DNA of 64,000 bases, taken from NCBI RefSeq assembly GCF_009674825.1, contig NZ_WKJH01000021.1, positions 1 to 64,000 on the forward strand. The letters are read 5' to 3'. A model generated the notes under the pieces. That model was not told the origin of the DNA and ran no database searches. It was given only the letters and a program-made list of their open reading frames with translations. The position numbers were made by a program, and so were the translations under genes. The DNA is from Maribacter luteus. GTDB taxonomy: Bacteria > Bacteroidota > Bacteroidia > Flavobacteriales > Flavobacteriaceae. Shown one piece after another: positions 1 to 64,000 of this stretch. Numbering within the stretch: position 1 is the first letter of the stretch; every line of letters starts with the position of its first letter.

Positions 1-1
1 A

Positions 2-742
2 GATTCAGGCAACCACGTTATACGTAAAATTGCCGACGGACAAGTAACAACATATGCTGGTATAGGTGGTGCAGGAGGATTTATTGATGGTGATGCTAGT
101 GTTGCGCAATTTAGGTATCCTACAGGTTTGCTTATCCGTAATAATATTATGTACGTAGCCGATACCGAAAATGGTAGCATTCGTGCCATTGCTATGAATG
201 ATGACCCTAGTTTACGAACCGTGAGTACCTATGCAGGCAACGGAACTATCAACCTTGTGGATGGTGATAATGCTAGTGCTTCTTTTATAGGACCAAGAGA
301 CATAGCTTTCGATTCTACTAACAACCGATTATTAATAACAGATACTAATCCCGCTGGTACTGGTTTTGTTCGTGCTGTAACAAGCACACAAACAACTACA
401 TTAACGGTTGATTTACCCGGTTCTCAAGTTTTAAATTACTCAGCAGGAATAGCTGTAGATGAAGTAGCAAACGATGGTAGCTTTTACCTAACCGACAGAA
501 GTAACCATGTTTTATATCATCTTTCAGATGTTGGAGGCGTTTTTGCAGGTTCACTGGTAACGGCAGGTCAATATCAGACTACTGGGAATATTGGTGGCGC
601 ACCAGGAGAGTCCCGTTTAAATTTCCCTAATCTTTTACATATTGGTAAATCTTTAAATAGTAATAATCAGATAGAAACACGCCTGTATATTACCAATGTA
701 TTAGGGCAAAGTGTTTGGTATATTACTATTCGCGTAGAATAA
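2..742 (+). CDS. NHL-repeat beta-propeller protein, C-terminal part (cut by window start)
   Basis: The frame is open from base 2, so this is the C-terminal 246 residues of a longer protein whose start lies outside the window. Repeats of the form FxxPxGLLIxxNxMYVADTxNGSIR and DSGNHVIRKI alternate with YAGxGxxGxxDGDxxxAxF, the signature of NHL beta-propeller blades; at least three blades are visible. In Bacteroidota such propellers usually follow an IPT/TIG domain and a lipoprotein signal and sit on the cell surface, but those parts are not visible here. No catalytic residues are expected. It precedes the leucine-rich-repeat lipoprotein in the same direction and lies outside the integrated element. 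The blade assignment is firm; the binding partner is unknown. Confidence 0.75.
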   Translation, partial: DSGNHVIRKIADGQVTTYAGIGGAGGFIDGDASVAQFRYPTGLLIRNNIMYVADTENGSIRAIAMNDDPSLRTVSTYAGNGTINLVDGDNASASFIGPRDIAFDSTNNRLLITDTNPAGTGFVRAVTSTQTTTLTVDLPGSQVLNYSAGIAVDEVANDGSFYLTDRSNHVLYHLSDVGGVFAGSLVTAGQYQTTGNIGGAPGESRLNFPNLLHIGKSLNSNNQIETRLYITNVLGQSVWYITIRVE

Positions 743-842
743 TAAATAATCACTGATTTATAATAGCCCTGCCAAGTTATTTAAGTAAGCTTTTGATTGT
801 GTCAACACCTTGCAGGTTTTTGTATAATTGAGAATAATAAAA

Positions 843-2033
843 ATGAGAAATATATATTTTACAAATTATATTACACCTAAACATGTCTTCAGTTTACTGT
901 GCTTAATAGTTGTTTTATTCAGCTTTGGTTGCAGTAAAGGGGATGACCCAATACCCGAAAAAAGTTCTGAAAAGAAAATTACCAGCTTTGTGTTTCTATT
1001 GACCAATAACCCAATCGATGTCAATGTGGTTGCAACTATAGATGAAGTAAGTAAAACCATTTCAGCAACCATGCCACGAGGGACTAATATTAAAGGTCTG
1101 TTGCCAGAAATAAAAATATCTAAACAAGCGACCATTGATTTTGATACGGCACGGGATTTTACAGATCCGGTAGATTATACGATTACAGCCGAAGATGGTA
1201 GTAAGGCCGTATATACGGTGAATATATCTGCACCTTTAAGTCAAAAACAGGTTTTGCAGGCTATTTTAGATGCCAACCCCGGGAATACCTTAGGTTGGGA
1301 TATGGATAATGCTGTTGATTTAGGTAACCTGGATGGGGTTAGTACAGATAATGGGAGTGTGGTAGAGCTTTATATCCATTCAAAAAATATCAGTGTTTTG
1401 CCCAAGGAAATCGGGGAGTTGGTAAGTCTCGATCTTTTGGTAATTAAAGGAAACCAACTTTCTACTTTACCGCCAGAAATAGGAAAGTTGGTTAATTTGA
1501 GTAATTTGAACCTTTCTTCCAATCAAATAGCTTCGCTCCCAACAGAAATAGGGCAGTTGGAGAATCTTGAATACTTGAACTTGTTTGGTAACGAACTTAC
1601 CAATCTTCCTACTGCAATAGGTCGGTTAAAACGTTTGAGTCAATTGGATTTGAGAGAAAATGAACTGGATACAATATTACCTGTACTTGGGCAATTGAAT
1701 AATCTTGAATTATTATTTGCCGATGGAAATCGACTTATTACATTACCCACGGAAATAGGACAAATGAGCAACATGGTATCAATGAGCTTCGACAGTAATA
1801 ATATTGTTTCCGTGCCACCCGAAATCGGGCAATTAACAAGCCTTGAATCTTTATCTTTAGAGGATAATACCATACTTGAAATCCCCAAGGAAATGGGGTT
1901 GATGACTAATTTAATCTATTTGAATCTATGGAATAATCCATTACGGAATGTACCACAGAGTGTTTGTGATCTACAATCGGGAAATGGGGGTGTTCTATTC
2001 TTAAGGACAAATATTGGTGTTGGGTGTAACTAA
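843..2033 (+). CDS. Leucine-rich-repeat lipoprotein
   Basis: A 396-aa predicted lipoprotein. The ATG at 843 is preferred over an in-frame TTG at 828 because the signal peptide begins there; a lipobox (FSFGC) puts the lipidated Cys at about residue 30. Residues 45-130 form a domain rich in beta strands (ITSFVF...TVNIS) of the kind often annotated DUF5018 or cadherin-like. From about residue 175 to 380 come eight or so 23-residue leucine-rich repeats, LPxEIGxLxxLxxLxLxxN, closest to the plant-like/intracellular LRR class. Such surface LRR proteins mediate protein binding; the partner is unknown. The gene ends about 90 bp before a terminator and 115 bp before the left end of the integrated element, so it belongs to the core chromosome. 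Confidence 0.75.
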   Translation: MRNIYFTNYITPKHVFSLLCLIVVLFSFGCSKGDDPIPEKSSEKKITSFVFLLTNNPIDVNVVATIDEVSKTISATMPRGTNIKGLLPEIKISKQATIDFDTARDFTDPVDYTITAEDGSKAVYTVNISAPLSQKQVLQAILDANPGNTLGWDMDNAVDLGNLDGVSTDNGSVVELYIHSKNISVLPKEIGELVSLDLLVIKGNQLSTLPPEIGKLVNLSNLNLSSNQIASLPTEIGQLENLEYLNLFGNELTNLPTAIGRLKRLSQLDLRENELDTILPVLGQLNNLELLFADGNRLITLPTEIGQMSNMVSMSFDSNNIVSVPPEIGQLTSLESLSLEDNTILEIPKEMGLMTNLIYLNLWNNPLRNVPQSVCDLQSGNGGVLFLRTNIGVGCN

Positions 2034-2120
2034 TGCCTTTCCAGGTTTTATGAAATTGCGGACATTTTTAGCTTAGGCGCGAGCAGGTGCGCTGGTCTTC
2101 GACTCCCGTAGCTGTAACGC

Positions 2121-2145
2121 AAAAAACCACCCGAAGGTGGCTTTT
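2121..2145 (-). terminator. Ancestral tmRNA terminator, now separated from ssrA
   Basis: Read on the minus strand, this is AAAGCCACC-TTCG-GGTGG followed by six T: a compact stem with a stable UUCG loop and U-run. It follows directly after a 15-bp copy of the tmRNA 3' end (2148-2162). In a genome without the insertion it would sit just downstream of ssrA. On the plus strand the A-run makes it a possible bidirectional terminator for the LRR gene at 843-2033. Confidence 0.75.
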
Positions 2146-2147
2146 GG

Positions 2148-2162
2148 AGTGGAGCCGGAGGG
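2148..2162. other. Left attachment site (direct repeat of tmRNA 3' end)
   Basis: AGTGGAGCCGGAGGG, identical to 53923-53937. It is followed inward by TCTAGAACC, a degenerate counterpart of the tmRNA T-loop (AGTCGAACC at the right end), so the element's own sequence starts at about 2163. The strand exchange must lie within these 15 bp. Confidence 0.75.
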
Positions 2163-2173
2163 TCTAGAACCTT

Positions 2174-2209
2174 GCTCTTTAAACGCCTATGAATAGGGGT
2201 TTAAAGAGC
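2174..2209. repeat. Perfect 11-bp inverted repeat just inside the left element end
   Basis: GCTCTTTAAAC at 2174-2184 pairs with GTTTAAAGAGC at 2199-2209; an inner CCTAT/ATAGG stem nearly closes the loop. It lies 12 bp inside the attachment site and may be a terminator insulating the element from the flank, or a structural element of the recombination site. The T-run that follows at 2215-2220 favours a plus-strand terminator. Confidence 0.5.
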
Positions 2210-2221
2210 TTATAGTTTTTA

Positions 2222-2237
2222 TACTCACCGAATAGGT
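2222..2237 (+). repeat. Subterminal repeat, left copy (candidate integrase arm site)
   Basis: TACTCACCGAATAGGT, repeated exactly and in the same orientation at 53803-53818 near the other end of the element. A partial inverted copy (TCGGTGAG, 53776-53783) lies beside the right copy. Short repeats placed close to both att sites are typical of arm-type binding sites of tyrosine integrases or excisionases. Confidence 0.55.
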
Positions 2238-2748
2238 GACTTTTTAACAACCCGAACAGATTTTTCGCTGTAAATAATTAAAAATTTACGCTAGATGTGC
2301 TTCTACCCCAAATAAACTATTGATGCATTTTGGTACTAAAAAATTATAAGAGTTGACAGTAATTGGTTATGATATCTACCATTCACCATCTTTTTATTTT
2401 AGAGGAAAATGCAGTAATTAATCAAACTGCACTTAAATAGATTACTCATCTCTGCCCAGTAGAACGTTAGGGTTATAATATTTTGGATTTTTACAAACAG
2501 TTTGAGTCCCGTAAAAGGTCAATTAACGAAACTACTAAAAGAGACTATGAACAGGACAGCCTCTAAAAAGGTATTTTATATTTTAGAAATGGTACTGTAA
2601 TTCGGCCCTATTTTGGCACTTTCCCTATTTCCTAAATCAGTATCACTAGATGGGGGCTTTATAAGGTTATTAGTTTGAAATAGTGCTAATTATACTATCC
2701 AGTTGTGGCAATAATGCACTGCAAAAAATAAGTACTCAATACCATGTT
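2238..2748. other. Gene-free AT-rich region inside the left element end
   Basis: About 510 bp without a convincing reading frame. It lies between the left subterminal repeat and the 3' end of the AraC/TPR regulator. No strong terminator with a T-run was seen for that gene. Nothing else recognisable was found. Confidence 0.5.
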
Positions 2749-4800
2749 TTAAATAAGCTCGTCTTTCTCCAATGACTTTTTCAGCTTAGTTTGATTTTCC
2801 CAGAACCTGTCTTTTATTTTTTGCATAATGGCCTCAAAATCGGGATGACTTTTTAAAGGTTTAATCAAAGGTTCATCTTCAATTAATAAAAACCAATACA
2901 GATAATTCTCTGTTTCGGAAAATATTCTAAGCTGTTCGATAGCCTCATTGATTTTTCCTTCATAAGCGTATTTCCAAACCAGATTCACACTTCTATAAAT
3001 GGATTGATCATTTTTACAGTACTCTGAGAAATCGTTAAATAGTTTCTCAGCTTTAGTATCTAAACCCATTTTCTTATAGACCAGTGCAATTTTGACGTTT
3101 TCCTGTAGATAAATATCCAGTCCCTTTGCTTCCCTGGTTTCGACAAATTTTTTAAAATAGAAATAGGCACTGTCATAATTTTCCTCGATGTAGTACAACT
3201 TCCCTATGTCCTGTAAAATATCGAGCCTAGTCGTATCCTTATTCCATTCCTCAATCAGCAAATTCCTGGTACGCTCAATATTACCATCCTTGGCGAACAG
3301 TATAAATGCCTTTAGGTGCGGAGCAAAATAGTTTTCAGCGTTATAATCCAACGACTTATTGATATATTTTAAGGCTTCATCTGCAAATCCTGATGACACT
3401 AGCGCATTACTTAGCTGTAAATAAGTATAGCTCTGAGTGAAGGAATCACTCGCTACATTTAGCTGGACCCCTTTTAATGCGTACTCTAGGTACTTGTTGG
3501 TATTGGGAACCATGTGAGAATAAAATTCCGCAAGCATTTGCACCGCCAAAGATGAATTAGGGTTGTACTCCAGTGCCTTGTTAAGATGGGGCAAGGCCAA
3601 TTTGTACTCCTTTGTTTGTATGTAGTAAAATGCCTTGGCGACTAGGCTTTCGGCAGATTTTGAATCATAAAGTAAAGCTTTATCCGCAAAGCTATTAATC
3701 TTTTCGGTGTATTGCTTTTCGAGTTGGGACATTTCGAGCAGATAGTATGAAATAGCGATGTTGGCATAGGCCAAGGCAAACTCCGGATCCTGCTCTATAG
3801 CTTTTTCAAATAATGAAATGGCCTTTTCCAAACCTTCATTAGTGCGCGAATAATAAGGATCCAATGCTTGTAGGTAGTAGTCATAGGCCAATAGATTGTC
3901 AGTTGGTTTTTTTTCAATTTGCTCCAATTCGGCCGGTGTTACGACGGCTGCAATGGCATCCGCGATTTTTTTGGCCACATCGTTTTGTAAAGCAAAGATG
4001 TCTACTACTTCCCGATTGTATTGTTCCAACCAAATTGGGGTGTCCGATGAAGCTTCGATCAATTGAATATTGAGTAACACCTGATCACCGATTCGTTGGC
4101 CGCTACCTTCTACCAAGTAGTTCACATCAAGTTCTTCGGCAATCTCTGGAATGCCCTTCTCGGTTTTTCTGTACTTCTCTACCGAGGTTCTACTGATGAC
4201 CCGCAAGTCTTCAATTTTCTGAAGGTTGTTTAATGCAGATTCCATCAACCCGTTTACAAAATAAAGATTGGTGGAATCGCTGCTCTCATTTTTAAAGGGC
4301 AATACTGCGATGGATTTTTCAATTTCCAATTGGTGAACCTTATCGTTTTTACTAAAAATTAAAAAGGAAATAACCAGAAGTATAACAGATGTTACAGCAA
4401 TAAGCGGCAATTTGTATAGCTTCAAATAGTTTGGCTTAACCTGTTCGATTTCTACTTGTACATCACTTTTTCCAACTTCGCCAGGGGAATATCCGTACTG
4501 TTCACGAAAGCATTTAATGAAATAGGAAGTGCTTCCAAAACCTACTTGATATGAAATTTCCGAAACCGTTGAAGCATCTTCCTTTAACAGATTCATTGCT
4601 TCTTTAAGACGGACTTGACGTATAAACTGGCTTGCAGAAAGCTGTGTCTGTTTCTTGATCTTCCGGAGCAGGTTGGATCGGCTCATGTGCGTAGCTTCCG
4701 CAAGTTCGGACACCCCAAATTGATCGTTGGCCAAATTCTCCAGAATTATGGCTTCCGCTTGTTCGATAAAGGTTGGTTTTTTGGGCGATGGATTTGACAT
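2749..4800 (-). CDS. Membrane-anchored AraC-family regulator with TolB-like and TPR sensor region
   Basis: A 683-aa protein. Residues 1-112 are an AraC/HTH_18 DNA-binding domain with both helix-turn-helix units (FGVSELAEATHMSRSNLLRK, about 28-47; the second ends GFGSTSYFIKCFREQYGYSP). One membrane segment follows at about 131-150 (LPLIAVTSVILLVISFLIF). Residues 161-300 begin EKSIAVLPFKNES and match the TolB-N/FlgO-like domain found in TPR adenylate cyclases. The rest to about 640 is TPR repeats. The DNA-binding domain would be cytoplasmic and the TPR part periplasmic: a one-protein transmembrane switch. It is divergent from three microprotein genes and a beta-barrel gene, with a repeat operator 89 bp upstream. 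That these are its target, and that it regulates itself, is inferred from position and from the shared promoter at 25738. The ligand is unknown. Confidence 0.8.
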   Translation of the reverse strand: MSNPSPKKPTFIEQAEAIILENLANDQFGVSELAEATHMSRSNLLRKIKKQTQLSASQFIRQVRLKEAMNLLKEDASTVSEISYQVGFGSTSYFIKCFREQYGYSPGEVGKSDVQVEIEQVKPNYLKLYKLPLIAVTSVILLVISFLIFSKNDKVHQLEIEKSIAVLPFKNESSDSTNLYFVNGLMESALNNLQKIEDLRVISRTSVEKYRKTEKGIPEIAEELDVNYLVEGSGQRIGDQVLLNIQLIEASSDTPIWLEQYNREVVDIFALQNDVAKKIADAIAAVVTPAELEQIEKKPTDNLLAYDYYLQALDPYYSRTNEGLEKAISLFEKAIEQDPEFALAYANIAISYYLLEMSQLEKQYTEKINSFADKALLYDSKSAESLVAKAFYYIQTKEYKLALPHLNKALEYNPNSSLAVQMLAEFYSHMVPNTNKYLEYALKGVQLNVASDSFTQSYTYLQLSNALVSSGFADEALKYINKSLDYNAENYFAPHLKAFILFAKDGNIERTRNLLIEEWNKDTTRLDILQDIGKLYYIEENYDSAYFYFKKFVETREAKGLDIYLQENVKIALVYKKMGLDTKAEKLFNDFSEYCKNDQSIYRSVNLVWKYAYEGKINEAIEQLRIFSETENYLYWFLLIEDEPLIKPLKSHPDFEAIMQKIKDRFWENQTKLKKSLEKDELI

Positions 4801-4888
4801 GATGTTTTTTGCTGGCTCTAAATTAGGGAAAATCTAGAGAATTATGCGTTAACCCTGCAGTCATTGATTTACCGGATAAAGCATCTTT

Positions 4889-4922
4889 TGCATCATAAGT
4901 TACATCGTTGCGCCATAATTTT
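4889..4922 (+). promoter_or_regulatory. Twin direct-repeat operator, copy A
   Basis: TGCATCATAAGTT at 4889 and TGCGCCATAATTTT at 4909 are direct repeats 20 bp apart, the spacing expected for an AraC-type dimer. The same arrangement occurs at 25738-25773 in the second module. The site lies between the divergent regulator (start 4800) and the microprotein genes (first start 5037). Confidence 0.65.
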
Positions 4923-4987
4923 CATGGCCTCCTGAAACTTTACATAGTTCTCCGCATAGCTCATACGGGTTGCTTCAAGTTCGATGG

Positions 4988-4995
4988 CATCTTTG
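4988..4995 (+). promoter_or_regulatory. Candidate -7 promoter box of module A
   Basis: CATCTTTG followed by TA, close to the Bacteroidota TAnnTTTG consensus. It begins 79 bp after the start of the second operator repeat; the identical CATCTTTGTA box lies at exactly the same distance in module B (25837). The predicted transcript would start near 5002 and cover the microproteins and perhaps the barrel gene. Confidence 0.55.
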
Positions 4996-5036
4996 TACCA
5001 ACAAAAATCATAACAAAACAATTTAAAATAATAATT

Positions 5037-5150
5037 ATGAAAACATCAATCATAAGAACAGCAACGGAATCAAGAACAGGACAGTATTTCTCATCCTTTA
5101 GTAGCAGCAAAAGGGCGCAGTGGGCACAATACAGAAACTTCAGCAGATAA
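5037..5150 (+). CDS. Microprotein, tandem copy 1 (37 aa)
   Basis: A 37-aa basic peptide beginning MKTSIIRTATESR and ending KRAQWAQYRNFSR. The gene and its downstream spacer form a 159-bp unit repeated almost perfectly at 5196. No signal peptide or membrane segment is obvious. The divergent third copy keeps the pattern MKxSIxRTATESR...KRxxWxxxRx(F/Y), which argues that the frame is translated and selected. It is the first gene after the module A promoter. The function is unknown; it could be a signalling peptide, a leader peptide or a partner of the neighbouring regulator or barrel. I do not recognise the family. Confidence 0.55.
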   Translation: MKTSIIRTATESRTGQYFSSFSSSKRAQWAQYRNFSR

Positions 5151-5195
5151 TCTGAATCAAAAAAAAAGTAAACAATCTATAAAAACAAATAACGC

Positions 5196-5309
5196 ATGAA
5201 AACATCAATCATAAGAACAGCAACGGAATCAAGAACAGGACAGTATTTCTCATCCTTTAGTAGCAGCAAAAGGGCGCAGTGGGCACAATACAGAAACTTC
5301 AGCAGATAA
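5196..5309 (+). CDS. Microprotein, tandem copy 2 (37 aa)
   Basis: This copy has the same 37-aa translation as the gene at 5037, in the second 159-bp unit. The preceding bases end AAATAACGC before the ATG, whereas copy 1 has ATAATT, so the leaders differ slightly while the coding sequence is unchanged. Conservation of the coding part fits either a very recent duplication or gene conversion. Function unknown. Confidence 0.55.
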   Translation: MKTSIIRTATESRTGQYFSSFSSSKRAQWAQYRNFSR

Positions 5310-5354
5310 TCTGAATCAAAAAAAAAGTAAACAATCTATAAAAACAAATAACGC

Positions 5355-5477
5355 ATGAAAGCATCAATCACAAGAACCGCAACGGAATCTAGAAGGCTCA
5401 CCTTTCTTACCCATGTAAAGGATGGCAAGAGAATCCATTGGTCAAATTCCAGACCTTACCTTCATTTAGAAGCCTAG
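5355..5477 (+). CDS. Microprotein, divergent third copy (40 aa)
   Basis: A 40-aa peptide beginning MKASITRTATESRR and ending HLEA. It shares the first 13 positions with copies 1 and 2 except for two substitutions, then diverges strongly, yet keeps a KR-x2-W-x3-R-x-(F/Y) pattern near the C-terminus and an intact frame. That is the best evidence that this small family is real. It is followed by 134 bp of leader before the beta-barrel gene at 5612, so all four genes may share one transcript. Confidence 0.5.
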   Translation: MKASITRTATESRRLTFLTHVKDGKRIHWSNSRPYLHLEA

Positions 5478-5572
5478 TTTGTTGGTTTGGAAAAAGGGTT
5501 AGGCCCTAATCAAAGTCTATTCCTTACCATAACAAAATTATAACAATAATTAAAAATGTAATTATTAAATCG

Positions 5573-5605
5573 AAGATTCACGAATACCTATTAAAATTAA
5601 ATAAC
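5573..5605 (+). repeat. 33-bp leader sequence shared with the ankyrin lipoprotein gene
   Basis: The 33 bases ending just before the barrel start (5612) recur exactly at 6371-6403, just before the start at 6410. In the second copy they are in frame with an upstream ATG (6363); in the first copy that ATG is missing, so a leader role or a simple duplication is more likely than a coding role. Confidence 0.7.
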
Positions 5606-5611
5606 AAAGAC

Positions 5612-6220
5612 ATGAGTAAAACAATCAAAAAACAAGCTAAGTTAAAAGTGGCGTGCGCTGCCTTTACTTTAATATCTGCACTAGCATTTGCACAAAACAA
5701 TTCTAACACTCTAAACAGCTTTAACCGAGATGGTTTTAAGTTCGAATTTGGTCTAGGTGGTGGTATAATCAGTATAAAAGATAGTGCTGGAACCCAAGGT
5801 TTTGATGATACCCAAGGCGGTGGCACTTTTCCTGAATTAAAGTTTGGCTATATGCTAAGCAACCGTTTAGCCGTTACCGTTTCTGCACCTGGAATGATTT
5901 ACACGCTTAATGATAACGACAGGCACTTTGGAGGCATTATACCTTCTGTTCAGTACTGGGTAAAAGACCGGTGGTGGATACATGGTGGTGCCGGTTTAGC
6001 CTTAGATGGCCCTGCCTTATATGATATTGAAGATAAAATAAATGACGATTGGAATACGGGTTTAGCTGTTATGGCGAGCACGGGTTACGAAGTGTACAGA
6101 AAAAACAAATTTGCCTTAAACGTCCAATCCAAATTACTCCTGGGTGGTGTAAAGCTAGATAATAATAATGACAGAGAGGTGGTGCAATTTAGTTTAGGAA
6201 TTGGCTTTAGCTGGTTTTAA
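5612..6220 (+). CDS. Small outer-membrane beta-barrel protein (module A)
   Basis: A 202-aa exported protein. The signal peptide runs to about residue 27 (ISALAFA/Q). The mature part alternates amphipathic strands with many Gly and aromatic residues, contains FGGIIPSVQYWVKDRWWIHGG near the middle, and ends with an aromatic residue in the strand LGIGFSWF, as outer-membrane barrels do. The length suits an eight-stranded barrel. It has no enzymatic motif. A close paralogue lies at 26277-26892 in the second AraC/TPR module. It probably responds to envelope conditions sensed by the neighbouring regulator; that is an inference from context. Confidence 0.65.
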   Translation: MSKTIKKQAKLKVACAAFTLISALAFAQNNSNTLNSFNRDGFKFEFGLGGGIISIKDSAGTQGFDDTQGGGTFPELKFGYMLSNRLAVTVSAPGMIYTLNDNDRHFGGIIPSVQYWVKDRWWIHGGAGLALDGPALYDIEDKINDDWNTGLAVMASTGYEVYRKNKFALNVQSKLLLGGVKLDNNNDREVVQFSLGIGFSWF

Positions 6221-6370
6221 TCATTTGCACCGCCAAAGGGTATAATACCCCCAAGGCTTGCCTCGAAATTAAAAGTCCGTTTCCTACGAATGCATTGCGG
6301 GCTTGCCCCGAGGTCGTTTACTAAAGAAAAAATAATAGCAATAATCAAAAAAAATATAATCATGAAATCA

Positions 6371-6403
6371 AAGATTCACGAATACCTATTAAAATTAAAT
6401 AAC
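6371..6403 (+). repeat. 33-bp leader sequence, second copy
   Basis: Identical to 5573-5605. It ends 6 bp before the preferred start of the ankyrin-repeat lipoprotein (6410), the same position that copy 1 holds before the barrel gene. Confidence 0.7.
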
Positions 6404-6409
6404 ATAATC

Positions 6410-7012
6410 ATGAATAAACCATTTAGAATTATCACATTAAGAACCTTGGGATACATTTCATTAGGCCTTCTTTTACTTACGACCGCATGTGGTCAAACAA
6501 GCAGTAAATCCAAAACCGAAGTAACCACCAGTACCGAAACCAAGTCGGTAGTTGATGCACCAGAAATGGATATTCAAACAGCGATACTATCGGACAATCT
6601 TGAAGCTGTTAAACAGCATATTTCGGCAGGAACAGATTTGAACAAAAAAGACCCTATGACCGGGGCCACACCACTAATCACTGCCGCAAGCTTTGGAAAG
6701 CATAAAATTGCGCAAGCCCTTATTGATGCCGGTGCGGATTTATCGGCTAAAAATAACGATGGTGCAACAGCTTTGCATACGGCCGCATTCTTTTGTAGAG
6801 TCGAAGTCGTACAGACGCTCATTGATGCCAAAGCCGATAAATCCGCTAAAAACAATTTTGGTATGACACCAAGGGAAAGTGTTATGGGGCCATTTGCAGA
6901 AATAAAACCTATTTATGAAATGCTTCAGCAACAATTAGGGCCTATAGGTTTACAAATTGAGTTGACGGAAATCGAAAAAACCCGTCCAGTCATAGCACTG
7001 ATGTTGCAATAA
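6410..7012 (+). CDS. Ankyrin-repeat lipoprotein
   Basis: A 200-aa predicted lipoprotein. The ATG at 6410 gives a good signal with lipobox LLTTAC and Cys at residue 27; an upstream in-frame ATG at 6290 would place 40 unrelated residues first. After a Thr/Ser-rich linker, residues 55-150 hold about three ankyrin repeats: LEAVKQHISAGTDLNKKD, ATPLITAASFGKHKIAQALI, ATALHTAAFFCRVEVVQTLI. Ankyrin lipoproteins in Bacteroidota bind proteins in the envelope, sometimes as catalase or stress partners. Here it sits between the barrel gene and an acyltransferase. The specific role is unknown. Confidence 0.7.
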   Translation: MNKPFRIITLRTLGYISLGLLLLTTACGQTSSKSKTEVTTSTETKSVVDAPEMDIQTAILSDNLEAVKQHISAGTDLNKKDPMTGATPLITAASFGKHKIAQALIDAGADLSAKNNDGATALHTAAFFCRVEVVQTLIDAKADKSAKNNFGMTPRESVMGPFAEIKPIYEMLQQQLGPIGLQIELTEIEKTRPVIALMLQ

Positions 7013-7029
7013 TCGATTTAAAATTAAAC

Positions 7030-8133
7030 ATGATGAAAACTGAAAGAAGATATGATATTGATTGGTTAAGGGTTATTGCCATTGGCTTGTTGCTCATTTA
7101 TCACATCGCCATTGTATTTCAACCTTGGGCCATGTTCATTGGCTTTATCAGAAGCGATGAATTTCTAGAAGGTTTATGGAAACCAATGACCATGTTAAAC
7201 GTCTGGCGGATTCCACTATTGTTCTATGTCTCGGGTATGGGTCTCTATTTTGCCATGCGCAAGAGAAATTGGAAGCAATTGCTTCTGGAACGGACAAAGC
7301 GTATTCTTTTACCCTTCGTCTTTGGCTTTGTAGCTATAACCACCTTACACATGTATATTTTTCAGACGTATTATGATATTCCGTTGGGCTATTATCCGCA
7401 TGTAGGGCATTTATGGTTTCTAGGGAATATTTTTGCATACGTCCTGCTGTTACTGCCCTTATTTTTCTATCTGAAAAAGAACGAGAATGGAAGATTTAAA
7501 AACGGCTTGTCCAAATTCATGAGTAATCCTATTGGGCCTTTGTCGATTTCTTTATTTTTTGTATTTGAGGCCTTGCTGGTAAAACCACCATTGTTCGCTT
7601 TGTATGCGGAGACATGGCATGGTTTTTTCCTTGGATTGCTCGCTTTCTTTTTCGGTTTTCTTTTTATGTACAGCGGTAAAACCTTCTGGCAGACCGTTTT
7701 AAAATGGAGGTATTTATACCTTGGTATAGCAACCGTTCTGTATGGCATTAGATATTTTGAGTTCGCAACTGAGGCTCCCGGTTATCTTACGGCCATAGAA
7801 GCCAATTGTTGGATTTTCGGAGTTTTTGGGCTGGGTTATAAATACTTGAACAGACCAAGTAAAATCCTAAGTTACCTAAGCCAGGCAGCATATCCGGTGT
7901 ACATTATTCATATGTTCGTACTGTATATAGGGGCTATGCTCATATTACCTTTGGAAATGCCCACAGTGCTAAAATTCATTGCTATTACTGCCTTTACCGG
8001 TATTGTTTGCTATCTTTTATACGAGTTTGTTCTTCGGAGAGTTGTTTTTTTAAGACCTTTTTTCGGATTAAAATGGACATCAAAAAAAATCGAAAGATCA
8101 AAACTTCACTCCCCCGATATAAATTTAGAATAG
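7030..8133 (+). CDS. Membrane acyltransferase, acyltransferase family 3
   Basis: A 367-aa integral membrane protein with about ten hydrophobic segments. The N-terminus YDIDWLRVIAIGLLLIYHIAIVF carries the His of the acyltransferase-3 (OafA/MdoC) family, followed by the WRIPLLFYVSGMGLYFAM region and RTKRILLPF. Such enzymes move acyl groups onto periplasmic or surface glycans such as O-antigen or glucans. It begins 18 bp after the ankyrin gene, so they may be co-transcribed. The acceptor cannot be deduced from the sequence. Confidence 0.75.
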   Translation: MMKTERRYDIDWLRVIAIGLLLIYHIAIVFQPWAMFIGFIRSDEFLEGLWKPMTMLNVWRIPLLFYVSGMGLYFAMRKRNWKQLLLERTKRILLPFVFGFVAITTLHMYIFQTYYDIPLGYYPHVGHLWFLGNIFAYVLLLLPLFFYLKKNENGRFKNGLSKFMSNPIGPLSISLFFVFEALLVKPPLFALYAETWHGFFLGLLAFFFGFLFMYSGKTFWQTVLKWRYLYLGIATVLYGIRYFEFATEAPGYLTAIEANCWIFGVFGLGYKYLNRPSKILSYLSQAAYPVYIIHMFVLYIGAMLILPLEMPTVLKFIAITAFTGIVCYLLYEFVLRRVVFLRPFFGLKWTSKKIERSKLHSPDINLE

Positions 8134-8189
8134 TATGGTAAGGCTGAAATACTTAATAAGAGAATAACTCTTGAAATCCATAAATTAAT

Positions 8190-8957
8190 ATGAAGATCTT
8201 TCGAAAAATACGGTTTAAACTATTGGGTGAAAATAAGACTAGACAATATGCACTATATTCCATAGGTGAAATAGTGCTGGTTGTCATCGGAATATTAATT
8301 GCCTTACAAATTGACAATTGGAACCAGTCCAGAAAAGATGACAATGCTTTAAAGGAGTATTTAGTAAAAATCAAGTCCCACACTTCGGAAGATCTTCGGC
8401 AACTAGAGGAGATAACGCGGGGTAGGGCACAAATAGCCGATTTCTGCAAAAAGGCCCGTACAAGTATCTTAGATAAGACAGAAGATGAGAATTTCCATAT
8501 CTTTAAGATAAGTGGTCTTGCCTTTGCGGATTTTTATTTTAAACCGAATACAGGCGGATATGAGGCTCTTAAAAATTCCGAATATTTTGGAAAGATTAAT
8601 AATACCCCGTTGGATTCGCTATTGACCAAATACCATAGTTTAGTAGAAGTCATTGCCGAAAACGAGAAAAGTTATAACGATTATATGGTAGATCAAGAGG
8701 CCTATCTTTCTACCCAGTTCGATCTATCGTTAATTTTAGCGTCCGCTGTTATGTCACAAGATGCCTTAAGTATGAGGGCAACGCCACAATCCGAGTACGA
8801 TGAGGCCTTTAAGCAATATACGGTGTCCGCTCCTTACCGAAATGTTATTAGTTTGGCGGCCTTTCAATTTGATGAAATGATCAATCAGTATAATCAATTA
8901 GGAGCTATTGGACAAAGCGTTAGCAATGAAATAAATGCAATGATCACCGTTGATTAA
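8190..8957 (+). CDS. DUF6090-type membrane-anchored protein
   Basis: A 255-aa protein with a basic N-terminus (MKIFRKIRFKL), one transmembrane helix ending in the family hallmark GEIVLVVIGILIALQIDNWN at about residues 27-46, and an acidic, helical extracytoplasmic part. I recognise this as the DUF6090 family, widespread in Flavobacteriia with several copies per genome. A second member is at 40559-41323. The function is unknown. It lies between the acyltransferase and a four-helix membrane protein. Confidence 0.7.
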   Translation: MKIFRKIRFKLLGENKTRQYALYSIGEIVLVVIGILIALQIDNWNQSRKDDNALKEYLVKIKSHTSEDLRQLEEITRGRAQIADFCKKARTSILDKTEDENFHIFKISGLAFADFYFKPNTGGYEALKNSEYFGKINNTPLDSLLTKYHSLVEVIAENEKSYNDYMVDQEAYLSTQFDLSLILASAVMSQDALSMRATPQSEYDEAFKQYTVSAPYRNVISLAAFQFDEMINQYNQLGAIGQSVSNEINAMITVD

Positions 8958-8996
8958 ATTTAAAAGACTTCTTTACCAAACTCTAGCACTAAAAAA

Positions 8997-9587
8997 ATGA
9001 CCAAGAAAAAAACAAAACAAATAACCAAATTCTTTCAGAAAAATATTGCTGGTAAAAAAGTATTATCACTTTTCATAATTACCAATGTAGTATATGTATT
9101 CATGCTTACTGTTACTATTCCCAAAACAATGGAATTTTCAAATGGAATGAAATTGCTTGATATGTTACCAATGGGATATGACTTCAATTATGTCGACCAG
9201 CTATTCAACACACTCGGAGAAATTGGACGTAAGACTTATTTAAGCAATCAAATACCTGTGGATATGTTTTATCCACTTTTATTTGGAATAAGTTATTGCT
9301 TAGTTCTTGCCTATTTTCTTAACAAACTCGACAAACTAAAAACGGTGTTGGCATATCTCTGTCTTTTGCCTTTATTAGCCGGAGCGATGGATTACGCTGA
9401 AAATATAGGAATCATTGCTATACTCAACAGCTATCCCGAAATAGACCATAGTACTGTAACAATAACGAGTAGTTTCAGTCTTCTTAAGAGTACGATCACG
9501 ACACTCTATTTCGTGATTTTAATAATATCGCTGGGAGCACTAGGAATTAGAACTCTGAGAATAGGTAAAAGTACCAAGTCCCATTAG
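8997..9587 (+). CDS. Four-helix integral membrane protein of unknown function
   Basis: A 196-aa protein with hydrophobic segments at about residues 20-42, 90-108, 116-135 and 160-182, separated by a longer extracytoplasmic loop (FNYVDQLFNTLGEIGRKTYL). Its N-terminus is Lys-rich. No known catalytic motif is seen. It starts 40 bp after the DUF6090 gene. I do not recognise the family by name. Confidence 0.55.
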   Translation: MTKKKTKQITKFFQKNIAGKKVLSLFIITNVVYVFMLTVTIPKTMEFSNGMKLLDMLPMGYDFNYVDQLFNTLGEIGRKTYLSNQIPVDMFYPLLFGISYCLVLAYFLNKLDKLKTVLAYLCLLPLLAGAMDYAENIGIIAILNSYPEIDHSTVTITSSFSLLKSTITTLYFVILIISLGALGIRTLRIGKSTKSH

Positions 9588-9589
9588 TG

Positions 9590-9706
9590 GTATGGGCTGT
9601 AAAGAATGATAACCAATTCATTGGGCAAAGGATAGCTATTGAACAACTATTTAGCACCATTGGCAGGAAAAACAAAGATGTAAAGACAATCAAATTAGCA
9701 CTGTAA
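9590..9706 (+). pseudogene. C-terminal remnant of an unidentified gene
   Basis: A 38-codon open frame without a start codon, translating to VWAVKNDNQFIGQRIAIEQL and onward to KTIKLAL before a stop. The composition looks protein-like rather than random, and it fills most of the spacer between two intact genes. It may be the tail of a gene whose front was lost by deletion. The family is not recognised. Confidence 0.25.
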
Positions 9707-9736
9707 ATAGACGTGTAGTCACCTAATAAACTTATT

Positions 9737-10591
9737 ATGAGTAACGAACCAAAAAATCAGAAAAAAGTCCGGAAAACGATACTGTTGTTTTTGGGTATTT
9801 TGACCCTGCTAAGTACTATCTGTTATTACGCAATACTCAAGCTGAACCCTACAAGCATCTATGTCGGGGCTTTAATGATGAGCCCTGCATTATCCGCCTT
9901 TATTACATTAAAGCTAATGAAAAGACCGATTTCAAGTCTTTCTTGGGGTCTGAAAAGTTTGAAAAATTTACGCCTATCCTATTTGATTCCGGTAGCCTAC
10001 ATTACGATTTCTTATATATTAATTTGGGTTATCGGTTTTGGAAATGTGATCAATCAGGAAACTATCACCGAGTGGTCGCAAGATTTAGGCATGGAAGGTT
10101 TCAGTAGTACTATTATACTATTGACTATGATTGTTCTCTTATGTATTGTTGGTGTTGTAAAGAACATTGGTTCGACATTGGGCGAGGAAATAGGATGGCG
10201 GGGATTCTTCATCTACGAACTTCGGAAACTATTTTCCTTTGGCACTGTTTCTATAATTAGTGGCCTAATTTGGGCGATATGGCATTGGCCAATTATCTTT
10301 TTGATATACAAGGGAAGTGGAAACATGTTGCTACACATTACAGCTTTTACCGTAATGATAGTTGCAATTTCGGTCATTTTGGCCTACTATACTTTTAAAT
10401 CCAACAGCTTGTGGCCTGCGGTCCTATTTCATTCCGTACACAATATATTCATACAGAAGATTTTCACGCCGTTGACGATAACAAATGACCGCACTACTTT
10501 TTGGATAGATGAATACGGACTCATGCTACCGATTATTACGACGCTATTTGCCATCTATTTTTGGAGAAAGGCGAAAGTTGAGAACCTATAG
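9737..10591 (+). CDS. CPBP-family intramembrane metalloprotease
   Basis: A 284-aa membrane protein with about eight hydrophobic segments. The CPBP (Abi/CAAX-protease-like, PF02517) motifs are all present: GEEIGWRGFF (tandem Glu plus Arg), HWP in the next helix, and FHSVHN in the later helix. In bacteria such proteins process small peptides, mature prenylated-like substrates or give self-immunity to bacteriocins. The gene lies upstream of a serine hydrolase and a thioredoxin-like gene in the same direction. The substrate is unknown; the microproteins at 5037-5477 are a speculative possibility. Confidence 0.8.
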   Translation: MSNEPKNQKKVRKTILLFLGILTLLSTICYYAILKLNPTSIYVGALMMSPALSAFITLKLMKRPISSLSWGLKSLKNLRLSYLIPVAYITISYILIWVIGFGNVINQETITEWSQDLGMEGFSSTIILLTMIVLLCIVGVVKNIGSTLGEEIGWRGFFIYELRKLFSFGTVSIISGLIWAIWHWPIIFLIYKGSGNMLLHITAFTVMIVAISVILAYYTFKSNSLWPAVLFHSVHNIFIQKIFTPLTITNDRTTFWIDEYGLMLPIITTLFAIYFWRKAKVENL

Positions 10592-10630
10592 GTTTTAAAA
10601 TAATAAAATGAAAAAACAAACAACCGTATT

Positions 10631-11674
10631 ATGGCAAAGAAACAATCAAAACGAATACTCAAAATCATATTAATTATGGCAAGCATCAGCTCACTATTCT
10701 TTGTACCATGGACTTTGCTAAGATTACTGTTAACACCATTGCCTGATACGGTTGAAGAACAGGTCAATGATGCTATTGGATACGGATTGGACGGCATGAT
10801 TGTTTATGTAGAACAAGCTGGCAAGCCACCTCAATTTTATGCCGCTGGTTGGCAGGATCGAAAGAATAAAATTCCTGCCAACCCAAAAGCTTTATTCCGG
10901 ATTGCCAGCATTAGCAAGTTGTATGTTGCTGTTGCTGTAGCAAAATTAGTTAATGACAATCAGTTGTCTTTAGATAAAACGCTCGCTGATTATATGCCGG
11001 AACTGGTGGGACGAATTGAAAATGCCGATAAAATCACCTTGAGAATGATGGTGCAACATCGGTCTGGTATTCCGAACTACACGGACTTTCCAGGTTTTTG
11101 GGTAAACGACTATTCGAAAAATACCAAAGAATCGCTCGATTTGGTCCTCGATACTCCTGCCGATTTTAAACCGGATAAAAAATATAGGTACTCAAATACC
11201 AATTATCTGTTGATTGGCGAAATCTTGGATAAAACATTGGGATATAGTCATCACCAATTTATTAAAAAAGAAATTTTAATGCCCCTCGGGCTCAACCACA
11301 CCTACAGTTTGCTAAGTGAAGTGAATTTAGACGATGTAATGAGCGGATATGCCGTGGATTATGAGCCAGACCTAAAGCCCAATGATTTTGTAAGCCCTGC
11401 CGGCTCCATGGTGGCTACAGCACAGGATGTGGGTATATTCTTGAGGGCGTTGAACGACGGCTCCTTGCTCAATGATACTGAACAAGCTATCTATTCATCT
11501 ATTTATATATATGAACATACAGGATTATTACCAGGTTACAGCAGTATTGCCAAGTATCACAAGGATATTGATGCTGTTGTTGTTCAATTTGTAAATACCA
11601 GTGGCGGATACTCTTGGAACGTATCAGAAAAAATTAATAATAGAATTGTAAAAATCCTGAAAAGGAGAAAGTAA
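10631..11674 (+). CDS. Serine hydrolase of the beta-lactamase/penicillin-binding family
   Basis: A 347-aa protein with an N-terminal membrane signal (ILKIILIMASISSLFFVPW). The class C-type catalytic motifs are visible: SxxK in RIASISKLYVAVAVAKL with the Ser at about residue 97, YxN in KYRYSNTNYLLIGEIL, and LSLDKTLADYMPEL between them. The usual terminal HxG motif is replaced by TGLLPGYSS, as in many esterase-like members. It probably acts in the periplasm as a D-alanyl peptidase, esterase or beta-lactamase-like enzyme. True beta-lactamase activity cannot be judged from sequence. Confidence 0.75.
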   Translation: MAKKQSKRILKIILIMASISSLFFVPWTLLRLLLTPLPDTVEEQVNDAIGYGLDGMIVYVEQAGKPPQFYAAGWQDRKNKIPANPKALFRIASISKLYVAVAVAKLVNDNQLSLDKTLADYMPELVGRIENADKITLRMMVQHRSGIPNYTDFPGFWVNDYSKNTKESLDLVLDTPADFKPDKKYRYSNTNYLLIGEILDKTLGYSHHQFIKKEILMPLGLNHTYSLLSEVNLDDVMSGYAVDYEPDLKPNDFVSPAGSMVATAQDVGIFLRALNDGSLLNDTEQAIYSSIYIYEHTGLLPGYSSIAKYHKDIDAVVVQFVNTSGGYSWNVSEKINNRIVKILKRRK

Positions 11675-11718
11675 CCAATACCTTAAAATTAATATACTTG
11701 ATAAAAAAAACAGATAGT

Positions 11719-12198
11719 ATGGAAACAAATGCATCAAACAATACCCCCAAGCTCATGAAAACTAAATCTCATCCTTTTTGGCGCTGGTTCTGGCTCACTT
11801 TCCTTGTTGTTTCTCTTTGGTATGCATGGTATTCATTCTATGTACCTTCAAATGATATGGTTTGGAATGATGACATGGTGTCTGCTCAAAAACTTGCTGA
11901 CAGTTCTGACAAAAATATATTGTTATTTTTTACCGGGGAATGGTGTTCGCCTTGTCGCATTATGAAGCGTGAAATTTTTGGAGACGAAGAAGCCATGAAT
12001 GCCATTAATGCGAAAGTTATACCCGTAGAGATTAATATTGATGACCCTAATGTTGAAGAACTCGTAAAGCACTATAACATTGGCGCTACCCCAACAACAG
12101 TTTTTATTGATCCTGAAGGAAATGTAATTGATTACGTTGTTGGAAAGGTTGGGAAAACAGAATTCCTTGAAATGCTAAAAAATTTGAATTTGCCTTAA
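11719..12198 (+). CDS. Membrane-anchored thioredoxin-like protein
   Basis: A 159-aa protein; the ATG at 11719 is chosen over an in-frame TTG at 11698. One signal anchor (FWRWFWLTFLVVSLWYAWYS) is followed by a thioredoxin fold with active site GEWCSPCRIMKRE, a cis-Pro in GATPTTVFID and a C-terminal helix. It would work outside the cytoplasmic membrane as a thiol oxidoreductase or reductase. WCSPC differs from the classic WCGPC of thioredoxin. It follows the serine hydrolase by 44 bp, probably in one transcript. Confidence 0.8.
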   Translation: METNASNNTPKLMKTKSHPFWRWFWLTFLVVSLWYAWYSFYVPSNDMVWNDDMVSAQKLADSSDKNILLFFTGEWCSPCRIMKREIFGDEEAMNAINAKVIPVEINIDDPNVEELVKHYNIGATPTTVFIDPEGNVIDYVVGKVGKTEFLEMLKNLNLP

Positions 12199-12223
12199 TT
12201 CTAAGTAAGGTAGAAGCGCCTGA

Positions 12224-12388
12224 TATAAAAAACGACATTATACATCTTGTAAATTACAAAAGACTAAAGACATTTCGCTTCCAAAAGCAGCCATAATAAA
12301 ATTGGGTGATACTTTAGACGAAAGTTATTCAAATATCTTTTGGTTTGATGCTCAGATTATTGAAACGCTTAGACCTCAAAAAAACTAG
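12224..12388 (+). pseudogene. Possible gene remnant (about 54 codons, no start)
   Basis: An open frame between two stops, ending in IIKLGDTLDESYSNIFWFDA and QIIETLRPQKN. It has no credible start and follows the thioredoxin gene. The protein-like composition suggests the degraded tail of a lost gene. Family unknown; chance is possible. Confidence 0.2.
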
Positions 12389-12409
12389 AATTCATTTAAT
12401 ACAATTAAC

Positions 12410-13105
12410 CTATAAAAATTTATTGATATTTGTTTTATACAGTTTACCAATAGGCACAATATGATCTCCAATGTAAATTCTGTTGCCTTCTACACTACGT
12501 ATATGCTTTTTTGCAACTGCAAAAGACTTATGAACTTGAAGAAAATCATTGTCTGAAAATAATTGGATCGTATCCGATATTTTTTCTCGGATGCTGATGA
12601 TGCCATCAGTAGTAATAACTTTGGTATAGTTGCCAGAAGCTTCAATAAATAGTATGGAATCTATAGCTACCTGAACATGACTATTATTTTGCTTTAAAAA
12701 AATATGCTTTCCTTCAGGCTTGATATTCTGCTGCCTTCCCATACTTAGTGTACTAATGGTCGAAGACGTTACTTTATTAATAGCACTCAAAAAACGTTCT
12801 AAACTAAAAGGTTTTAACAAGTAATCTACAACGTTTAATTCGTAGCCTTCAATTGCGAATTCACTGTAGGCGGTCGTGACAATAACTTTAGGAGGTGATG
12901 ATAAGGTTCTTAAAAATTCAAATCCTTTTAACTTGGGCATATTTATATCTAAAAAGATTAGGTCAACTTGATGTCTATTCAAATACTCAAGCGCTTCCAA
13001 AGCGCTATAACAGTTTTTCTGCAACTTCATATGCGGAAGCATTTCACAATATTCCATGATAATCTTATGGGCTATATGTTCATCATCTATGATTAGATAT
13101 CTCAT
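12410..13105 (-). CDS. LytTR-family response regulator
   Basis: A 231-aa cytoplasmic response regulator. The receiver domain (1-120) has the acidic pair DD at 7-8, phospho-acceptor Asp at about 53 (LIFLDINMP), Thr in VTTAYS and Lys in LLKPF. The C-terminal LytTR domain (135-231) has the expected HIFLKQNNSHVQVAIDSILFIEASGNYTKV and the FLQVHKSFAV region. Its start overlaps the stop of the sensor kinase gene at 13105, so the pair is translationally coupled. The divergent ABC/M1-peptidase operon is the likely target. Direct LytTR repeats could not be assigned with confidence in the intergenic region. Confidence 0.88.
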   Translation of the reverse strand: MRYLIIDDEHIAHKIIMEYCEMLPHMKLQKNCYSALEALEYLNRHQVDLIFLDINMPKLKGFEFLRTLSSPPKVIVTTAYSEFAIEGYELNVVDYLLKPFSLERFLSAINKVTSSTISTLSMGRQQNIKPEGKHIFLKQNNSHVQVAIDSILFIEASGNYTKVITTDGIISIREKISDTIQLFSDNDFLQVHKSFAVAKKHIRSVEGNRIYIGDHIVPIGKLYKTNINKFL

Positions 13106-13896
13106 TATTTTAATTTTAGAGATAGTTTAACTGTATAACTAGTTGTGTTTACGTCAAAAGAAAGAACATGCTTATTTGGATAAACTAGTTCTAATCTTCT
13201 CTTTAAGTTTTTTAAACCAATACCTTCTGTATTGGGTGTTTGTTGTAATTCAAAATTATTTTCAATTATGAAATTTACGTTATTATCCTTTTCGGTTAAG
13301 TTAATATGGATATACGCGTCTTTTTCTAAATTTTCCAAGCCATGCTTAAAAGCATTCTCTACTAGAATAATAAATAGTAAAGGCATAATTTTAGCTTGCG
13401 GATTCTCAATTTCAGAATTAAATTGAATATCAGACTTTTTATGATAGCGTATTCCTTGAAGTTCAATATAGTTTTTTAAGTAATCTAATTCTTGTTTGAG
13501 GCTAACCCAATCTTTTTGGCCCTCATAAATACTATATCGCATCATATCAGAAAGTTTAAGTACCATTTCCCTTTCCTTAGAATCTTTTTCCATTAATCCA
13601 TACAAATTGTTGAGTGTATTGAAGAAGAAATGTGGGTTTACCTGACTTTTTAAATGCAGTAATTCTGTTTTTTCTTTTTCATTCTTTAATCGAATAATTG
13701 ATTTGATCTGTTTAAAAACCCAGTGGGCAATTGTAATGATCAAGAGAATAAAGTACAATACAACAAACTCAGCAAACCCTTCTAATTTACCAAAAGTGTC
13801 ATTAAAGATTACAATGACTGGACCTATAATTATAAGGAATATCTTATAAACCCTGTTTATAATTTTCTTTTTTCTATCTGATATTTTCAACTTCAT
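13105..13896 (-). CDS. LytS-type sensor histidine kinase
   Basis: A 263-aa kinase with two membrane segments (about 16-34 and 43-62), a short coiled coil, then the His_kinase domain with phospho-acceptor His in SQVNPHFFFNTLNNL, the N box LLFIILVENAFKHG and the glycine motif GIGLKNLKRRLELVYP. There is no separate extracytoplasmic sensor domain, so it probably senses membrane state or a partner such as the divergent ABC transporter. It forms a pair with the LytTR regulator that overlaps its stop codon. Confidence 0.88.
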   Translation of the reverse strand: MKLKISDRKKKIINRVYKIFLIIIGPVIVIFNDTFGKLEGFAEFVVLYFILLIITIAHWVFKQIKSIIRLKNEKEKTELLHLKSQVNPHFFFNTLNNLYGLMEKDSKEREMVLKLSDMMRYSIYEGQKDWVSLKQELDYLKNYIELQGIRYHKKSDIQFNSEIENPQAKIMPLLFIILVENAFKHGLENLEKDAYIHINLTEKDNNVNFIIENNFELQQTPNTEGIGLKNLKRRLELVYPNKHVLSFDVNTTSYTVKLSLKLK

Positions 13897-14041
13897 AGGT
13901 CAAGATTAATTAAATAAAATTCCTCCTACAAATTAGTTGACAAACAATAGATACACAGGGATAAACACCTACTTAGTTGGGATAAAGTACGTTTGTACCC
14001 TTCTTAAGGTGTTGTATCACGCCTAACATGAGATGTGTCAC

Positions 14042-14078
14042 TTTTTGTTTTTTACAATTAAGGCCCACCATAAGTTTG
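14042..14078 (+). promoter_or_regulatory. Bacteroidota-type promoter of the ABC/M1 operon
   Basis: TTTTTG at 14042-14047 and TAAGTTTG at 14071-14078 match the -33 TTG and -7 TAnnTTTG consensus with 23 bp between. The transcript would begin near 14085 and carry the short leader TCAATCAATCGAAAAACGAA before the ATG at 14105. Confidence 0.6.
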
Positions 14079-14104
14079 CCTCAATCAATCGAAAAACGAA
14101 CAGT

Positions 14105-14992
14105 ATGGAACTTAGAATTGACAATCTATCAAAAACGTATTCAAACGGGATTAAAGCTTTACAAAACATTTCACTAGATATACCAACAGGGATGTTTGGT
14201 CTTTTAGGTCCAAATGGTGCAGGCAAGTCTACGTTAATGCGAACTATTGCAACACTGCAAGAAGCCGATGCTGGTTCCATTGTTCTTGGAGACATCGATG
14301 TATTGAAACAAAAAAATGAATTGCGGCAGGTATTAGGTTATTTGCCTCAACAATTTGGCTTGTACCCAAAAATATCGGCCGAGGTGTTACTTAATCATTT
14401 TGCAGTGCTTAAAGGCATCACTAATAAAAATGAACGCAAAGAATTAGTGAAAGCGCTTTTGTATAAAACCAATTTATATGACGTACGACAACAAAACCTT
14501 AAAGGATTTTCTGGTGGGATGAAGCAACGTTTTGGTATTGCACAAGCCTTACTTAACAATCCGAAGTTACTTATTGTAGATGAACCAACAGCAGGATTGG
14601 ATCCCGTAGAACGCAATCGATTTTACAACGTTCTAAGCGAGCTTGGGGAACATACCGTGGTTATTTTATCCACACACATTGTTGACGATGTCAAAGAACT
14701 CTGCACAAATATGGCCATTATTAATCAAGGACAAGTATGCTTAAAAGGGCAGCCGTTGCAAATACTAGAAGGCCTAAAAGATAAAGTCTATAAAAAAACA
14801 ATCGAGAAATCAGAATTGAACCTATATAAAGAAAATTATCAGGTCATCAGTGAACGATTATTTCTTGGAAAACCAACCATTCATATCGTAAGTGATACAA
14901 ATCCAGGAGACGGTTTTTCGCTTATTAATGCCGAATTAGAGGACGTCTATTTTTCGGAAATATTCAATACTACTAACCTTAAATCTAATTAG
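14105..14992 (+). CDS. ABC transporter ATP-binding protein
   Basis: A 295-aa ATPase. The ATG at 14105 is preferred to 14033 because it directly starts the conserved fold (MELRIDNLSKTYSNGIKALQ) and lies after the promoter. Walker A is GPNGAGKST (about 35-43), the signature is LKGFSGGMKQR, Walker B is LLIVDEPTAGLDP, and the switch is STHIVDDV. It energises the permease encoded 2 bp downstream. Together they match the Bacteroidota ABC-permease/M1-peptidase systems next to LytTR regulators. The substrate is unknown; peptides or lipoproteins are possible. Confidence 0.88.
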   Translation: MELRIDNLSKTYSNGIKALQNISLDIPTGMFGLLGPNGAGKSTLMRTIATLQEADAGSIVLGDIDVLKQKNELRQVLGYLPQQFGLYPKISAEVLLNHFAVLKGITNKNERKELVKALLYKTNLYDVRQQNLKGFSGGMKQRFGIAQALLNNPKLLIVDEPTAGLDPVERNRFYNVLSELGEHTVVILSTHIVDDVKELCTNMAIINQGQVCLKGQPLQILEGLKDKVYKKTIEKSELNLYKENYQVISERLFLGKPTIHIVSDTNPGDGFSLINAELEDVYFSEIFNTTNLKSN

Positions 14993-14994
14993 TT

Positions 14995-17900
14995 ATGTGG
15001 TATACTATTTTTAAGTTCGAAATACAATACCGAATTAAACGACCAGATACTTATGTGTTCTTCCTTTTTCTATTTCTATTTTCAATTGTTGGTGTTGACT
15101 TTATTTTTCAAGGTTCAGAAATGGGTCTTATGAAAAAAAACTCACCCATAGTGATTGCAAAAACAATGGGAGCCATTACCGGTATATTTATGATTTTAGC
15201 CTCAATGATAATGGGCGTCTCTGTACTAAGGGATTTTGAATACAATATAGAATCATTGCTATTTTCTGCACCAATCAGCAAAAGAGATTATTTACTAGGT
15301 CGATTTTTAGGATCGTTTGCAGTTTTGCTATTTGTATTTGCAGGTATTTTATTTGGCATGATGCTAAGCGAATTTATGCCATGGCATAATCCAGAAGATC
15401 TATTAGGGTTTAATGCCATTGTTTATATAAAGACATTTTTAATGGTAACGTTACCAACGTTATTTTTTGGAGCTTCGTTATTTTTTGTTACAGGTGCTTT
15501 AAGCAGAAACCTGGTGGTAGTCTATACACAAGGTATTATTTTATTTGTGGTTTTTATGCTAACCAAAGCTATCACTAATGAATTTTGGCAAGCCATTCTA
15601 GATCCATTTTCGCTAACAACAACCACTTTTGCGACAAAATCTTGGTCAGCTTTAGAAAAAAGTACCAAAGAGCTCCCTTTTGTCGGAGCCATACTTTATA
15701 ACAAACTGTTTTGGGTTTCTCTAGGAATACTTGCGCTAATCTATGGGTATAAAAAATTCAATTTTAATGTTGTTAAAGAAAAGCAATCAAAGCGAAAACG
15801 AATTCAAAAATTGGCAGCTGAAAGTGCCTATGTAAATACTGATATAGAAATCCCTAAAGTTAAAAAACAATATGGTTTACCATCTAAATGGACACAGTTA
15901 AAAGAGTTTTCTTGGTTTTACTTTATCGGTATTTGCAAGCAAGCATCATTTTGGGGAATTGTTATTTGTGGGATGATTATCATTCTTATTAATTCCGTAA
16001 ACCTTGGAACTGTGTATGGTGTGGATAGCTATCCAGCAACCTATTTTATTGTTGAAGAACTCAAAGAAACATCTATTTATTTCTTCATAATAATTTTAGT
16101 GTTTTATTCAGGTGAATTGGTATGGAAAGAGCGAGGTGCTAAATTAGATTTAATCTATGACGCAACACCAATGTCTAGTTTTATAAAACTATTGGGTAAA
16201 TACATTGGATTAAACGCAGTGTATGTAGTATTAATGCTCGCACTAATTGGTTCAGGAATTCTATTTCAAACATTAAGTGGGTATTACAAATACGAATTCC
16301 AAGTCTATTTTTATGGTTTCTTCTTAGAGATTTTACCGTTTTTAGCACTGTATACATGCATTGCATTTTTTATTCAATCTGTTGTAAACCATAAGTTTAT
16401 AGGCATCATGTTGGTGATTATATATTTTATAGCCAATGTTGCTTTAGGTTTATTCGGGTTTGATCACGATTTATATTTTTTCGGAGGCAGTGCTTTAGGA
16501 ACGTATTCTGATATTAATGGTTATGGTCATTTTTTAAAACCCTATCTGTTAATTAAATCATATTGGTTTCTCTTCGGAATACTATTACTTATTATTGGAT
16601 CTTTGGTAAACGTAAGAGGTACTGAAACCAATTTAATGCAACGAGTAAGAGCTAGCAAAAACAGATTGAGCAAGCCGCTTTTTAAAGTTGCTTCTATGGT
16701 CTTTTTAGTAATTATATTCATGGGAAGTTTTATCTTTTACAATACGAATATTTTAAACACCTATTGGACCAATACTAAAGCAACTGAATTTAGAGTAGCT
16801 TATGAAAAGAAACTCAAACAGTTTGAATATATACCACAGCCCAAAATAGTAGATGTGAATTTAAAAGTGGAATTGTATCCTTCATCAAGAGATTATACTG
16901 CGGATGGGTATTATATATTAAAAAACACCAATGCGCAACCCATTAATGAGATTCATATTCAGAAACTAATTGAAGAGAATATTACATTAGATTCTGTCAC
17001 TTTTGATGGAGGCGCAACAAAAAATAATACATACGCTACCTACGGTTATACCATCTATCAGTTGCATTGCCCTTTGAACCCTGGAGATTCAATTAAAATG
17101 AACTTTAAGCAATCATTTACTACGAATGGATTTGAAGCAGGTAATTCAAATGCTAATATTGTTGAGAATGGAACATTCTTTAACAATAAAGACTTTCCAA
17201 CATTAGGTTACAATAGAAAATATGAGCTAAGTGATAGGGATGAACGTTCAGAATATAATTTATCTGAAAGAACGAATAGAGCTAATAGAAATGACCCTAA
17301 AGAATTAATTAATGCAAGATCTGGTAGTGATTCTGACGGTATTCATTTTGAAATGGTCATAGGAACAGAAATTAACCAAACAGCATTGGTTCCTGGGAAT
17401 TTATTGAGGGAGTGGACAGAAAATAATCGTAATTATTTTCATTATAAAATGGAAATTCCAATGATTGATTTTTACTCAATTGTTTCAGCAAGGTATGACA
17501 TAAAAAAAGACAATTGGATTTCAAAATCTGATGCTTTTTCGAAACAAGTAGATCTGGAAATTTACTATCATAAAGGTCATGAGTATAACATAGATAGAAT
17601 GATGACGGCTATGAAAGCCTCATTAGATTACTATAGCACGAGTTTCAGTCCGTATCAATATGAACAGTTACGTATAATGGAGTTTCCGCGTTATGCGCAA
17701 TTTGCACAATCATTTCCGGGTACTGTTCCATTCTCAGAATCCATAGGTTTTGTTTTAGATATAGATGATGAAACTGATGTAGATATGGCATTTTATGTGA
17801 CTGCACACGAAATTGCCCACCAATGGTTTGCTATGCAAGTAGAAGCCGCAAATGTAAAAGGGCAATACTTTATTTTGGAAACGCTTTCTCAATATGCAGC

Positions 17901-18285
17901 CATGATGGTTTTAAAAGCACACTATCCAAAAGTAAAGGTTCAGCAATTTTTAGAGTTGCAATTAGAGAAATACGAAGAAGGCAAACTCAGAGAATCTGGA
18001 GCAGAACCAACGCTAGCTTTAGTAGATAATCAAGACTATATTTATTATGCTAAAGGTGCCATTAACATGTATCAATTTCAAAAGGCAATAGGCGAGGAGC
18101 AGGTCAATAAAGCTTTAAGACGCTTTTTGGAAGATTGGAATACTACAAACGGTAAGCTAAAAATGAATACCAATCGCTATGCCACCAGTCAAGACTTGTT
18201 GGGCTATTTTAGAGCGATTACACCAGATTCGTTACAGTATGTAATAGTTGATTTATTTGAAAGTGTTACGCCTGTAGAATTGTAA
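14995..18285 (+). CDS. ABC permease fused to an M1-family aminopeptidase
   Basis: A 1096-aa fusion. The first 560 residues hold about twelve membrane segments in two permease halves (the first ending near 260, the second from about 310). A further helix near 570 leads into an extracytoplasmic part that ends in an M1 peptidase fold with zinc site HEIAHQWF at about 938 and the third ligand Glu in LETLSQ, 20 positions after the second His. The usual aminopeptidase exopeptidase motif GAMEN is replaced by FSESIGFVLD. It is encoded 2 bp after its ATPase. The protein could cut a peptide and export or import it, or flip a lipid-linked substrate. It is flanked by two LytS/LytTR systems. Confidence 0.85.
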   Translation: MWYTIFKFEIQYRIKRPDTYVFFLFLFLFSIVGVDFIFQGSEMGLMKKNSPIVIAKTMGAITGIFMILASMIMGVSVLRDFEYNIESLLFSAPISKRDYLLGRFLGSFAVLLFVFAGILFGMMLSEFMPWHNPEDLLGFNAIVYIKTFLMVTLPTLFFGASLFFVTGALSRNLVVVYTQGIILFVVFMLTKAITNEFWQAILDPFSLTTTTFATKSWSALEKSTKELPFVGAILYNKLFWVSLGILALIYGYKKFNFNVVKEKQSKRKRIQKLAAESAYVNTDIEIPKVKKQYGLPSKWTQLKEFSWFYFIGICKQASFWGIVICGMIIILINSVNLGTVYGVDSYPATYFIVEELKETSIYFFIIILVFYSGELVWKERGAKLDLIYDATPMSSFIKLLGKYIGLNAVYVVLMLALIGSGILFQTLSGYYKYEFQVYFYGFFLEILPFLALYTCIAFFIQSVVNHKFIGIMLVIIYFIANVALGLFGFDHDLYFFGGSALGTYSDINGYGHFLKPYLLIKSYWFLFGILLLIIGSLVNVRGTETNLMQRVRASKNRLSKPLFKVASMVFLVIIFMGSFIFYNTNILNTYWTNTKATEFRVAYEKKLKQFEYIPQPKIVDVNLKVELYPSSRDYTADGYYILKNTNAQPINEIHIQKLIEENITLDSVTFDGGATKNNTYATYGYTIYQLHCPLNPGDSIKMNFKQSFTTNGFEAGNSNANIVENGTFFNNKDFPTLGYNRKYELSDRDERSEYNLSERTNRANRNDPKELINARSGSDSDGIHFEMVIGTEINQTALVPGNLLREWTENNRNYFHYKMEIPMIDFYSIVSARYDIKKDNWISKSDAFSKQVDLEIYYHKGHEYNIDRMMTAMKASLDYYSTSFSPYQYEQLRIMEFPRYAQFAQSFPGTVPFSESIGFVLDIDDETDVDMAFYVTAHEIAHQWFAMQVEAANVKGQYFILETLSQYAAMMVLKAHYPKVKVQQFLELQLEKYEEGKLRESGAEPTLALVDNQDYIYYAKGAINMYQFQKAIGEEQVNKALRRFLEDWNTTNGKLKMNTNRYATSQDLLGYFRAITPDSLQYVIVDLFESVTPVEL

Positions 18286-18611
18286 TTTCTTGCCTTATGG
18301 CACTTTATCAGGTTGCGAAATTAAGATTGAACATCTTATAAAATTATAGTTTATTACTAGGTCCATGAATACCAAACTAAATAACTAGCAATGAATATGC
18401 TGAAACGGAAGGTCAGAGAAGTACTATTTGTAAAAATAGTAATGACCAGAGTAAACACTAATTTTACGGCCCGAGCCCGATAGCTATCGGGGGAGGTGAG
18501 GGAAATAGGTATAGGAGGAAACTTTATTTCTATTTACGCTAAAACCTTCAATCGTGCGTCTATGTATTTTTCCTTTCAGTATTTAAAATCAATGTGTTTC
18601 TTTGTATATCG
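18286..18611. other. Intergenic region with the palindrome CCCGATAGCTATCGGG
   Basis: About 325 bp without a gene. It holds the perfect 16-bp palindrome at 18476-18491, a motif I know as strongly over-represented between genes of Flavobacteriia, where it may act as a terminator or nucleoid signal. The promoter of the next kinase gene must lie in the last 100 bp, but no clean TAnnTTTG box was seen. Confidence 0.6.
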
Positions 18612-19703
18612 ATGAATATCAGTACAAAAACACTCAAAAGTAATAGAACAAACGCCCTTTATTGGAAATGCCAATTATTAGGATGGTGTACGGTTTCTAT
18701 TTATTGGGCATACACGGTTTATACCAGGGATAACTATGGGGTGTATTACACTTTCTGTAATTATGTTTTGGATGTTGCCATCGGAATTTTCCTTACCCAC
18801 ATGTACAGAACATATGCTTTAAAGGAAAATTGGAGTCAATTACCCATTAAAAAGCTGCTTGTTCGCGTAATTCCCAGTATACTTTTATTGGCTTTTTTAT
18901 ATGTGCTTTTAAACAATTTGAAGTGGTATGGTTACTGGACCTTCATCGCAGAAGAAGATAAGGATATATGGGTGTCGCTTCTTTATTGGGACCCCATATT
19001 ACTTACCGGTTTACGGTTAATGTCTATCTGGATTTTAGCGTATCATCTGTATCATTATTATCAAAAAGAAGTTGTAACGGCAAGAGAATATGCTCAACTT
19101 TCCTTAGTGGCGAAACAAGCACAATTAGATAATTTATCGGCTCAACTAAACCCACATTTTTTATTTAATTCCTTGAATTCCATAAAGTCCTTAATTGTTG
19201 AGAACCCTAATGTAGCCAGACGTGGGATAGACTTATTATCCGACTTATTACGTTCCTCTTTATATGAAAAAGATAAGGACCTAATTTCAGTAAAAAACGA
19301 AATAGCTTTAGTAAATGATTACATAGAGTTGGAAAAACTTCGTTTTGAAGAACGATTGGAAATAGACATTACTCTTGATAAGACGTTAGCCCATTTTAAA
19401 ATTCCAACCTTGAGCATCCAGTTATTGGTTGAAAATGCCATTAAACACGGAATTGACAAAGTTATTGAAGGTGGGCAAATAACTTTGAAAATTGGTAAGG
19501 ACGGAGATCAAGTCTATATACAAGTTCAAAATCCAGGAAAATTAACTGATACTAAACCTGCAAAAGGTTTAGGTTTAATGAACTTAAAGAAACGCCTGGA
19601 GCTTCAATATAATAAAGAGGCTTCTATTACTTTAGAAGAAATAGCTAATAATATAGTACAAGCGACTATACTAGTACCCTATAAAACAGATGAAAACATA
19701 TAA
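18612..19703 (+). CDS. LytS-type sensor histidine kinase (second system)
   Basis: A 363-aa kinase; the ATG at 18612 is chosen over a GTG at 18594. Four membrane segments lie in residues 20-155, followed by a coiled-coil linker (KQAQLDNLSAQL), the His motif LNPHFLFNSLNSIKSL, N box LLVENAIKHGI and G motif KGLGLMNLKKRLELQY. The end overlaps the regulator start by 14 bp, which implies coupled translation. It probably controls the lipoprotein and CocE/NonD hydrolase genes downstream, or the ABC/M1 operon upstream; this is positional inference. Confidence 0.88.
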   Translation: MNISTKTLKSNRTNALYWKCQLLGWCTVSIYWAYTVYTRDNYGVYYTFCNYVLDVAIGIFLTHMYRTYALKENWSQLPIKKLLVRVIPSILLLAFLYVLLNNLKWYGYWTFIAEEDKDIWVSLLYWDPILLTGLRLMSIWILAYHLYHYYQKEVVTAREYAQLSLVAKQAQLDNLSAQLNPHFLFNSLNSIKSLIVENPNVARRGIDLLSDLLRSSLYEKDKDLISVKNEIALVNDYIELEKLRFEERLEIDITLDKTLAHFKIPTLSIQLLVENAIKHGIDKVIEGGQITLKIGKDGDQVYIQVQNPGKLTDTKPAKGLGLMNLKKRLELQYNKEASITLEEIANNIVQATILVPYKTDENI

Positions 19704-20412
19704 AGCGGTTATTATCGATGATGAACGTTTAGCGCGAGAAGAGGTAAAACGTGCTTTAAAAAAATATCCGGAATTTATCGTTGTTGGAGAGGCAAACAAT
19801 GTGGATGCGGCCATAAAATTGATTGCGAATGAAGATCCAGACCTATTGTTTTTGGACATACACATGCCTGAAAAGTCAGGATTTGATTTATTAGAAGAAT
19901 TAACCACCGTTCCAGAAGTTGTTTTTACAACTGCGTATGACCAATACGCTGTAAAAGCTTTTGAGTTGAATGCATTAGATTATTTGGTTAAACCTTTACG
20001 GGAAGAACGTTTTGCAAAAACCATAGAAAAAGTAAAGCAGGAGTTGGTAGAGAAGGCAAAGGTGCCACAAGATGTTTTGCCCATGCATAAAAAGATTTTT
20101 ATTAAAGACGGCGAATCTTGTTACTTTATTCCAATTTCTGATATCTACTATATTGAATCGATGGATAATTATGCGCGCCTATACTTTGGTGGTAAAAAGG
20201 CTATGATCAAACGTTCATTAAATCTACTTGAAAAAAAGTTAGATACCACCGTGTTTTTTAGAGCCAATAGGGGTCAAATTATCAACACACATTTTATTAA
20301 AGAAATTCACCCGCATTTTAATAATAAGCTACACATCATCTTGATTTCTGGTGAAAAGATTGAAGTTTCAAGCCGACAGTCTGTTAAGTTTAAAAACTGG
20401 AATAGCTTATAA
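19690..20412 (+). CDS. LytTR-family response regulator (second system)
   Basis: A 240-aa regulator with acidic residues D10/D11, phospho-acceptor at about Asp56 (LLFLDIHMP), Thr/Ala in FTTAYDQYAV and Lys in YLVKPLREERF. The LytTR domain (140-238) has the KIFIKDGESCYFIPISDIYY strand region and FFRANRGQIINTHFIK. It overlaps its kinase gene. It is the paralogue of the regulator at 12410 but in the opposite orientation, so the ABC/M1 operon lies between two sensors that may cross-talk. Confidence 0.88.
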   Translation: MKTYKAVIIDDERLAREEVKRALKKYPEFIVVGEANNVDAAIKLIANEDPDLLFLDIHMPEKSGFDLLEELTTVPEVVFTTAYDQYAVKAFELNALDYLVKPLREERFAKTIEKVKQELVEKAKVPQDVLPMHKKIFIKDGESCYFIPISDIYYIESMDNYARLYFGGKKAMIKRSLNLLEKKLDTTVFFRANRGQIINTHFIKEIHPHFNNKLHIILISGEKIEVSSRQSVKFKNWNSL

Positions 20413-20541
20413 TTGATTGGTTTGTAAATTAATTTTACGCTTATTTTCTTTTATTCACGTTCCTGTACTTTCCCTTTACACATTTATATATTCATCATTT
20501 CTTTGCTTCATAGATAAAATTTTAATTAAAAAAATAGAACG

Positions 20542-21150
20542 ATGTGTAACTTCAAAAATAAGTATCACCTACCTGTAATTCTAATTGTTTTGATCATTAT
20601 GGGACTATATTCATGCACCAATGACACCTTAAAAATCGCTGCGCAACCTACTTTATCCGATTATTCCGTTGGAGAAAAATGGATCTGGAAGTATAAAGGT
20701 GTTACCACCGAAGGCGAGGTACGTTCAGAGGGAGAAGATACAAGAGAAGTAGTTATTGCAGATGGTGTTTTGGGGATGACAATGGGTAATGATACGATTC
20801 CAATAACAGACATTGTAAAACCGGAAGAAAGCGAAACGCCAAGATATGACTGGCCTTTGGAAGTGGGTAAAAAGTGGAAATATGAAAAAAATTGGACAAG
20901 TCAAGATGGTACCACAGGAAAGCAAAGTCAAGATGTCGAGGTTTTATCCTTTAAAGAAGAAACGGTAGAAGCAGGAACGTTCATGGCCTATACGATTCAA
21001 TACAAAGGTGTAATAACAAATTCGAGAGGGTATAATGCCAAAACGGATGAAGTTTGGTTGTATGCTCCAGCTGTAAAAAATTTCATAAAACTTACCCAAA
21101 CTCAAGATGACTTTTTATACGAAGAGGAGTTAAAGCAGTATTCAAACTAA
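20542..21150 (+). CDS. Lipoprotein of unknown function (two similar beta-rich halves)
   Basis: A 202-aa lipoprotein with signal LIVLIIMGLYSC and Cys at about residue 25. The mature part carries the phrase SVGEKWIWKYKG near its start and LEVGKKWKYEKNW in the middle, two related beta-strand units, plus EVWLYAPAVKNFIKL near the end, typical of small Bacteroidota lipocalin-like or DUF3108-like envelope proteins. It lies 130 bp after the LytTR regulator and 46 bp before the CocE/NonD hydrolase gene. The function is unknown. Confidence 0.55.
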   Translation: MCNFKNKYHLPVILIVLIIMGLYSCTNDTLKIAAQPTLSDYSVGEKWIWKYKGVTTEGEVRSEGEDTREVVIADGVLGMTMGNDTIPITDIVKPEESETPRYDWPLEVGKKWKYEKNWTSQDGTTGKQSQDVEVLSFKEETVEAGTFMAYTIQYKGVITNSRGYNAKTDEVWLYAPAVKNFIKLTQTQDDFLYEEELKQYSN

Positions 21151-21195
21151 AATGAAAATCGAGCATTTTCCCACTGCACTTTAAAAAAGGAAACA

Positions 21196-23421
21196 ATGAA
21201 AAAAACATTCTTGATAGTATTTCTAATTCTAATTCATCTTACTTCTTTTGGACAAGAATTTAACTTTAAAAAAGTACAAGCGTCCAATGCAAAGGCCCTT
21301 GCAAATCAAATGCAAGCCTTAGCGGCATCTTATCCGCTAAAGGAGTTATCAGGTTTGGACTTGATCAAGGTTCAGATCGTAAGTGGAAAATATGACGATG
21401 CCATAGCAACTATCGAGAAAGAAATTAAGGACAAGCCAAAAACGGAACAGATATATATAAATTTATATCACCAGTATGCTAAAGCAAAACTCACACCTAA
21501 CTTTCCTGTGGCCTTTAAAGAATTATATAAATCCTATGTGACAAAGGCCGATGATTTTCAGGTACTGAATTTAGATGACACATTAATTGCCAGAGATGGT
21601 ACAGACTATTTTATTTCTGATTTTGAACGTACGTATGAGAATATAACTGCTGAAACGATTTCGAATGAAACTGCACAAAACTTAATCCACAAATATTTCT
21701 TAAAAAAGGTTTATGAATCCACCAGAGATTTGTTTTTTCAAGCAATACAGCAAGACCATAAACGCAGATATATTATAAATGATAGCATAATAGTGCCAAT
21801 GAAAGATGGTGCAGAAGTTTCCGTAGTAGTGGTTGAAAGAAAAGAGACTATCAAAGCTAAGAAACCTGCCATCTTAATTGCTTCTATTTACGCAGGTACC
21901 AATGAGACTGGGGCTATGTTATCAGCCTCAAAAGGCTATGTTGGAGTGATAGCCAATACAAGGGGAAAACGATTGAGCAGAGGTGAGATAAAGCCTCTTG
22001 AATATGAAAATATGGATGTTTATGAAGTGATTGATTGGATTAGCAAGCAGCCTTGGTCCAATCAAAAAGTAGGTATGTACGGTGGTAGTTATAACGGATT
22101 TACCCAATGGGCATCCATGAAACATAAAGTGCATCCAGCTTTAAAAACCATTGTTCCCATGGTAGCCATTGCACCCGGAATTGATTATCCAATGGAAAAT
22201 AATGTCCTGCATAATTATTCCTACTCTTGGAATTTTTATGTGACCAATAATAAGTTCCTGGATTTTAAAGCTTCACAAGATTTTAATCGTTGGAATACCT
22301 TAAAAAACACATGGTATACCTCTGGGGTTGCCTTTAATAAATTGGATAGCTTGGATGGACATGTAAATAAATTATGGAATACCTATATGGAGCATCCCAG
22401 TTATGATAATTTCTGGAAAAAAATGATTCCTTACAAACAGGAATTTGTAAAAATCAACATTCCAATTCTGACCATAACAGGCTATTATGACGATTCTCAA
22501 AGAGGAGCCCTATATTATTTTGACCAGCATAATAAGTATGTAAAAAATCCAAATCACTATGTATTGGTAGGACCTTATGATCATTGGACGGCGCAAACCC
22601 AACCTCAGGAGTTCTTAAGAGATTATAAATTAGATAAAACCGCCCTAATTGACATTAGGTATGACCTGGTATATCAATGGTTCGATTATATCTTAAAAGG
22701 TAAAGAAAAACCAAGCATTTTAAAAGATAAAGTCAACTTTCAGGTAATGGATACCAATACCTGGATGCATAAACCGAGTTTAAGTGCCATGACCAACGAT
22801 ACGTTGACTTTTTATTTAAGTGATGATAAAACGGATGATTTTTATGCGCTTAAATCGAAATCGGATGCTTCTAAAATTGACTTAACCGTTGATTTTAAAG
22901 ATAGGGAAAGCATGAATAACACAGGGTATTATCCTTGGCCTTTAGAAAAGGAAAACATCAATATAAAGGATGGATTGTTATTTAAATCGGAACCCTTAAA
23001 GGAGGATGTGATTATCAATGGATCCTTTCTCGGGAATCTAGAATTTACTATCAATAAAAAAGATGTTGATTATTCCGTTATCCTATATCAATTAACTCCA
23101 GAAGGTAATTATTTTCATTTAAGCTATTATATAGGCAGAGCGAGCTATTCCAAAGATCGAGAACAAAGAAATTTATTGACACCGAATCAAAAAACGCAAG
23201 TGTCTTTCGACAATTCGAAACTAATCAGTAAAAAATTAGAAAAAGGAAGTAGGATGGTAGTTGTGGTAAACCTCAATAAAAACAATAATGCACAACTTAA
23301 TTATGGAACAGGTAGGGATGTGAATGAAGAAAATATTAAAGATGCAAAAGTCCCGTTAAAAATTATGTTTTCAGGTAATAGTAGTATTTCCTTACCGGTT
23401 TGGTATTCCCTGAAGGAATAA
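21196..23421 (+). CDS. CocE/NonD-family hydrolase (X-Pro dipeptidyl-peptidase-like)
   Basis: A 741-aa secreted enzyme with signal peptide KKTFLIVFLILIHLTSFGQ. An N-terminal helical part (25-190) precedes the S15 alpha/beta-hydrolase core beginning DSIIVPMKDGAEVSVVVVER. The nucleophile elbow GMYGGSYNGF places Ser at about 299; the acid is in TGYYDDSQRG (about 431) and the His in VGPYDHW (about 462). The C-terminal X-Pro jelly-roll starts near 510. Family members cleave X-Pro peptides, acyl esters or amides such as cephalosporin side chains. Expression is probably tied to the LytTR system upstream. Confidence 0.85.
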   Translation: MKKTFLIVFLILIHLTSFGQEFNFKKVQASNAKALANQMQALAASYPLKELSGLDLIKVQIVSGKYDDAIATIEKEIKDKPKTEQIYINLYHQYAKAKLTPNFPVAFKELYKSYVTKADDFQVLNLDDTLIARDGTDYFISDFERTYENITAETISNETAQNLIHKYFLKKVYESTRDLFFQAIQQDHKRRYIINDSIIVPMKDGAEVSVVVVERKETIKAKKPAILIASIYAGTNETGAMLSASKGYVGVIANTRGKRLSRGEIKPLEYENMDVYEVIDWISKQPWSNQKVGMYGGSYNGFTQWASMKHKVHPALKTIVPMVAIAPGIDYPMENNVLHNYSYSWNFYVTNNKFLDFKASQDFNRWNTLKNTWYTSGVAFNKLDSLDGHVNKLWNTYMEHPSYDNFWKKMIPYKQEFVKINIPILTITGYYDDSQRGALYYFDQHNKYVKNPNHYVLVGPYDHWTAQTQPQEFLRDYKLDKTALIDIRYDLVYQWFDYILKGKEKPSILKDKVNFQVMDTNTWMHKPSLSAMTNDTLTFYLSDDKTDDFYALKSKSDASKIDLTVDFKDRESMNNTGYYPWPLEKENINIKDGLLFKSEPLKEDVIINGSFLGNLEFTINKKDVDYSVILYQLTPEGNYFHLSYYIGRASYSKDREQRNLLTPNQKTQVSFDNSKLISKKLEKGSRMVVVVNLNKNNNAQLNYGTGRDVNEENIKDAKVPLKIMFSGNSSISLPVWYSLKE

Positions 23422-23836
23422 TCAAATTTTGATTAGTATTTCATAGGCAAAAAAAGCCTGTTCAATTCTCCTTTTGGCTGTTTTTTTCCATGGACAGCAC
23501 CTATTGATTGAGCTAAAATAACGATACGTTGAGTTCCATTGTAAAAATATTTGAGAAAAGGAGCCCCATAGATTAATTTAATGGATTTGGTATCATCTCA
23601 CAAATAGTTATGGAATCGAGTGAAGTCCATAACCTTTACTTTCTGTTTTTCGGTATCTAGGTTGAAAGCCCTGAACAAGTTATTTTGTAAAGGTGTATCG
23701 TACATATGCATAGAAGTCAATATGGAATCGATATAGATTACTTGCTTCTCAAACATTTCAAATTTTCATGATAAAGTATGGTACTATAACATACGGGTAT
23801 TGAAACAAAATGTTTTCGTAAATTTAATTTCTAGTT
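23422..23836. other. Spacer holding a broken minus-strand reading frame
   Basis: A 415-bp interval between the hydrolase and the TPR/AraC regulator. Most of it is occupied by the minus-strand pseudogene at 23433-23756. The last 80 bp before 23837 would carry the promoter of the regulator; no clear box was seen. Confidence 0.5.
23433..23756 (-). pseudogene. Unidentified gene fragment with one in-frame TGA
   Basis: From an ATG at 23756 the frame runs 108 codons with a single internal stop (TGA after HNYL) and ends with TAA. On both sides the translation looks protein-like: MFEKQVIYIDSILTSMHMYD before it, and SIKLIYGAPFLKYFYNGTQR and RIVILAQSIGAVHGKKQP after it. A TGG-to-TGA change would explain it. 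The family is not recognised. It is antisense to its neighbours. Confidence 0.35.
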
Positions 23837-25627
23837 ATGAATTCAATTAATAAAAAATCCATAGCAGTTTTACCTTTCGTCAATATGAGTAATGATATTG
23901 AAAACGAATACTTCTGTGATGGATTAACTGAAGAAATCATTAACGCTTTAGCAAAAATCAAACAACTTTCCGTTACTTCACGTACATCTTCATTTTATTT
24001 TAAAAACAAGTCAGTAACAGCAAAGGAAATAAGAGAAAAATTGAAGGTAGCTACCTTTATTGAAGGTAGTGTAAGAACATCAAAAAAGAAAATGCGCATT
24101 ACAGTACAAATGATTGACACTGTGGATGACTTTCATTTCTGGTCAGAAACCTTTGATAGAAACCCAGAAAACATTTTTGAAATTCAAGATGAAATTAGTC
24201 TGTTTATTGCTGAAAAATTACGAGAACATGTAGGCCATATACAGATACAAGATAGGTTAGTAGTACCTATTGATGTGCCTGTAGCCATTTATAGAGAATA
24301 CCTGAAAGGGAGGTATTACATCATGAAGTTGGATTATAACAACTCTATAAAGGGTATCAATATCTTAAAAGAAGTCATACATAAATCCCCTAATTTTTCA
24401 AGCCCTTATCTAGATATTAATTTAGCTTATGTTAATATCGGAACCATGGGGCTTTTACCTGCATTTGAAGCCTACGAAAAAGCCCAGTCTTATTTATTAA
24501 GGGCTTTAGAGTTAGACCCAAACTCATCAAGGTCACAATTGAATTTGGCTTGGATAGAATGCTGGCAAAACTGGAATCTTAAGAAAGCTTACGAACATGC
24601 CAATAAGGCTTTGGAGATGCAACAAGCAGACGATATTTACTTAACCATTTCTAATTTTTTGACCGTAGAAGGAAAATTAGATGCGGCACTGAATTATCTT
24701 GACAAAGCCTTACAATTAGATCCTTATGCCGCTATAAATCATCATTACAAGGGTTTTTTATACTACTTGAAAGAAGATTATAAAACTGCGATACCTTATC
24801 TAAAAAAGGCATTAGATTTAGACCCTAAGTTACCCTTTCCACCAATTTATATAGGGATTTGTTTATTAATGTCAGGCAAACCAAATGAAGCTTTAACATA
24901 TTTCGGTTCACTTGAAGGCGTTTCTGTGAAAGACCTCACCAAATTAGGAGGTGAAACCATGTGTTATGCAAAACTCAATGAAACGGAAAAGTGTAATGAT
25001 GGATTAAAAGAATTAGAGACGTATTTAAATACTGATCTTGTAGATAAGGCATTTACGTTTTTGATATTAGTAAATGCCTTGTTAGGTAATAACGAAAAGG
25101 TAATTGATTTAATAACTCAAGCATACAATAATCGTTTGCCCGTAATTTTATTACTTAATCCATCACCAATTCTTAAACCTGTTAAAAATCACAAAAGGTT
25201 TAAAGACATCATGCTAAAAGCCATTCCAGATAATTTAAATTATAAACAGAAAAAGAAGTATAAACAGGCTTTACTAGATTCCAACGAAATCAAAAAGTAC
25301 AGCAAAGAACTAGAGCAAATAATGATAGACTACAAACTGTATTTAAATCCAGACCTATCCTTAAAAGATTTAGCTTCTTACTTGGAACTTCCTGCTAATT
25401 ATGTCTCGCAATTATTAAACTTGGGGTTTCAAAAAAACTTTTCGGAATATGTTAATACCTATAGAATTAACGAATTTAAAGAGCGGGTTCTTCTAGAGGA
25501 AAACAAGGGCTTAACCTTAATGGCTGTAGCTTATGATAGTGGTTTTAACTCTAAAACAGTCTTCAATACCTTTTTTAAAAAAATAGAGGGGATAACACCA
25601 AATACTTACCTTAAGAGTAATAGTTAG
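23837..25627 (+). CDS. Soluble TolB-like/TPR protein with C-terminal AraC DNA-binding domain
   Basis: A 596-aa protein. Residues 8-140 begin KSIAVLPFVNMSNDIENEYF and form the same TolB-N/FlgO-like domain as in the 2749-4800 regulator; residues 145-440 are TPR repeats; residues 505-596 are an AraC-type HTH domain (LSLKDLASYLELPANYVSQL... GFNSKTVFNTFFKKIEGITP). The order is reversed compared with the module A protein, and no membrane segment or signal is visible, so it should sense in the cytoplasm. An operator with direct repeats lies 110 bp downstream, ahead of a 49-aa peptide and a barrel pseudogene. Regulation of these genes is inferred from the matching promoter at 4889. Confidence 0.75.
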   Translation: MNSINKKSIAVLPFVNMSNDIENEYFCDGLTEEIINALAKIKQLSVTSRTSSFYFKNKSVTAKEIREKLKVATFIEGSVRTSKKKMRITVQMIDTVDDFHFWSETFDRNPENIFEIQDEISLFIAEKLREHVGHIQIQDRLVVPIDVPVAIYREYLKGRYYIMKLDYNNSIKGINILKEVIHKSPNFSSPYLDINLAYVNIGTMGLLPAFEAYEKAQSYLLRALELDPNSSRSQLNLAWIECWQNWNLKKAYEHANKALEMQQADDIYLTISNFLTVEGKLDAALNYLDKALQLDPYAAINHHYKGFLYYLKEDYKTAIPYLKKALDLDPKLPFPPIYIGICLLMSGKPNEALTYFGSLEGVSVKDLTKLGGETMCYAKLNETEKCNDGLKELETYLNTDLVDKAFTFLILVNALLGNNEKVIDLITQAYNNRLPVILLLNPSPILKPVKNHKRFKDIMLKAIPDNLNYKQKKKYKQALLDSNEIKKYSKELEQIMIDYKLYLNPDLSLKDLASYLELPANYVSQLLNLGFQKNFSEYVNTYRINEFKERVLLEENKGLTLMAVAYDSGFNSKTVFNTFFKKIEGITPNTYLKSNS

Positions 25628-25737
25628 TTCTGATTTAAAAAATAGAACCTTCCTTTTATAAGCTACAATTAGTTTTGCTTCATCAAATTAGTAACAGTAA
25701 GAGATTACTTGATTTATTCTTTGGCAATATTTTAAAA

Positions 25738-25773
25738 TGCGTCATAATTTATAGTGCTGCGTCATAATTTTCA
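25738..25773 (+). promoter_or_regulatory. Twin direct-repeat operator, copy B
   Basis: TGCGTCATAATTT at 25738 and TGCGTCATAATTTTCA at 25758, again 20 bp apart. The two half-sites are nearly identical here, so the consensus is TGCGYCATAATTTTCA. The 90 bp downstream can be aligned without gaps to 4909-5000, with an extra conserved AAACTTT block. Confidence 0.7.
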
Positions 25774-25836
25774 ATCTATCATCAAACTTTTTATATAAGG
25801 CTACATAAGTGTTTAGAGGCATATTACTTCTTGATC

Positions 25837-25844
25837 CATCTTTG
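25837..25844 (+). promoter_or_regulatory. Candidate -7 promoter box of module B
   Basis: CATCTTTG followed by TA, beginning exactly 79 bp after the second operator repeat, as in module A. The transcript would begin near 25851 and run through about 220 bp of leader into the small gene at 26077 and the barrel pseudogene. Confidence 0.55.
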
Positions 25845-26076
25845 TAGAAACGAAAATCAAGTTTTTAATTATTATGAATTTAATCATTTATGTGTTTGAT
25901 GAACTAAGGAAAAATAAGTACTGACAAATGATTATGAGGTACAAATTCTGTTTGTAACTTATAAGAGGTAGTTTATCATTAATAAACATTCGAATATCAC
26001 ATGAAGTTTAATTGATTAAAGACCTCTTTTAAGTTTACCCTAATCAAAAAAACAAACAATCAAAAAGTGAACAATT

Positions 26077-26226
26077 ATGAATTCAATTAAAAGTAAAAAA
26101 GGAATTAGACTTGCAGTAGGCATATTTTCAGGGGTATTAGTAGGCTTATTAACCTCAAATATAGCTTTGTGGCTTCCCATTGGAATTGCCATTGGTGCCG
26201 CGTTAGAATACTCAAAAAAATCTTAA
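26077..26226 (+). CDS. Small two-helix membrane peptide (49 aa)
   Basis: A 49-aa peptide: a basic start MNSIKSKKGIR, then LAVGIFSGVLVGLLTSNIAL and a second hydrophobic stretch WLPIGIAIGAALEY, ending in Lys-Lys-Ser. This would form a membrane hairpin. It carries the leader AAGTGAACAATT before the ATG, similar to the gene that follows. It is placed after the module B promoter, in the position the microproteins hold in module A, but is not similar to them in sequence. Function unknown; it recalls small glycine-rich membrane peptides. Confidence 0.5.
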   Translation: MNSIKSKKGIRLAVGIFSGVLVGLLTSNIALWLPIGIAIGAALEYSKKS

Positions 26227-26276
26227 TGTAACAACTGAGAGTTCAAAATAAATCATCAATCAAAAAACGAACAATT

Positions 26277-26892
26277 ATGAAATCAATTAAAATGAAAACA
26301 ATCAAAAAACAAATGGTATCAAGAATGGCTTGCGTAGCCTTTGCATTAGTATCAAGTATAACCTATGCACAAAACGCAGATGCTGAAACAACACAAAGGG
26401 ATGGTTTCATCTTCGAAGCTGTTGTAGGTGGTGGCATTATCAGTATAGAAGATAGTGCTGGTAATCAAACGTTTGACAATGCGCAAGGAACCTTCGTGTT
26501 TCCAGATTTAAAATTGGGCTATATGTTGAATGAAAATCTTGCCATTACTGCCGTAATGCCAGGAAATATTTATGAATTTCAAGACAATGACAGGAACTTT
26601 GGAGGTTTTATTCCATCTGTACAATATTGGGTAAAAGATTGTTGGTGGATACATGGAGGAATTGGTCTAGCAATAGATTCGCCAGCACTATATGATATTA
26701 AAGATAATGTAAATGACGACTGGAACTTTGGCGTCGCTGTTATGGCAAGTACAGGTTATGAGATTTTACAAAAAGAAAAATTTTGCACTCAATGTGCAGT
26801 CTAAATTAGTTTTGGGCAATGTGTCTTTAGATGGAGGTGCGGATAGAGATGCCGTAATTTTTAATATAGGATTAGGGTTTAGTTGGTTATAA
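26277..26892 (+). pseudogene. Beta-barrel protein of module B, frameshifted
   Basis: This is a paralogue of the barrel at 5612. The shared signature FIPSVQYWVKD-WWIHGG and the phrase ASTGYE are both present, and the signal peptide VSSITYA/Q is intact. Reading frame 26277-26804 stops at 175 aa after KEKFCTQCAV; moving the frame at the run GAAAAATTTT restores KFALNVQSKLVLGNVSLDGG and the terminal strand FNIGLGFSWL, ending at 26892. One extra base (probably a T) explains it. It may be a true pseudogene, a phase-variable run or a sequencing error. As it stands the product lacks its last two strands. Confidence 0.7.
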
Positions 26893-26994
26893 AAATTTAT
26901 CTATTGCATATATTCTATTGTTGGCATTAATTGTGAAAGACTGTAACATTCTTCTCCATTTATTATCTTATATGAAATTCAATCAATCAAAAAA

Positions 26995-27747
26995 ATGAAA
27001 AAAGGACTCCTAGCATTATTCGCATTATTAATTTTTATCTCTTGTAACGATAACAAAACTGAAAAAGGAAGAATATTGGTTATAGTTTCAAATACAGAAG
27101 ACATGGGCGACCCAGAAAAACATTTTGCTGGGAACAACCTTTGGGAAGTAGCTCCTCCATATCATATTTTTGTTTCTCATGGATATAAAGTTGATTTTGT
27201 TTCACCAACAGGAGGAAAAGTACCTTTCTCAATGGATCCTGTTGGAATAAGCAGTTATACTATAAAGTATGAAAATTTTAATGGCAATGTTGAAAATTCA
27301 TTAACGCCTGATTTAGTAGATTATAAAAACTATAAAGCCGTTTTTATTGGTGGCGGATATGGACCATTATTTGATGTATCCAATAACAAAGACTTATTAT
27401 CAATAATAGCCAAAATTTATGAAAATGGAGGAATAGTTGGGGGTTGCGGACATGGTCCTGGTGCTTTTGCAAATGTCAAACTTAGTAATGGTGATTATAT
27501 GGTCAAAGGTAAAAAAGTAACTGGCTTTCCAAATTCGACTGAGATTACCAAAAGTTGGGCTAAAGAAGGTACTTTATTGCCTGTAATGCTGGAAGACCAA
27601 TTGAGGGAAAATGGAGGAATATTTCAAACTAAAAGTAATTTGAATGATAAGCATGATGTTGTAATTGACAAAAGGATTGTATCAACCATGTTTCTTCCTT
27701 CTTCAGCAATAGTTGCAAAAGAAATGATTAAACAAATAGAAAACTAA
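26995..27747 (+). CDS. DJ-1/PfpI-family lipoprotein with displaced nucleophile
   Basis: A 250-aa protein with lipoprotein signal LFALLIFISC (Cys 17) and a DJ-1/PfpI glutamine-amidotransferase-like fold of the Hsp31 subgroup (ILVIVSNTEDMGDPEKHFAG; DFVSPTGGKVPFSMDP; FIGGGYGPLFDV). At the nucleophile elbow, where relatives have AVCHGP, this one reads GGCGHGPGAF: the catalytic Cys position is Gly and a Cys lies one residue earlier. It may be inactive or altered. It is the first gene of the cassette-like array and has structured spacers after it. Members act as glyoxalases or chaperones; a surface role is unusual. Confidence 0.75.
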   Translation: MKKGLLALFALLIFISCNDNKTEKGRILVIVSNTEDMGDPEKHFAGNNLWEVAPPYHIFVSHGYKVDFVSPTGGKVPFSMDPVGISSYTIKYENFNGNVENSLTPDLVDYKNYKAVFIGGGYGPLFDVSNNKDLLSIIAKIYENGGIVGGCGHGPGAFANVKLSNGDYMVKGKKVTGFPNSTEITKSWAKEGTLLPVMLEDQLRENGGIFQTKSNLNDKHDVVIDKRIVSTMFLPSSAIVAKEMIKQIEN

Positions 27748-27963
27748 TGCCAACAATACCTATAGCAAATAGGACAAAAAGAGCTGATTTTAATGGCTTG
27801 AGCGTGTTTGCTAAGTCCGCCAAATCCTTTGGATTTGGCAATTAAAAAATGAAACTAATTACAAAACAAAAAGCTCTGGCTCGCAGACCAGACGGAAACG
27901 AAAAGTTTCCTTGCCTGCCCTACTTGCTATAGCCCGACCGTTACCAAACATATAAAGCAAACT
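27748..27963. repeat. Cassette-like structured spacer 1 (attC-like)
   Basis: CTATAGCAAATAGG at about 27760-27773 pairs with CCTACTTGCTATAG at 27919-27932, making a long-distance stem around the whole spacer. In the middle lies a perfect hairpin, GCCAAATCC-TTT-GGATTTGGC (27819-27839). The spacer starts right at the stop codon of the previous gene with TAATGCCAACAA and ends with GACCGTTACC. This layout resembles recombination sites of gene cassettes and recurs, with different sequence, after the next genes. Confidence 0.5.
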
Positions 27964-28794
27964 ATGAAAAATTTGACATTTGTAATTTTATATATTCTTC
28001 TTTCAGGAGTACAAACCACTTTTGGACAGAATGAAATAGATGATATTATAGTAGGAAGTAAGTTCGTTTTTAAATCTAATATTTTAGATGAAGAAAGAAC
28101 CTGTTTAATAAGTCTTCCTGATTCATACAATAATTCATCTGAAGTTGATAAAAAATATCCAGTTATCATATTATTGGATGGATCTACTTATTTTAAAACA
28201 GCATCTGGAATAGTACATTTTATGAGTTCTAATAGGAATCGAAACAATTTAATGCCTGAAAGTATTATTATAGCCATAGAGAATGTTGAACGAGAACGAG
28301 ATTTTACAGTTACAAAAATTAAGACCAAACGACCGAATAATATGGGAGGTGGAAGGATTTTTTTGAATTTCATTGAGAAAGAACTAGTACCTTATATTGA
28401 TAAAAAGTATAAGACAGAACCGTTTAGAACTCTTGTTGGGCACTCTTTAGGAGGACTACTTGCACTAAATTCCTATATGGATGAAAATAGCGTATTCAAT
28501 GCTTACATTTCTATAGACTCAAGTATTTGGTGGAATGAGGAGATGATGAAAAACAAAGTTGATTCTATTTCCTCAATATCATTAGATAAAAAACTTTATA
28601 TCGCTACTGCCAATCAAGGAGAGGCTAATTACGAAAGGAATAAACAAAGACACGACTCTCTTTATACTTTAATAACAAAGAAATCGGATAAACCTCTAAA
28701 TATCGAAATAGAATATTTTGAAAAAGAAAACCATCGCTCTGTACCATTAGTAGCTTTATATGAAGGGTTAAAATATATTAATCAAGAGGAATGA
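27964..28794 (+). CDS. Secreted esterase, alpha/beta-hydrolase (esterase D type)
   Basis: A 276-aa secreted protein with signal LTFVILYILLSGVQTTFGQ. The family core is clear: KKYPVIILLDGSTYF, the nucleophile elbow LVGHSLGGLLAL (Ser about 160), and the IDSSIWW strand, with a His in KENHRSVP near the end. It belongs to the putative esterase family (PF00756) that includes ferric-enterobactin esterases. Many Bacteroidota relatives have a TPR tail that is absent here. It is the second gene of the cassette-like array and begins right after spacer 1. Confidence 0.8.
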   Translation: MKNLTFVILYILLSGVQTTFGQNEIDDIIVGSKFVFKSNILDEERTCLISLPDSYNNSSEVDKKYPVIILLDGSTYFKTASGIVHFMSSNRNRNNLMPESIIIAIENVERERDFTVTKIKTKRPNNMGGGRIFLNFIEKELVPYIDKKYKTEPFRTLVGHSLGGLLALNSYMDENSVFNAYISIDSSIWWNEEMMKNKVDSISSISLDKKLYIATANQGEANYERNKQRHDSLYTLITKKSDKPLNIEIEYFEKENHRSVPLVALYEGLKYINQEE

Positions 28795-29023
28795 TTTCGA
28801 AGCTGGTAATATCAACAAATACGTTTGGTAACACCGTAAATAATTTATTGCTGGCTTTTTGCCTACTTGCGAAAGTCTTTGCGGACTTTCTTGGTCGGTA
28901 ATTAGTTGCTTAAAACACGCAACAAACCATATACAAACACGTTGTGTGCCATTAGGGCAAAATTGTAACAATTACCCTTTTACAGAGTCAGAATTAGTAT
29001 AAAATAATAAAAATAAATAATCT
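28795..29023. repeat. Cassette-like structured spacer 2 (attC-like)
   Basis: A central hairpin GAAAGTC-TTTGCG-GACTTTC (28871-28890) is flanked by weaker long-range complementarity (ATTTATTGC near 28841 with GCAACAAAC near 28919) and ends with CACGTTGTGTGCC. The organisation mirrors spacer 1 although the sequence differs, as expected for attC-like sites with conserved fold rather than sequence. The promoter of the next gene may be at its end. Confidence 0.45.
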
Positions 29024-29710
29024 ATGATTGCAAATACAGAACAGAAAAATTTAATTAAGACCGCTAGAATAACTGGCTTATGGTATTTAATGATGGCTAT
29101 TACAGGAATTTTAGGGTTTATGGTCTTTCATTCTCAAATATTTGTGTCTGGTAATCCTGAACAAACGCTAACAAATTTAGTAGAATTAGAATCTACAGCA
29201 AGAATTAGGTTGCTATTAGAATTTGGCATAGTAATTTCTCAGGCTCTTACCGCAGTTTGGTTTTTCAAATTATTTAAAGATAATTATGAATGGGAAGCTT
29301 GGACTCTAGGTATATGGGGAATGGTAAATGCTTTAGCCATTATGATAAGTGCAATTTCAATCGCCTCAGCAATAGGTATTGCAAATTCTGAAATAAGTGC
29401 TATGGAAGACAAAGTTTTACTAATTCAGGTTTTTCAAAATATTATTTCGAATGCTTGGGGTATTGGTGGCCTATTTTTCGGGTTATGGCTATTTCCAATG
29501 GGATACATAGTTATCAAATCTAAAAGGTTGCCTGTCTGGTTAGGAAGAATAATTATTTTAGGTGGTATAGGCTATCTAATTTCTACAGTTATACACTACG
29601 CAGGAATTGATTTTAGCTTCAATAGATTTCTTACGCTACCTGCAACCATTGGAGAATTTTGGATGATAGGTTATTTACTAATTTTTGGCATAAGACCTAG
29701 CTATAAGTAA
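29024..29710 (+). CDS. DUF4386-family membrane protein
   Basis: A 228-aa protein with six hydrophobic segments. The hallmark start ARITGLWYLMMAITGILGF, the ALTAVWFFKLFKD segment and the conserved AWGIGGLFFGLWLFPMGYIV region identify DUF4386. These proteins are common cargo in Bacteroidota and other bacteria and have no established function. It is the third gene of the cassette-like array, flanked by structured spacers. Confidence 0.8.
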   Translation: MIANTEQKNLIKTARITGLWYLMMAITGILGFMVFHSQIFVSGNPEQTLTNLVELESTARIRLLLEFGIVISQALTAVWFFKLFKDNYEWEAWTLGIWGMVNALAIMISAISIASAIGIANSEISAMEDKVLLIQVFQNIISNAWGIGGLFFGLWLFPMGYIVIKSKRLPVWLGRIIILGGIGYLISTVIHYAGIDFSFNRFLTLPATIGEFWMIGYLLIFGIRPSYK

Positions 29711-29840
29711 TTGCTTTTCTCTCCTACTTCTGAAAATCCTCACGGATTTCAGTTTGGTTTATACTTGCAACGTTAAGTGCTTATCCACGAAACTACTCAT
29801 AGCCGAAATCGTTGTGGGTAAGGAGAAAAATTGAACTTAC
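29711..29840. repeat. Cassette-like structured spacer 3 (attC-like, shorter)
   Basis: A hairpin CTGAAAATCC-TCAC-GGATTTCAG (about 29729-29751) is followed by CTTATCCACGA and TCGTTGTGGGTAAG, complementary arms about 30 bp apart (29781-29823). CGTTGTGGGTAAGG at the end echoes the CGTTGTGTGCC of spacer 2. It separates the DUF4386 gene from the tRNA synthetase gene. Confidence 0.45.
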
Positions 29841-29861
29841 TTGAATAAAATTAAACAAAAA

Positions 29862-30923
29862 ATGATAAATAAAAGTTTTGAAAAAGCAAAAGAGCAAAGT
29901 AAATTATTAGAAAATGATTTGTATAAGAATCCTCAAAAGTACCGCGTATTAACGGGAGATAGACCTACAGGTAATTTGCATCTTGGACACTATTTTGGCT
30001 CTATTATAAACCGATTAAAATTACAAAGCTTGGGAATTGAGACTTATATTTTAATTGCTGATTATCAAGTGTTGACAGATAGAAATGTTTTTAATGAAAT
30101 TTCAAAATTCACCTATGAACTAACTTTGGACTATTTAGCCTGTGGATTAGACCCTGAAAATTATAAAACTCATATTTTTCCACATAGTCATATTCCTGAA
30201 TTAAATCAACTAACTATTCCATTTCTGACATTAGTTTCCAGTTCAGAATTAAACAAAAATCCAACTGTTAAAGAAGAAATTACTGCTTCAGGACTGAGTA
30301 ATATTAATGCAGGAATGTATATCTATCCAGTTCATCAAGCTGCTGACATTTTGTTTTGTAAAAGTAATGTGGTTCCTGTTGGAAAAGATCAATTACCTCA
30401 TATAGAATTAACTCGGAAAATTGCAAAGCGCTTTAATACCAAATTCAATAAAAATATTTTTACAGAACCAGTTGCATTTTTTACTGATACCCCTACTATT
30501 CTTGGGTTAGACGGTATTCAAAAAATGAGTAAAAGTCGCAACAATTCAATTATGATAAAGTCAACAGCTGACGAAACAGCAAAACTAATAAAATCTGCCA
30601 AAACTGATTCAAGTCGTTACATATCTTACGACCCCGAAAACAGACCAGAGGTTTCCAACTTACTTAAGTTAGCTTCTTTATGTTCAGATAAAAGTCCAAC
30701 AGATATTGCTGATAAAATTGGCGACCAAGGTTCAGGAAAACTTAAACAGCTAACAGAAGAAGCCATAAACACATATTTTGAGCCTATTAGAAAAAAAAGA
30801 ATAGAGCTTGAAAAAAATAAAGATTATGTCAGGGATATTTTGCTTAAAGGTATAAGTAAAGCGAGAGAAACAGCTATTGGAACGTTGAGTGAAGTCACTG
30901 AGGCAATGAATATGAAAATATAA
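29862..30923 (+). CDS. trpS2: Auxiliary tryptophanyl-tRNA synthetase (TrpRS II type)
   Basis: A 353-aa class I synthetase; the ATG at 29862 is chosen over a TTG at 29841. The HIGH-type motif lies in LTGDRPTGNLHLGHYFGSI, the KMSKS loop in GIQKMSKSRNN, and the specificity region in INAGMYIYPVHQAADILFC. The GDRPTG start is that of the second-type TrpRS known from Deinococcus radiodurans and from antibiotic-resistant actinomycetes, not of the usual housekeeping enzyme (which has GIQPTG). It should charge tRNA-Trp. As cargo in an array, a role in tolerance to tryptophan-mimicking inhibitors is plausible but unproven. Confidence 0.8.
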   Translation: MINKSFEKAKEQSKLLENDLYKNPQKYRVLTGDRPTGNLHLGHYFGSIINRLKLQSLGIETYILIADYQVLTDRNVFNEISKFTYELTLDYLACGLDPENYKTHIFPHSHIPELNQLTIPFLTLVSSSELNKNPTVKEEITASGLSNINAGMYIYPVHQAADILFCKSNVVPVGKDQLPHIELTRKIAKRFNTKFNKNIFTEPVAFFTDTPTILGLDGIQKMSKSRNNSIMIKSTADETAKLIKSAKTDSSRYISYDPENRPEVSNLLKLASLCSDKSPTDIADKIGDQGSGKLKQLTEEAINTYFEPIRKKRIELEKNKDYVRDILLKGISKARETAIGTLSEVTEAMNMKI

Positions 30924-31149
30924 TAGCACTACATCCAGCAAAGAACTGAAATCGGACTCGATTCAATCTTTTTATTTTGAAAGAATAGATTTGATTTTGA
31001 ATGGAATCTCGAAGAACAAATAAAGCGAACGGAAGCATTTCAAAAAAACAAAATAACTAAAACCATTATTTAATTCTACTTTTTCAAGAAGGTAAACTTC
31101 ATACAAATATCAATCAATCAATAATCATCATTAATCAAAAAACATCATC

Positions 31150-31719
31150 ATGAAAAAAACTTTAATTACCTTGACTTTGTGCGGACTAACATTAATCGCC
31201 AAAGCTCAAAACACAAGTGTAGAAAAATCAACGTTCGGATTACAAACTGGAGTTCTAGGAATCTGGGCATATAATGAAGCAAAACTATCAAATACCCTAG
31301 CACTGAGAACAGAGATTGGTTTTGATTTTGGTATTTGGGAATCTACGTATTATGATGATTATGATTCTCCATTTCTACTAACACCTGTAATAGTTGTGGA
31401 GCCAAGATTTTATTATAACCTCGAAAAACGTTCAAAAAACTCAAAAAGAATTGATGGGAATAGTGGCAACTTTATTGCTTTAAAAATGGGTTATCATCCA
31501 GATTGGTTTGTCTTATTCAATACTGACGATGCTCCTGTGGTAAGTGATTTTTCTATTATACCCACTTGGGGAATTAGAAGAAATTTAGGTAAACACTTTA
31601 ATTATGAAGCAGGTCTTGGTGCAGGATTTAGTTACACATTTGCTAAACGTGCTGGTTATTTGAACAACAAAAGTGAAATGGAATTAAATATGCACTTGCG
31701 TATAGGATATAGGTTTTAG
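31150..31719 (+). CDS. Outer-membrane beta-barrel protein
   Basis: A 189-aa secreted protein with signal LITLTLCGLTLIAKAQ and an all-beta pattern ending in a C-terminal aromatic strand (MELNMHLRIGYRF). Shared phrases with the chromosomal protein at 61240 (RFYYNLEKR versus RHYYNFERR, and GNSGNF/GNTGNY) show that the two are paralogues. Function unknown; it probably sits in the outer membrane. Its leader ends CATCATC before the ATG. Confidence 0.6.
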   Translation: MKKTLITLTLCGLTLIAKAQNTSVEKSTFGLQTGVLGIWAYNEAKLSNTLALRTEIGFDFGIWESTYYDDYDSPFLLTPVIVVEPRFYYNLEKRSKNSKRIDGNSGNFIALKMGYHPDWFVLFNTDDAPVVSDFSIIPTWGIRRNLGKHFNYEAGLGAGFSYTFAKRAGYLNNKSEMELNMHLRIGYRF

Positions 31720-31747
31720 CAAAAACAATAATAATTTGAATATCAAA

Positions 31748-32653
31748 ATGGAAAAGACCTTCATAACACTACTTATCGCTGGAATACTTTCTTTGCAATC
31801 TTGTGATGCAAAAAAACAAAAAACTAAAGATAATAATATACCAACCATTAAAAACCCATATCTGGGACAAAAACCACCAGGATTAAAGCCTATACCATTT
31901 GCCCCAGGTCTGGTATCTACAGATTTGTATGAAGTCAATAGTGCATTCACCCCAGATATGAAAGCGTTTTATTTTATTAGAAGAGGCGAAGAACATAAAA
32001 AATCAGCTTTTTACGAATACAAATACAACGAAACAAATGGGAAATGGGAAAAATCTGAAATAGCATCTCCATGGATAGGACGACCTGTAATATCTCCAGA
32101 CGGTAAAACCATGCATTTAGGTGACCGTTATCTAGAAAAAACGGAATCTGGATGGTCAGAATTACAAAAACTAAAACCTCCTACTGTAAGTAATGATTCT
32201 ATGTATATTATGCGCCTTTCATCGTCTTCAAATGGTACGTATTATTTTGACACTTATAAAGAAAACGATTCAACATTTCCAATTCGTTATTCGCGTTTAA
32301 TTAATGGTAAATATGAAGAGCCAAAAGCCTTACCCAAAGCAATAAATACAGGAACCTTTTTGAGCCATCCTTTTATAGCACCAGATGAATCGTATTTATT
32401 ATTTGATGCTAAAAGGGACGATGGTTTTGGAGAATCTGATATTTATATCAGTTTTAAACATAAAGATGGTACTTGGGGTAATGCAATTAATTTAGGCGAC
32501 AAAATAAACACTAACGCTTGGGAAGCTTCTGCTAGTATAACACCAGACGGTAAATACCTTTTCTTTAGCAGAAATGTAGGGTCAGAAGATTTTGAAAATG
32601 TAGATATTTTTTGGGTAGACGCAAAAATCATCTTTGCTCTTAAAAAGGAATAA
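31748..32653 (+). CDS. PD40/WD40-like beta-propeller lipoprotein
   Basis: A 301-aa lipoprotein with signal LLIAGILSLQSC (Cys about 19); the ATG at 31748 is preferred to a TTG at 31736. WD40-like PD40 units are visible as SPDGKTMHLGDRYLEKTESG, APDESYLLFDAKRDDGFGES, SDIYISFKHKDGTWGNAINL and TPDGKYLFFSRNVG. Such TolB-like propellers act as binding platforms on the outer or inner membrane. It follows the outer-membrane protein at 31150 by 28 bp and may form a unit with it. Confidence 0.7.
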   Translation: MEKTFITLLIAGILSLQSCDAKKQKTKDNNIPTIKNPYLGQKPPGLKPIPFAPGLVSTDLYEVNSAFTPDMKAFYFIRRGEEHKKSAFYEYKYNETNGKWEKSEIASPWIGRPVISPDGKTMHLGDRYLEKTESGWSELQKLKPPTVSNDSMYIMRLSSSSNGTYYFDTYKENDSTFPIRYSRLINGKYEEPKALPKAINTGTFLSHPFIAPDESYLLFDAKRDDGFGESDIYISFKHKDGTWGNAINLGDKINTNAWEASASITPDGKYLFFSRNVGSEDFENVDIFWVDAKIIFALKKE

Positions 32654-32738
32654 TGAAAAGTAAAGGTTAGTTCCAATTTCAAAATACGAACTTTTGTACC
32701 TCACATATTAACCAACTTTGCTGTTAACAAAAACAATT

Positions 32739-33671
32739 ATGAAAGCAATAGAATGTCTAAAATATGGGGGGGTAGAAAACCTGGTGCTAAGTAATGTAAA
32801 AAAACCAATACCAAAAGATAGTGAAGTACTTATAAAAACCTGTGCTACTTCAGTAACTACAAGTGATGTTCTTATTCGGAGAATGAATGAACCTTTGATC
32901 CCCAGATTTATACTTCAACTTATATTTGGTTTTGGACGTCCAAGAAACCCTGTATTGGGAATGGTAACAGCTGGAATTGTACAGAGCAAAGGTAAAGATG
33001 TGTCAATGTTTGAAATAGGGGATGAGGTTTTTGCCTACGGTTCTATTTCAACTACCATACGCCGTTTTGGTTCTTATGCAGAATATATTTGTTTACCCGA
33101 AGATTGGAATCTGGCACTAAAACCTGTGAGTCTTAGTTTTGAGGAAGCTGCTGCGATTCCTTATGGTGGTTTGCTGGCTTCTCATATATTAAAAAAGACG
33201 AGTATAAACAGGGGCGACAGGGTTTTAATTTATGGGGCGTCAGGAAGTATAGGTACAATGGCGATACAGTTGGCGAAGTATATGGGTGCTCATGTTACTA
33301 GTGTATGCAGTGGTAGAAATTTCAAATTAGTAGAATCTTTAGGAAGTGATAAGGTGATTGATTACACCATAGAAAATGCTGAAACACAATTGGAAACTTA
33401 TAAATATGTTATTGATGCTGTAGGCAATTCGAAATCATCGAAACTAAAAGATAAGAGCAAAAAAGCATTGACTTCAAATGGCAAATATATATCTATCGAT
33501 CATGGGACTCCATTAACTCCAAAAGAAGCTTTTTTAAATTTAAAAATTTTAGCAGAACAAGAGAAGATTAAGCCTGTTATTGATAGAATATATCCTTTAG
33601 AAAAAATTGCCGAAGCGCATAAATATGTTGAAATGGGGCATAAAAGAGGAAATGTGGTGATCACTATTTAG
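32739..33671 (+). CDS. NAD(P)-dependent zinc-free alcohol dehydrogenase/quinone oxidoreductase
   Basis: A 310-aa medium-chain dehydrogenase; the ATG at 32739 is preferred to a TTG at 32718. The GroES-like half opens with MKAIECLKYGGVENLVLSNV, and the Rossmann half has GASGSIGTMAIQLAKYMGA. The catalytic-zinc Cys/His cluster of classical alcohol dehydrogenases is not evident, which points to the quinone oxidoreductase group. It reduces unsaturated carbonyls or quinones with NAD(P)H. The substrate is unknown. Confidence 0.8.
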   Translation: MKAIECLKYGGVENLVLSNVKKPIPKDSEVLIKTCATSVTTSDVLIRRMNEPLIPRFILQLIFGFGRPRNPVLGMVTAGIVQSKGKDVSMFEIGDEVFAYGSISTTIRRFGSYAEYICLPEDWNLALKPVSLSFEEAAAIPYGGLLASHILKKTSINRGDRVLIYGASGSIGTMAIQLAKYMGAHVTSVCSGRNFKLVESLGSDKVIDYTIENAETQLETYKYVIDAVGNSKSSKLKDKSKKALTSNGKYISIDHGTPLTPKEAFLNLKILAEQEKIKPVIDRIYPLEKIAEAHKYVEMGHKRGNVVITI

Positions 33672-33724
33672 CTGGGCTGTAGATGATCTCAATTTATAAA
33701 TCATAATAAAAAAACGAACAGCAA

Positions 33725-33760
33725 ATGTTTTTTAAACGAGCAGCTACTAATTATTTTTAA
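33725..33760 (+). pseudogene. Remnant of a start region similar to the gene at 35318
   Basis: AAAAAAACGAACAGCAA leads into ATG and 11 codons (MFFKRAATNYF) before a stop. The gene at 35318 has the same leader and starts MFFKSK. The fragment is best read as the 5' end of a lost paralogue, or as a copied leader; a functional 11-aa peptide is less likely. Confidence 0.25.
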
Positions 33761-33791
33761 CTGATACCATCAGTTGTTTAAATTTATACAA

Positions 33792-35225
33792 ATGAAAATA
33801 ATAAAACGAATTTTAAAAATTGTCTTCGCTCTCATCGGCTTGCTTGTGCTCATAGGAATCATTACACTTTGGATTGATTCATCAGGAACAAATTATCTCG
33901 ATATTAATAAGAATGAATCAATATCTAATAATTCTTATCTCATAAAGAATGTCAATGTTATCCCAATGAACCAAGACACTGTTTTAGTTAATAAAATGGT
34001 GTATATAAAAGAGGGGATTATTAATAAGATTGCTGATACTATTGAGGTCAATGGAATTCAAATTTTTGACGGAGAAGATAAGTATCTAACACCAGGACTT
34101 ATCGATATGCACGTACATGTGTGGGATAGATATGAACTCGGACTTTACCTATCCAATGGTGTAACGGCAGTTAGAAATCTTTGGGGTATGCCAATGCATT
34201 TAAGAATTAAAGAAGATGTAATGGAAGAAAATATTTTTTCACCATCGTTTTTTACGACAGGACCAAAATTAACAGGCTCAGAATTCATTGGTGATGACAA
34301 TTTAAATCTAAGTAATCCGAGTGAAGCTAAAGACAAGGTGATTTCATATAAAGACAGAGGTTACGATTTCATCAAAACATATTATGGATTGGATAAAGAG
34401 ATTTTTGATGCTGTGATTGAACAAGCTAAGATTTCTGAAATTGACATTGTTGCTCACCCTTCTCAAAAAGTATCTTTTTCATATCATTTGAATTTTCAAA
34501 TCAAAACTATTGAACATGCTGAAGAAATTGTACAGCAACCCTTACAGTTTGATTTAGATACTATTAAACTGCAACCCATAATAGATTCAATTTCGCAATC
34601 CAAACACACAAATTATAGTCCTACAATTACGGTATTTAATAATATTTATCAAATGATGATGGATGATTACATTTTAGAATCAGAATCATTAAAATACATG
34701 AATCCACTCATTAAAAAAACGGATAGCAAAGAACAGTTTGAACGTTGGTTTAATGCAAAAAAAGAAGATCCTACGACCGTTGATAGGATAAAAAAACAGC
34801 ACGATTTTCATATGACCATCGTTAAAAAGCTACATGAAGCGGGTGTTACTATAATTTGTGGAACTGATGGCGGTATTGGAGTTACCCTTCCCGGTTTTTC
34901 AATCCATCAAGAACTGAATTTTTACAAAGAAGCTGGACTTTCTAATTACGAAGTTTTGAAAACGGCTACTGTAAATGCTTCCCAAACACATTCAATGATG
35001 AATCAACTTGGAACTATTGAAGAAGGCAAGATTGCCAACTTATTATTAGTGGATGAAAATCCTCTTGTTGAGTTATCGACACTTCGTAATCCAACCTATG
35101 TTTTTGTGAAGGGAAGAAAATTAAATAGAGAGACTTTGGATTCTTTTAATGAAAAGGCAAAAAACCGAAAGAATTTAATAGCTACGGCTCTTAGGTATTT
35201 GGAAAACTTAATTATTGAAAAATAA
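33792..35225 (+). CDS. Amidohydrolase-family metallohydrolase, membrane-anchored
   Basis: A 477-aa protein; the ATG at 33792 is preferred to 33774. A signal anchor (IVFALIGLLVLIGIITLWI) is followed by the amidohydrolase core: TPGLIDMHVHVWD (HxH metal ligands, about 100), the later metal His candidates in VAHPSQKVS and IEHAEEIV, and the Asp in IICGTDGGIG. The carbamylated Lys expected in this family may be the one in YDFIKTYYG. Relatives include dipeptidases and imidazolonepropionase-like enzymes. The substrate is unknown; it likely works outside the cytoplasmic membrane. Confidence 0.8.
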   Translation: MKIIKRILKIVFALIGLLVLIGIITLWIDSSGTNYLDINKNESISNNSYLIKNVNVIPMNQDTVLVNKMVYIKEGIINKIADTIEVNGIQIFDGEDKYLTPGLIDMHVHVWDRYELGLYLSNGVTAVRNLWGMPMHLRIKEDVMEENIFSPSFFTTGPKLTGSEFIGDDNLNLSNPSEAKDKVISYKDRGYDFIKTYYGLDKEIFDAVIEQAKISEIDIVAHPSQKVSFSYHLNFQIKTIEHAEEIVQQPLQFDLDTIKLQPIIDSISQSKHTNYSPTITVFNNIYQMMMDDYILESESLKYMNPLIKKTDSKEQFERWFNAKKEDPTTVDRIKKQHDFHMTIVKKLHEAGVTIICGTDGGIGVTLPGFSIHQELNFYKEAGLSNYEVLKTATVNASQTHSMMNQLGTIEEGKIANLLLVDENPLVELSTLRNPTYVFVKGRKLNRETLDSFNEKAKNRKNLIATALRYLENLIIEK

Positions 35226-35317
35226 AATATAGGCTATAAAGTATTAAAATCAGAAATAGTCATATATCATTTAATCAAAAAAACTATTACAATCATCAAT
35301 CAAAAAACGAACAGTAC

Positions 35318-36178
35318 ATGTTTTTCAAATCAAAAGAAGGAAAAGAAAAAATCTTATCCCTTTACAATCAAAAGTTAAATGAGCTGAATATTGAATATTC
35401 AGAAAAATTGATAGAAACAAAGTTTGGAGTCACTAATGTTATCATTACTGGCGATACTAAAAACCCTCCATTAGTACTGATTCATGGCACAGGAGGTTGT
35501 GCTCCACAAATTTTAGATTCTTTCCCCAATCTAGCTTCAAAATATTGTGTCTATGCCATTGATGTCTTAGCGCAGCCCAACAGAAGTGCAGAGAATAGGT
35601 TGGGCATGAAATCTTTAGAGTATGGAAAATGGCTTATTGAAGTAGTTATAAAACTAAGATTGAAAGACGTGACCCTAGTAGGTTTTTCTTTTGGTGGTTT
35701 CATTAGCTTAAAAGCACTGGAGTTTAACGAGACACCAATTAGACGGGTTTTCTTAATCGCTCCAGTCTATATGGTAAATGGCAATCCTCTTGTAGGTTTG
35801 TTTAAAATGTTCCTACCATTAAAAAAGTTTATAAAAACTAACAATCAAAAGCACATTAAAAAGGTAATGAACGTACTTTTTTCTGAATACGATGATTTTG
35901 CATTAGAGTTTATGTCTTCTACGTTTCAACACTGCAATATGGATTTTTCTCCTTTACCAATACTATCTAAAAATGATGCAAATAGAATAAAAACACCGAT
36001 TTCCATTTTTGCCTGTGAAAAGGATATCATGTTTCCCGGAAAAAAAATGATTAAAAGAGCAAAACGAATATTTTCTTCTTTAGAAGAAGTTGTTTTGATT
36101 AAAGATGCTAAACACGTACCAAATTCAAAGGATTTTAAAAAAATAGAAGATTTAATTATTGATAAAAACAGGCACTGA
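35318..36178 (+). CDS. Alpha/beta hydrolase
   Basis: A 286-aa cytoplasmic hydrolase. Strand-turn motifs PLVLIHGTGG (oxyanion), YAIDVLAQPNRS, the nucleophile elbow LVGFSFGGFIS (Ser about 130), the acid region FACEKDIMFPG and the His in KDAKHVP are all present. Its leader CAATCAAAAAACGAACAGT is one of a repeated set. It ends 1 bp before the start of the next hydrolase (36180). The last 158 bp were copied in a duplication to 39934. The substrate is unknown. Confidence 0.82.
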   Translation: MFFKSKEGKEKILSLYNQKLNELNIEYSEKLIETKFGVTNVIITGDTKNPPLVLIHGTGGCAPQILDSFPNLASKYCVYAIDVLAQPNRSAENRLGMKSLEYGKWLIEVVIKLRLKDVTLVGFSFGGFISLKALEFNETPIRRVFLIAPVYMVNGNPLVGLFKMFLPLKKFIKTNNQKHIKKVMNVLFSEYDDFALEFMSSTFQHCNMDFSPLPILSKNDANRIKTPISIFACEKDIMFPGKKMIKRAKRIFSSLEEVVLIKDAKHVPNSKDFKKIEDLIIDKNRH

Positions 36179-36463
36179 AATGATACAAGAAATTAAATCT
36201 TTAAAATTTCCCAAATCCAATATAATTTCAATAAATGGAATTGAGTTGGAAGTATTTGAAGCGGGTAAAGAAAATATTGGTAATCCAATTGTACTTTGTC
36301 ATGGCTTTCCCGAACATGCCTTTTCTTGGCGTTATCAAATACCAGCGCTTGCTAAAGCTGGTTATCATGTCATTGTTCCAAATCAAAGAGGATATGGCAA
36401 TTCATCGCGGCCTAAAGAAGTAACGGCATATGATATAACCCATTTAACAGATGATTTAGTGGC
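36021..36463. repeat. Source copy of a 443-bp segmental duplication
   Basis: This stretch spans the end of the hydrolase at 35318 and the start of the one at 36180. It is repeated with a few substitutions at 39934-40376, a fixed offset of 3913 bp. Both edges are abrupt. The copy lacks the rest of either gene. Confidence 0.85.
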
Positions 36464-37130
36464 CTTACTTGATTATTACAACTACAGAGATGCTGTTTTT
36501 GTGGGGCATGATTGGGGCGCAAATGTAGTTTGGAACCTTGCACTCTTGCATCCAGAGCGTGTCAATAAAATACTAAATCTTGCATTACCTTACCAAGAAC
36601 GAGGTGAAAAACCATGGATTCAGTTTATGGAAGAGATTTTTGGTGAAGATTTCTATTTTGTTCATTTTAATAAAAAACCAGGAGTAGCAGATGCTGTGTT
36701 AGAGAATCATGCAGAAAACTTTCTTCGTAATTTATTTCGTAAGAATTTGCCTCTTGCACCACCAGAACCAGGAATGTTAATGATGAATCTTGCAAAAGCG
36801 GAAAAGCCTTTTGGTGAGCCTATTATGAACGACGTTGATTTGTCTGTATTTGTAAGTGCCTTTAGAAATTCTGGGTATAATGGTGCTATTAATTGGTATA
36901 GAAACCTTGACCGAAACTGGCACTTATTAGCAGATATAGACCCAATCATCAAACAGCCTACACTTATGATCTATGGTAATCTAGATATGATTCCAAAATT
37001 TGAAAGGCTACAGGATTTTGTTCCGAATCTGGATGTGATTTGTCTAGAGTGTGGCCATCACATTCAACAAGAGTTACCACATGAAACAAATGAATCGATT
37101 TTAAAATGGTTGGCAAAATTTAATGGTTAA
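36180..37130 (+). CDS. Epoxide-hydrolase-like alpha/beta hydrolase
   Basis: A 316-aa protein; the ATG at 36180 is preferred to a TTG at 36159. The oxyanion motif VLCHGFPEHAFSWRYQ, VIVPNQRGYGNSS, and the nucleophile elbow VFVGHDWGANVVW (Asp in place of Ser) define the epoxide hydrolase/haloalkane dehalogenase group; the His lies in LECGHHIQQELP. The NQRGYG motif and the HGFP turn favour epoxide hydrolase. It follows the previous hydrolase by 1 bp in a probable operon. A truncated copy lies at 40093. Confidence 0.82.
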   Translation: MIQEIKSLKFPKSNIISINGIELEVFEAGKENIGNPIVLCHGFPEHAFSWRYQIPALAKAGYHVIVPNQRGYGNSSRPKEVTAYDITHLTDDLVALLDYYNYRDAVFVGHDWGANVVWNLALLHPERVNKILNLALPYQERGEKPWIQFMEEIFGEDFYFVHFNKKPGVADAVLENHAENFLRNLFRKNLPLAPPEPGMLMMNLAKAEKPFGEPIMNDVDLSVFVSAFRNSGYNGAINWYRNLDRNWHLLADIDPIIKQPTLMIYGNLDMIPKFERLQDFVPNLDVICLECGHHIQQELPHETNESILKWLAKFNG

Positions 37131-37242
37131 AAAAGAAATGGAAACAAGAATGGGGATTTATAGATAGGGAGCAGAATTTGTTGGAGACTATATACAAGCC
37201 TTAATTTTTGAATCCATTTAATTAACAATACTATAAATACTT

Positions 37243-38367
37243 ATGAAACATTTTCTTTTATTCATTGGATTCCTAATGTTAAACGCTTCAGTTTTTGCAC
37301 AAACGGAAGTATCTAAAATAGAAAACACTCTTTTAAATTATATAAATGGTACTTCTTACAATAAATCTGCACTTATTGAAAAAGCATTTTATACCAATGC
37401 AAACCTGTATTTAGAAAAAAGTAACAAAACACTTTGGACCGTTCCTGTCAAAGAATATGCAAGTTGGTATAAAAATAAAAAAGAAGGAGAATTTACGGGA
37501 AGAATAGGTAATATTTTATCGATTGACAACTTTGAAGGTGTTGCTACTGCAAAAGCAGAAATTATTATCCCTAAGGGTGGTGAGAGATACATTGATTTGT
37601 TTTTATTAAAAAAAAATAAAAACGAATGGAAAATTATTAGTAAAACTGCTATCAGTGAAAAAAGTAACCAAAATGGTAATAAAATATTATTTATAGTATC
37701 AAATGTCTCATTCCATGGAGCATCTCAACTTCCAACAGGGAATAGCTTTTCGGAAATTGTTAATGCGTATGATACGTTTAAAAAGGAAGGATTTACTGTA
37801 GACTTTGTTAGTCCAAAAGGAGGTAGTATTCCATTAGCTTATATTAATACATCTGACTCACTCCAGAAAAATCTGCTTTACAATGAAGACTTTATGTATG
37901 CTTTAAAACACACCAAAAAACCTAAAGAAATTAATGCAAAAGATTATAAAGCGGTTCATTATATCGGAGGTGGAAGTGCAATGTATGATGTGCCGAAGAA
38001 TAAAGAAATTCAAAAAATTACAATGACCATTTTTGAAGAATATAATGGTATTGTCTCGTCGGTATGTCATGGAACGGCAGGTATCGTTAATTTAAAAACA
38101 AAAGATGGGAAGTACTTGGTAAATGATAGAATAATTAGTGGATACCCTGAAGCTTATGAAAAAGAGGATGCCGAATATTTTAAGTAATTCCCTTTTTTAA
38201 TTCAAAAGACCATAGAAGAAAGAGGTGGAATATTTAAATATTCTCATAGAAACTCGGTACATGTAGAGGTACAAGGAAATGTAATTACAGGTCAAAATTA
38301 TTTATCATCTAAAGATGTAGCATTAAAAATAATTGAAAATTTAAATAATCGAGAAATAAGCCAATAA
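37243..38367 (+). pseudogene. NTF2-like (lumazine-binding) and DJ-1/PfpI fusion, interrupted by TAA
   Basis: The intact part is 314 aa: signal FIGFLMLNASVFA/Q, an NTF2-like (PF12893-type) domain at about 25-140, then a DJ-1/PfpI domain from NKILFIVSNVSFHGASQLPT with the normal nucleophile elbow SVCHGTAGI. At 38185-38187 a TAA interrupts the frame after EAEYFK-like codons; the same frame then continues 59 codons (FPFLIQKTIEERGGIF ... IIENLNNREISQ) to a stop at 38365, matching the C-terminus of such proteins. A CAA-to-TAA change would restore one protein. It is a recent pseudogene, or translation reads through or restarts. It abuts the LRR lipoprotein at 38369. Confidence 0.75.
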
Positions 38368-38368
38368 G

Positions 38369-39280
38369 ATGAAAAATTCAAAACAAATTTTACTAACCTA
38401 TTTCTGCATATTATTTTTGATGGGTGTTACAGTCTCATGCTCAAATGATGATAATATTGGGGCTTTAAATCTTACTTATTTAAACATACCCGATTCAAGT
38501 TTTGAAGCGATACTTATAAAAACAGGTGTAGATTCTGATGGTATTATAAATCAGCAAATGCTAAGCAGTGATGCTGAAGAAATAACTACCCTTGACTTAA
38601 GTAATCTAGAATATGGAGCTATTACTGATTTAACAGGAATAGAAGGCTTTACCAGTTTAAGAAAATTAATTGCCACCCAACATGATATAGCACAAATTGA
38701 TTTAAGTGATAATTTAAATTTGGATACCTTAAATCTTGCTGGTAATAAATTGTTAAGTATTGATATTAGCAACAACAGTAAACTAGTTTTACTTGATTTG
38801 ACTGCTAATGAAATGAATTCAGTCGTTGGATTATCAGAATTGGGTGAATTAAAAGAGTTGGAATTGTCTTGGAATTATTTTGAAACTTTTAGTATTTCTA
38901 GCGAGTCTTTAGAGGTTTTGCATATGAGTAATAATGATTTGTATTCACTCAACATTAGTTCAGCTCCAAATCTAAAAAACCTACTTTTAACATCAAATAA
39001 ATTGCAAAGTTTAGAGGTGATTTCAAATAAAAAGTTAGAAACATTACTGGTTTCTGATAATGAGCTGCAAACTATTAATCTCTTAGAAAATAATGATTTA
39101 ACGCATCTTTATATCACCAGTAATTCACTGGATAGGTTAAACGTGAGTTTTAATCAAAACCTTATTGATTTAAAAGTAGATAGAAATCCAAATCTGTCAT
39201 GCATTAAAGTTCTTGATGGACAAAATATTCCACAGATTTCTAAATCAGTCCATCAAGAGCTAAATGCTGATTGTAATTAA
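38369..39280 (+). CDS. Leucine-rich-repeat lipoprotein (short repeats)
   Basis: A 303-aa lipoprotein with lipobox GVTVSC (Cys about 24). Residues 70-290 carry about ten LRR units of roughly 21 residues, for example LSDNLNLDTLNLAGNKLLSI, the internalin-like class frequent in Bacteroidota surface proteins. It begins 1 bp after the TAA that ends the frame of the preceding pseudogene, so they probably shared a transcript. The ligand is unknown. Confidence 0.75.
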   Translation: MKNSKQILLTYFCILFLMGVTVSCSNDDNIGALNLTYLNIPDSSFEAILIKTGVDSDGIINQQMLSSDAEEITTLDLSNLEYGAITDLTGIEGFTSLRKLIATQHDIAQIDLSDNLNLDTLNLAGNKLLSIDISNNSKLVLLDLTANEMNSVVGLSELGELKELELSWNYFETFSISSESLEVLHMSNNDLYSLNISSAPNLKNLLLTSNKLQSLEVISNKKLETLLVSDNELQTINLLENNDLTHLYITSNSLDRLNVSFNQNLIDLKVDRNPNLSCIKVLDGQNIPQISKSVHQELNADCN

Positions 39281-39482
39281 AAACGCCATAAAACTTTGAG
39301 ATACAATCTATTTAATTTGCGGGCTTACTATAAAATGCAATAGAACAATATTTCATTATAGTAGACATAAGTAAAAATTATTGGCACCCTATTTATTTCG
39401 GGATTTTACTATCTGATATTGAGCTTGTGGATATTCATAATAATCAAAGAATAGAGTACTATTATTATAATCAAATTTTGAG

Positions 39483-39839
39483 ATGAATATAACCGAACAA
39501 CTAAACACCATTAATGACTACTATGCTCCAAAAATAATTGGTGAAGTAAATGATGTTTTTATAAAACTGGTGAAAATACAGGGTAATAAAGTTCCTTGGC
39601 ATCATCATAAAAATGAAGATGAATTATTTCTTATTATCAAAGGAGCGCTTCTGTTTGAAATAGAAAATCAAGAACCGTTTACCATGAAAAAGGGAGACTT
39701 GTTTATTGTGAAAAAGGGAATCAGTCATAAGGTAAGTTCTAAAAACGAATGCCATATAATGCTTATTGAAAATAAATCAACATTGCATACAGGAGAGGTT
39801 GTTAATGAAATTACTAAGCCTATTAAAAATCAAATCTAG
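39483..39839 (+). CDS. Cupin-domain protein
   Basis: A 118-aa single-domain cupin. Motif 1 is WHHHKNEDELFLIIKG and motif 2 is PFTMKKGDLFIVKKGISHKV, with the metal-binding His residues and Glu in place. Such small cupins bind metal and act as isomerases, dioxygenases or sensors. It is preceded by a 200-bp spacer in which nothing clear is seen, and it overlaps no intact gene. Its 3' side adjoins a truncated lipoprotein gene and the duplicated segment. Confidence 0.8.
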   Translation: MNITEQLNTINDYYAPKIIGEVNDVFIKLVKIQGNKVPWHHHKNEDELFLIIKGALLFEIENQEPFTMKKGDLFIVKKGISHKVSSKNECHIMLIENKSTLHTGEVVNEITKPIKNQI

Positions 39840-39846
39840 TATGATA

Positions 39847-39963
39847 ATGAACTATAAAAAAAGGTGTTTAAGTCTGCTATTGTTGTTGATTGTAGCATTC
39901 GCTTGTACACAACCTAAAGAAGCAGATAAAATTAGGATATCATGTTTCCCGGAAAAAAAATGA
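39847..39963 (+). pseudogene. Lipoprotein gene truncated by the segmental duplication
   Basis: MNYKKRCLSLLLLLIVAFAC is a perfect lipoprotein signal, followed by TQPKEADKI. At 39934 the sequence changes abruptly into the copy of 36021-36463, and the frame ends at once (ISCFPEKK). The rest of the gene was lost or displaced when the duplication landed here. Confidence 0.65.
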
Positions 39964-40376
39964 TTAAAAGAGCCAAACGAATATTTTCTTCTATAGAAGA
40001 AGTTGTTTTGATTGAAGAGGCTAAACACGTACCAAATTCAAAGGATTTTAAAAAAATAGAAGATTTAATTATAGGTAAAAACAGATACTAAAATGATACC
40101 AGAAATTAAATCTTTAAAATTTCCCAAATCCAATATAATTTCAATAAATGGAATTGAGTTAGAAGTATTTGAAGCGGGTAAAGAAAATATTGGCAATCCA
40201 ATTGTACTTTGTCATGGCTTTCCCGAACATGCCTTTTCTTGGCATTATCAAATACTAGCGCTTGCAAAAGCTGGATATCATGTCATTGTTCCAAATCAAA
40301 GAGGATATGGTAATTCATCGCGCCCTAAAGAGGTAACGGCATATGATATAACCCATTTAACAGATGATTTAGTGGC
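39934..40376. repeat. Target copy of the 443-bp segmental duplication
   Basis: Matches 36021-36463 at an offset of 3913 bp. It interrupts the lipoprotein gene at 39847 and carries the start of the hydrolase at 40093. A few base differences show that it is not very recent. No inverted repeats or transposase are seen at the edges, so recombination or replication slippage is likely. Confidence 0.85.
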
Positions 40377-40398
40377 TATTTTACAATTGATTACTTAA
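40093..40398 (+). pseudogene. Truncated epoxide-hydrolase-like gene
   Basis: The first 94 codons match the intact hydrolase at 36180 (MI-EIKSLKFPKSNIISING), including HGFPEHAFSWHYQ, but the sequence stops matching at 40376 and ends after AILQLIT. The nucleophile region and everything after are absent, so the product cannot be active. It arose from the duplication. Confidence 0.85.
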
Positions 40399-40558
40399 GA
40401 TTCCCAAGGATTGTGCTAACTGCAATCAATGTTTTGATTATTTCAAACTGTTTACTAGTAGCCTAACAAGTAAAAAATTTGAATATGGAAATGAATATTA
40501 TAAACTACTATTTTTATCCTTAAAAAGGATATATTCAATAAGGAAAACTGAACCAGTA

Positions 40559-41323
40559 ATGAAATTCTTTAGAAAAATTAGACAAAAGCTTGTCGCTAAA
40601 AATAAACTTCGCAGCTATCTACTTTATGCGGTAGGAGAGATTATACTTGTGGTTATTGGAATACTCATCGCCCTAGCAATCAATAATGGTCAAGAGAATA
40701 AGATTCTAGAAAAAAAGGAGCAAACTTATTTAAAAGGATTACAGGGCGAGTTTGAAATCAGCAAACAGAAACTGGTTAAATTGATTGAGATTAACAGACG
40801 TAATTACATAGGCGCCAAACAAATACTAGAATTCACTACCAATCTAGAAGTAGCGCCTTCTGAAGAACAATTTTCAAACTTGTTGTACCAATCCTTCTCA
40901 TTCGATATCGCATTTAATCCAAACAACTCACTTTTAAATGAAATGATAAATTCCGGCAGCTTAAAAGACATTACAAATCCAGACCTAAGGATATATTTAA
41001 CCAATTGGATTTCTACATTGGATGATATTGCTGGTCAAGAACAAGATTTGGCCATTGAAAGGGAAAAAGTGCTGGATATGTTCCGAAGAGATGAAAATAG
41101 TATACGTACCGTTTTTGAATATGCAAACGCAAAACAACAAGTTAGCTTTCCTAAAAGCGATAATACCATTAGTAATTTGAATTTATTACATTCCGTAGCG
41201 TTCGAGAATAACATGTTTATGTTTTACCTAACTAGCTATTCTACAGAAGAAAGTCATTACAATCCATTGATGCAGAATCTAAATTCTATATTGAAATTAT
41301 TAGAAGCAGAGATTAAGGAATAA
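40559..41323 (+). CDS. DUF6090-type membrane-anchored protein (second copy)
   Basis: A 254-aa member of the same family as 8190-8957: basic start MKFFRKIRQKL, hallmark YAVGEIILVVIGILIALAI, then an acidic helical part. It keeps the conserved N-terminus but diverges after residue 50, including NNG where the other copy has DNWN. Function unknown. It precedes the cyclase gene by 27 bp and may be co-transcribed with it. Confidence 0.7.
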   Translation: MKFFRKIRQKLVAKNKLRSYLLYAVGEIILVVIGILIALAINNGQENKILEKKEQTYLKGLQGEFEISKQKLVKLIEINRRNYIGAKQILEFTTNLEVAPSEEQFSNLLYQSFSFDIAFNPNNSLLNEMINSGSLKDITNPDLRIYLTNWISTLDDIAGQEQDLAIEREKVLDMFRRDENSIRTVFEYANAKQQVSFPKSDNTISNLNLLHSVAFENNMFMFYLTSYSTEESHYNPLMQNLNSILKLLEAEIKE

Positions 41324-41350
41324 TCTTAGTTTAGTATAAATCCGTTGGTA

Positions 41351-42448
41351 ATGTTATCCCCAAAAACAAAGAGAAATATTTCGCGAATTATTCCTTACGC
41401 TGTGATTTGGCTCATTTTGGGGTGGGTCAACCTGTTTTCCCAGGAAGCTGTCTTAACTGCTGCACTCGAAGAAAATTCAAATCAGTCTGTCGTTATCAGG
41501 ATGACTCCCATGGTTTTTCTTTTTGCCAGTATAGCAATCATTGTAGTCGGATTACTGGTAGGTACCATCGAAGTCGTATGGCTTGGCAATCTGTTCAGCA
41601 AAAAGAGTTTTTCACGTAAAATTACCTATAAACTAATTTTTTATACCATTTTCTTATTGTTGGTCATCCTCATATCCTATCCGATAGCGGCTGCTTTGGA
41701 GTCGCAAATATTTCTATTTGATGGAATTATTCTTGACAAAATGTTGGACTTTCTAACCAGTATTGAATTTGCGAGTACTATGGTTTCTATTTTATTTAGT
41801 CTCTTTGTAAGTCTGTTCTATTCGGAGATCAGTGATAACATCGGTCATGGTGTATTGATGAACTTCTTCACGGGAAAGTATCATAAACCGATTGAGGAAA
41901 AACGTATTTTCCTATTTTCGGACATGAAGTCCTCGACCACCATAGCCGAGCAACTGGGCCACATCAAATACTTTGAACTGCTCAGGGAATACTATTCCGA
42001 TTTCTCGGATGCCATCATTCGCCATTCTGGGGAAGTCTATCAATATATCGGGGATGAAATTGTAGTTTCTTGGAAATATGAGGAAGGCATCAAGAACAAC
42101 AACTGTATCAACTGCTTTTTCGCCATGAAAGAAGCCCTCAAAAAGAGGTCGGGCTGGTATTTGTCGACTTTCGATGTAGGACCGACCTTTAAAGCAGGTA
42201 TGCATGTAGGTAAAGTAACAACAGGCGAAATAGGCGCACTTAAAAAAGAGATTATTTTCACTGGAGATGTGCTCAATACGACCGCTCGAATTCAAGGGCT
42301 TTGCAATACATACAATGTGGATATTTTAGTTTCTGAAGATTTGATTAAATCTTTAGAACTTGAACCTGAATTTAAAATCAATTCAATGGGAGTGGTTGAA
42401 TTAAAAGGAAAAAAAGAGCATATAGCCTTATTTACGATTCTGGAATAA
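41351..42448 (+). CDS. Class III adenylate/guanylate cyclase, membrane-bound
   Basis: A 365-aa protein; the ATG at 41351 is preferred to a TTG at 41345. Four hydrophobic segments fill residues 10-170, then the class III catalytic domain begins RIFLFSDMKSSTTIAEQLG (first metal Asp), with the second metal Asp in YQYIGDEIVVSW and the Asn/Arg pair in GDVLNTTARIQGLC. A complete set of catalytic residues suggests that it is active, making cAMP or cGMP. It lacks a HAMP or PAS domain, so the membrane part may sense. No receptor gene for the nucleotide is evident nearby. Confidence 0.8.
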   Translation: MLSPKTKRNISRIIPYAVIWLILGWVNLFSQEAVLTAALEENSNQSVVIRMTPMVFLFASIAIIVVGLLVGTIEVVWLGNLFSKKSFSRKITYKLIFYTIFLLLVILISYPIAAALESQIFLFDGIILDKMLDFLTSIEFASTMVSILFSLFVSLFYSEISDNIGHGVLMNFFTGKYHKPIEEKRIFLFSDMKSSTTIAEQLGHIKYFELLREYYSDFSDAIIRHSGEVYQYIGDEIVVSWKYEEGIKNNNCINCFFAMKEALKKRSGWYLSTFDVGPTFKAGMHVGKVTTGEIGALKKEIIFTGDVLNTTARIQGLCNTYNVDILVSEDLIKSLELEPEFKINSMGVVELKGKKEHIALFTILE

Positions 42449-42552
42449 TTATCTGAAATTGGATAGGCGTAAATTCGAAAAGTAACAAAGTATTGACCCT
42501 ATCGTCTAATTACCAATCAATCAAAAATTACGATGCAACAAAAACTCAAAAA

Positions 42553-43281
42553 ATGACAATATTAGTAGTAGGGGCAAGCGGAGCAACAGGGCAACATTTG
42601 ATAGCGCATCTTCTTAAGCAAGGGCATACCGTTAGGGCTGTAGTGCGCTCAGCGGAAAGGTTACCGGAATCCATCAGAAATGATGGCAATTTATTTATTA
42701 TTGAAGCCAGTATTCTGGAAATCAGCGATACGGAAATGGTCGAACATGTAGCCGGTTGTGATGCCGTAGCCTCATGCTTAGGTCATAACTTGACCTTTAA
42801 GGGAATGTATGGCAAACCCCGAAGATTGGTAACCGATGCCGCGCGCAGATTATGCGCAGCGATTAAGGTAAACAAACCCGAAAAACGAATAAAATATGTA
42901 TTGATGAATACAACAGGGAATAGAAATCGTGATTTGGACGAACCCATTTCTTTCGCTGAAAGATGCGTTATCGCATTATTACGCTTGTTGTTGCCCCCAC
43001 ACGTGGATAACGAAAAAGCAGCGGATTATTTACGGACTGAATTAGGTCAAAATAATCCTATCATACAATGGTCGGCAGTCCGACCCGATAGTTTGATCAA
43101 TGAATCGGAGGTTACCGAATATGAAGTATATCCTTCCCCAACCAGAAGTCCAATTTTTAATGCAGGCAAGGTTAGTAGGATCAATGTAGGTCATTTTATG
43201 GCTGCTTTGATTGACAATGATGATTTATGGCAAAAATGGAAAGGGCAGATGCCTGTTATTTATAGTAAAATGTCATCTTAG
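42553..43281 (+). CDS. NAD(P)-binding oxidoreductase, NmrA/atypical SDR type
   Basis: A 242-aa protein; the ATG at 42553 is preferred to 42493 because the Rossmann fold starts there: TILVVGASGATGQHLIAHLL with the GxxGxxG signature. The phrases VRAVVRSAERL and GCDAVASCLGHNL and the later YVLMNTTGNRN follow the NAD(P)H-binding atypical short-chain dehydrogenase pattern. It lacks the YxxxK catalytic pair of classical members, so it may be a redox sensor or act on an unknown substrate. Confidence 0.78.
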   Translation: MTILVVGASGATGQHLIAHLLKQGHTVRAVVRSAERLPESIRNDGNLFIIEASILEISDTEMVEHVAGCDAVASCLGHNLTFKGMYGKPRRLVTDAARRLCAAIKVNKPEKRIKYVLMNTTGNRNRDLDEPISFAERCVIALLRLLLPPHVDNEKAADYLRTELGQNNPIIQWSAVRPDSLINESEVTEYEVYPSPTRSPIFNAGKVSRINVGHFMAALIDNDDLWQKWKGQMPVIYSKMSS

Positions 43282-43791
43282 TATTCGGTTTTGGAAGTTT
43301 CGTTTAAAGCAACAGATAGATTTTGTAATAAAAGTTGGGCAATTACCTGCAAAAATTAGTAATAATATACAAACCCAGCTGAATTAAAGTGAATCATCCA
43401 GATTGAGTTAAAGTGGGTATGAAAGTATTCATGAATCGCACGTTTTATAGGACCATCAAAATCTGGTCTTTAATAAACTCCATTTAGTTATTCTTTTTAA
43501 AATCATCTACATTAGGGCATTTGTTCAGGACAGATGTTGAACTCCCTGTAAAATAATTCAAAAAAGCATGACTCTTTTCAAAATCCACCTTTTATAAAGA
43601 GTTTTGTCACTTTTACCATAATCGTTTATCGTTACTCTACTAAAAAAAACTTCGTTCTTGAATGTAACATTTGCTGAAACCCCTTGTCTTTAATAAAACT
43701 AGACTTATAAAAATTTTGTCATCCAAATTTTTTGTTTAGCTATTTAAAAGTAACAAAGAAAATATAAGTTAAAAATTTAGAGATACATATC
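43282..43791. other. Gene-free region with a possible IS21-end fragment
   Basis: About 510 bp without a convincing gene. At 43378-43424 the phrases GAATTAAAGTG and GAGTTAAAGTGGG repeat in tandem; such ATTAAAGTGG repeats are found at the ends of Bacteroidota IS21-type insertion sequences, so this could be a relic. The rest is AT-rich and would hold the promoter of the following permease gene. Confidence 0.35.
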
Positions 43792-46128
43792 ATGATTAAA
43801 AACTATATCACTTTAGCATGGCGAAATATTAAGGTTAATAAGGTTTTATTCTTGCTTAATATTTTAGGTTTAACTTCAGGATTATTTTGCTTTTTGCTCA
43901 TCTATTTATGGATATCAAGTGAAAATAGCATTAATAGGTATCATGAAAACATAGATCAACTCCATTCTATATATCTTGTATCACCCGATGGTACAGCATT
44001 GGGTTATGGCACTTCCTCACTTCTGTATAAAGAGTTAAAGTCAAAAATTCCGGAAGTAGAGAAAATCACGGCTATGACCAACGATAGCAGAAATAGTACC
44101 TTCTCAAATGGGCACTCGGTTTTACAGCAAAATGGAAAGTTTGTAAGTGAAGACTATTTTGAAATGTTTTCATTTGAGATTTTAGAAGGGAATGCTTCGA
44201 ATGCGTTAACTGCTCCAAACCATATTGCTGTTTCAAAAGAAATGGCCGAATTGTTCTTTGGAAACTCAAAAGGGGCCATTGGTAAAACACTCACCTACGA
44301 AAATTCAAAAGAGTTGGAAATAGTTATGGTCTATGAATTAAGCAGTGAAGATTCAACCGAGAAAAGTGATTATTATTTGCCCTTTGAGCCTCTTTTTGCT
44401 GAAAATGAGTGGATGCATGAATGGAAAAATCTTGGCACCTATACCTTTGTTCAATTGGCGGAAGGAACCAATGTTGCTCAGTTAGAACAAAAGCTAAAAC
44501 CATTCTTAAAAGACTATGAATTAGATTTAGAAATTCGATTTCAATCTTACGCAGACAGTTATCTGTTTGCAGACATTGAAAAAGGGGAAGGGAAGATTAT
44601 ATATGTAAGAATGTTTGGGATAATAGCTTTCCTGATTATGCTAATTGCAAGCATTAATTTTATGAATTTAGCTTCTGCCGGCTATATGAAAAGAGCTAAA
44701 GAAATTGGGACTAGAAAGGTTTTGGGAGCGAGCAAAAGCAGTTTAGTTTTGCAATTCTTAGGAGAAGCCATGCTTCTTTCTTTTATAAGTCTATTTTTTG
44801 CCTTAATCTTTATTGCAATTGCGTTACCGGTGTTTAACGACATCACTGAAAAAAATATTGACATGCTAAATTTGCCTTTATCCACTTGGGCAATGGTTTT
44901 CTTAATTACAATTTTAACAGGATTTCTATCTGGAAGTTACCCTGCATTTTTGCTTTCTTCCTTTAGTTCTACTGATCTTTTTAAGAAAAAAATTGAAACC
45001 AGCTCCAGAACCAAATGGATTAGAAAAGGTTTGGTCGTGTTTCAGTTTACCATTTCGGTTGTCTTTATAAGTAGTATGCTCATTATTTCAAAGCAAATTG
45101 ATTTTGTCCAAGATAGGAATATCGGTTTCGATAGAGGAAATTTATTGGCAATTACGCTTTCAAAAGACCTGCAAAATAATTTTGATGCCTTTAAAAGTGG
45201 GGCTTTACAAATTTCTGGAGTTCAGTCGGTTACAAAAACATCTCATATTCCGCTAGGAGACTATGGTACGTCACCGGAAGTTATCTGGAACAGCAAGAGC
45301 GCTGATGATCTGTCGTTATTTACAGGAATGGTGGCAAGTACAGACTTTGTTGGTACCTATGGCGTTGAATTGCTCATGGGAAGAGAACTTATTCATAATA
45401 ACCCGGAGAACATTGAATATCTTATTAATGAGACGGCCATGAACATAATGAAGATGGAAAATCCGATAGGTCAACCCCTATCGTTTTGGGGAAATCCGGG
45501 AACCATTGTAGGTGTGGTTAAAGATTTTCACTTTGGATCTTTGAAAGAATCGATCTTCCCAATGATTATTAGAAGTGAAGGGTATTCAGAATTTAATATA
45601 GCCTTTGTTAAATATAGTAAGGGTAATGAAAAACAAACTTTAGCGGCTTTAGAAGCTCTTCATAGCAATTTAAATCCAGCTTTCCCTTTTGAGTATCGGT
45701 TTATAGATCAGGAATATGACAAACTATATAAAAGCGAATCTATGTTTTACAAGTTATCAACCTACTTCTCTGTTTTGGCCATACTAATTTCTTGCTTGGG
45801 CTTGTTTGGTCTGGTCCTATTTACAGCAGAACAAAAAACCAAAGAAATTGGTATTAGAAAAGTATTAGGAGCCTCTGTTTTTACCATTACCTCACTTATA
45901 ACACGAGATTTTTTAAAATTGATTCTCGTTGGAGTCGTAATTGGAACCCCAATTTCTTCTTACTTCATGATCAAATGGCTTGAAGAGTATGAATATAGAA
46001 TACATATGCCATGGTGGGTATATGGTCTAACTGCTGTATTAATAATAGGCATATCCCTGCTTACTGTCGGTTTCGAATCTTTAAAAGCTGCTACTGCAAA
46101 ACCCTTGAAAAGTTTAAGAGATGAATAG
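43792..46128 (+). CDS. FtsX/MacB-type ABC transporter permease
   Basis: A 778-aa permease with two complete FtsX halves. The first starts MIKNYITLAWRNIKVNKVLF and contains MKRAKEIGTRKVLGASKSSL; the second contains EQKTKEIGIRKVLGASVFTI. A MacB-like periplasmic domain follows the first helix in each half. In Flavobacteriia such permeases work with an ATPase often encoded elsewhere; no ATPase gene is adjacent. Functions include export of toxic peptides or lipoprotein handling. It is the last cargo gene before the mobility core. Confidence 0.82.
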   Translation: MIKNYITLAWRNIKVNKVLFLLNILGLTSGLFCFLLIYLWISSENSINRYHENIDQLHSIYLVSPDGTALGYGTSSLLYKELKSKIPEVEKITAMTNDSRNSTFSNGHSVLQQNGKFVSEDYFEMFSFEILEGNASNALTAPNHIAVSKEMAELFFGNSKGAIGKTLTYENSKELEIVMVYELSSEDSTEKSDYYLPFEPLFAENEWMHEWKNLGTYTFVQLAEGTNVAQLEQKLKPFLKDYELDLEIRFQSYADSYLFADIEKGEGKIIYVRMFGIIAFLIMLIASINFMNLASAGYMKRAKEIGTRKVLGASKSSLVLQFLGEAMLLSFISLFFALIFIAIALPVFNDITEKNIDMLNLPLSTWAMVFLITILTGFLSGSYPAFLLSSFSSTDLFKKKIETSSRTKWIRKGLVVFQFTISVVFISSMLIISKQIDFVQDRNIGFDRGNLLAITLSKDLQNNFDAFKSGALQISGVQSVTKTSHIPLGDYGTSPEVIWNSKSADDLSLFTGMVASTDFVGTYGVELLMGRELIHNNPENIEYLINETAMNIMKMENPIGQPLSFWGNPGTIVGVVKDFHFGSLKESIFPMIIRSEGYSEFNIAFVKYSKGNEKQTLAALEALHSNLNPAFPFEYRFIDQEYDKLYKSESMFYKLSTYFSVLAILISCLGLFGLVLFTAEQKTKEIGIRKVLGASVFTITSLITRDFLKLILVGVVIGTPISSYFMIKWLEEYEYRIHMPWWVYGLTAVLIIGISLLTVGFESLKAATAKPLKSLRDE

Positions 46129-46668
46129 CATCCTTATATTAAAAGAAAGATTATGAATAGTAAACTAGCATAAAATCCAACGTACGGCAGGTTATAAAAG
46201 CAAAAATGTTTTGCTGTTTAAATAAATAGTTTCTACTTCTATTTGGCAGCTTGCGAGTTAAAAAGTTAAAACATCTTTCGCTACTGCTTTTATGCCAACC
46301 GTAAAAATCTTAATTTTTAATGGTCCTGTTAAACGAACCTTTTTTGAGATGACTAGCTTTTTGCCTTTGAACTATCCTTATTTTCTTGATAATTAAATTT
46401 TCAATTGTTGATAACTCAAAATTCTTCTTTTTTTTACAAAAATCAAATGGTATCATTTGAATCGTTTTGAAACCAAATGAAATTATCCAAATTTTACTTG
46501 GTTCGATTTGTATTGATGTATTGTAAGTAATTGTATGCCAATATTTTGTGAATAAAAATCCTTGCATAATCGAGATTTAGCACCTCCCTCGAATTACCTT
46601 TATCCAAAGAATTCTACAAAGGAAAACAAAAGCGCTTTTGTTCATTTAATAATCTTAAAAAGAAACAA
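46129..46668. other. Spacer between cargo and mobility core, with a long inverted repeat
   Basis: About 540 bp without a gene. ACGGCAGGTTATAAAAGCA (46184-46202) pairs imperfectly with TGCTTTTATGCCAACCGT (46285-46302), a long-range arrangement like the cassette spacers at 27748-29840. A second palindrome, CAAATG-GTAT-CATTTG (46444-46459), may be an operator for the HTH gene at 46669. Confidence 0.4.
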
Positions 46669-46956
46669 ATGGACACTATTTTAATCTTTGAACGGCTGGA
46701 CCGTTTGGAAAGGCTATTGACGGCCAATAAAGAGGTGCTTACCTTCGAGGAGACCTGTGACTATACCGGAATATCAAGGAGCTATCTTTACAAACTAACG
46801 GCCTCGGGAAATATCCCGCATTCAAAGCCCAACGGTAAGATGATTTTCTTCGAGAAGCGAAAACTCAACGATTGGCTTCTCCAGAATGGCAGAAAGTCGC
46901 ATGCCGAAATTACCGACGATGTACTTAAGTACACCTTCAAAAATAAAAGGCGATGA
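46669..46956 (+). CDS. Excisionase-like helix-turn-helix protein
   Basis: A 95-aa protein with a MerR/excisionase-type HTH: EVLTFEETCDYTGISRSYLY followed by KLTASGNIPHSKPNGKMIFF, the HTH_17 winged region that recognises DNA near attachment sites or gene starts. Relatives open the conserved mobilization core of Bacteroidota elements. Its stop overlaps the start of the VirE-like gene by 4 bp, so the two are translationally coupled. It may regulate excision or the core operon. Confidence 0.8.
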   Translation: MDTILIFERLDRLERLLTANKEVLTFEETCDYTGISRSYLYKLTASGNIPHSKPNGKMIFFEKRKLNDWLLQNGRKSHAEITDDVLKYTFKNKRR

Positions 46957-48155
46957 CCTCGCTAGGTAATGGCGAAAAACTTTACCATGTAAAGGACGCC
47001 AAGAAAAAGACGGTCTACGACTATACCATGGAATATTTGGAGAGTAAGTACGATATTACATTTAATGAGATATCGCACGACTTCCAGATTGCCTTCAATG
47101 ATTCCATGGAGTGGCAGTATCTGAACCTGAATTCCCTAATCATCGAACTGGCGAAAGCGGGCATCGATATCCCCAATGGGAAATTGGAAACCCTTATCCG
47201 GTCGGAATGGATTCCAAAATGCAATCCCATCCGGGAATATTTTGAAAACCTCCCTAAATGGGATGGTCAGGATTATATACTAAAATTAACCTCCTATGTA
47301 CCGACCTATGAGAAGGAAGCCTTTGAATATCATTTCAAGAAATGGCTGGTTCGGACGATAAAATGTGCGTTGGAGGTACACTATTTCAACAAACAGGCCT
47401 TCGTACTGTCCCATCAGGGGCAGAACTCCGGAAAATCGACCTGGTGCCGATTTCTATGTCCCTCTGAGCTAGCAGAATATATGGCCGAGGACATTAGTAA
47501 CGACAAGGATGCGAGGATACAGCTTTGTCGGAACTTTCTTTACAATCTGGACGAGCTGGCCGTACTTTCTAAAAAGGATGTGAATGCGCTAAAGTCTTTT
47601 TTCTCAAAAACCTTTATCAATGAACGATTGCCCTATGACAGAAAGAATACCACGCTACCTAGAATATGTTCCTTTGTAGGCTCTACTAATATGGCCTCAT
47701 TTTTAAATGATGAGTCCGGCTCCGTTCGCTGGCTCTGTTTTGAATTAAAAGGGAAAATCGATTTTGGGTATTCGAAGGAAGTTGATATTAATAGGGTTTG
47801 GTCACAGGCGTATTATCTCGCTTACACAGACCCAAACTTTAATCCTGAACTTTCCATTAAGGATATCCAAGAGAACGAAGAGCGGAACAAGAAGTACACT
47901 AAGCTCACCACGGAAGAGGAACTAGTTTCCAAATATTTTGAAAAGTCCGATAACATCGATGATTTTGTTACCGCCTCAGATGTACTGGTCAAACTCAGCT
48001 GCCTAAACCTTCGCCTGAACCAGATAAACTTGGGACGGGCATTATCCGGATTCAACTTTCAAAGGATTAAGCACCCCAAACGACAGGTGTACGGCTACCT
48101 GGCGCGGCCGAACTTTATCGATACGCCCTGGGAGTTGGAACTGTCGAAAAAGTGA
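46953..48155 (+). CDS. VirE-family P-loop ATPase (replication/mobilization)
   Basis: A 400-aa protein of the virulence-associated E (PF05272) group. Walker A is LSHQGQNSGKSTWCRFL, followed by LYNLDELAVLSKKDVNALKS (Walker B-like) and the SFVGSTNMASFLNDESGSVRW region typical of the family's superfamily 3-like helicase core. The N-terminal part resembles VirE-N. It probably unwinds DNA during element replication. It is followed by 215 bp of repeat-rich DNA and the primase gene. Confidence 0.82.
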   Translation: MTSLGNGEKLYHVKDAKKKTVYDYTMEYLESKYDITFNEISHDFQIAFNDSMEWQYLNLNSLIIELAKAGIDIPNGKLETLIRSEWIPKCNPIREYFENLPKWDGQDYILKLTSYVPTYEKEAFEYHFKKWLVRTIKCALEVHYFNKQAFVLSHQGQNSGKSTWCRFLCPSELAEYMAEDISNDKDARIQLCRNFLYNLDELAVLSKKDVNALKSFFSKTFINERLPYDRKNTTLPRICSFVGSTNMASFLNDESGSVRWLCFELKGKIDFGYSKEVDINRVWSQAYYLAYTDPNFNPELSIKDIQENEERNKKYTKLTTEEELVSKYFEKSDNIDDFVTASDVLVKLSCLNLRLNQINLGRALSGFNFQRIKHPKRQVYGYLARPNFIDTPWELELSKK

Positions 48156-48370
48156 AATTACACCTACCTGGTTACCTAAGGGAAGCGGAACGCCCCACTA
48201 GCGGGAGCTACCTTAAGGTAAGATATATAAACAACTAGTTACCTAGGTTTTACCAAACCTACCTTATTGGGTAAGATGGGTAAGGTCAAACTTATACCCA
48301 CCTAAGCCCTGAACACCAATAAATACGGATGTAGGTAGGAAGGTAACCGAAATCCGATAAAAAGAGGCTG
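48156..48370. repeat. Iteron-like cluster of TTACCT/AGGTAA motifs (candidate origin)
   Basis: Between the VirE and primase genes at least nine TACCT or AGGTA units occur on both strands: GGTTACCTAAG, ACCTTAAGGTAAG, GTTACCTAGG, CCTACCTTATTGGGTAAG, GGGTAAGGTC, GTAGGTAGGAAGGTAACC. No reading frame is seen. Such a cluster between replication genes is what an initiator-binding origin would look like. Confidence 0.45.
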
Positions 48371-49318
48371 ATGAAAGAAAAAAGAGCAAACAAATTATCG
48401 TGTGAAAGAGCCCGAGCTTTTCCCATCGAAAAAGCGCTGGCAAAACTAGGGTACTTTCCGACCAATGAGAACGAAAAAGAAGCTTGGTACCTGAGCCCTT
48501 TCCGCTCAGAGACCCATGCCTCTTTCAAGGTGTCCAAGACACTCAATAGATGGTACGACCATGGGGAAGGAACCGGAGGTAACGTTATCGACTTGGTATG
48601 TAAAATAAGCCAATGCACCGTAAAAGAAGCTCTAGAGTTTTTGGAACAGGACAGTAACTCTTTTTTCTTTCAACAGCAGCTCAGTTTTAATGCGCCAATG
48701 GAAGATAAAATCCTTATAAATGAAATAAAGGAACTTTCCCATTATGCTTTGCGAGGTTATTTAACTTCTAGATACCTTTTGATTATAACGGCCAAGAAAT
48801 TTATTAGCGAGGTCCATTATAGTTTTAAGAATAAAAACTACTTCTCCATCGGTTTTGAGAACGATTCCGGGGGATGGGAACTTAGGAACAAATATTATAA
48901 GAACTGTAGTTCGCCCAAGGATATCACCCACATCAAAAATGGAAACGGTAAACTCATCGTTACCGAAGGCGTGTTCGACCTGCTATCCCTTCTTAGCTAT
49001 AATGAAATTTTGGAAGCGGAATATGATTTTTTGGTCCTGAACTCCACTGCTTTCGTTTCAAAAGCAATTGAAATAATGAAAGATTATTTGCAAATCGACC
49101 TCTACTTGGACAACGATCCGAATGGAAGAAGGACGACCCAAAAATTAATGGGCCATTCCATAAACTGTCTGGACAGATCAATGCTTTACGAAGGGTTTAA
49201 GGACGTGAACGAATGGCTAATTTTTAATGCTAGAAAGGGACTTGGTCAGGAAGCGCGAGATGTGTCTTTGTTGCCACAAAGACAAACTCTCTTTACTCCC
49301 GTTGGTCCTTTAGATTAA
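48371..49318 (+). CDS. Toprim-domain DNA primase
   Basis: A 315-aa protein of the short DnaG-like primases of Bacteroidota mobilizable elements. The zinc-binding N-terminal part is visible as YLSPFRSETHASFKVSKTLN and WYDHGEGTGGNVIDLVCKIS, and the Toprim motifs as LIVTEGVFDLLSLLSY (Glu) and LYLDNDPNGRRTTQKLM (DxD). It should make primers for replication of the transferred strand. It is part of the core operon, interrupted downstream by IS110. Confidence 0.82.
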   Translation: MKEKRANKLSCERARAFPIEKALAKLGYFPTNENEKEAWYLSPFRSETHASFKVSKTLNRWYDHGEGTGGNVIDLVCKISQCTVKEALEFLEQDSNSFFFQQQLSFNAPMEDKILINEIKELSHYALRGYLTSRYLLIITAKKFISEVHYSFKNKNYFSIGFENDSGGWELRNKYYKNCSSPKDITHIKNGNGKLIVTEGVFDLLSLLSYNEILEAEYDFLVLNSTAFVSKAIEIMKDYLQIDLYLDNDPNGRRTTQKLMGHSINCLDRSMLYEGFKDVNEWLIFNARKGLGQEARDVSLLPQRQTLFTPVGPLD

Positions 49319-49576
49319 AGGCCCTTGGTCGCAAAGTTAAAAAACATGTTAATAATGATTTAGGAGGGGGGTCTGGGGGGAGACTCATAACTTTAAAGTA
49401 GTTGATAACTAAAAACCGGGGGAGGAAAGGTGAACTAACCGACGGTCTGATTAAGTCTCATTTTGCGAAGTAGTCCTGTCCTCCCTTTTAGTTGCAATAG
49501 CAAATTAGAATCTTAAGATAGACTTATTAAAGGTATTAGCATGGCAACAATTCCGGTTTGATAAAACAATAGGATT
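49319..49576. other. Intergenic G-rich region and 5' end of the IS110 element
   Basis: Two runs of six G (49366-49371, 49375-49380) and one of five (49418-49422) could form a G-quadruplex on the plus strand. Further on, TAAGTCT (49452-49458) and AGACTTA (49520-49526) enclose about 60 bp without a frame, immediately upstream of the IS110 transposase. In IS110 elements this is where the bridge RNA is encoded. The exact IS boundary could not be fixed. Confidence 0.4.
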
Positions 49577-50602
49577 ATGAACAGATTTAGCAAGAAAAAA
49601 CATTTCATCGGTGTCGACATCAGTAAGGCTGTATTGGATCTAGCCTTGTTGAGCGAGGGAGATTGCAACTCCTTTACCGAGTTGAGGACAGCTAACTCCA
49701 TTGTGGGTTTCACCGGGATCGAAGAATGGGTCAGGAAACAGGGGGTCGAATTGAAGGACTGTGCATTCTGCATGGAACACACAGGGACGTACGGACTGCT
49801 GTTCTATGCCTGGCTGGCACAAACTGGGGTTTTGTTCTGTGTGGAGTCCGGGCTACATATCAAACGTAGCTTGGGCATGACCAGAGGTAAAAATGATGCT
49901 GTCGACGCCAGAAGGATATCAGACTATCTATTTACCCATAGGGGAAAATTAAAACCATTTGAAATGCCATCGCCCCTTTTGGTAAAGATCAAGCAACTGC
50001 TGACCTATCGTGAACAGATGGTACGTATCAGGACCTCTTTGAAAAACAGTCTTAAGAGCCATAAACAATATCGGGCCATCAGCGGGTTGGATAATATCGT
50101 TGCCCAGATCAATGAGCAGGTAGATCGGCAAGATCAGATAATAAAAGATGTCAAGCAACAGATAACCGACATCATAGATAGTGATGAGGAGCTGCAACAA
50201 AATTATCGCCTTATATCATCCGTCAAGGGTATCGGAGCAATCATAGGGGCATTTATGCTCGTGTCCACGAACAACTTCACAAGTTTCGAGAACGGCCGAA
50301 AATACGCTTGTTATGCTGGCATTGCACCCTTTGAGTTTAGTTCGGGAACTTCTATAAGAGGAAAGACCAGGACAAGTAAATTTGGGAACAAGACGATTAA
50401 AACGCTCCTTAACAATGGTGCGAATTCAGCGATCAGGTATGACAAACAGATAAAAAAATATTATGAAAGAAAGCGAGGAGAGGGAAAAGAACATAAGGTG
50501 GTCGTCAATGCTGTATGCTGCAAACTTGTCAATCGAATTTTTGCGGTAATCAAAAGGCAGACTCCCTATGTGGAAGTTTATGAACAAAATTTCATCAATT
50601 AA
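49577..50602 (+). mobile_element. IS110-family transposase (DEDD recombinase)
   Basis: A 341-aa protein. The N-terminal RuvC-like domain opens with FIGVDISKAVLDLALL, has the acidic residue in CMEHTGTYG and continues GMTRGKNDAVDARRI; the C-terminal Tnp20 domain has LISSVKGIGAIIGAFMLV and the phrase YAGIAPFEFSSGTSIRG. This is the complete architecture of IS110 recombinases guided by a bridge RNA. It sits between the primase and MobC genes and breaks the core operon. It seems intact and may be active. The upstream gap probably carries its bridge RNA. Confidence 0.85.
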
Positions 50603-50639
50603 TTTGGTTTTCTCTTAGAATTCGCAAAGAAAAAGAAAA

Positions 50640-50942
50640 ATGAAAAGGACCTACATCAAATTTCGGTGTTCCATCTATGAGAAAAAACTGCTCCAGAAAA
50701 GAGCGGAACGGGCGGGACTTTCCCTGTCCGAATATTGCCGCAGTTCCGCATTCGGCAATGCCGTCATCGAACGGTTGTCCGAGGAACAATTAGACCATTA
50801 TAAAATGCTGGTGAAGTACAAGGGGAATTTTACCCGCATCGGTAATATGTTCAGGAAACACAATCCCAAACTGGCCAGCGAGGTGGAGCAACTGGCGGAG
50901 GAAATACGGACACACCTTTATAATTTCAAAAGAACGAAGTAA
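50640..50942 (+). CDS. mobC: MobC-like relaxosome accessory protein
   Basis: A 100-aa ribbon-helix-helix type protein: RTYIKFRCSIYEKKLLQKRA, then AGLSLSEYCRSSAFGN and YKGNFTRIGNMFRKHNPKLA, the usual MobC pattern. It binds oriT and helps the relaxase. It overlaps the relaxase start (ATG at 50942). The IS110 insertion upstream cuts it off from the primase promoter, so a local promoter would be needed. Confidence 0.78.
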   Translation: MKRTYIKFRCSIYEKKLLQKRAERAGLSLSEYCRSSAFGNAVIERLSEEQLDHYKMLVKYKGNFTRIGNMFRKHNPKLASEVEQLAEEIRTHLYNFKRTK

Positions 50943-51811
50943 TGATCGGCAAAGGAACGTCCATAGCACATACGGGAACATGTATCGATTACGGTTGGAA
51001 CCAGGAGAAGGATGCGGAGATCGTATTCAGCCAACATTTGGCCGGTAACAGTCCCCAAGAGGTCACCGAGGAGTTCAGGTTGATACAGGAAGAGAACACC
51101 CGATGCCAAAAGAACACCCTGAGCTTTATCCTCAGTCCGACACAAGAGGATGGTAGGAGCCTTACCAAGGAACAGTTAGGGGAACTGACCCAGAGGTTCA
51201 TCAAGGAAATGCAGCTGAAGGAACGCCAGGCCATCGCCTTTGTCCATAGGGACAAGGAGCATACCCATGTCCATTTGTACGTGAACCGTATCGGTTTCGA
51301 TGGCAAGGCCTACAATGACAGTTTTATGGGGAAGCGGAGCCAATTGGCCGCCGAGAACGTGGCCAAGGAAATGGGGCTGACCACGGTCAAGGAAGTACAA
51401 TTCGAAAAGGAACTGGATTCCATAAAGGTCCGGCTTGAAATAAAGGACATCCATCATAAAGTAATGAAGAGCGACAGGCCAAAAAAATTGGACTCCTACA
51501 TCAAGGCCATGCAGGAAAGGAACGTGGAAGTGATTCCGACCATTAACAAATCGAACAGATTACAAGGTTTTCGGTTCCAATATGAAGGCCATAACTTCAA
51601 GGCCAGTGAGGTACACCGTTCCATGTCCGGAGGAAGGATCATGGCACAACTTTCCCAGAACAAAGGGATTGTAAAACCAAAAGAGCTCGGCAAATCGGTC
51701 CAGCTTATGGGGAAATCTTTGGAGTTGAGCACTAATCTTGCAACGAGCATCGCCAAGAATATCATCAAAAAAACCATTAAAAGAGCCATCGATACCGGGA
51801 TAGGTTATTAA
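50942..51811 (+). CDS. mobA: MobA/VirD2-family relaxase
   Basis: A 289-aa relaxase. The catalytic HxH signature is EHTHVHLYVNRIGFDGKAYN, with an upstream DYGWNQEKDAEIVFSQHLAG that carries the probable nucleophile Tyr region. The family is the MOBP-type relaxase common in Bacteroidota IMEs. It nicks oriT and stays attached to the transferred strand. The C-terminus is basic and helical. It overlaps mobC and precedes the coiled-coil membrane protein by 13 bp. Confidence 0.82.
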   Translation: MIGKGTSIAHTGTCIDYGWNQEKDAEIVFSQHLAGNSPQEVTEEFRLIQEENTRCQKNTLSFILSPTQEDGRSLTKEQLGELTQRFIKEMQLKERQAIAFVHRDKEHTHVHLYVNRIGFDGKAYNDSFMGKRSQLAAENVAKEMGLTTVKEVQFEKELDSIKVRLEIKDIHHKVMKSDRPKKLDSYIKAMQERNVEVIPTINKSNRLQGFRFQYEGHNFKASEVHRSMSGGRIMAQLSQNKGIVKPKELGKSVQLMGKSLELSTNLATSIAKNIIKKTIKRAIDTGIGY

Positions 51812-51824
51812 AAAACAAGAAGCT

Positions 51825-52298
51825 ATGGGATACAAGAAACTGGACGAGGTAATGGAACTGCTCACCGACGAGCTGGACGGGTTCAACAAGTCCATCGATA
51901 GATTGGAACGGTTGACCCAGAATATGGACAACATCAAAGTGATACCCGTTACTTCGGAAATCGAACGATTGCTCCAAGAGCATTTGCATTCCGAGAAGGT
52001 GAATACCGAAAGGCTTCAGAAGTCGGTTCAGGATATCAGCAGTCAGATTTCAAAAGCAAGATTGGTTCCAAAGGCACAGTTGTGGATTCACTACTCGATT
52101 TGGTTCATTTCCTTGGTCATCATAGGATACCTATCACTCCAGTTCTCCCGAATTGGGGAAGTCCAGGAAAGGGCATTTACCGAGGGAGAGCAGGAAGTAA
52201 TCTCCAACCTGAGAGGGTATTTTGACCAAAATCCCGGGCATTACGAATCGTACCGGAATTGGTTAACGAAAAAAGATAGTGTTCCAAAGCGAAAGTAG
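51825..52298 (+). CDS. Coiled-coil membrane protein of the mobilization operon
   Basis: A 157-aa protein with a long N-terminal coiled coil (ELLTDELDGFNKSIDRLERL), a single transmembrane helix (IHYSIWFISLVIIGYLSL) at about 90-107 and an acidic tail with RGYFDQNPGHY. Similar proteins follow the relaxase in many Bacteroidota elements (resembling DUF6730); they may link the relaxosome to the membrane or the helper's coupling protein. The function has not been established. Confidence 0.6.
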   Translation: MGYKKLDEVMELLTDELDGFNKSIDRLERLTQNMDNIKVIPVTSEIERLLQEHLHSEKVNTERLQKSVQDISSQISKARLVPKAQLWIHYSIWFISLVIIGYLSLQFSRIGEVQERAFTEGEQEVISNLRGYFDQNPGHYESYRNWLTKKDSVPKRK

Positions 52299-52300
52299 TG

Positions 52301-52373
52301 TGCGCCCTATGGAATTTTTGCTCGACGCTTATCTGCCGGAACGCTACAAAAATTTCATAGGATCCATGCGCAG
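52301..52373. repeat. Long imperfect inverted repeat (candidate oriT or terminator)
   Basis: TGCGCCCTATGGAATTTTTG at the left (52301-52320) pairs with CAAAAATTTCATAGGATCCA followed by TGCGCA (52347-52373) at the right, with a loop containing CGACGCTTATCTGCCGGAACG. It directly follows the mobilization genes and precedes the convergent integrase. It could be the relaxase target or a bidirectional terminator; no U-run is visible, which is a point against the latter. Confidence 0.45.
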
Positions 52374-52436
52374 GTAAGTTATGGTAAGATTTGGGTTGAA
52401 ATGGTTACTTGATAAAGCTTTATTTGAAAATGAATT

Positions 52437-53687
52437 TTACGATTCACTTGTTTTTTTGATTTGCTTATTATCCATATCTGCCAACTTTTCTTTTAAAATC
52501 CCCATATCATACTCTACTTTTTTGCTTATGATTTTAGCGTAATGTTGCGTGGTCCGCAAATTTTTATGACCTAACATTTTACCCACAGTCTCTATTGGCA
52601 CCCCATTAGAAAGAGTAACCGTAGTAGCAAATGTATGCCGAGCTAGGTGTGTCGTTAGGTTCTTTTCTATGCCACAAAGGTTCGCTATTTCCTTTAGGTA
52701 AGCATTCGATTTCTGGTTGCTCAAAACGGGAAGTACACATTCTCCATTGACAACTTTAGGATGGTTTTTATACTTTTCTAAAATAGCTTCTGCAGTGAGT
52801 AAAATTGGAATACCCAATTTCGATTTTGTTTTGGTACGCTCTGCCTGAATCCATAAACTACCATCAATATGGCGAACGATATTATCCTGATTCAACTTTT
52901 GCACATCAATATAGGAAAGTCCGGTATAGCAACAAAATACGAACATGTCACGTACTACATTTAGACGATCGCCTTCTATTTCTTTTTCTTTTAAGTCTTG
53001 TAGTTCCTCTTTGGAAAGAAAATCACGCTCCACAGTTTTAAATTGAACCTTGTAGTTATAGAATGGATCTTTGGATATCCAGTCATTGGCGACTGCCATT
53101 CGGATGATTTTTTTAAAATTGTTGACATATTTCAAAGCCGAATTATGATTGCAGGCTTTGGTTATTTTTAAAAAGTACTCGAACCCTTTAATAAACCTTA
53201 AATTGACGTCACGAACTGGAACATCGTCCTTCCGGTATTCGGTCCTTAAGAACTCTTTCACATGTTTTTCGGTGGTGTGATATCTCTTCCAAGTACCAAG
53301 GGCAAATTCAACCCCGACCAATTTTTCCATCTGCAGGTTATGTTCCTCAAAGAGCTGTACCAGCATTTTAATTTTTTCTCCTTTGCCTACGTAAAGGTTT
53401 TTTATGTCCGAAGAGTTAAAGGGTCTGCCTTCGTCAACAAGTCGAGCATGAATCTTATTTATTTTGTTTCTGACAGCATCTAAATATGAATTCAATTCGT
53501 TTGCTTCGAAGTTCGTTCCGCGGATTTTTCCCGTTCTGGCATTCCATTTTTCAGGATCAACTTTACGGGAAATACTCAATTCGCTGCGTTGCCCATTAAC
53601 TGTCAAACGCAGGTATATTGGTACTTTCACGTCTTTTTCAAAATGTTTTCCTTTGAGGTAAAATAACTGTGAGAAAGAATGGCTCAT
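52437..53687 (-). CDS. int: Tyrosine integrase of the CTnDOT-like group
   Basis: A 416-aa integrase: an N-terminal arm-binding domain (KVPIYLRLTVNGQRSELSIS), a core-binding SAM-like domain (100-200) and a catalytic domain. Box I reads FCCYTGLSYIDVQKL, so the usual first catalytic Arg is replaced by Ser, as in IntDOT. The other residues are present: Lys in TKTKSKLGIPI, HxxR in HLARHTFAT, His in LGHKNLRTTQHYAK, and the nucleophile Tyr in HYAK. It faces the tmRNA and its start is 236 bp from the right att site, the position expected for an ssrA-integrating element. Confidence 0.88.
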   Translation of the reverse strand: MSHSFSQLFYLKGKHFEKDVKVPIYLRLTVNGQRSELSISRKVDPEKWNARTGKIRGTNFEANELNSYLDAVRNKINKIHARLVDEGRPFNSSDIKNLYVGKGEKIKMLVQLFEEHNLQMEKLVGVEFALGTWKRYHTTEKHVKEFLRTEYRKDDVPVRDVNLRFIKGFEYFLKITKACNHNSALKYVNNFKKIIRMAVANDWISKDPFYNYKVQFKTVERDFLSKEELQDLKEKEIEGDRLNVVRDMFVFCCYTGLSYIDVQKLNQDNIVRHIDGSLWIQAERTKTKSKLGIPILLTAEAILEKYKNHPKVVNGECVLPVLSNQKSNAYLKEIANLCGIEKNLTTHLARHTFATTVTLSNGVPIETVGKMLGHKNLRTTQHYAKIISKKVEYDMGILKEKLADMDNKQIKKTSES

Positions 53688-53802
53688 TTTAAATATCTTT
53701 TTAACAGAAATAAAGGTACAAAAAAGGAAAATACAAATTTCATAATTAACATTATATCAGTTAATTACAAGGAAATCGGTGAGTTTTTTTTTAATTAAAA
53801 AG

Positions 53803-53818
53803 TACTCACCGAATAGGT
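53803..53818 (+). repeat. Subterminal repeat, right copy
   Basis: TACTCACCGAATAGGT, identical to 2222-2237. A partial inverted copy at 53776-53783 lies in the integrase promoter region, so the same protein could regulate integrase expression and bind the arms. Confidence 0.55.
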
Positions 53819-53866
53819 CACATAAAATACGGTTTCAAAACGATTTAAATGAAATCGTATAAAATG

Positions 53867-53901
53867 AAAAACCCTGTTAATCATACGATTACAGGGTTTT
53901 T
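53867..53901 (-). terminator. Replacement tmRNA terminator supplied by the element
   Basis: AAAAACCCTGT (53867-53877) and ACAGGGTTTTT (53891-53901) form a perfect 11-bp stem whose minus-strand reading ends in a T-run, 24 bp past the tmRNA 3' end. The inner bases (TAATC/GATTA) extend the stem with one bulge. It replaces the terminator at 2121-2145 that the insertion separated from the gene. Confidence 0.65.
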
Positions 53902-53922
53902 AAATAGTTTTGGTACTATTCT

Positions 53923-53937
53923 AGTGGAGCCGGAGGG
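53923..53937. other. Right attachment site, within the tmRNA 3' end
   Basis: AGTGGAGCCGGAGGG, the reverse complement of the tmRNA acceptor/T-arm end, same as 2148-2162. Integration rebuilt an intact tmRNA, because the element carries the same bases. Confidence 0.75.
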
Positions 53938-54320
53938 AGTCGAACCCTCGTCCAAACAAGCAATTACAAAGCTTTCTACATGTTTAGTTTCCATTTGGTT
54001 TTCGATATGTACCTGACCGGAAACAGCCTAATACATACTTAGCTTCTTTAGATTTTGGTGATGGTACCAAAGCGAATACCATCCTTATATCGACATTTAT
54101 GGTGCTCCGGATTGAATCGCCGTCGACAGAGGCTATTCAGGAACATCTCGCTTCCCTACCTTGTAGGGACGAGGCTAATCTTACTATAATTCAGATTAAG
54201 CGGCAAGAGCGTAGTTATTTTCGCCAATTAAAAGTGTGGAAAATGATATTAACGAGCTGTATCCCAGCGCTCGACATGCTTACATTGCCATTGGTCTCGC
54301 TGTCAAAACCAGTCGGCCCC
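53925..54320 (-). ncRNA. ssrA: tmRNA (transfer-messenger RNA)
   Basis: The 396-nt gene starts GGGGCCG (54320 to 54314) and ends CGGCUCC-A (53932 to 53925), which pair as a seven-bp acceptor with one G-U pair, as in E. coli. The T arm is GAGGG-TTCGACT-CCCTC. CCA is not encoded. The tag reading frame at 54196-54225 gives GENNYALAA and a stop, of the type known from Flavobacteriia. It rescues stalled ribosomes. The element integrated at its 3' end keeps the sequence intact. Confidence 0.93.
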
Positions 54321-54521
54321 ATAATGAGAAAGAGAATCTTCGATTCTCGTTAATGAATCCTAACAGAGCCTTTAGGCGAACGTCAGGATTGGATTTTCTC
54401 ATCTTTTTTTCAAAGAACTTATATCAATTCAACTTCGAAAAGGACACTTGTTTGTCATGCTTCAAGAAGTTGGGCGTTTCCTTCAGGACCTTCAAGGTTT
54501 TAAAAACCATTCAGGTCTTCA

Positions 54522-54567
54522 GGTCAGGCTTTCGGGAGTACACGGTACTCACCTCAATCCCTAACGC
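54522..54567 (-). ncRNA. Structured RNA element upstream of ssrA (Flavo-1-like?)
   Basis: On the minus strand GCGTTAGGGATTGAGGTGA continues to GAAAGCCTGACC. A TTAGGGATTG...GGAAAGCCYGACC motif is common between genes in Flavobacteriia and, from memory, resembles the Rfam Flavo-1 type; I could not check this. GAGTACCGTGTACTC forms a hairpin between the two blocks (GAGTAC/GTACTC). It may be the leader of the ssrA transcript or a separate small RNA of up to 270 nt. Confidence 0.4.
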
Positions 54568-54602
54568 GGCCTACGTTTTTTAAACTATAGTAGGCAAGAC
54601 CG

Positions 54603-54610
54603 CAAAGCTA
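54603..54610 (-). promoter_or_regulatory. Promoter upstream of the RNA element and ssrA
   Basis: On the minus strand TAGCTTTG is an exact TAnnTTTG box. Transcription would start near 54596 and run into the structured element at 54567 and then, if not terminated, into ssrA at 54320. A further promoter closer to ssrA cannot be excluded. Confidence 0.55.
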
Positions 54611-54733
54611 GTAAAAACTTTGTCCATCCTTACAATTATTTTATATAAGGACTTTTACGCTTCATCAATATAAAATCGTCAATTGTATTCTATATTGCTT
54701 AATTTAGAACAAATTTTATACCAAATACAATTT

Positions 54734-55939
54734 ATGCGATTCGGAATCATACAAGAACGTAAGAACCCGCCAGATCGGCGTGTGGTCCTATCTCCAGATG
54801 CCTGTCAAAAAGTTCAGGCTACTTATCCAAATGCCGAAATCATCGTTGAACCTTCAGCTATTCGGGTTTTTTCAGATGATGAATATAAAATGGCAGGTAT
54901 TGAGGTTGCTTCAAAAATGGAGGATTGTGATGTGTTGCTAGGGGTGAAAGAAGTTCCTATAAGTGCATTGATTCCCAATAAGAAATATTTCTTTTTTTCC
55001 CATACCATTAAAAAGCAACCGTACAATAGAAAATTATTACGTGCATTCTTGGATAAGAATATCGAAATGTACGATCATGAGGTGATTACAAACGAAAAGG
55101 GTATGCGCTTGGTGGCTTTTGGCAGGTATGCCGGTATAGTCGGGGCTTATAATGGTTTTCGGGCATACGGACTAAAACATGGGTTATATGCCATGCCAAA
55201 GGCGGAGCAATTGGCAGACCAAAAAGCATTGATTTCCGAATTGAAGAAAATATCACTTCCGAATATAAAAATCCTCTTGACCGGAAAGGGTAGGGTAGGC
55301 AACGGTGCAAGGGAAATGTTGGAAGGTATGCAATTACAAGAAGTTGGGGTTAAGGAATTCCTTAACGATGAATTCAACGAACCCGTATATTGTCAAATCG
55401 ATGTCATGGATTATAACCAACGCATAGACGTTACAACAGGTACTGATAAGGACTTTTTTGCTAATCCACAAGACTATGAATCTAACTTTTTTCGCTTCGC
55501 CAGGGTGACTGATTTTTATATAGCAGGGCATTTTTACGGTGACGGCGCACCATTCCTCTTTACAAGGGAAGATGCCAAGCAACCTGACTTCAAGATAAAT
55601 ACGGTGGCCGATATCAGCTGTGATATCGATGGCCCTGTGGCCAGTACCATTAAAGCATCGACCATAGCCGATCCCGTTTATGGGTATGACCCTCAATCGG
55701 AATCCGAAACCAACTATAAAGATAAAAATGCAATTGCCGTAATGGCAGTTGATAATTTACCTGCAGAACTGCCACGCGATGCCAGTGGAGGTTTTGGCGA
55801 GGCTTTTATTCAGCATGTGATTCCTGCTTTTTTCAATAATGACAAGGACGGCATATTGGAACGTGCCCGAATGACCAAAGAGGGTAAATTGACTCTGCGT
55901 TATGCCTATTTGCAAGATTATGTGGATGGGAAGGAGTAA
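54734..55939 (+). CDS. NAD(P)-dependent dehydrogenase of the saccharopine/alanine dehydrogenase family
   Basis: A 401-aa protein; the ATG at 54734 starts the conserved fold MRFGIIQERKNPPDRRVVLS (alanine dehydrogenase/PNT N-domain), whereas the ATG at 54683 would add 17 unlikely residues. KYFFFSHTIKKQPYNRKLLR and ILLTGKGRVGNGAREML (Rossmann fingerprint GxGxxGxGA-like) follow, and DISCDIDGPVASTIKASTIA near the end is typical of lysine-forming saccharopine dehydrogenases. Lysine or glutamate-related amino acid metabolism is the likely role. It is divergent from ssrA and ends at a strong terminator. Confidence 0.75.
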   Translation: MRFGIIQERKNPPDRRVVLSPDACQKVQATYPNAEIIVEPSAIRVFSDDEYKMAGIEVASKMEDCDVLLGVKEVPISALIPNKKYFFFSHTIKKQPYNRKLLRAFLDKNIEMYDHEVITNEKGMRLVAFGRYAGIVGAYNGFRAYGLKHGLYAMPKAEQLADQKALISELKKISLPNIKILLTGKGRVGNGAREMLEGMQLQEVGVKEFLNDEFNEPVYCQIDVMDYNQRIDVTTGTDKDFFANPQDYESNFFRFARVTDFYIAGHFYGDGAPFLFTREDAKQPDFKINTVADISCDIDGPVASTIKASTIADPVYGYDPQSESETNYKDKNAIAVMAVDNLPAELPRDASGGFGEAFIQHVIPAFFNNDKDGILERARMTKEGKLTLRYAYLQDYVDGKE

Positions 55940-55959
55940 AGTTCGGTTATAAAATATTT

Positions 55960-55995
55960 AAATCCGCTAATCCGATCAAGATTAGCGGATTTTTA
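55960..55995 (+). terminator. Rho-independent terminator after the dehydrogenase gene
   Basis: AAATCCGCTAAT and ATTAGCGGATTTTT form a 12-bp stem followed by a T-run; the loop is CCGATCAAG. It also lies at the end of creD (convergent, stop at 56006), so it is probably bidirectional. Confidence 0.8.
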
Positions 55996-56005
55996 TTTGA
56001 AAGGA

Positions 56006-57349
56006 TTATTGATTGCCCCAGTCGATTTTTTTGGAGGTGAACATTACGATTCCCAGGATTATGAACAGGCCTATGCTGCCAACCAATAGTGCATAATTTT
56101 CCAATTGAATGATGACGAATATAAAAGCATACAACGCTGTTAATGAACCGAAAACCAATAAAGGAAATTTTTTGTTCTTCAGGATTGTTTTTGAGTAGGC
56201 CGTAATTAAACCAACCACAGATACACCTGCGATTACATAAGCCAGTAGAAAGTTCTGGTGTTCCGAAATGGATATCAATAAAGTATAGAACATGACCAAA
56301 GCCAAACCGATCATAAAGTATTGAAAAGGATGGATGGCTATCTTACTGATTATTTGAATCAAAAGAAATACTAAAAGGGTAAGGCCTATGATCAAGATAC
56401 CATATTTACTCGTTCGTTCTGTTTTCTGATAGTCATCAATAGGGATGATCAAACTGGTGCCAAAGGCGAATTTGTTCAAGTTGGGTAGGTTATTAAAAAA
56501 CTGCTGCCCAAATTGCCGGTTGGTTTCAAGAACGGTCCAATGTGCTTCAAAACCGTTGTCGGAAATTTTCTTGGTTTCGTCATTGGGAAGATAGTTTCCG
56601 TTGAAACTGGGGGAATGCCAATCAGAATGCATACTGACGGAGGTTTCGCCTCCAACAGGTACAAAGCGGAGTGATTCACTACCGTTTATTAGGACATTTA
56701 ATGAGAAAGCAGGGTTTTTATCCTTGGCGAACAGGCCTTTTAAGAAACCCGATTCAAGTGTGCTCATATAAGATTCATCGAATTTGGGTTTTAACGTATA
56801 CTCTTGTTGATTCATTGATATTTGTATCTCATTACGTATGCCTTTAAGATTGGAGGTTTGTAAAAGAAGTGTGGCCCTATCCCAAACAATGTCTTTTTCC
56901 GGTATGTCGGCCGTAGAAAAGTTGAATTCGGAAAATTTTCCGTTCATTGTAATATCAGCAGAGTAAACCACAGTCTCGTAAATACCACGTTCCAGTTGTT
57001 TGGTGTTGACTTTAGATTTAATATCGAGTTTCTTGGGTAGAAAATAGGCGTGGTTCAAGACTTCTTTGTAATTTTTCGTAAAGGTTTTGGTCTGCTCGTC
57101 AAAGATTTTCTCTTCAGTATAGGTTTTATAAGGTACTTTGATGATAGGACCATAAAGAACAACCTCATTGCCCCATTTTTCATTGATTTCTTGAATTACC
57201 TCCGCTTGTCTGGTTTCACGTTCCCGAATTAAATCTTTAACGAAGCCGAGGGGTATGAGAAGGATCAGAAAAATGAAACCTACTACTAACATTCTGGCCG
57301 AGATACTTGTTCTGAACCAATTTCCGATTTTTTGTTTTTTTGTCTCCAT
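56006..57349 (-). CDS. creD: Inner membrane protein CreD
   Basis: A 447-aa CreD-family (PF06123) protein. After a first membrane segment (MLVVGFIFLILLIPLGFVKD) comes the long periplasmic domain with RETRQAEVIQEINEKWGNEV and LYGPIIKVPYK, then five helices at the C-terminus (GILIIGLTLLVFLLIQIISK, FQYFMIGLALVMFYTLLISI and further). CreD affects envelope integrity and beta-lactam or colicin tolerance in other bacteria. It lies downstream of the HTH regulator gene with its own copy of the palindromic operator at 57364-57382. Confidence 0.85.
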   Translation of the reverse strand: METKKQKIGNWFRTSISARMLVVGFIFLILLIPLGFVKDLIRERETRQAEVIQEINEKWGNEVVLYGPIIKVPYKTYTEEKIFDEQTKTFTKNYKEVLNHAYFLPKKLDIKSKVNTKQLERGIYETVVYSADITMNGKFSEFNFSTADIPEKDIVWDRATLLLQTSNLKGIRNEIQISMNQQEYTLKPKFDESYMSTLESGFLKGLFAKDKNPAFSLNVLINGSESLRFVPVGGETSVSMHSDWHSPSFNGNYLPNDETKKISDNGFEAHWTVLETNRQFGQQFFNNLPNLNKFAFGTSLIIPIDDYQKTERTSKYGILIIGLTLLVFLLIQIISKIAIHPFQYFMIGLALVMFYTLLISISEHQNFLLAYVIAGVSVVGLITAYSKTILKNKKFPLLVFGSLTALYAFIFVIIQLENYALLVGSIGLFIILGIVMFTSKKIDWGNQ

Positions 57350-57363
57350 ATTTAAATTAAAAG

Positions 57364-57382
57364 TACTTTGAAAAACAAAGTA
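57364..57382. promoter_or_regulatory. Palindromic operator before creD
   Basis: TACTTTGAAAAACAAAGTA, a 7-5-7 perfect palindrome 15 bp from the creD start. The same sequence lies before the gene at 57694-58302. The neighbouring small winged-HTH regulator is the probable ligand. Confidence 0.7.
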
Positions 57383-57396
57383 GATTGATAAAAAAA

Positions 57397-57693
57397 TTAT
57401 TCGTGTTGTTTAATAATGAGTTCTAGGGCGTTAATATGTTTCTGAAATGCTTGGCGGCCCAAAGGGGTAATGGTATATCTGGTATTGGGTTTTTTGCCGA
57501 TAAAGGATTTTTCAATTTTAACGTATTCCGCTTTTTCCAATGTTTTGGTATGACTGGCAAGATTGCCATCGGTCACTTTGAGTAATTCCTTTAAACCATT
57601 GAAGTCTATATACTCGTTTACCATAAGAATCGACATAATACCAAGCCTGATTCTGTGATCGAAAAGTTTATTGATGTTGTCAATGAGGCCCAT
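57397..57693 (-). CDS. Small winged helix-turn-helix regulator
   Basis: A 98-aa DNA-binding protein (HTH_34/transcriptional-regulator type): LFDHRIRLGIMSILMVNEYI, DFNGLKELLKVTDGNLASHT (recognition helix), TLEKAEYVKIEKSFIGKKPN and RYTITPLGRQAFQKHINALE (wing). It is encoded 1 bp after the membrane protein gene at 57694. Relatives act as dimeric repressors that bind palindromes such as the ones at 57364 and 58311, so auto-regulation plus control of creD is likely. Confidence 0.82.
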   Translation of the reverse strand: MGLIDNINKLFDHRIRLGIMSILMVNEYIDFNGLKELLKVTDGNLASHTKTLEKAEYVKIEKSFIGKKPNTRYTITPLGRQAFQKHINALELIIKQHE

Positions 57694-58302
57694 TTATTTT
57701 TTTCCTTCTAAAAAGTATACCATACTACCGTACAAGATATGTAAAACGCCAAAACCAGCGACCCAGAACCAAAGACCGTATCCTGGTAATGCAGCACATA
57801 ACAATCCTAGGATAATTTCTGCATAACCCAGATATTTTACATTGCCCAGCGTATATTTCGAGGCATTTGCCAAAGCCAAGCCGTAAAATATAAGCATTAA
57901 GGAAGCTGTTAATCCATAGTGTTGGCTTTGCAGTTTAATTATAATGTAGATACCTCCCGTAATCAGCGGAATTAAAAAACTGACCAATAATTTTTTTGTA
58001 GTTGCGTCCCAGATAGCTTCATTGTTTTGTTTGGCTTTCCTGGTAGTCAAGAGAAAAGCGGTTATTATGCTCAACGTTGCGACCGCAATGAGAATGGCAA
58101 CTAAATATTTGAACTTATAACTATGTAGAACTATGTAGTCCTCACTATTGGGGGTTAAATAAACATAGGCCAAAACAGCTCCGGTTATAGCATACAGTCC
58201 GGCTAGTATACCCGATAGGCCACTAAGGGAGATGAATCGCGAAGAACGGGACATCAATTCTTTGATCTCGGATATATCGTCAAGGTATTTTTTTGATTCC
58301 AT
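57694..58302 (-). CDS. Membrane protein of the HTH/creD operon
   Basis: A 202-aa protein with six hydrophobic segments; the ATG at 58302 (MESKKYLDDISEIKELM) is preferred because the operator and promoter lie directly before it. The frame stays open upstream to an ATG at 58485, but that part runs through the operator. SGLSGILAGLYAITGAVLAY and the closing ALPGYGLWFWVAGFGVLHIL recall a family of small Bacteroidota envelope proteins found next to such HTH regulators and CreD. Function unknown; it could be the sensor partner. Confidence 0.7.
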   Translation of the reverse strand: MESKKYLDDISEIKELMSRSSRFISLSGLSGILAGLYAITGAVLAYVYLTPNSEDYIVLHSYKFKYLVAILIAVATLSIITAFLLTTRKAKQNNEAIWDATTKKLLVSFLIPLITGGIYIIIKLQSQHYGLTASLMLIFYGLALANASKYTLGNVKYLGYAEIILGLLCAALPGYGLWFWVAGFGVLHILYGSMVYFLEGKK

Positions 58303-58310
58303 TTTAAAAG

Positions 58311-58330
58311 TACTTTGAAAAACAAAGTTA
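58311..58330. promoter_or_regulatory. Palindromic operator overlapping a TAnnTTTG promoter
   Basis: TACTTTGAAAAACAAAGTTA; on the minus strand TAACTTTG (58330 to 58323) is an exact -7 box that overlaps one half of the palindrome. Binding of the winged-HTH protein should thus block transcription of the operon at 57694-58302. Confidence 0.7.
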
Positions 58331-58529
58331 ATATTTATTTTAAGTATTCCTAATACTTCAACTTTTTTTCGATATAGTTGTTCTGCCATATGTTTCTTTT
58401 CATAATAATGATAATGAACATTATGCTCATCTAAGGATATCCGTATTTCATCTACAGTTGAATCGCCTTGAACGCAATTGACCATACAGCAGTGTTTTCT
58501 GCACTTATTTTTGATTAAAATTATAGGAA

Positions 58530-59861
58530 ATGGGGATTCTTGGAAATATGGGCAAAATGGACGATTTTGAAATTAGCAATTCAAAATTGATTTTACTTTT
58601 GATGGCCCCGGGATTATGGATTTATTCCATGATAATAGGGATTGTACATGTAGATCGTATAGAAGTCCCTTATGGGAGGGAAGTTTTCAGTTTATTTTTC
58701 TTTTTGGTTGCCCTTTTCCCCGGCCTAAATAAATTGTGGTGCCGTCAAAATTATGGGCATGTAGTGTTTTTCTCCTTACTGCTGTTTGCCCATTATCTTA
58801 TTTATACGCTATCGCTCAATGCCTTTGGGTTAGATTATCTTCTAGGCACTTATATTGTACTTTTCGGAGGTATTTTGCTTCAGACCAACCGTATGTATGT
58901 TATAGTTTTCACCCTAACCACTTTTGTTCATATGGCTCTTGGATTATGGTTGGGCGACATTCCTGCATCCGTTCATAGCCCTATATTACTTTCCTTGGCT
59001 ACTATTTTCTTGTTTTCCTTTTTTATCCAGAATGGGTTTCTTCGCTATAAATTGGAATTGAAGAAGGCCAATTTAGGATTGAAATCCGAAGTGGAGCAAA
59101 GAAATTTGGATCTTGAGAAGAGGGCGAAGGAGTTGGCACATAAGAATAGGGATCTCGAGGAATTCGCCTTTGTGGTTTCCCATGACATGAAACGGCCGTT
59201 ACGAAATGTACACTCCCTTGCCGCATGGGTCAAGGATGATTTGAAAAAGGGAAGTCTTGCCAGTGCCGGGGATAATTTAACCTTGTTGATGGATCAGGTG
59301 GCACAAATGGATGTTTTAATAGACGGAATTCTACAATATTCCTTGGGTGTTGATAATAAGAAGGTTACCCGATTACTCGACTTGAACACATTGGTAGATA
59401 CCATGGTCCAGGCCAATAGTGCGAGTAACATCCATATTATTAAAGATAGCGCTTTGCCCCGCTTACTGGTAGATAAGGCACAGATCCTTCAGGTATTCCA
59501 AAATTTAATCCAGAACGCGATAAAATACAATGATAAACCCGAGGTTTTGATCCATATTGGTGTTATTGATGAGGTAGACCGCTTTAAGTTTTATGTAAGT
59601 GATAATGGGGAAGGGATTTCTTCGGAACATTTTGATCGAATATTTAAACTGTTTCAAAAATTAAATACGCACCCTGTTCAGGATTCCAGTGGAATCGGTT
59701 TGGCCGTAGTTCAGAAAATAATCGGTAAGATGGGGGGTGAGGTATGGGTTGAAAGCGAATTGGGTGAGGGATCAACATTTTATTTCTCCCTCTATAAAAG
59801 GGATGTGATCAATGGTTTCGAAGCCGGTAAAGTAAGTGAGTCAGCCCTTGCTTTAAGTTAA
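58530..59861 (+). CDS. Sensor histidine kinase with multi-pass membrane sensor
   Basis: A 443-aa kinase (MDDFEISN at 58557 is an alternative start). Six hydrophobic segments fill residues 20-170, followed by a coiled coil (LGLKSEVEQRNLDLEKRAKE), HisKA with the phospho-acceptor in FVVSHDMKRPLRN, the N box LIQNAIKYND and the G1/G2 boxes DNGEGIS and DSSGIGLAVVQKIIGKMGG. No receiver domain or partner regulator is encoded next to it. It resembles Bacteroidota hybrid-less HWE/HisKA light or stress sensors, but the signal is not deducible. Confidence 0.82.
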   Translation: MGILGNMGKMDDFEISNSKLILLLMAPGLWIYSMIIGIVHVDRIEVPYGREVFSLFFFLVALFPGLNKLWCRQNYGHVVFFSLLLFAHYLIYTLSLNAFGLDYLLGTYIVLFGGILLQTNRMYVIVFTLTTFVHMALGLWLGDIPASVHSPILLSLATIFLFSFFIQNGFLRYKLELKKANLGLKSEVEQRNLDLEKRAKELAHKNRDLEEFAFVVSHDMKRPLRNVHSLAAWVKDDLKKGSLASAGDNLTLLMDQVAQMDVLIDGILQYSLGVDNKKVTRLLDLNTLVDTMVQANSASNIHIIKDSALPRLLVDKAQILQVFQNLIQNAIKYNDKPEVLIHIGVIDEVDRFKFYVSDNGEGISSEHFDRIFKLFQKLNTHPVQDSSGIGLAVVQKIIGKMGGEVWVESELGEGSTFYFSLYKRDVINGFEAGKVSESALALS

Positions 59862-59972
59862 TTCCCTTGCAATTTATACTCGGGCCTATCCTCGAGAATG
59901 GGGTTTTGGCGCTGTAGTATGGGAAGTCCGTTCCTGGTTCTGATAATATTTTGTTCATACCTTTACGGTAAA

Positions 59973-60332
59973 ATGAATCCTGCAGAAGCCTATATAATCA
60001 GCCAACCAGAACCTTTTAGGGGCATGTTGTTGCATTTACAGATGGTCATTGAGTCGACCATCCCGGAGGTCGACTTAAAATATAAGTACCGTATCCCGTT
60101 TTATTATATAGGTGACAAGCCCTATTGTTACCTAAACCAGAGCAAGGATTATGTTGATGTAGGTTTTTGGAATGCGGCGCATTTGACCAAAAACTTGGAG
60201 TTCATGACCACTGCCAGTCGAAAAATGATGAAATCGTTGCGTTATAGATTTCTGGAAGAGATAAACGATGAAATCTTGGTAGAGGTCTTGTTTGATGCTT
60301 ATTCCGTACGTGATAAAAAATTTTATAAGTAA
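59973..60332 (+). CDS. DUF1801-family protein
   Basis: A 119-aa cytosolic protein; the ATG at 59973 (MNPAEAYIISQPEPFRGMLL) is preferred to 59898. VDLKYKYRIPFYYIGDKPYC and YVDVGFWNAAHLT are the conserved DUF1801 (YdhG-like) features. These small proteins are linked by some authors to iron or stress responses, without firm function. It is convergent with kdsA, with 11 bp between the stops. Confidence 0.82.
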   Translation: MNPAEAYIISQPEPFRGMLLHLQMVIESTIPEVDLKYKYRIPFYYIGDKPYCYLNQSKDYVDVGFWNAAHLTKNLEFMTTASRKMMKSLRYRFLEEINDEILVEVLFDAYSVRDKKFYK

Positions 60333-60343
60333 CGGCCCTTATC

Positions 60344-61165
60344 CTATTTCAATTCGTTCACAGTTTTTCGAATCTTTACTAAATTGGTCAATAATTTTTC
60401 CAAATGGTCCAAGTGCAACATATTTGCCCCATCACTCTTTGCATTGGCAGGATCAAAATGTGTTTCAAGAAAGAGTCCGTCTACACCGGTTACGATTCCT
60501 GCCCTTGCAATGGTTTCGATCATGTCGGGTCGCCCACCTGTTACGCCGGATGATTGGTTGGGTTGCTGCAACGAATGTGTAACATCCAAAACAACGGGTG
60601 CGTATTGCTTCATTGTGGGTATGCCCCTAAAATCGACGATCATATCTTGATACCCGAACATGGTACCCCGATCGGTGACCATTACTTGCTCATTCTTTGA
60701 ATCGGTAACTTTTTTTACCGCATGTTGCATGCTTTCCGGACTCATGAACTGTCCCTTTTTAAGGTTTACCACCTTACCGGTTTTTGCAGCCGCCACGACC
60801 AAATCGGTCTGGCGTACCAAGAAAGCCGGTATTTGTAGTATGTCAACATATTCAGCGGCCATATCGGCATCTGATATTTCGTGTATATCCGTTACGGTAG
60901 GCACCTTGAAAGTTTCAGATACTTTTCGCAATATCCTCAATGCTTTTTCGTCTCCGATTCCGGTAAATGAATCTACTCGACTCCGATTTGCCTTTTTAAA
61001 ACTACCTTTAAAAACATAGGGTATTTCCAACCTGTCCGTTATGGTAATTACCTTTTCGGCAATACGCAGGGCCATTTCCTCGCTTTCAATGGCGCAAGGG
61101 CCTGCAAGGAGAAAGAAATTGTTCTTGGTTGTGTATTTTAATTGGGGAATGCGATTTAGATCCAT
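60344..61165 (-). CDS. kdsA: 2-dehydro-3-deoxyphosphooctonate aldolase (KDO-8-phosphate synthase)
   Basis: A 273-aa enzyme; the ATG at 61165 is preferred to 61222 because the promoter box TATCTTTG lies at 61181-61188. The sequence FFLLAGPCAIESEEMALRIA, YVFKGSFKKANRSRVDSFTG, VTDRGTMFGYQDMIVDFRGI and VFDVTHSLQQP-like VLDVTHSLQQPN are the classical KdsA blocks. It condenses arabinose-5-phosphate with phosphoenolpyruvate for the lipopolysaccharide core. It is core metabolism and argues that this flank is normal chromosome. Confidence 0.95.
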   Translation of the reverse strand: MDLNRIPQLKYTTKNNFFLLAGPCAIESEEMALRIAEKVITITDRLEIPYVFKGSFKKANRSRVDSFTGIGDEKALRILRKVSETFKVPTVTDIHEISDADMAAEYVDILQIPAFLVRQTDLVVAAAKTGKVVNLKKGQFMSPESMQHAVKKVTDSKNEQVMVTDRGTMFGYQDMIVDFRGIPTMKQYAPVVLDVTHSLQQPNQSSGVTGGRPDMIETIARAGIVTGVDGLFLETHFDPANAKSDGANMLHLDHLEKLLTNLVKIRKTVNELK

Positions 61166-61180
61166 CAATATATTTTTTTT

Positions 61181-61188
61181 CAAAGATA
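61181..61188 (-). promoter_or_regulatory. kdsA promoter -7 box
   Basis: On the minus strand TATCTTTG is an exact TAnnTTTG box 15 bp upstream of the kdsA ATG, giving a very short leader. Confidence 0.6.
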
Positions 61189-61239
61189 GGCTTTTGGCGA
61201 GGTATTTGATAAATATCGACAAATAACTAAACTATCTCC

Positions 61240-61782
61240 ATGAAAAATTCACTATCGTTTTTATTGGCTTTATTTTTTATTTGTTCCATGGGTGCGCAAT
61301 CTCCTAAAAATGTTGAGGATAATCAATTTTCATTGAATTTTCTACTCCCTGGGGTAGTTTATGAAGCTGGGATTTCTGCGAATGCGACATTGGCAGCAGA
61401 GCTTACCGTTGGATTTGCTTATAGGGAATCAACTTTTTTTGAGGATGGTTTCGGCATTTATCCTATCGGTAGATTTCAGTACCGTCATTATTACAATTTT
61501 GAACGTAGGTTGAATAAGGGAAAACATATTTCAGGTAACACCGGTAATTACTTGGCTCCAACTATTGCCGTTCAAAGCGGTAAAGCCATAATTGGTGATT
61601 TAGACTATTCTAGTAGCTATTTTGCCGGATTTGGTTTTGTTTATGGTTTACAGCGAACAGCGCCTAAAGGTTTTCAGTTTAGACTTGAAGCGGGCCCTGC
61701 GTATTTCTTTGACGAATACGATCAAGGTTTCGGTATATTGCTAGCTGCAAAGCTTGGTTGGGTCATACGTAAACAACGTTAA
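61240..61782 (+). CDS. Outer-membrane beta-barrel protein (chromosomal paralogue)
   Basis: A 180-aa secreted protein with signal LLALFFICSMGAQ. The all-beta pattern and phrases FRYRHYYNFERR-like RHYYNFERRLNK and GNTGNYLAPTIAV match the protein at 31150 in the element. The C-terminal strand ends LAAKLGWVIRKQR instead of with an aromatic residue. It is divergent from kdsA and precedes typA. Function unknown. Confidence 0.6.
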   Translation: MKNSLSFLLALFFICSMGAQSPKNVEDNQFSLNFLLPGVVYEAGISANATLAAELTVGFAYRESTFFEDGFGIYPIGRFQYRHYYNFERRLNKGKHISGNTGNYLAPTIAVQSGKAIIGDLDYSSSYFAGFGFVYGLQRTAPKGFQFRLEAGPAYFFDEYDQGFGILLAAKLGWVIRKQR

Positions 61783-61850
61783 AGTAAATCGCTAAAAATC
61801 AATTATATAAGAATTAAGGTCGTTTTATGATGAACTATAGAAAATAGCAG

Positions 61851-61858
61851 TATCTTTG
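61851..61858 (+). promoter_or_regulatory. typA promoter -7 box
   Basis: TATCTTTG, an exact TAnnTTTG box 36 bp before the typA ATG. The transcript would begin near 61865. Confidence 0.65.
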
Positions 61859-61893
61859 CCCGCTGAAAATAGCCACGCTATTAAATAAAAGTT

Positions 61894-63690
61894 ATGTCAA
61901 CAAAGAATATCGCGATAATCGCACACGTAGACCACGGTAAGACCACCTTGGTAGATAAAATTATGCATCATTGTCAACTTTTTAGGGACAATCAGGATAC
62001 GGGAGAATTGATCTTGGATAATAATGATCTTGAACGTGAACGTGGAATAACAATTACTTCCAAAAACGTTTCGGTTACTTATAAGGATACGAAAATAAAT
62101 ATCATTGATACCCCTGGTCACGCCGATTTTGGTGGTGAAGTTGAAAGGGTGTTGAATATGGCCGATGGGGTATTGTTGTTGGTCGATGCTTTCGAAGGTC
62201 CTATGCCACAAACGCGATTTGTATTGCAAAAGGCTATTGATCTTGGGTTAAAACCATGTGTGGTAATCAACAAGGTTGACAAGGAAAATTGTACCCCAGA
62301 GGAAGTACATGAGAAGGTGTTCGATTTAATGTTTGAATTAGGGGCCGAGGAATGGCAATTGGATTTTCCAACGGTGTACGGTTCGGCAAAGAACAATTGG
62401 ATGAGCGATGATTGGAGAAATGAAACTGATTCAATAGAACCTTTGTTGGATATGGTAATTGAACATATACCAACATTTGAACCTAAGGAAGGTAACACCC
62501 AAATGTTGATCACTTCTTTGGATTTCTCTTCATTTACAGGAAGAATTGCTATCGGAAGGTTACAACGCGGTACGTTAAAAGAAGGTCAGCAAATATCTTT
62601 GGTGAAACGTGATGGAAGCATCGTGAAATCGAGGATCAAGGAATTGTTCACCTTTGAAGGCCTTGGAAGAATAAAGGTTAAAGAAGTAATTACCGGCGAT
62701 ATTTGCGCGATCGTAGGTCTTGAAGGATTTGAAATCGGGGATACCATTGCCGATTTCGAAAACCCTGAAGGTTTAAAGACCATCGCCATTGATGAGCCTA
62801 CCATGAGTATGTTGTTCACCATCAACGATAGTCCGTTTTTCGGAAAGGATGGTAAATATGTAACATCAAGACATATCAAGGAACGTCTTGAAAAAGAATT
62901 GGAAAAGAATTTGGCCCTACGAGTCGAAGAAACCGATAGTGCCGATAAGTTCATGGTATTTGGCCGTGGCGTATTGCATCTTTCCGTATTGATCGAGACC
63001 ATGAGAAGGGAAGGTTATGAATTACAGATAGGGCAACCTCAAGTAATCATAAGGGAAATAGATGGTGTTAAATGTGAACCCGTTGAACGTTTGACCATTG
63101 ATTTGCCGGACGAAGTTTCAGGTAAGGCCGTAGAAATGGTTTCTATCCGTAAAGGGGAAATGACCAGTATGGAAGCTAGGGGAAATCGTATGCATTGTGA
63201 GTTCGTTATTCCATCTAGGGGGATTATAGGTTTGCGTAACCAATTATTGACCGCTACCGCTGGTGAAGCCATTATGGCGCACAGATTCTTCGAATACCAA
63301 CCAATGAAAGGTGATGTGCCCCAAAGACAGAATGGTTCTTTGGTTTCTATGGAAACCGGAAAGGCCATACCTTATTCCATCGATAAATTACAGGATAGAG
63401 GTAAGTTCTTCGTAGACCCGGGAGAGGATATTTATGAAGGACAGGTTATCGGTGAAAATTCTAGAGGTGATGATATGACCATTAATATCACAAAGACCAA
63501 GAAACTATCCAACGTACGTTCTTCCGGAGCTGATGATAAGGCAAAGATCGTGCCCGCTATCAAATTCTCATTGGAAGAAGCTTTGGAATACATTCAGAAA
63601 GATGAATATGTAGAGGTAACTCCAAAATTCTTGAGATTGCGTAAAATACACTTGACCGAAGTGGATCGTAAGCGAAATAAAATAGCTTAA
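61894..63690 (+). CDS. typA: Translational GTPase TypA/BipA
   Basis: A 598-aa ribosome-binding GTPase of the elongation-factor superfamily. G1 is IAHVDHGKTTLVDKIM, G3 DTPGHADFGGEVERVL, G4 NKVDKEN; domain 2 (TSLDFSSFTGRIAIGRLQRG), domain III/V and the TypA-specific C-terminal domain (RGKFFVDPGEDIYEGQVIGE) are all present, so the protein is full length. It helps large-subunit assembly and growth under stress or cold. It is a well conserved housekeeping gene of the core flank. Confidence 0.96.
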   Translation: MSTKNIAIIAHVDHGKTTLVDKIMHHCQLFRDNQDTGELILDNNDLERERGITITSKNVSVTYKDTKINIIDTPGHADFGGEVERVLNMADGVLLLVDAFEGPMPQTRFVLQKAIDLGLKPCVVINKVDKENCTPEEVHEKVFDLMFELGAEEWQLDFPTVYGSAKNNWMSDDWRNETDSIEPLLDMVIEHIPTFEPKEGNTQMLITSLDFSSFTGRIAIGRLQRGTLKEGQQISLVKRDGSIVKSRIKELFTFEGLGRIKVKEVITGDICAIVGLEGFEIGDTIADFENPEGLKTIAIDEPTMSMLFTINDSPFFGKDGKYVTSRHIKERLEKELEKNLALRVEETDSADKFMVFGRGVLHLSVLIETMRREGYELQIGQPQVIIREIDGVKCEPVERLTIDLPDEVSGKAVEMVSIRKGEMTSMEARGNRMHCEFVIPSRGIIGLRNQLLTATAGEAIMAHRFFEYQPMKGDVPQRQNGSLVSMETGKAIPYSIDKLQDRGKFFVDPGEDIYEGQVIGENSRGDDMTINITKTKKLSNVRSSGADDKAKIVPAIKFSLEEALEYIQKDEYVEVTPKFLRLRKIHLTEVDRKRNKIA

Positions 63691-63712
63691 AATCACTCGT
63701 ACTCAAATTTAT

Positions 63713-63743
63713 AAAGGCCCTGACGATACTGTCAGGGCCTTTT
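63713..63743 (+). terminator. Rho-independent terminator after typA
   Basis: AAAGGCCCTGAC and GTCAGGGCCTTTTT form a near-perfect stem around GATACT, followed by a T-run. Confidence 0.85.
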
Positions 63744-63801
63744 TATTTCAATATTATGAAAGGTTGTAAGGTTGGTTGCGACTGTTTGCCTTAAATATAA
63801 A

Positions 63802-64000
63802 ATGATTTCTATGAAAGTAATGATAATCGGTATGTTCACAATGGTAATTTTATTGTCTTCGTGTAAGGAACAACCCAAAGAAAATAAACCAGAAGAACAA
63901 GAAACCCATAAGGTAATGGTTCAAGATTATTCTATTCCTGAATCTTGGGTTAAAAAACGTGTTTCAAAAGCGAAAGAAAGACTGGGGAAGTCCGATGCAG
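63802..64000 (+). CDS. Lipoprotein, N-terminal part (cut by window end)
   Basis: The frame starts MISMKVMIIGMFTMVILLSS and has a Cys at residue 21 in LLSSCKEQ, a lipoprotein signal. A Lys/Glu-rich linker follows, then VQDYSIPESWVKKRVSKAKE. It is open to the end of the window. I do not recognise the family from the visible 66 residues. It starts 59 bp after the typA terminator. Confidence 0.65.
   Translation, partial: MISMKVMIIGMFTMVILLSSCKEQPKENKPEEQETHKVMVQDYSIPESWVKKRVSKAKERLGKSDA

What the first reader, a model, noticed from the sequence alone, without database searches (positions are those of the whole stretch)
4889..25844. Two AraC/TPR modules share a promoter of fixed geometry
At 4889 and 25738, 20.8 kb apart, two direct repeats TGCRYCATAA-TT lie exactly 20 bp apart. 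In both, CATCTTTGTA begins exactly 79 bp after the start of the second repeat, and the bases between align without gaps, including an AAACTTT block. Each site stands next to an AraC-domain protein with TolB-like and TPR parts and leads to a small gene and a beta-barrel gene of the same family. This points to an undescribed regulatory module that occurs as paralogues with a membrane-bound and a soluble version. Seen: repeats, spacing, gene order. Inferred: binding by the regulators.
Basis: partly seen in the sequence, partly recalled or inferred. Interest (0 to 1): 0.85.

Follow-up and report, generated by a model that had tools for sequence, protein, structure and literature searches.

The report
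Five-repeat operator beside AraC-TPR membrane regulators
A roughly 100-letter DNA control element made of regularly spaced repeats sits next to one kind of membrane-anchored gene regulator in many Bacteroidota, usually in front of the same envelope genes, and looks like an undescribed genetic switch.

Summary
In detail: both repeat pairs exist, 20 bp apart, with CATCTTTG exactly 79 bp after the second repeat. But the pair is only the start of a longer element of direct repeats at offsets 0, 20, 40, 61 and (weakly) 82, ending at the Bacteroidota -7 box. Among 80 loci fetched with membrane regulator 1 (2749-4800), 78 carry the array divergent and just upstream; the other two lack that DNA. An ankyrin lipoprotein-like gene follows in 76 of 78 and an acyltransferase in 74 of 78. 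More distant regulators carry a diverged array behind their genes: 11 of 26 beyond all 200 shuffles, or 9 of 22 without those where it was first noticed. Regulator 1 is predicted to be AraC HTH, membrane helix and CadC-like sensor.

Site 2 is best read as a satellite target of regulator 1. Binding and activation are inferred. Six aimed paper searches found no description.

The parts
2749..4800 (-). Regulator 1 (683 aa): N-terminal AraC HTH, one predicted membrane helix, CadC-like alpha/beta domain, TPR solenoid; predicted reader of the array
   Evidence: Pfam HTH_18 and TPR; AF2 mean pLDDT 88.7, HTH helices 11-102, helix 130-150, a/b domain 163-282, TPR 289-679; Foldseek CadC 3ly8 TMt 0.70
4889..4986 (+). 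Array 1: direct repeats at 4889, 4909, 4929, 4950 and (weak) 4971, 16 bp each
4988..4995 (+). -7 promoter box CATCTTTG of array 1 (consensus TAnnTTTG, first base differs)
   Evidence: consensus from passages of PMC9723704
5037..5150 (+). 37-aa microprotein, copy 1, first ORF behind array 1
   Evidence: pN/pS 0.19 over 13 copies
5196..5309 (+). 37-aa microprotein, copy 2 (159-bp tandem duplication)
5355..5477 (+). 40-aa relative of the microprotein (second type)
5612..6220 (+). Outer-membrane beta-barrel-like protein, 202 aa
   Evidence: weak OMP_b-brl match E 0.031, below the cut-off; cluster c4
6290..7012 (+). Ankyrin-repeat protein with lipoprotein-like N-terminus (own reading), core gene 1; ORF as listed, true start probably further in
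   Evidence: Pfam Ank; 76 of 78 loci
7030..8133 (+). Membrane acyltransferase, core gene 2
   Evidence: Pfam Acyl_transf_3; 74 of 78 loci
8190..8957 (+). DUF6090 protein, accessory
   Evidence: 12 of 78 loci
10631..11674 (+). Serine hydrolase of the beta-lactamase/PBP family, a frequent further gene elsewhere
   Evidence: Pfam Beta-lactamase; below the cut-off of each of the 25 NCBIfam rows shown; 33 of 78 loci
23837..25627 (+). Regulator 2 (596 aa): no N-terminal membrane helix seen, CadC/TPR-like N-terminal part and C-terminal AraC HTH; probably reads another operator
25627..25648 (+). Dyad GTTCTGATTTAAAAAATAGAAC at the stop codon of regulator 2: candidate operator of regulator 2
   Evidence: 0 mismatches here; at most 2 mismatches and not reached in 200 shuffles in 11 of 15 orthologues
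25670..25677 (+). TAGTTTTG, fits the -7 box TAnnTTTG, behind the dyad
   Evidence: read
25738..25835 (+). Array 2: repeats at 25738, 25758, 25778, 25799 and (weak) 25820; a satellite array without divergent regulator 1
   Evidence: 84 bits with model R1
25837..25844 (+). -7 promoter box CATCTTTG of array 2
26077..26226 (+). 49-aa small ORF with hydrophobic stretch behind array 2
   Evidence: no Pfam or NCBIfam match
26277..26804 (+). Barrel gene 2, frameshifted in the window (its end reads in another frame, ORF 26713-26892); an intact copy exists in a relative

Best explanation
The element is a conserved operator-promoter for a membrane-integrated one-component regulator. Regulator 1 is predicted to keep its AraC-type DNA-binding domain in the cytoplasm, cross the membrane once and expose a CadC-like alpha/beta plus TPR sensor to the periplasm. 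On a periplasmic signal several regulator molecules bind head to tail on one face of the DNA, over four clear repeats and one degenerate repeat spaced about two helical turns apart. The last repeat ends just before the -7 box, where a -33 element would lie, so the most promoter-proximal subunit can contact RNA polymerase and activate the ankyrin and acyltransferase genes and often a serine hydrolase: envelope or glycan modification. Shown by sequence: array, spacing, near-fixed distance to the -7 box, close association with regulator 1, conserved gene order, diverged arrays behind some paralogous regulators. Inferred: binding, number of subunits, activation rather than repression, topology, the signal. 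Site 2 is most likely a satellite target of regulator 1 in trans.
For: Repeat structure: a matrix made from repeats 1-2 peaks at offsets 0, 20, 61, 40 on 53 held-out arrays; offset 82 is sixth, behind an unexplained peak at 94. On the 48 discovery arrays the peak at 61 exceeds all 1000 column permutations and the peak at 40 falls just under the best of them; 82 does not exceed the null. Lags 20, 41, 21, 40 come first over whole orthologue arrays and 21 first in the part after the pair; a coding control does not show them. Distance to the -7 box: 79 in 43, 80 in 4 of 48, and the one left over was set one repeat late and gives 79 when set right; 79 in 69, 80 in 8, unread in 1 of 78. Pairwise identity 0.84, 0.83, 0.56, 0.55, 0.38 for repeats 1-5, 0.73 for the -7 box, 0.34 between array and regulator. 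Association: 24 of 24 orthologues in 199 family genomes; 78 of 80 fetched loci, two lacking the DNA; 8 of 8 strong hits outside the family carry regulator, ankyrin and acyltransferase. Paralogues: 11 of 26 3' flanks beyond 200 shuffles (9 of 22 without the four where arrays were first noticed), against 1 of 25 5' flanks read forward and 0 of 25 read backward. HTH helix SRSxLLR in 74 of 74 orthologues read and SRSxLHR in 24 of 26 paralogues, while bases 4-5 of the repeat go from mostly GT, GC or AT to AA or AC in most paralogue repeats looked at.
Against: No binding or expression data. Repeat 5 is weak and repeats 3-4 are much less conserved than 1-2, so perhaps two to four sites are really bound. 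7 of 26 paralogue 3' flanks have no signal at p 0.05, and 5' control flanks reach p 0.05 in 3 of 25 forward and 4 of 25 backward. Paralogues and orthologues are related to each other, so counts are not independent events, and the HTH-motif covariation may reflect one change on the tree. Eight of 48 arrays lack a divergent regulator 1, and one of those genomes (G278) has no orthologue of it at E 1e-15. Topology is predicted only.
Confidence: 0.77

Rival explanations
1. Each array is read by the adjacent regulator: membrane-bound regulator 1 reads array 1, soluble regulator 2 reads array 2.
For: Array 2 lies 110 bp behind regulator 2, and arrays lie likewise in G085 and G048. All six genomes with satellite arrays have a regulator-2-type gene. 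G278 has an array and regulator 2 but no regulator 1 orthologue. In G186 and G278 the dyad was not found behind regulator 2.
Against: Of 15 genomes with a regulator 2 orthologue, 7 show no true array by pattern (one has a chance hit that the model does not score) and only 3 of 15 have it adjacent. 11 of 15 carry a conserved different dyad. The motif of array 2 is the regulator 1 motif, and the two HTH domains align only over part of the second half, 17 of 64 residues identical, E 0.003.
Confidence: 0.17
2. The array is a repressor operator: regulator 1 occludes the promoter and the signal releases it.
For: Repeat 5 overlaps the -33 region and ends just upstream of the -7 box.
Against: The stronger repeats lie upstream, as for an activator; the gap between a TTG in repeat 5 and the -7 box is short for a strong promoter (own reading). 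HTCS relatives with AraC domains are known as activators (recalled).
Confidence: 0.15
3. The repeats are a structural or recombination element, or part of an RNA, not a regulator-binding array.
For: Repeats 1-2 are more alike than most operators need (own judgement).
Against: Rfam at gathering score finds only tmRNA in the window; the array lies upstream of the -7 box, hence outside that transcript; no phage record covers 80% of the regulator; constant association with one regulator over distant lineages.
Confidence: 0.04

Closest known systems
CadC / ToxR-like membrane-integrated one-component regulators
   Same: Predicted cytoplasmic DNA-binding domain, one membrane helix, periplasmic sensor; CadC periplasmic structures are among the best fold matches (3ly8, TMt 0.70), and CadC is matched by sequence at E 1.5e-10 with 40.6 bits against a cut-off of 400
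   Different: DNA-binding domain is AraC type, not the OmpR-type winged helix (recalled for CadC); longer TPR part; multi-repeat operator
Hybrid two-component systems (HTCS) of Bacteroidota
   Same: AraC-type domain; predicted motifs are direct repeats of two sites, in one group 16 bp with a 5-bp spacer, a 21-bp period (passages of PMC3878776); the best-scoring solved AraC-type HTH by sequence is in a hybrid two-component protein (12aw)
   Different: No kinase or receiver found; HTH at the N-terminus; four to five sites at a near-fixed distance from the -7 box; envelope-type genes instead of polysaccharide loci
HilA/EilA-type regulators
   Same: Regulator 2 matches PRK12370 over residues 5-417 at E 7.5e-15
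   Different: 54 bits against a cut-off of 589; AraC-type HTH at the other end
Classical AraC-family activators with paired direct half-sites (AraC, XylS, ExsA; recalled)
   Same: Direct repeats about 21 bp apart, promoter-proximal site next to the -35/-33 region
   Different: Four to five consecutive repeats, kept in geometry over several families of a class

Membership tests
AraC-family regulator | AraC-type double HTH domain | tested here: met
   HTH_18 E 7.2e-21 for regulator 1 and 1.3e-12 for regulator 2, above the cut-off
CadC/ToxR-like membrane one-component regulator | DNA-binding domain, single membrane helix, periplasmic sensor of CadC fold | tested here: inconclusive
   Fold and helix predicted; topology not measured
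CadC/ToxR-like membrane one-component regulator | OmpR-type winged-helix DNA-binding domain | tested here: not met
   AraC HTH instead
HTCS | Histidine kinase and receiver domains | tested here: not met
   None in the Pfam scans of either regulator
Sigma-A-type Bacteroidota promoter | -7 box TAnnTTTG | tested here: met
   TTTG or, in two arrays, TTTA at offset 79 or 80 in 48 of 48 arrays once L050 is set right and in 77 of 78; both window copies differ from TAnnTTTG at the first base
AraC activator with operator array | Direct binding of the regulator to the repeats | not testable with these tools
   needs footprinting

The most novel reading that the evidence does not exclude
A family of membrane-tethered AraC-TPR regulators works by head-to-tail assembly on a fixed multi-repeat DNA ruler that ends at the -7 box. 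The ruler geometry is shared across the family while two bases of the repeat co-vary with the recognition helix, so one architecture has been re-used with changed lettering for many operons, and satellite arrays spread it to new operons. In Maribacter and relatives the first gene can be a 37-aa peptide that might feed back on the TPR sensor.
Probability: 0.3. Interest if true: 0.75.

Novelty: new variant of a known kind. Interest (0 to 1): 0.62.

Why it matters
If true, it gives an operator code for an uncharacterised kind of Bacteroidota regulator, predicts target operons genome by genome, and offers a natural system of phased AraC sites read from the membrane. It also ties an ankyrin lipoprotein-like gene and a membrane acyltransferase of unknown role to one sensor in distant lineages, which makes their function testable.

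Tried and rejected
Considered and dropped: soluble regulator 2 as main reader of array 2; barrel gene as core member (6 of 78); RNA element; phage origin (27 phage records match, none covers 80% of the protein; the five listed match the HTH part only). A class-wide paralogue search gave only four matches, all regulator 1 orthologues. Paper searches aimed at the module that led nowhere: (one unrelated paper); two searches gave background papers only. Weak model hits L125-L128 showed no regulator of this kind; the weak hit L124 did. Own-genome hits after the three strong ones (E 0.006 and worse) were not followed.

Selection to know: the 48 arrays behind the model were chosen by eye from pattern hits plus the own genome; hits without the further repeats were dropped. 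The true site in G026 was left out by oversight (80.9 bits), and one of two overlapping hits in L050 was taken one repeat late. Ten loci of dropped hits were rescored: none scored at the hit, one gave 14 bits elsewhere. The reversed-pattern control hit 14 of 397 genomes by my count, against 64 for the pattern, so some of the 64 are chance. Sequences are related, so the z-scores and the permutation values are not probabilities. My scripts used a pair-block shuffle, not a true dinucleotide shuffle. Of the 26 paralogues, four (L287, L306, L307, L308) are the ones in which the array was first seen.
Full report
Observation. Both sites are as described: repeat pairs at 4889/4909 and 25738/25758, 20 bp apart, CATCTTTG at 4988 and 25837, 79 bp after the second repeat, AAACTTT at the same offset. 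The 36-base pattern, 3 mismatches allowed, is found twice in the window and in none of 100 shuffles. The own genome has a third copy on another contig, in front of an ankyrin gene and divergent from a 62% identical second copy of regulator 1. The window is from Maribacter or close to it: the M. caenipelagi regulator is 99% identical.

The element is longer than the pair. A scan with the pair pattern at up to 3 mismatches hit 5 of 12 genus genomes and 64 of 397 family genomes, against 14 of 397 for the reversed pattern by my count. From these hits and the own genome I chose 48 arrays by eye. They show direct repeats at offsets 0, 20, 40, 61 and 82, then the -7 box; the distance from repeat 2 to the box is 79 in 43, 80 in 4, and unread in 1 of 48, an array that I had set one repeat late and that gives 79 when set right. 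On the 48, the peak at 61 exceeds all 1000 column permutations, the peak at 40 falls just below the best of them, and 82 does not exceed the null. On 53 arrays less than 85% identical to any of the 48, the matrix from repeats 1 and 2 peaks at 0, 20, 61, 40; 82 is sixth, after a peak at 94. So four repeats are firm and the fifth is weak. The box fits the sigma-A box TAnnTTTG reported for a Flavobacterium (passages of PMC9723704).

It goes with one regulator. Of the 48 arrays, 40 have the divergent regulator directly upstream; of these 40 have ankyrin and 39 acyltransferase genes behind the array. A sequence-only model R1 finds three strong hits in the own genome and then nothing better than E 0.006. 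In 346 genomes of the order the strong hits (E 1e-14 or better) lie in the family and in five genomes of one genus of another family; in 295 genomes of the class three more lie in one further family. All 8 of these 8 outside loci hold an orthologue of regulator 1 (49-59%), ankyrin and acyltransferase genes. Among 199 family genomes, 24 orthologues of regulator 1 (E 4e-178 or better) occur in 22 genomes, and 24 of 24 have the array, 22 by pattern and 2 by model. A scan of named genomes kept the best 80 of 335 relatives; 78 of 80 carry the array divergent and just upstream at 50-96 bits, and the two others, L188 and L236, are cut off inside the regulator. They include Maribacter, Zobellia, Aequorivita, Polaribacter, Algoriphagus, Cyclobacterium, Draconibacterium, Sunxiuqinia and Saprospiraceae; that these span several orders is recalled. 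Of 78, ankyrin is found in 76, acyltransferase in 74, serine hydrolase in 33, DUF6090 in 12, the 37-aa peptide in 9 (one, L219, far from the array) and barrel in 6.

The architecture is wider than the motif. Twenty-six distant regulators (29-61% identical to that of L170, and L170 itself) were taken and their flanks scored with matrices from the 78 orthologue arrays, gaps free within 19-22 and 16-18 before the box. In 11 of 26 the 3' flank beats all 200 shuffles, in 19 of 26 it reaches p 0.05. Four of the 26 are those in which the array had first been seen; without them it is 9 of 22 and 15 of 22. Control 5' flanks beat all shuffles in 1 of 25 read forward and 0 of 25 read backward, and reach p 0.05 in 3 and 4 of 25. 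In the 11 fits, 33 of 44 free gaps are 21 and 8 of 11 final gaps are 17. The lag test on 26 unaligned 3' flanks puts 21 first of 40 lags, z 4.5. In these fits the array follows the regulator on the same strand and usually reads TGCAACAT, TTCAACAT or TGCACCAT. The first recognition helix reads SRSxLLR in 74 of 74 orthologues that could be read (of 78) and SRSxLHR in 24 of 26 paralogues.

Who reads site 2. Eight of 48 arrays, in six genomes, have no divergent regulator 1. Five of the six genomes have regulator 1 elsewhere; G278 has no orthologue at E 1e-15. Regulator 2 orthologues (69% or more) occur in 15 of 339 family genomes; the array is adjacent in 3 (the window, G085, G048) and absent by pattern in 7. 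Instead 11 of 15 carry a dyad with at most two mismatches at or near the stop codon, not reached in 200 shuffles, followed in the window by TAGTTTTG. Against this, all six satellite genomes have a regulator-2-type gene, and in G186 and G278 I did not find the dyad. I read site 2 as a satellite target of regulator 1, with regulator 2 using its own dyad, and keep the opposite at 0.17.

Structure. AlphaFold2 with 40 aligned sequences gives mean pLDDT 88.7: HTH helices within 11-102, a helix at 130-150, an alpha/beta domain at 163-282 and TPR helices at 289-679. Foldseek lists TPR solenoids first and CadC periplasmic structures at ranks 9, 11, 12 and 25 (3ly8 TMt 0.70). This supports a CadC-like sensor.

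Mechanism. The most promoter-proximal repeat ends directly before the -7 box, in the place of a -33 element. With the upstream repeats on one DNA face this fits activation by cooperative head-to-tail binding. Binding, number of subunits, direction of control and signal are inferences.

Known relatives. HTCS motifs predicted in Bacteroides are direct repeats of two sites, with a 21-bp period in one group (passages of PMC3878776); CadC shares predicted membrane architecture and sensor fold. Neither has the combination seen here. Six paper searches aimed at the module gave no description in the held library, which lacks most subscription papers.

Noticed in passing
window 5037-5477: Family of 37-48 aa microproteins, often in tandem, directly behind the array in about a dozen genomes of Maribacter and relatives; 13 copies give pN/pS 0.19, which suggests coding; no Pfam or NCBIfam match.
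   Followed up: partly
window 25627-25677: Dyad GTTCYGATTTnnnAAnnnGAAC at or near the stop codon of soluble AraC-TPR regulators, followed here by TAGTTTTG; one relative of 38% protein identity still has it with 1 mismatch. A separate operator family.
   Followed up: partly
L180 versus window 7030-8133: In Maribacter caenipelagi the regulator is 99%, barrel 97% and ankyrin 98% identical to the window but the acyltransferase only 79%, while that of M. sedimenticola (L173) is 96%: looks like gene-wise recombination inside the operon.
   Followed up: no
window 29841-30923: A class I tRNA synthetase gene of the W/Y type lies in the cluster behind array 2 and recurs near 6 of 48 sites (cluster c19); perhaps a second TrpRS.
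   Followed up: no
window 26277-26892: Barrel gene 2 is frameshifted here; a 204-aa copy stands in the same place in L045.
   Followed up: no
L213: A locus labelled Thalassovita MAG carries array, regulator, ankyrin and acyltransferase genes; perhaps a mis-binned Bacteroidota contig.
   Followed up: no
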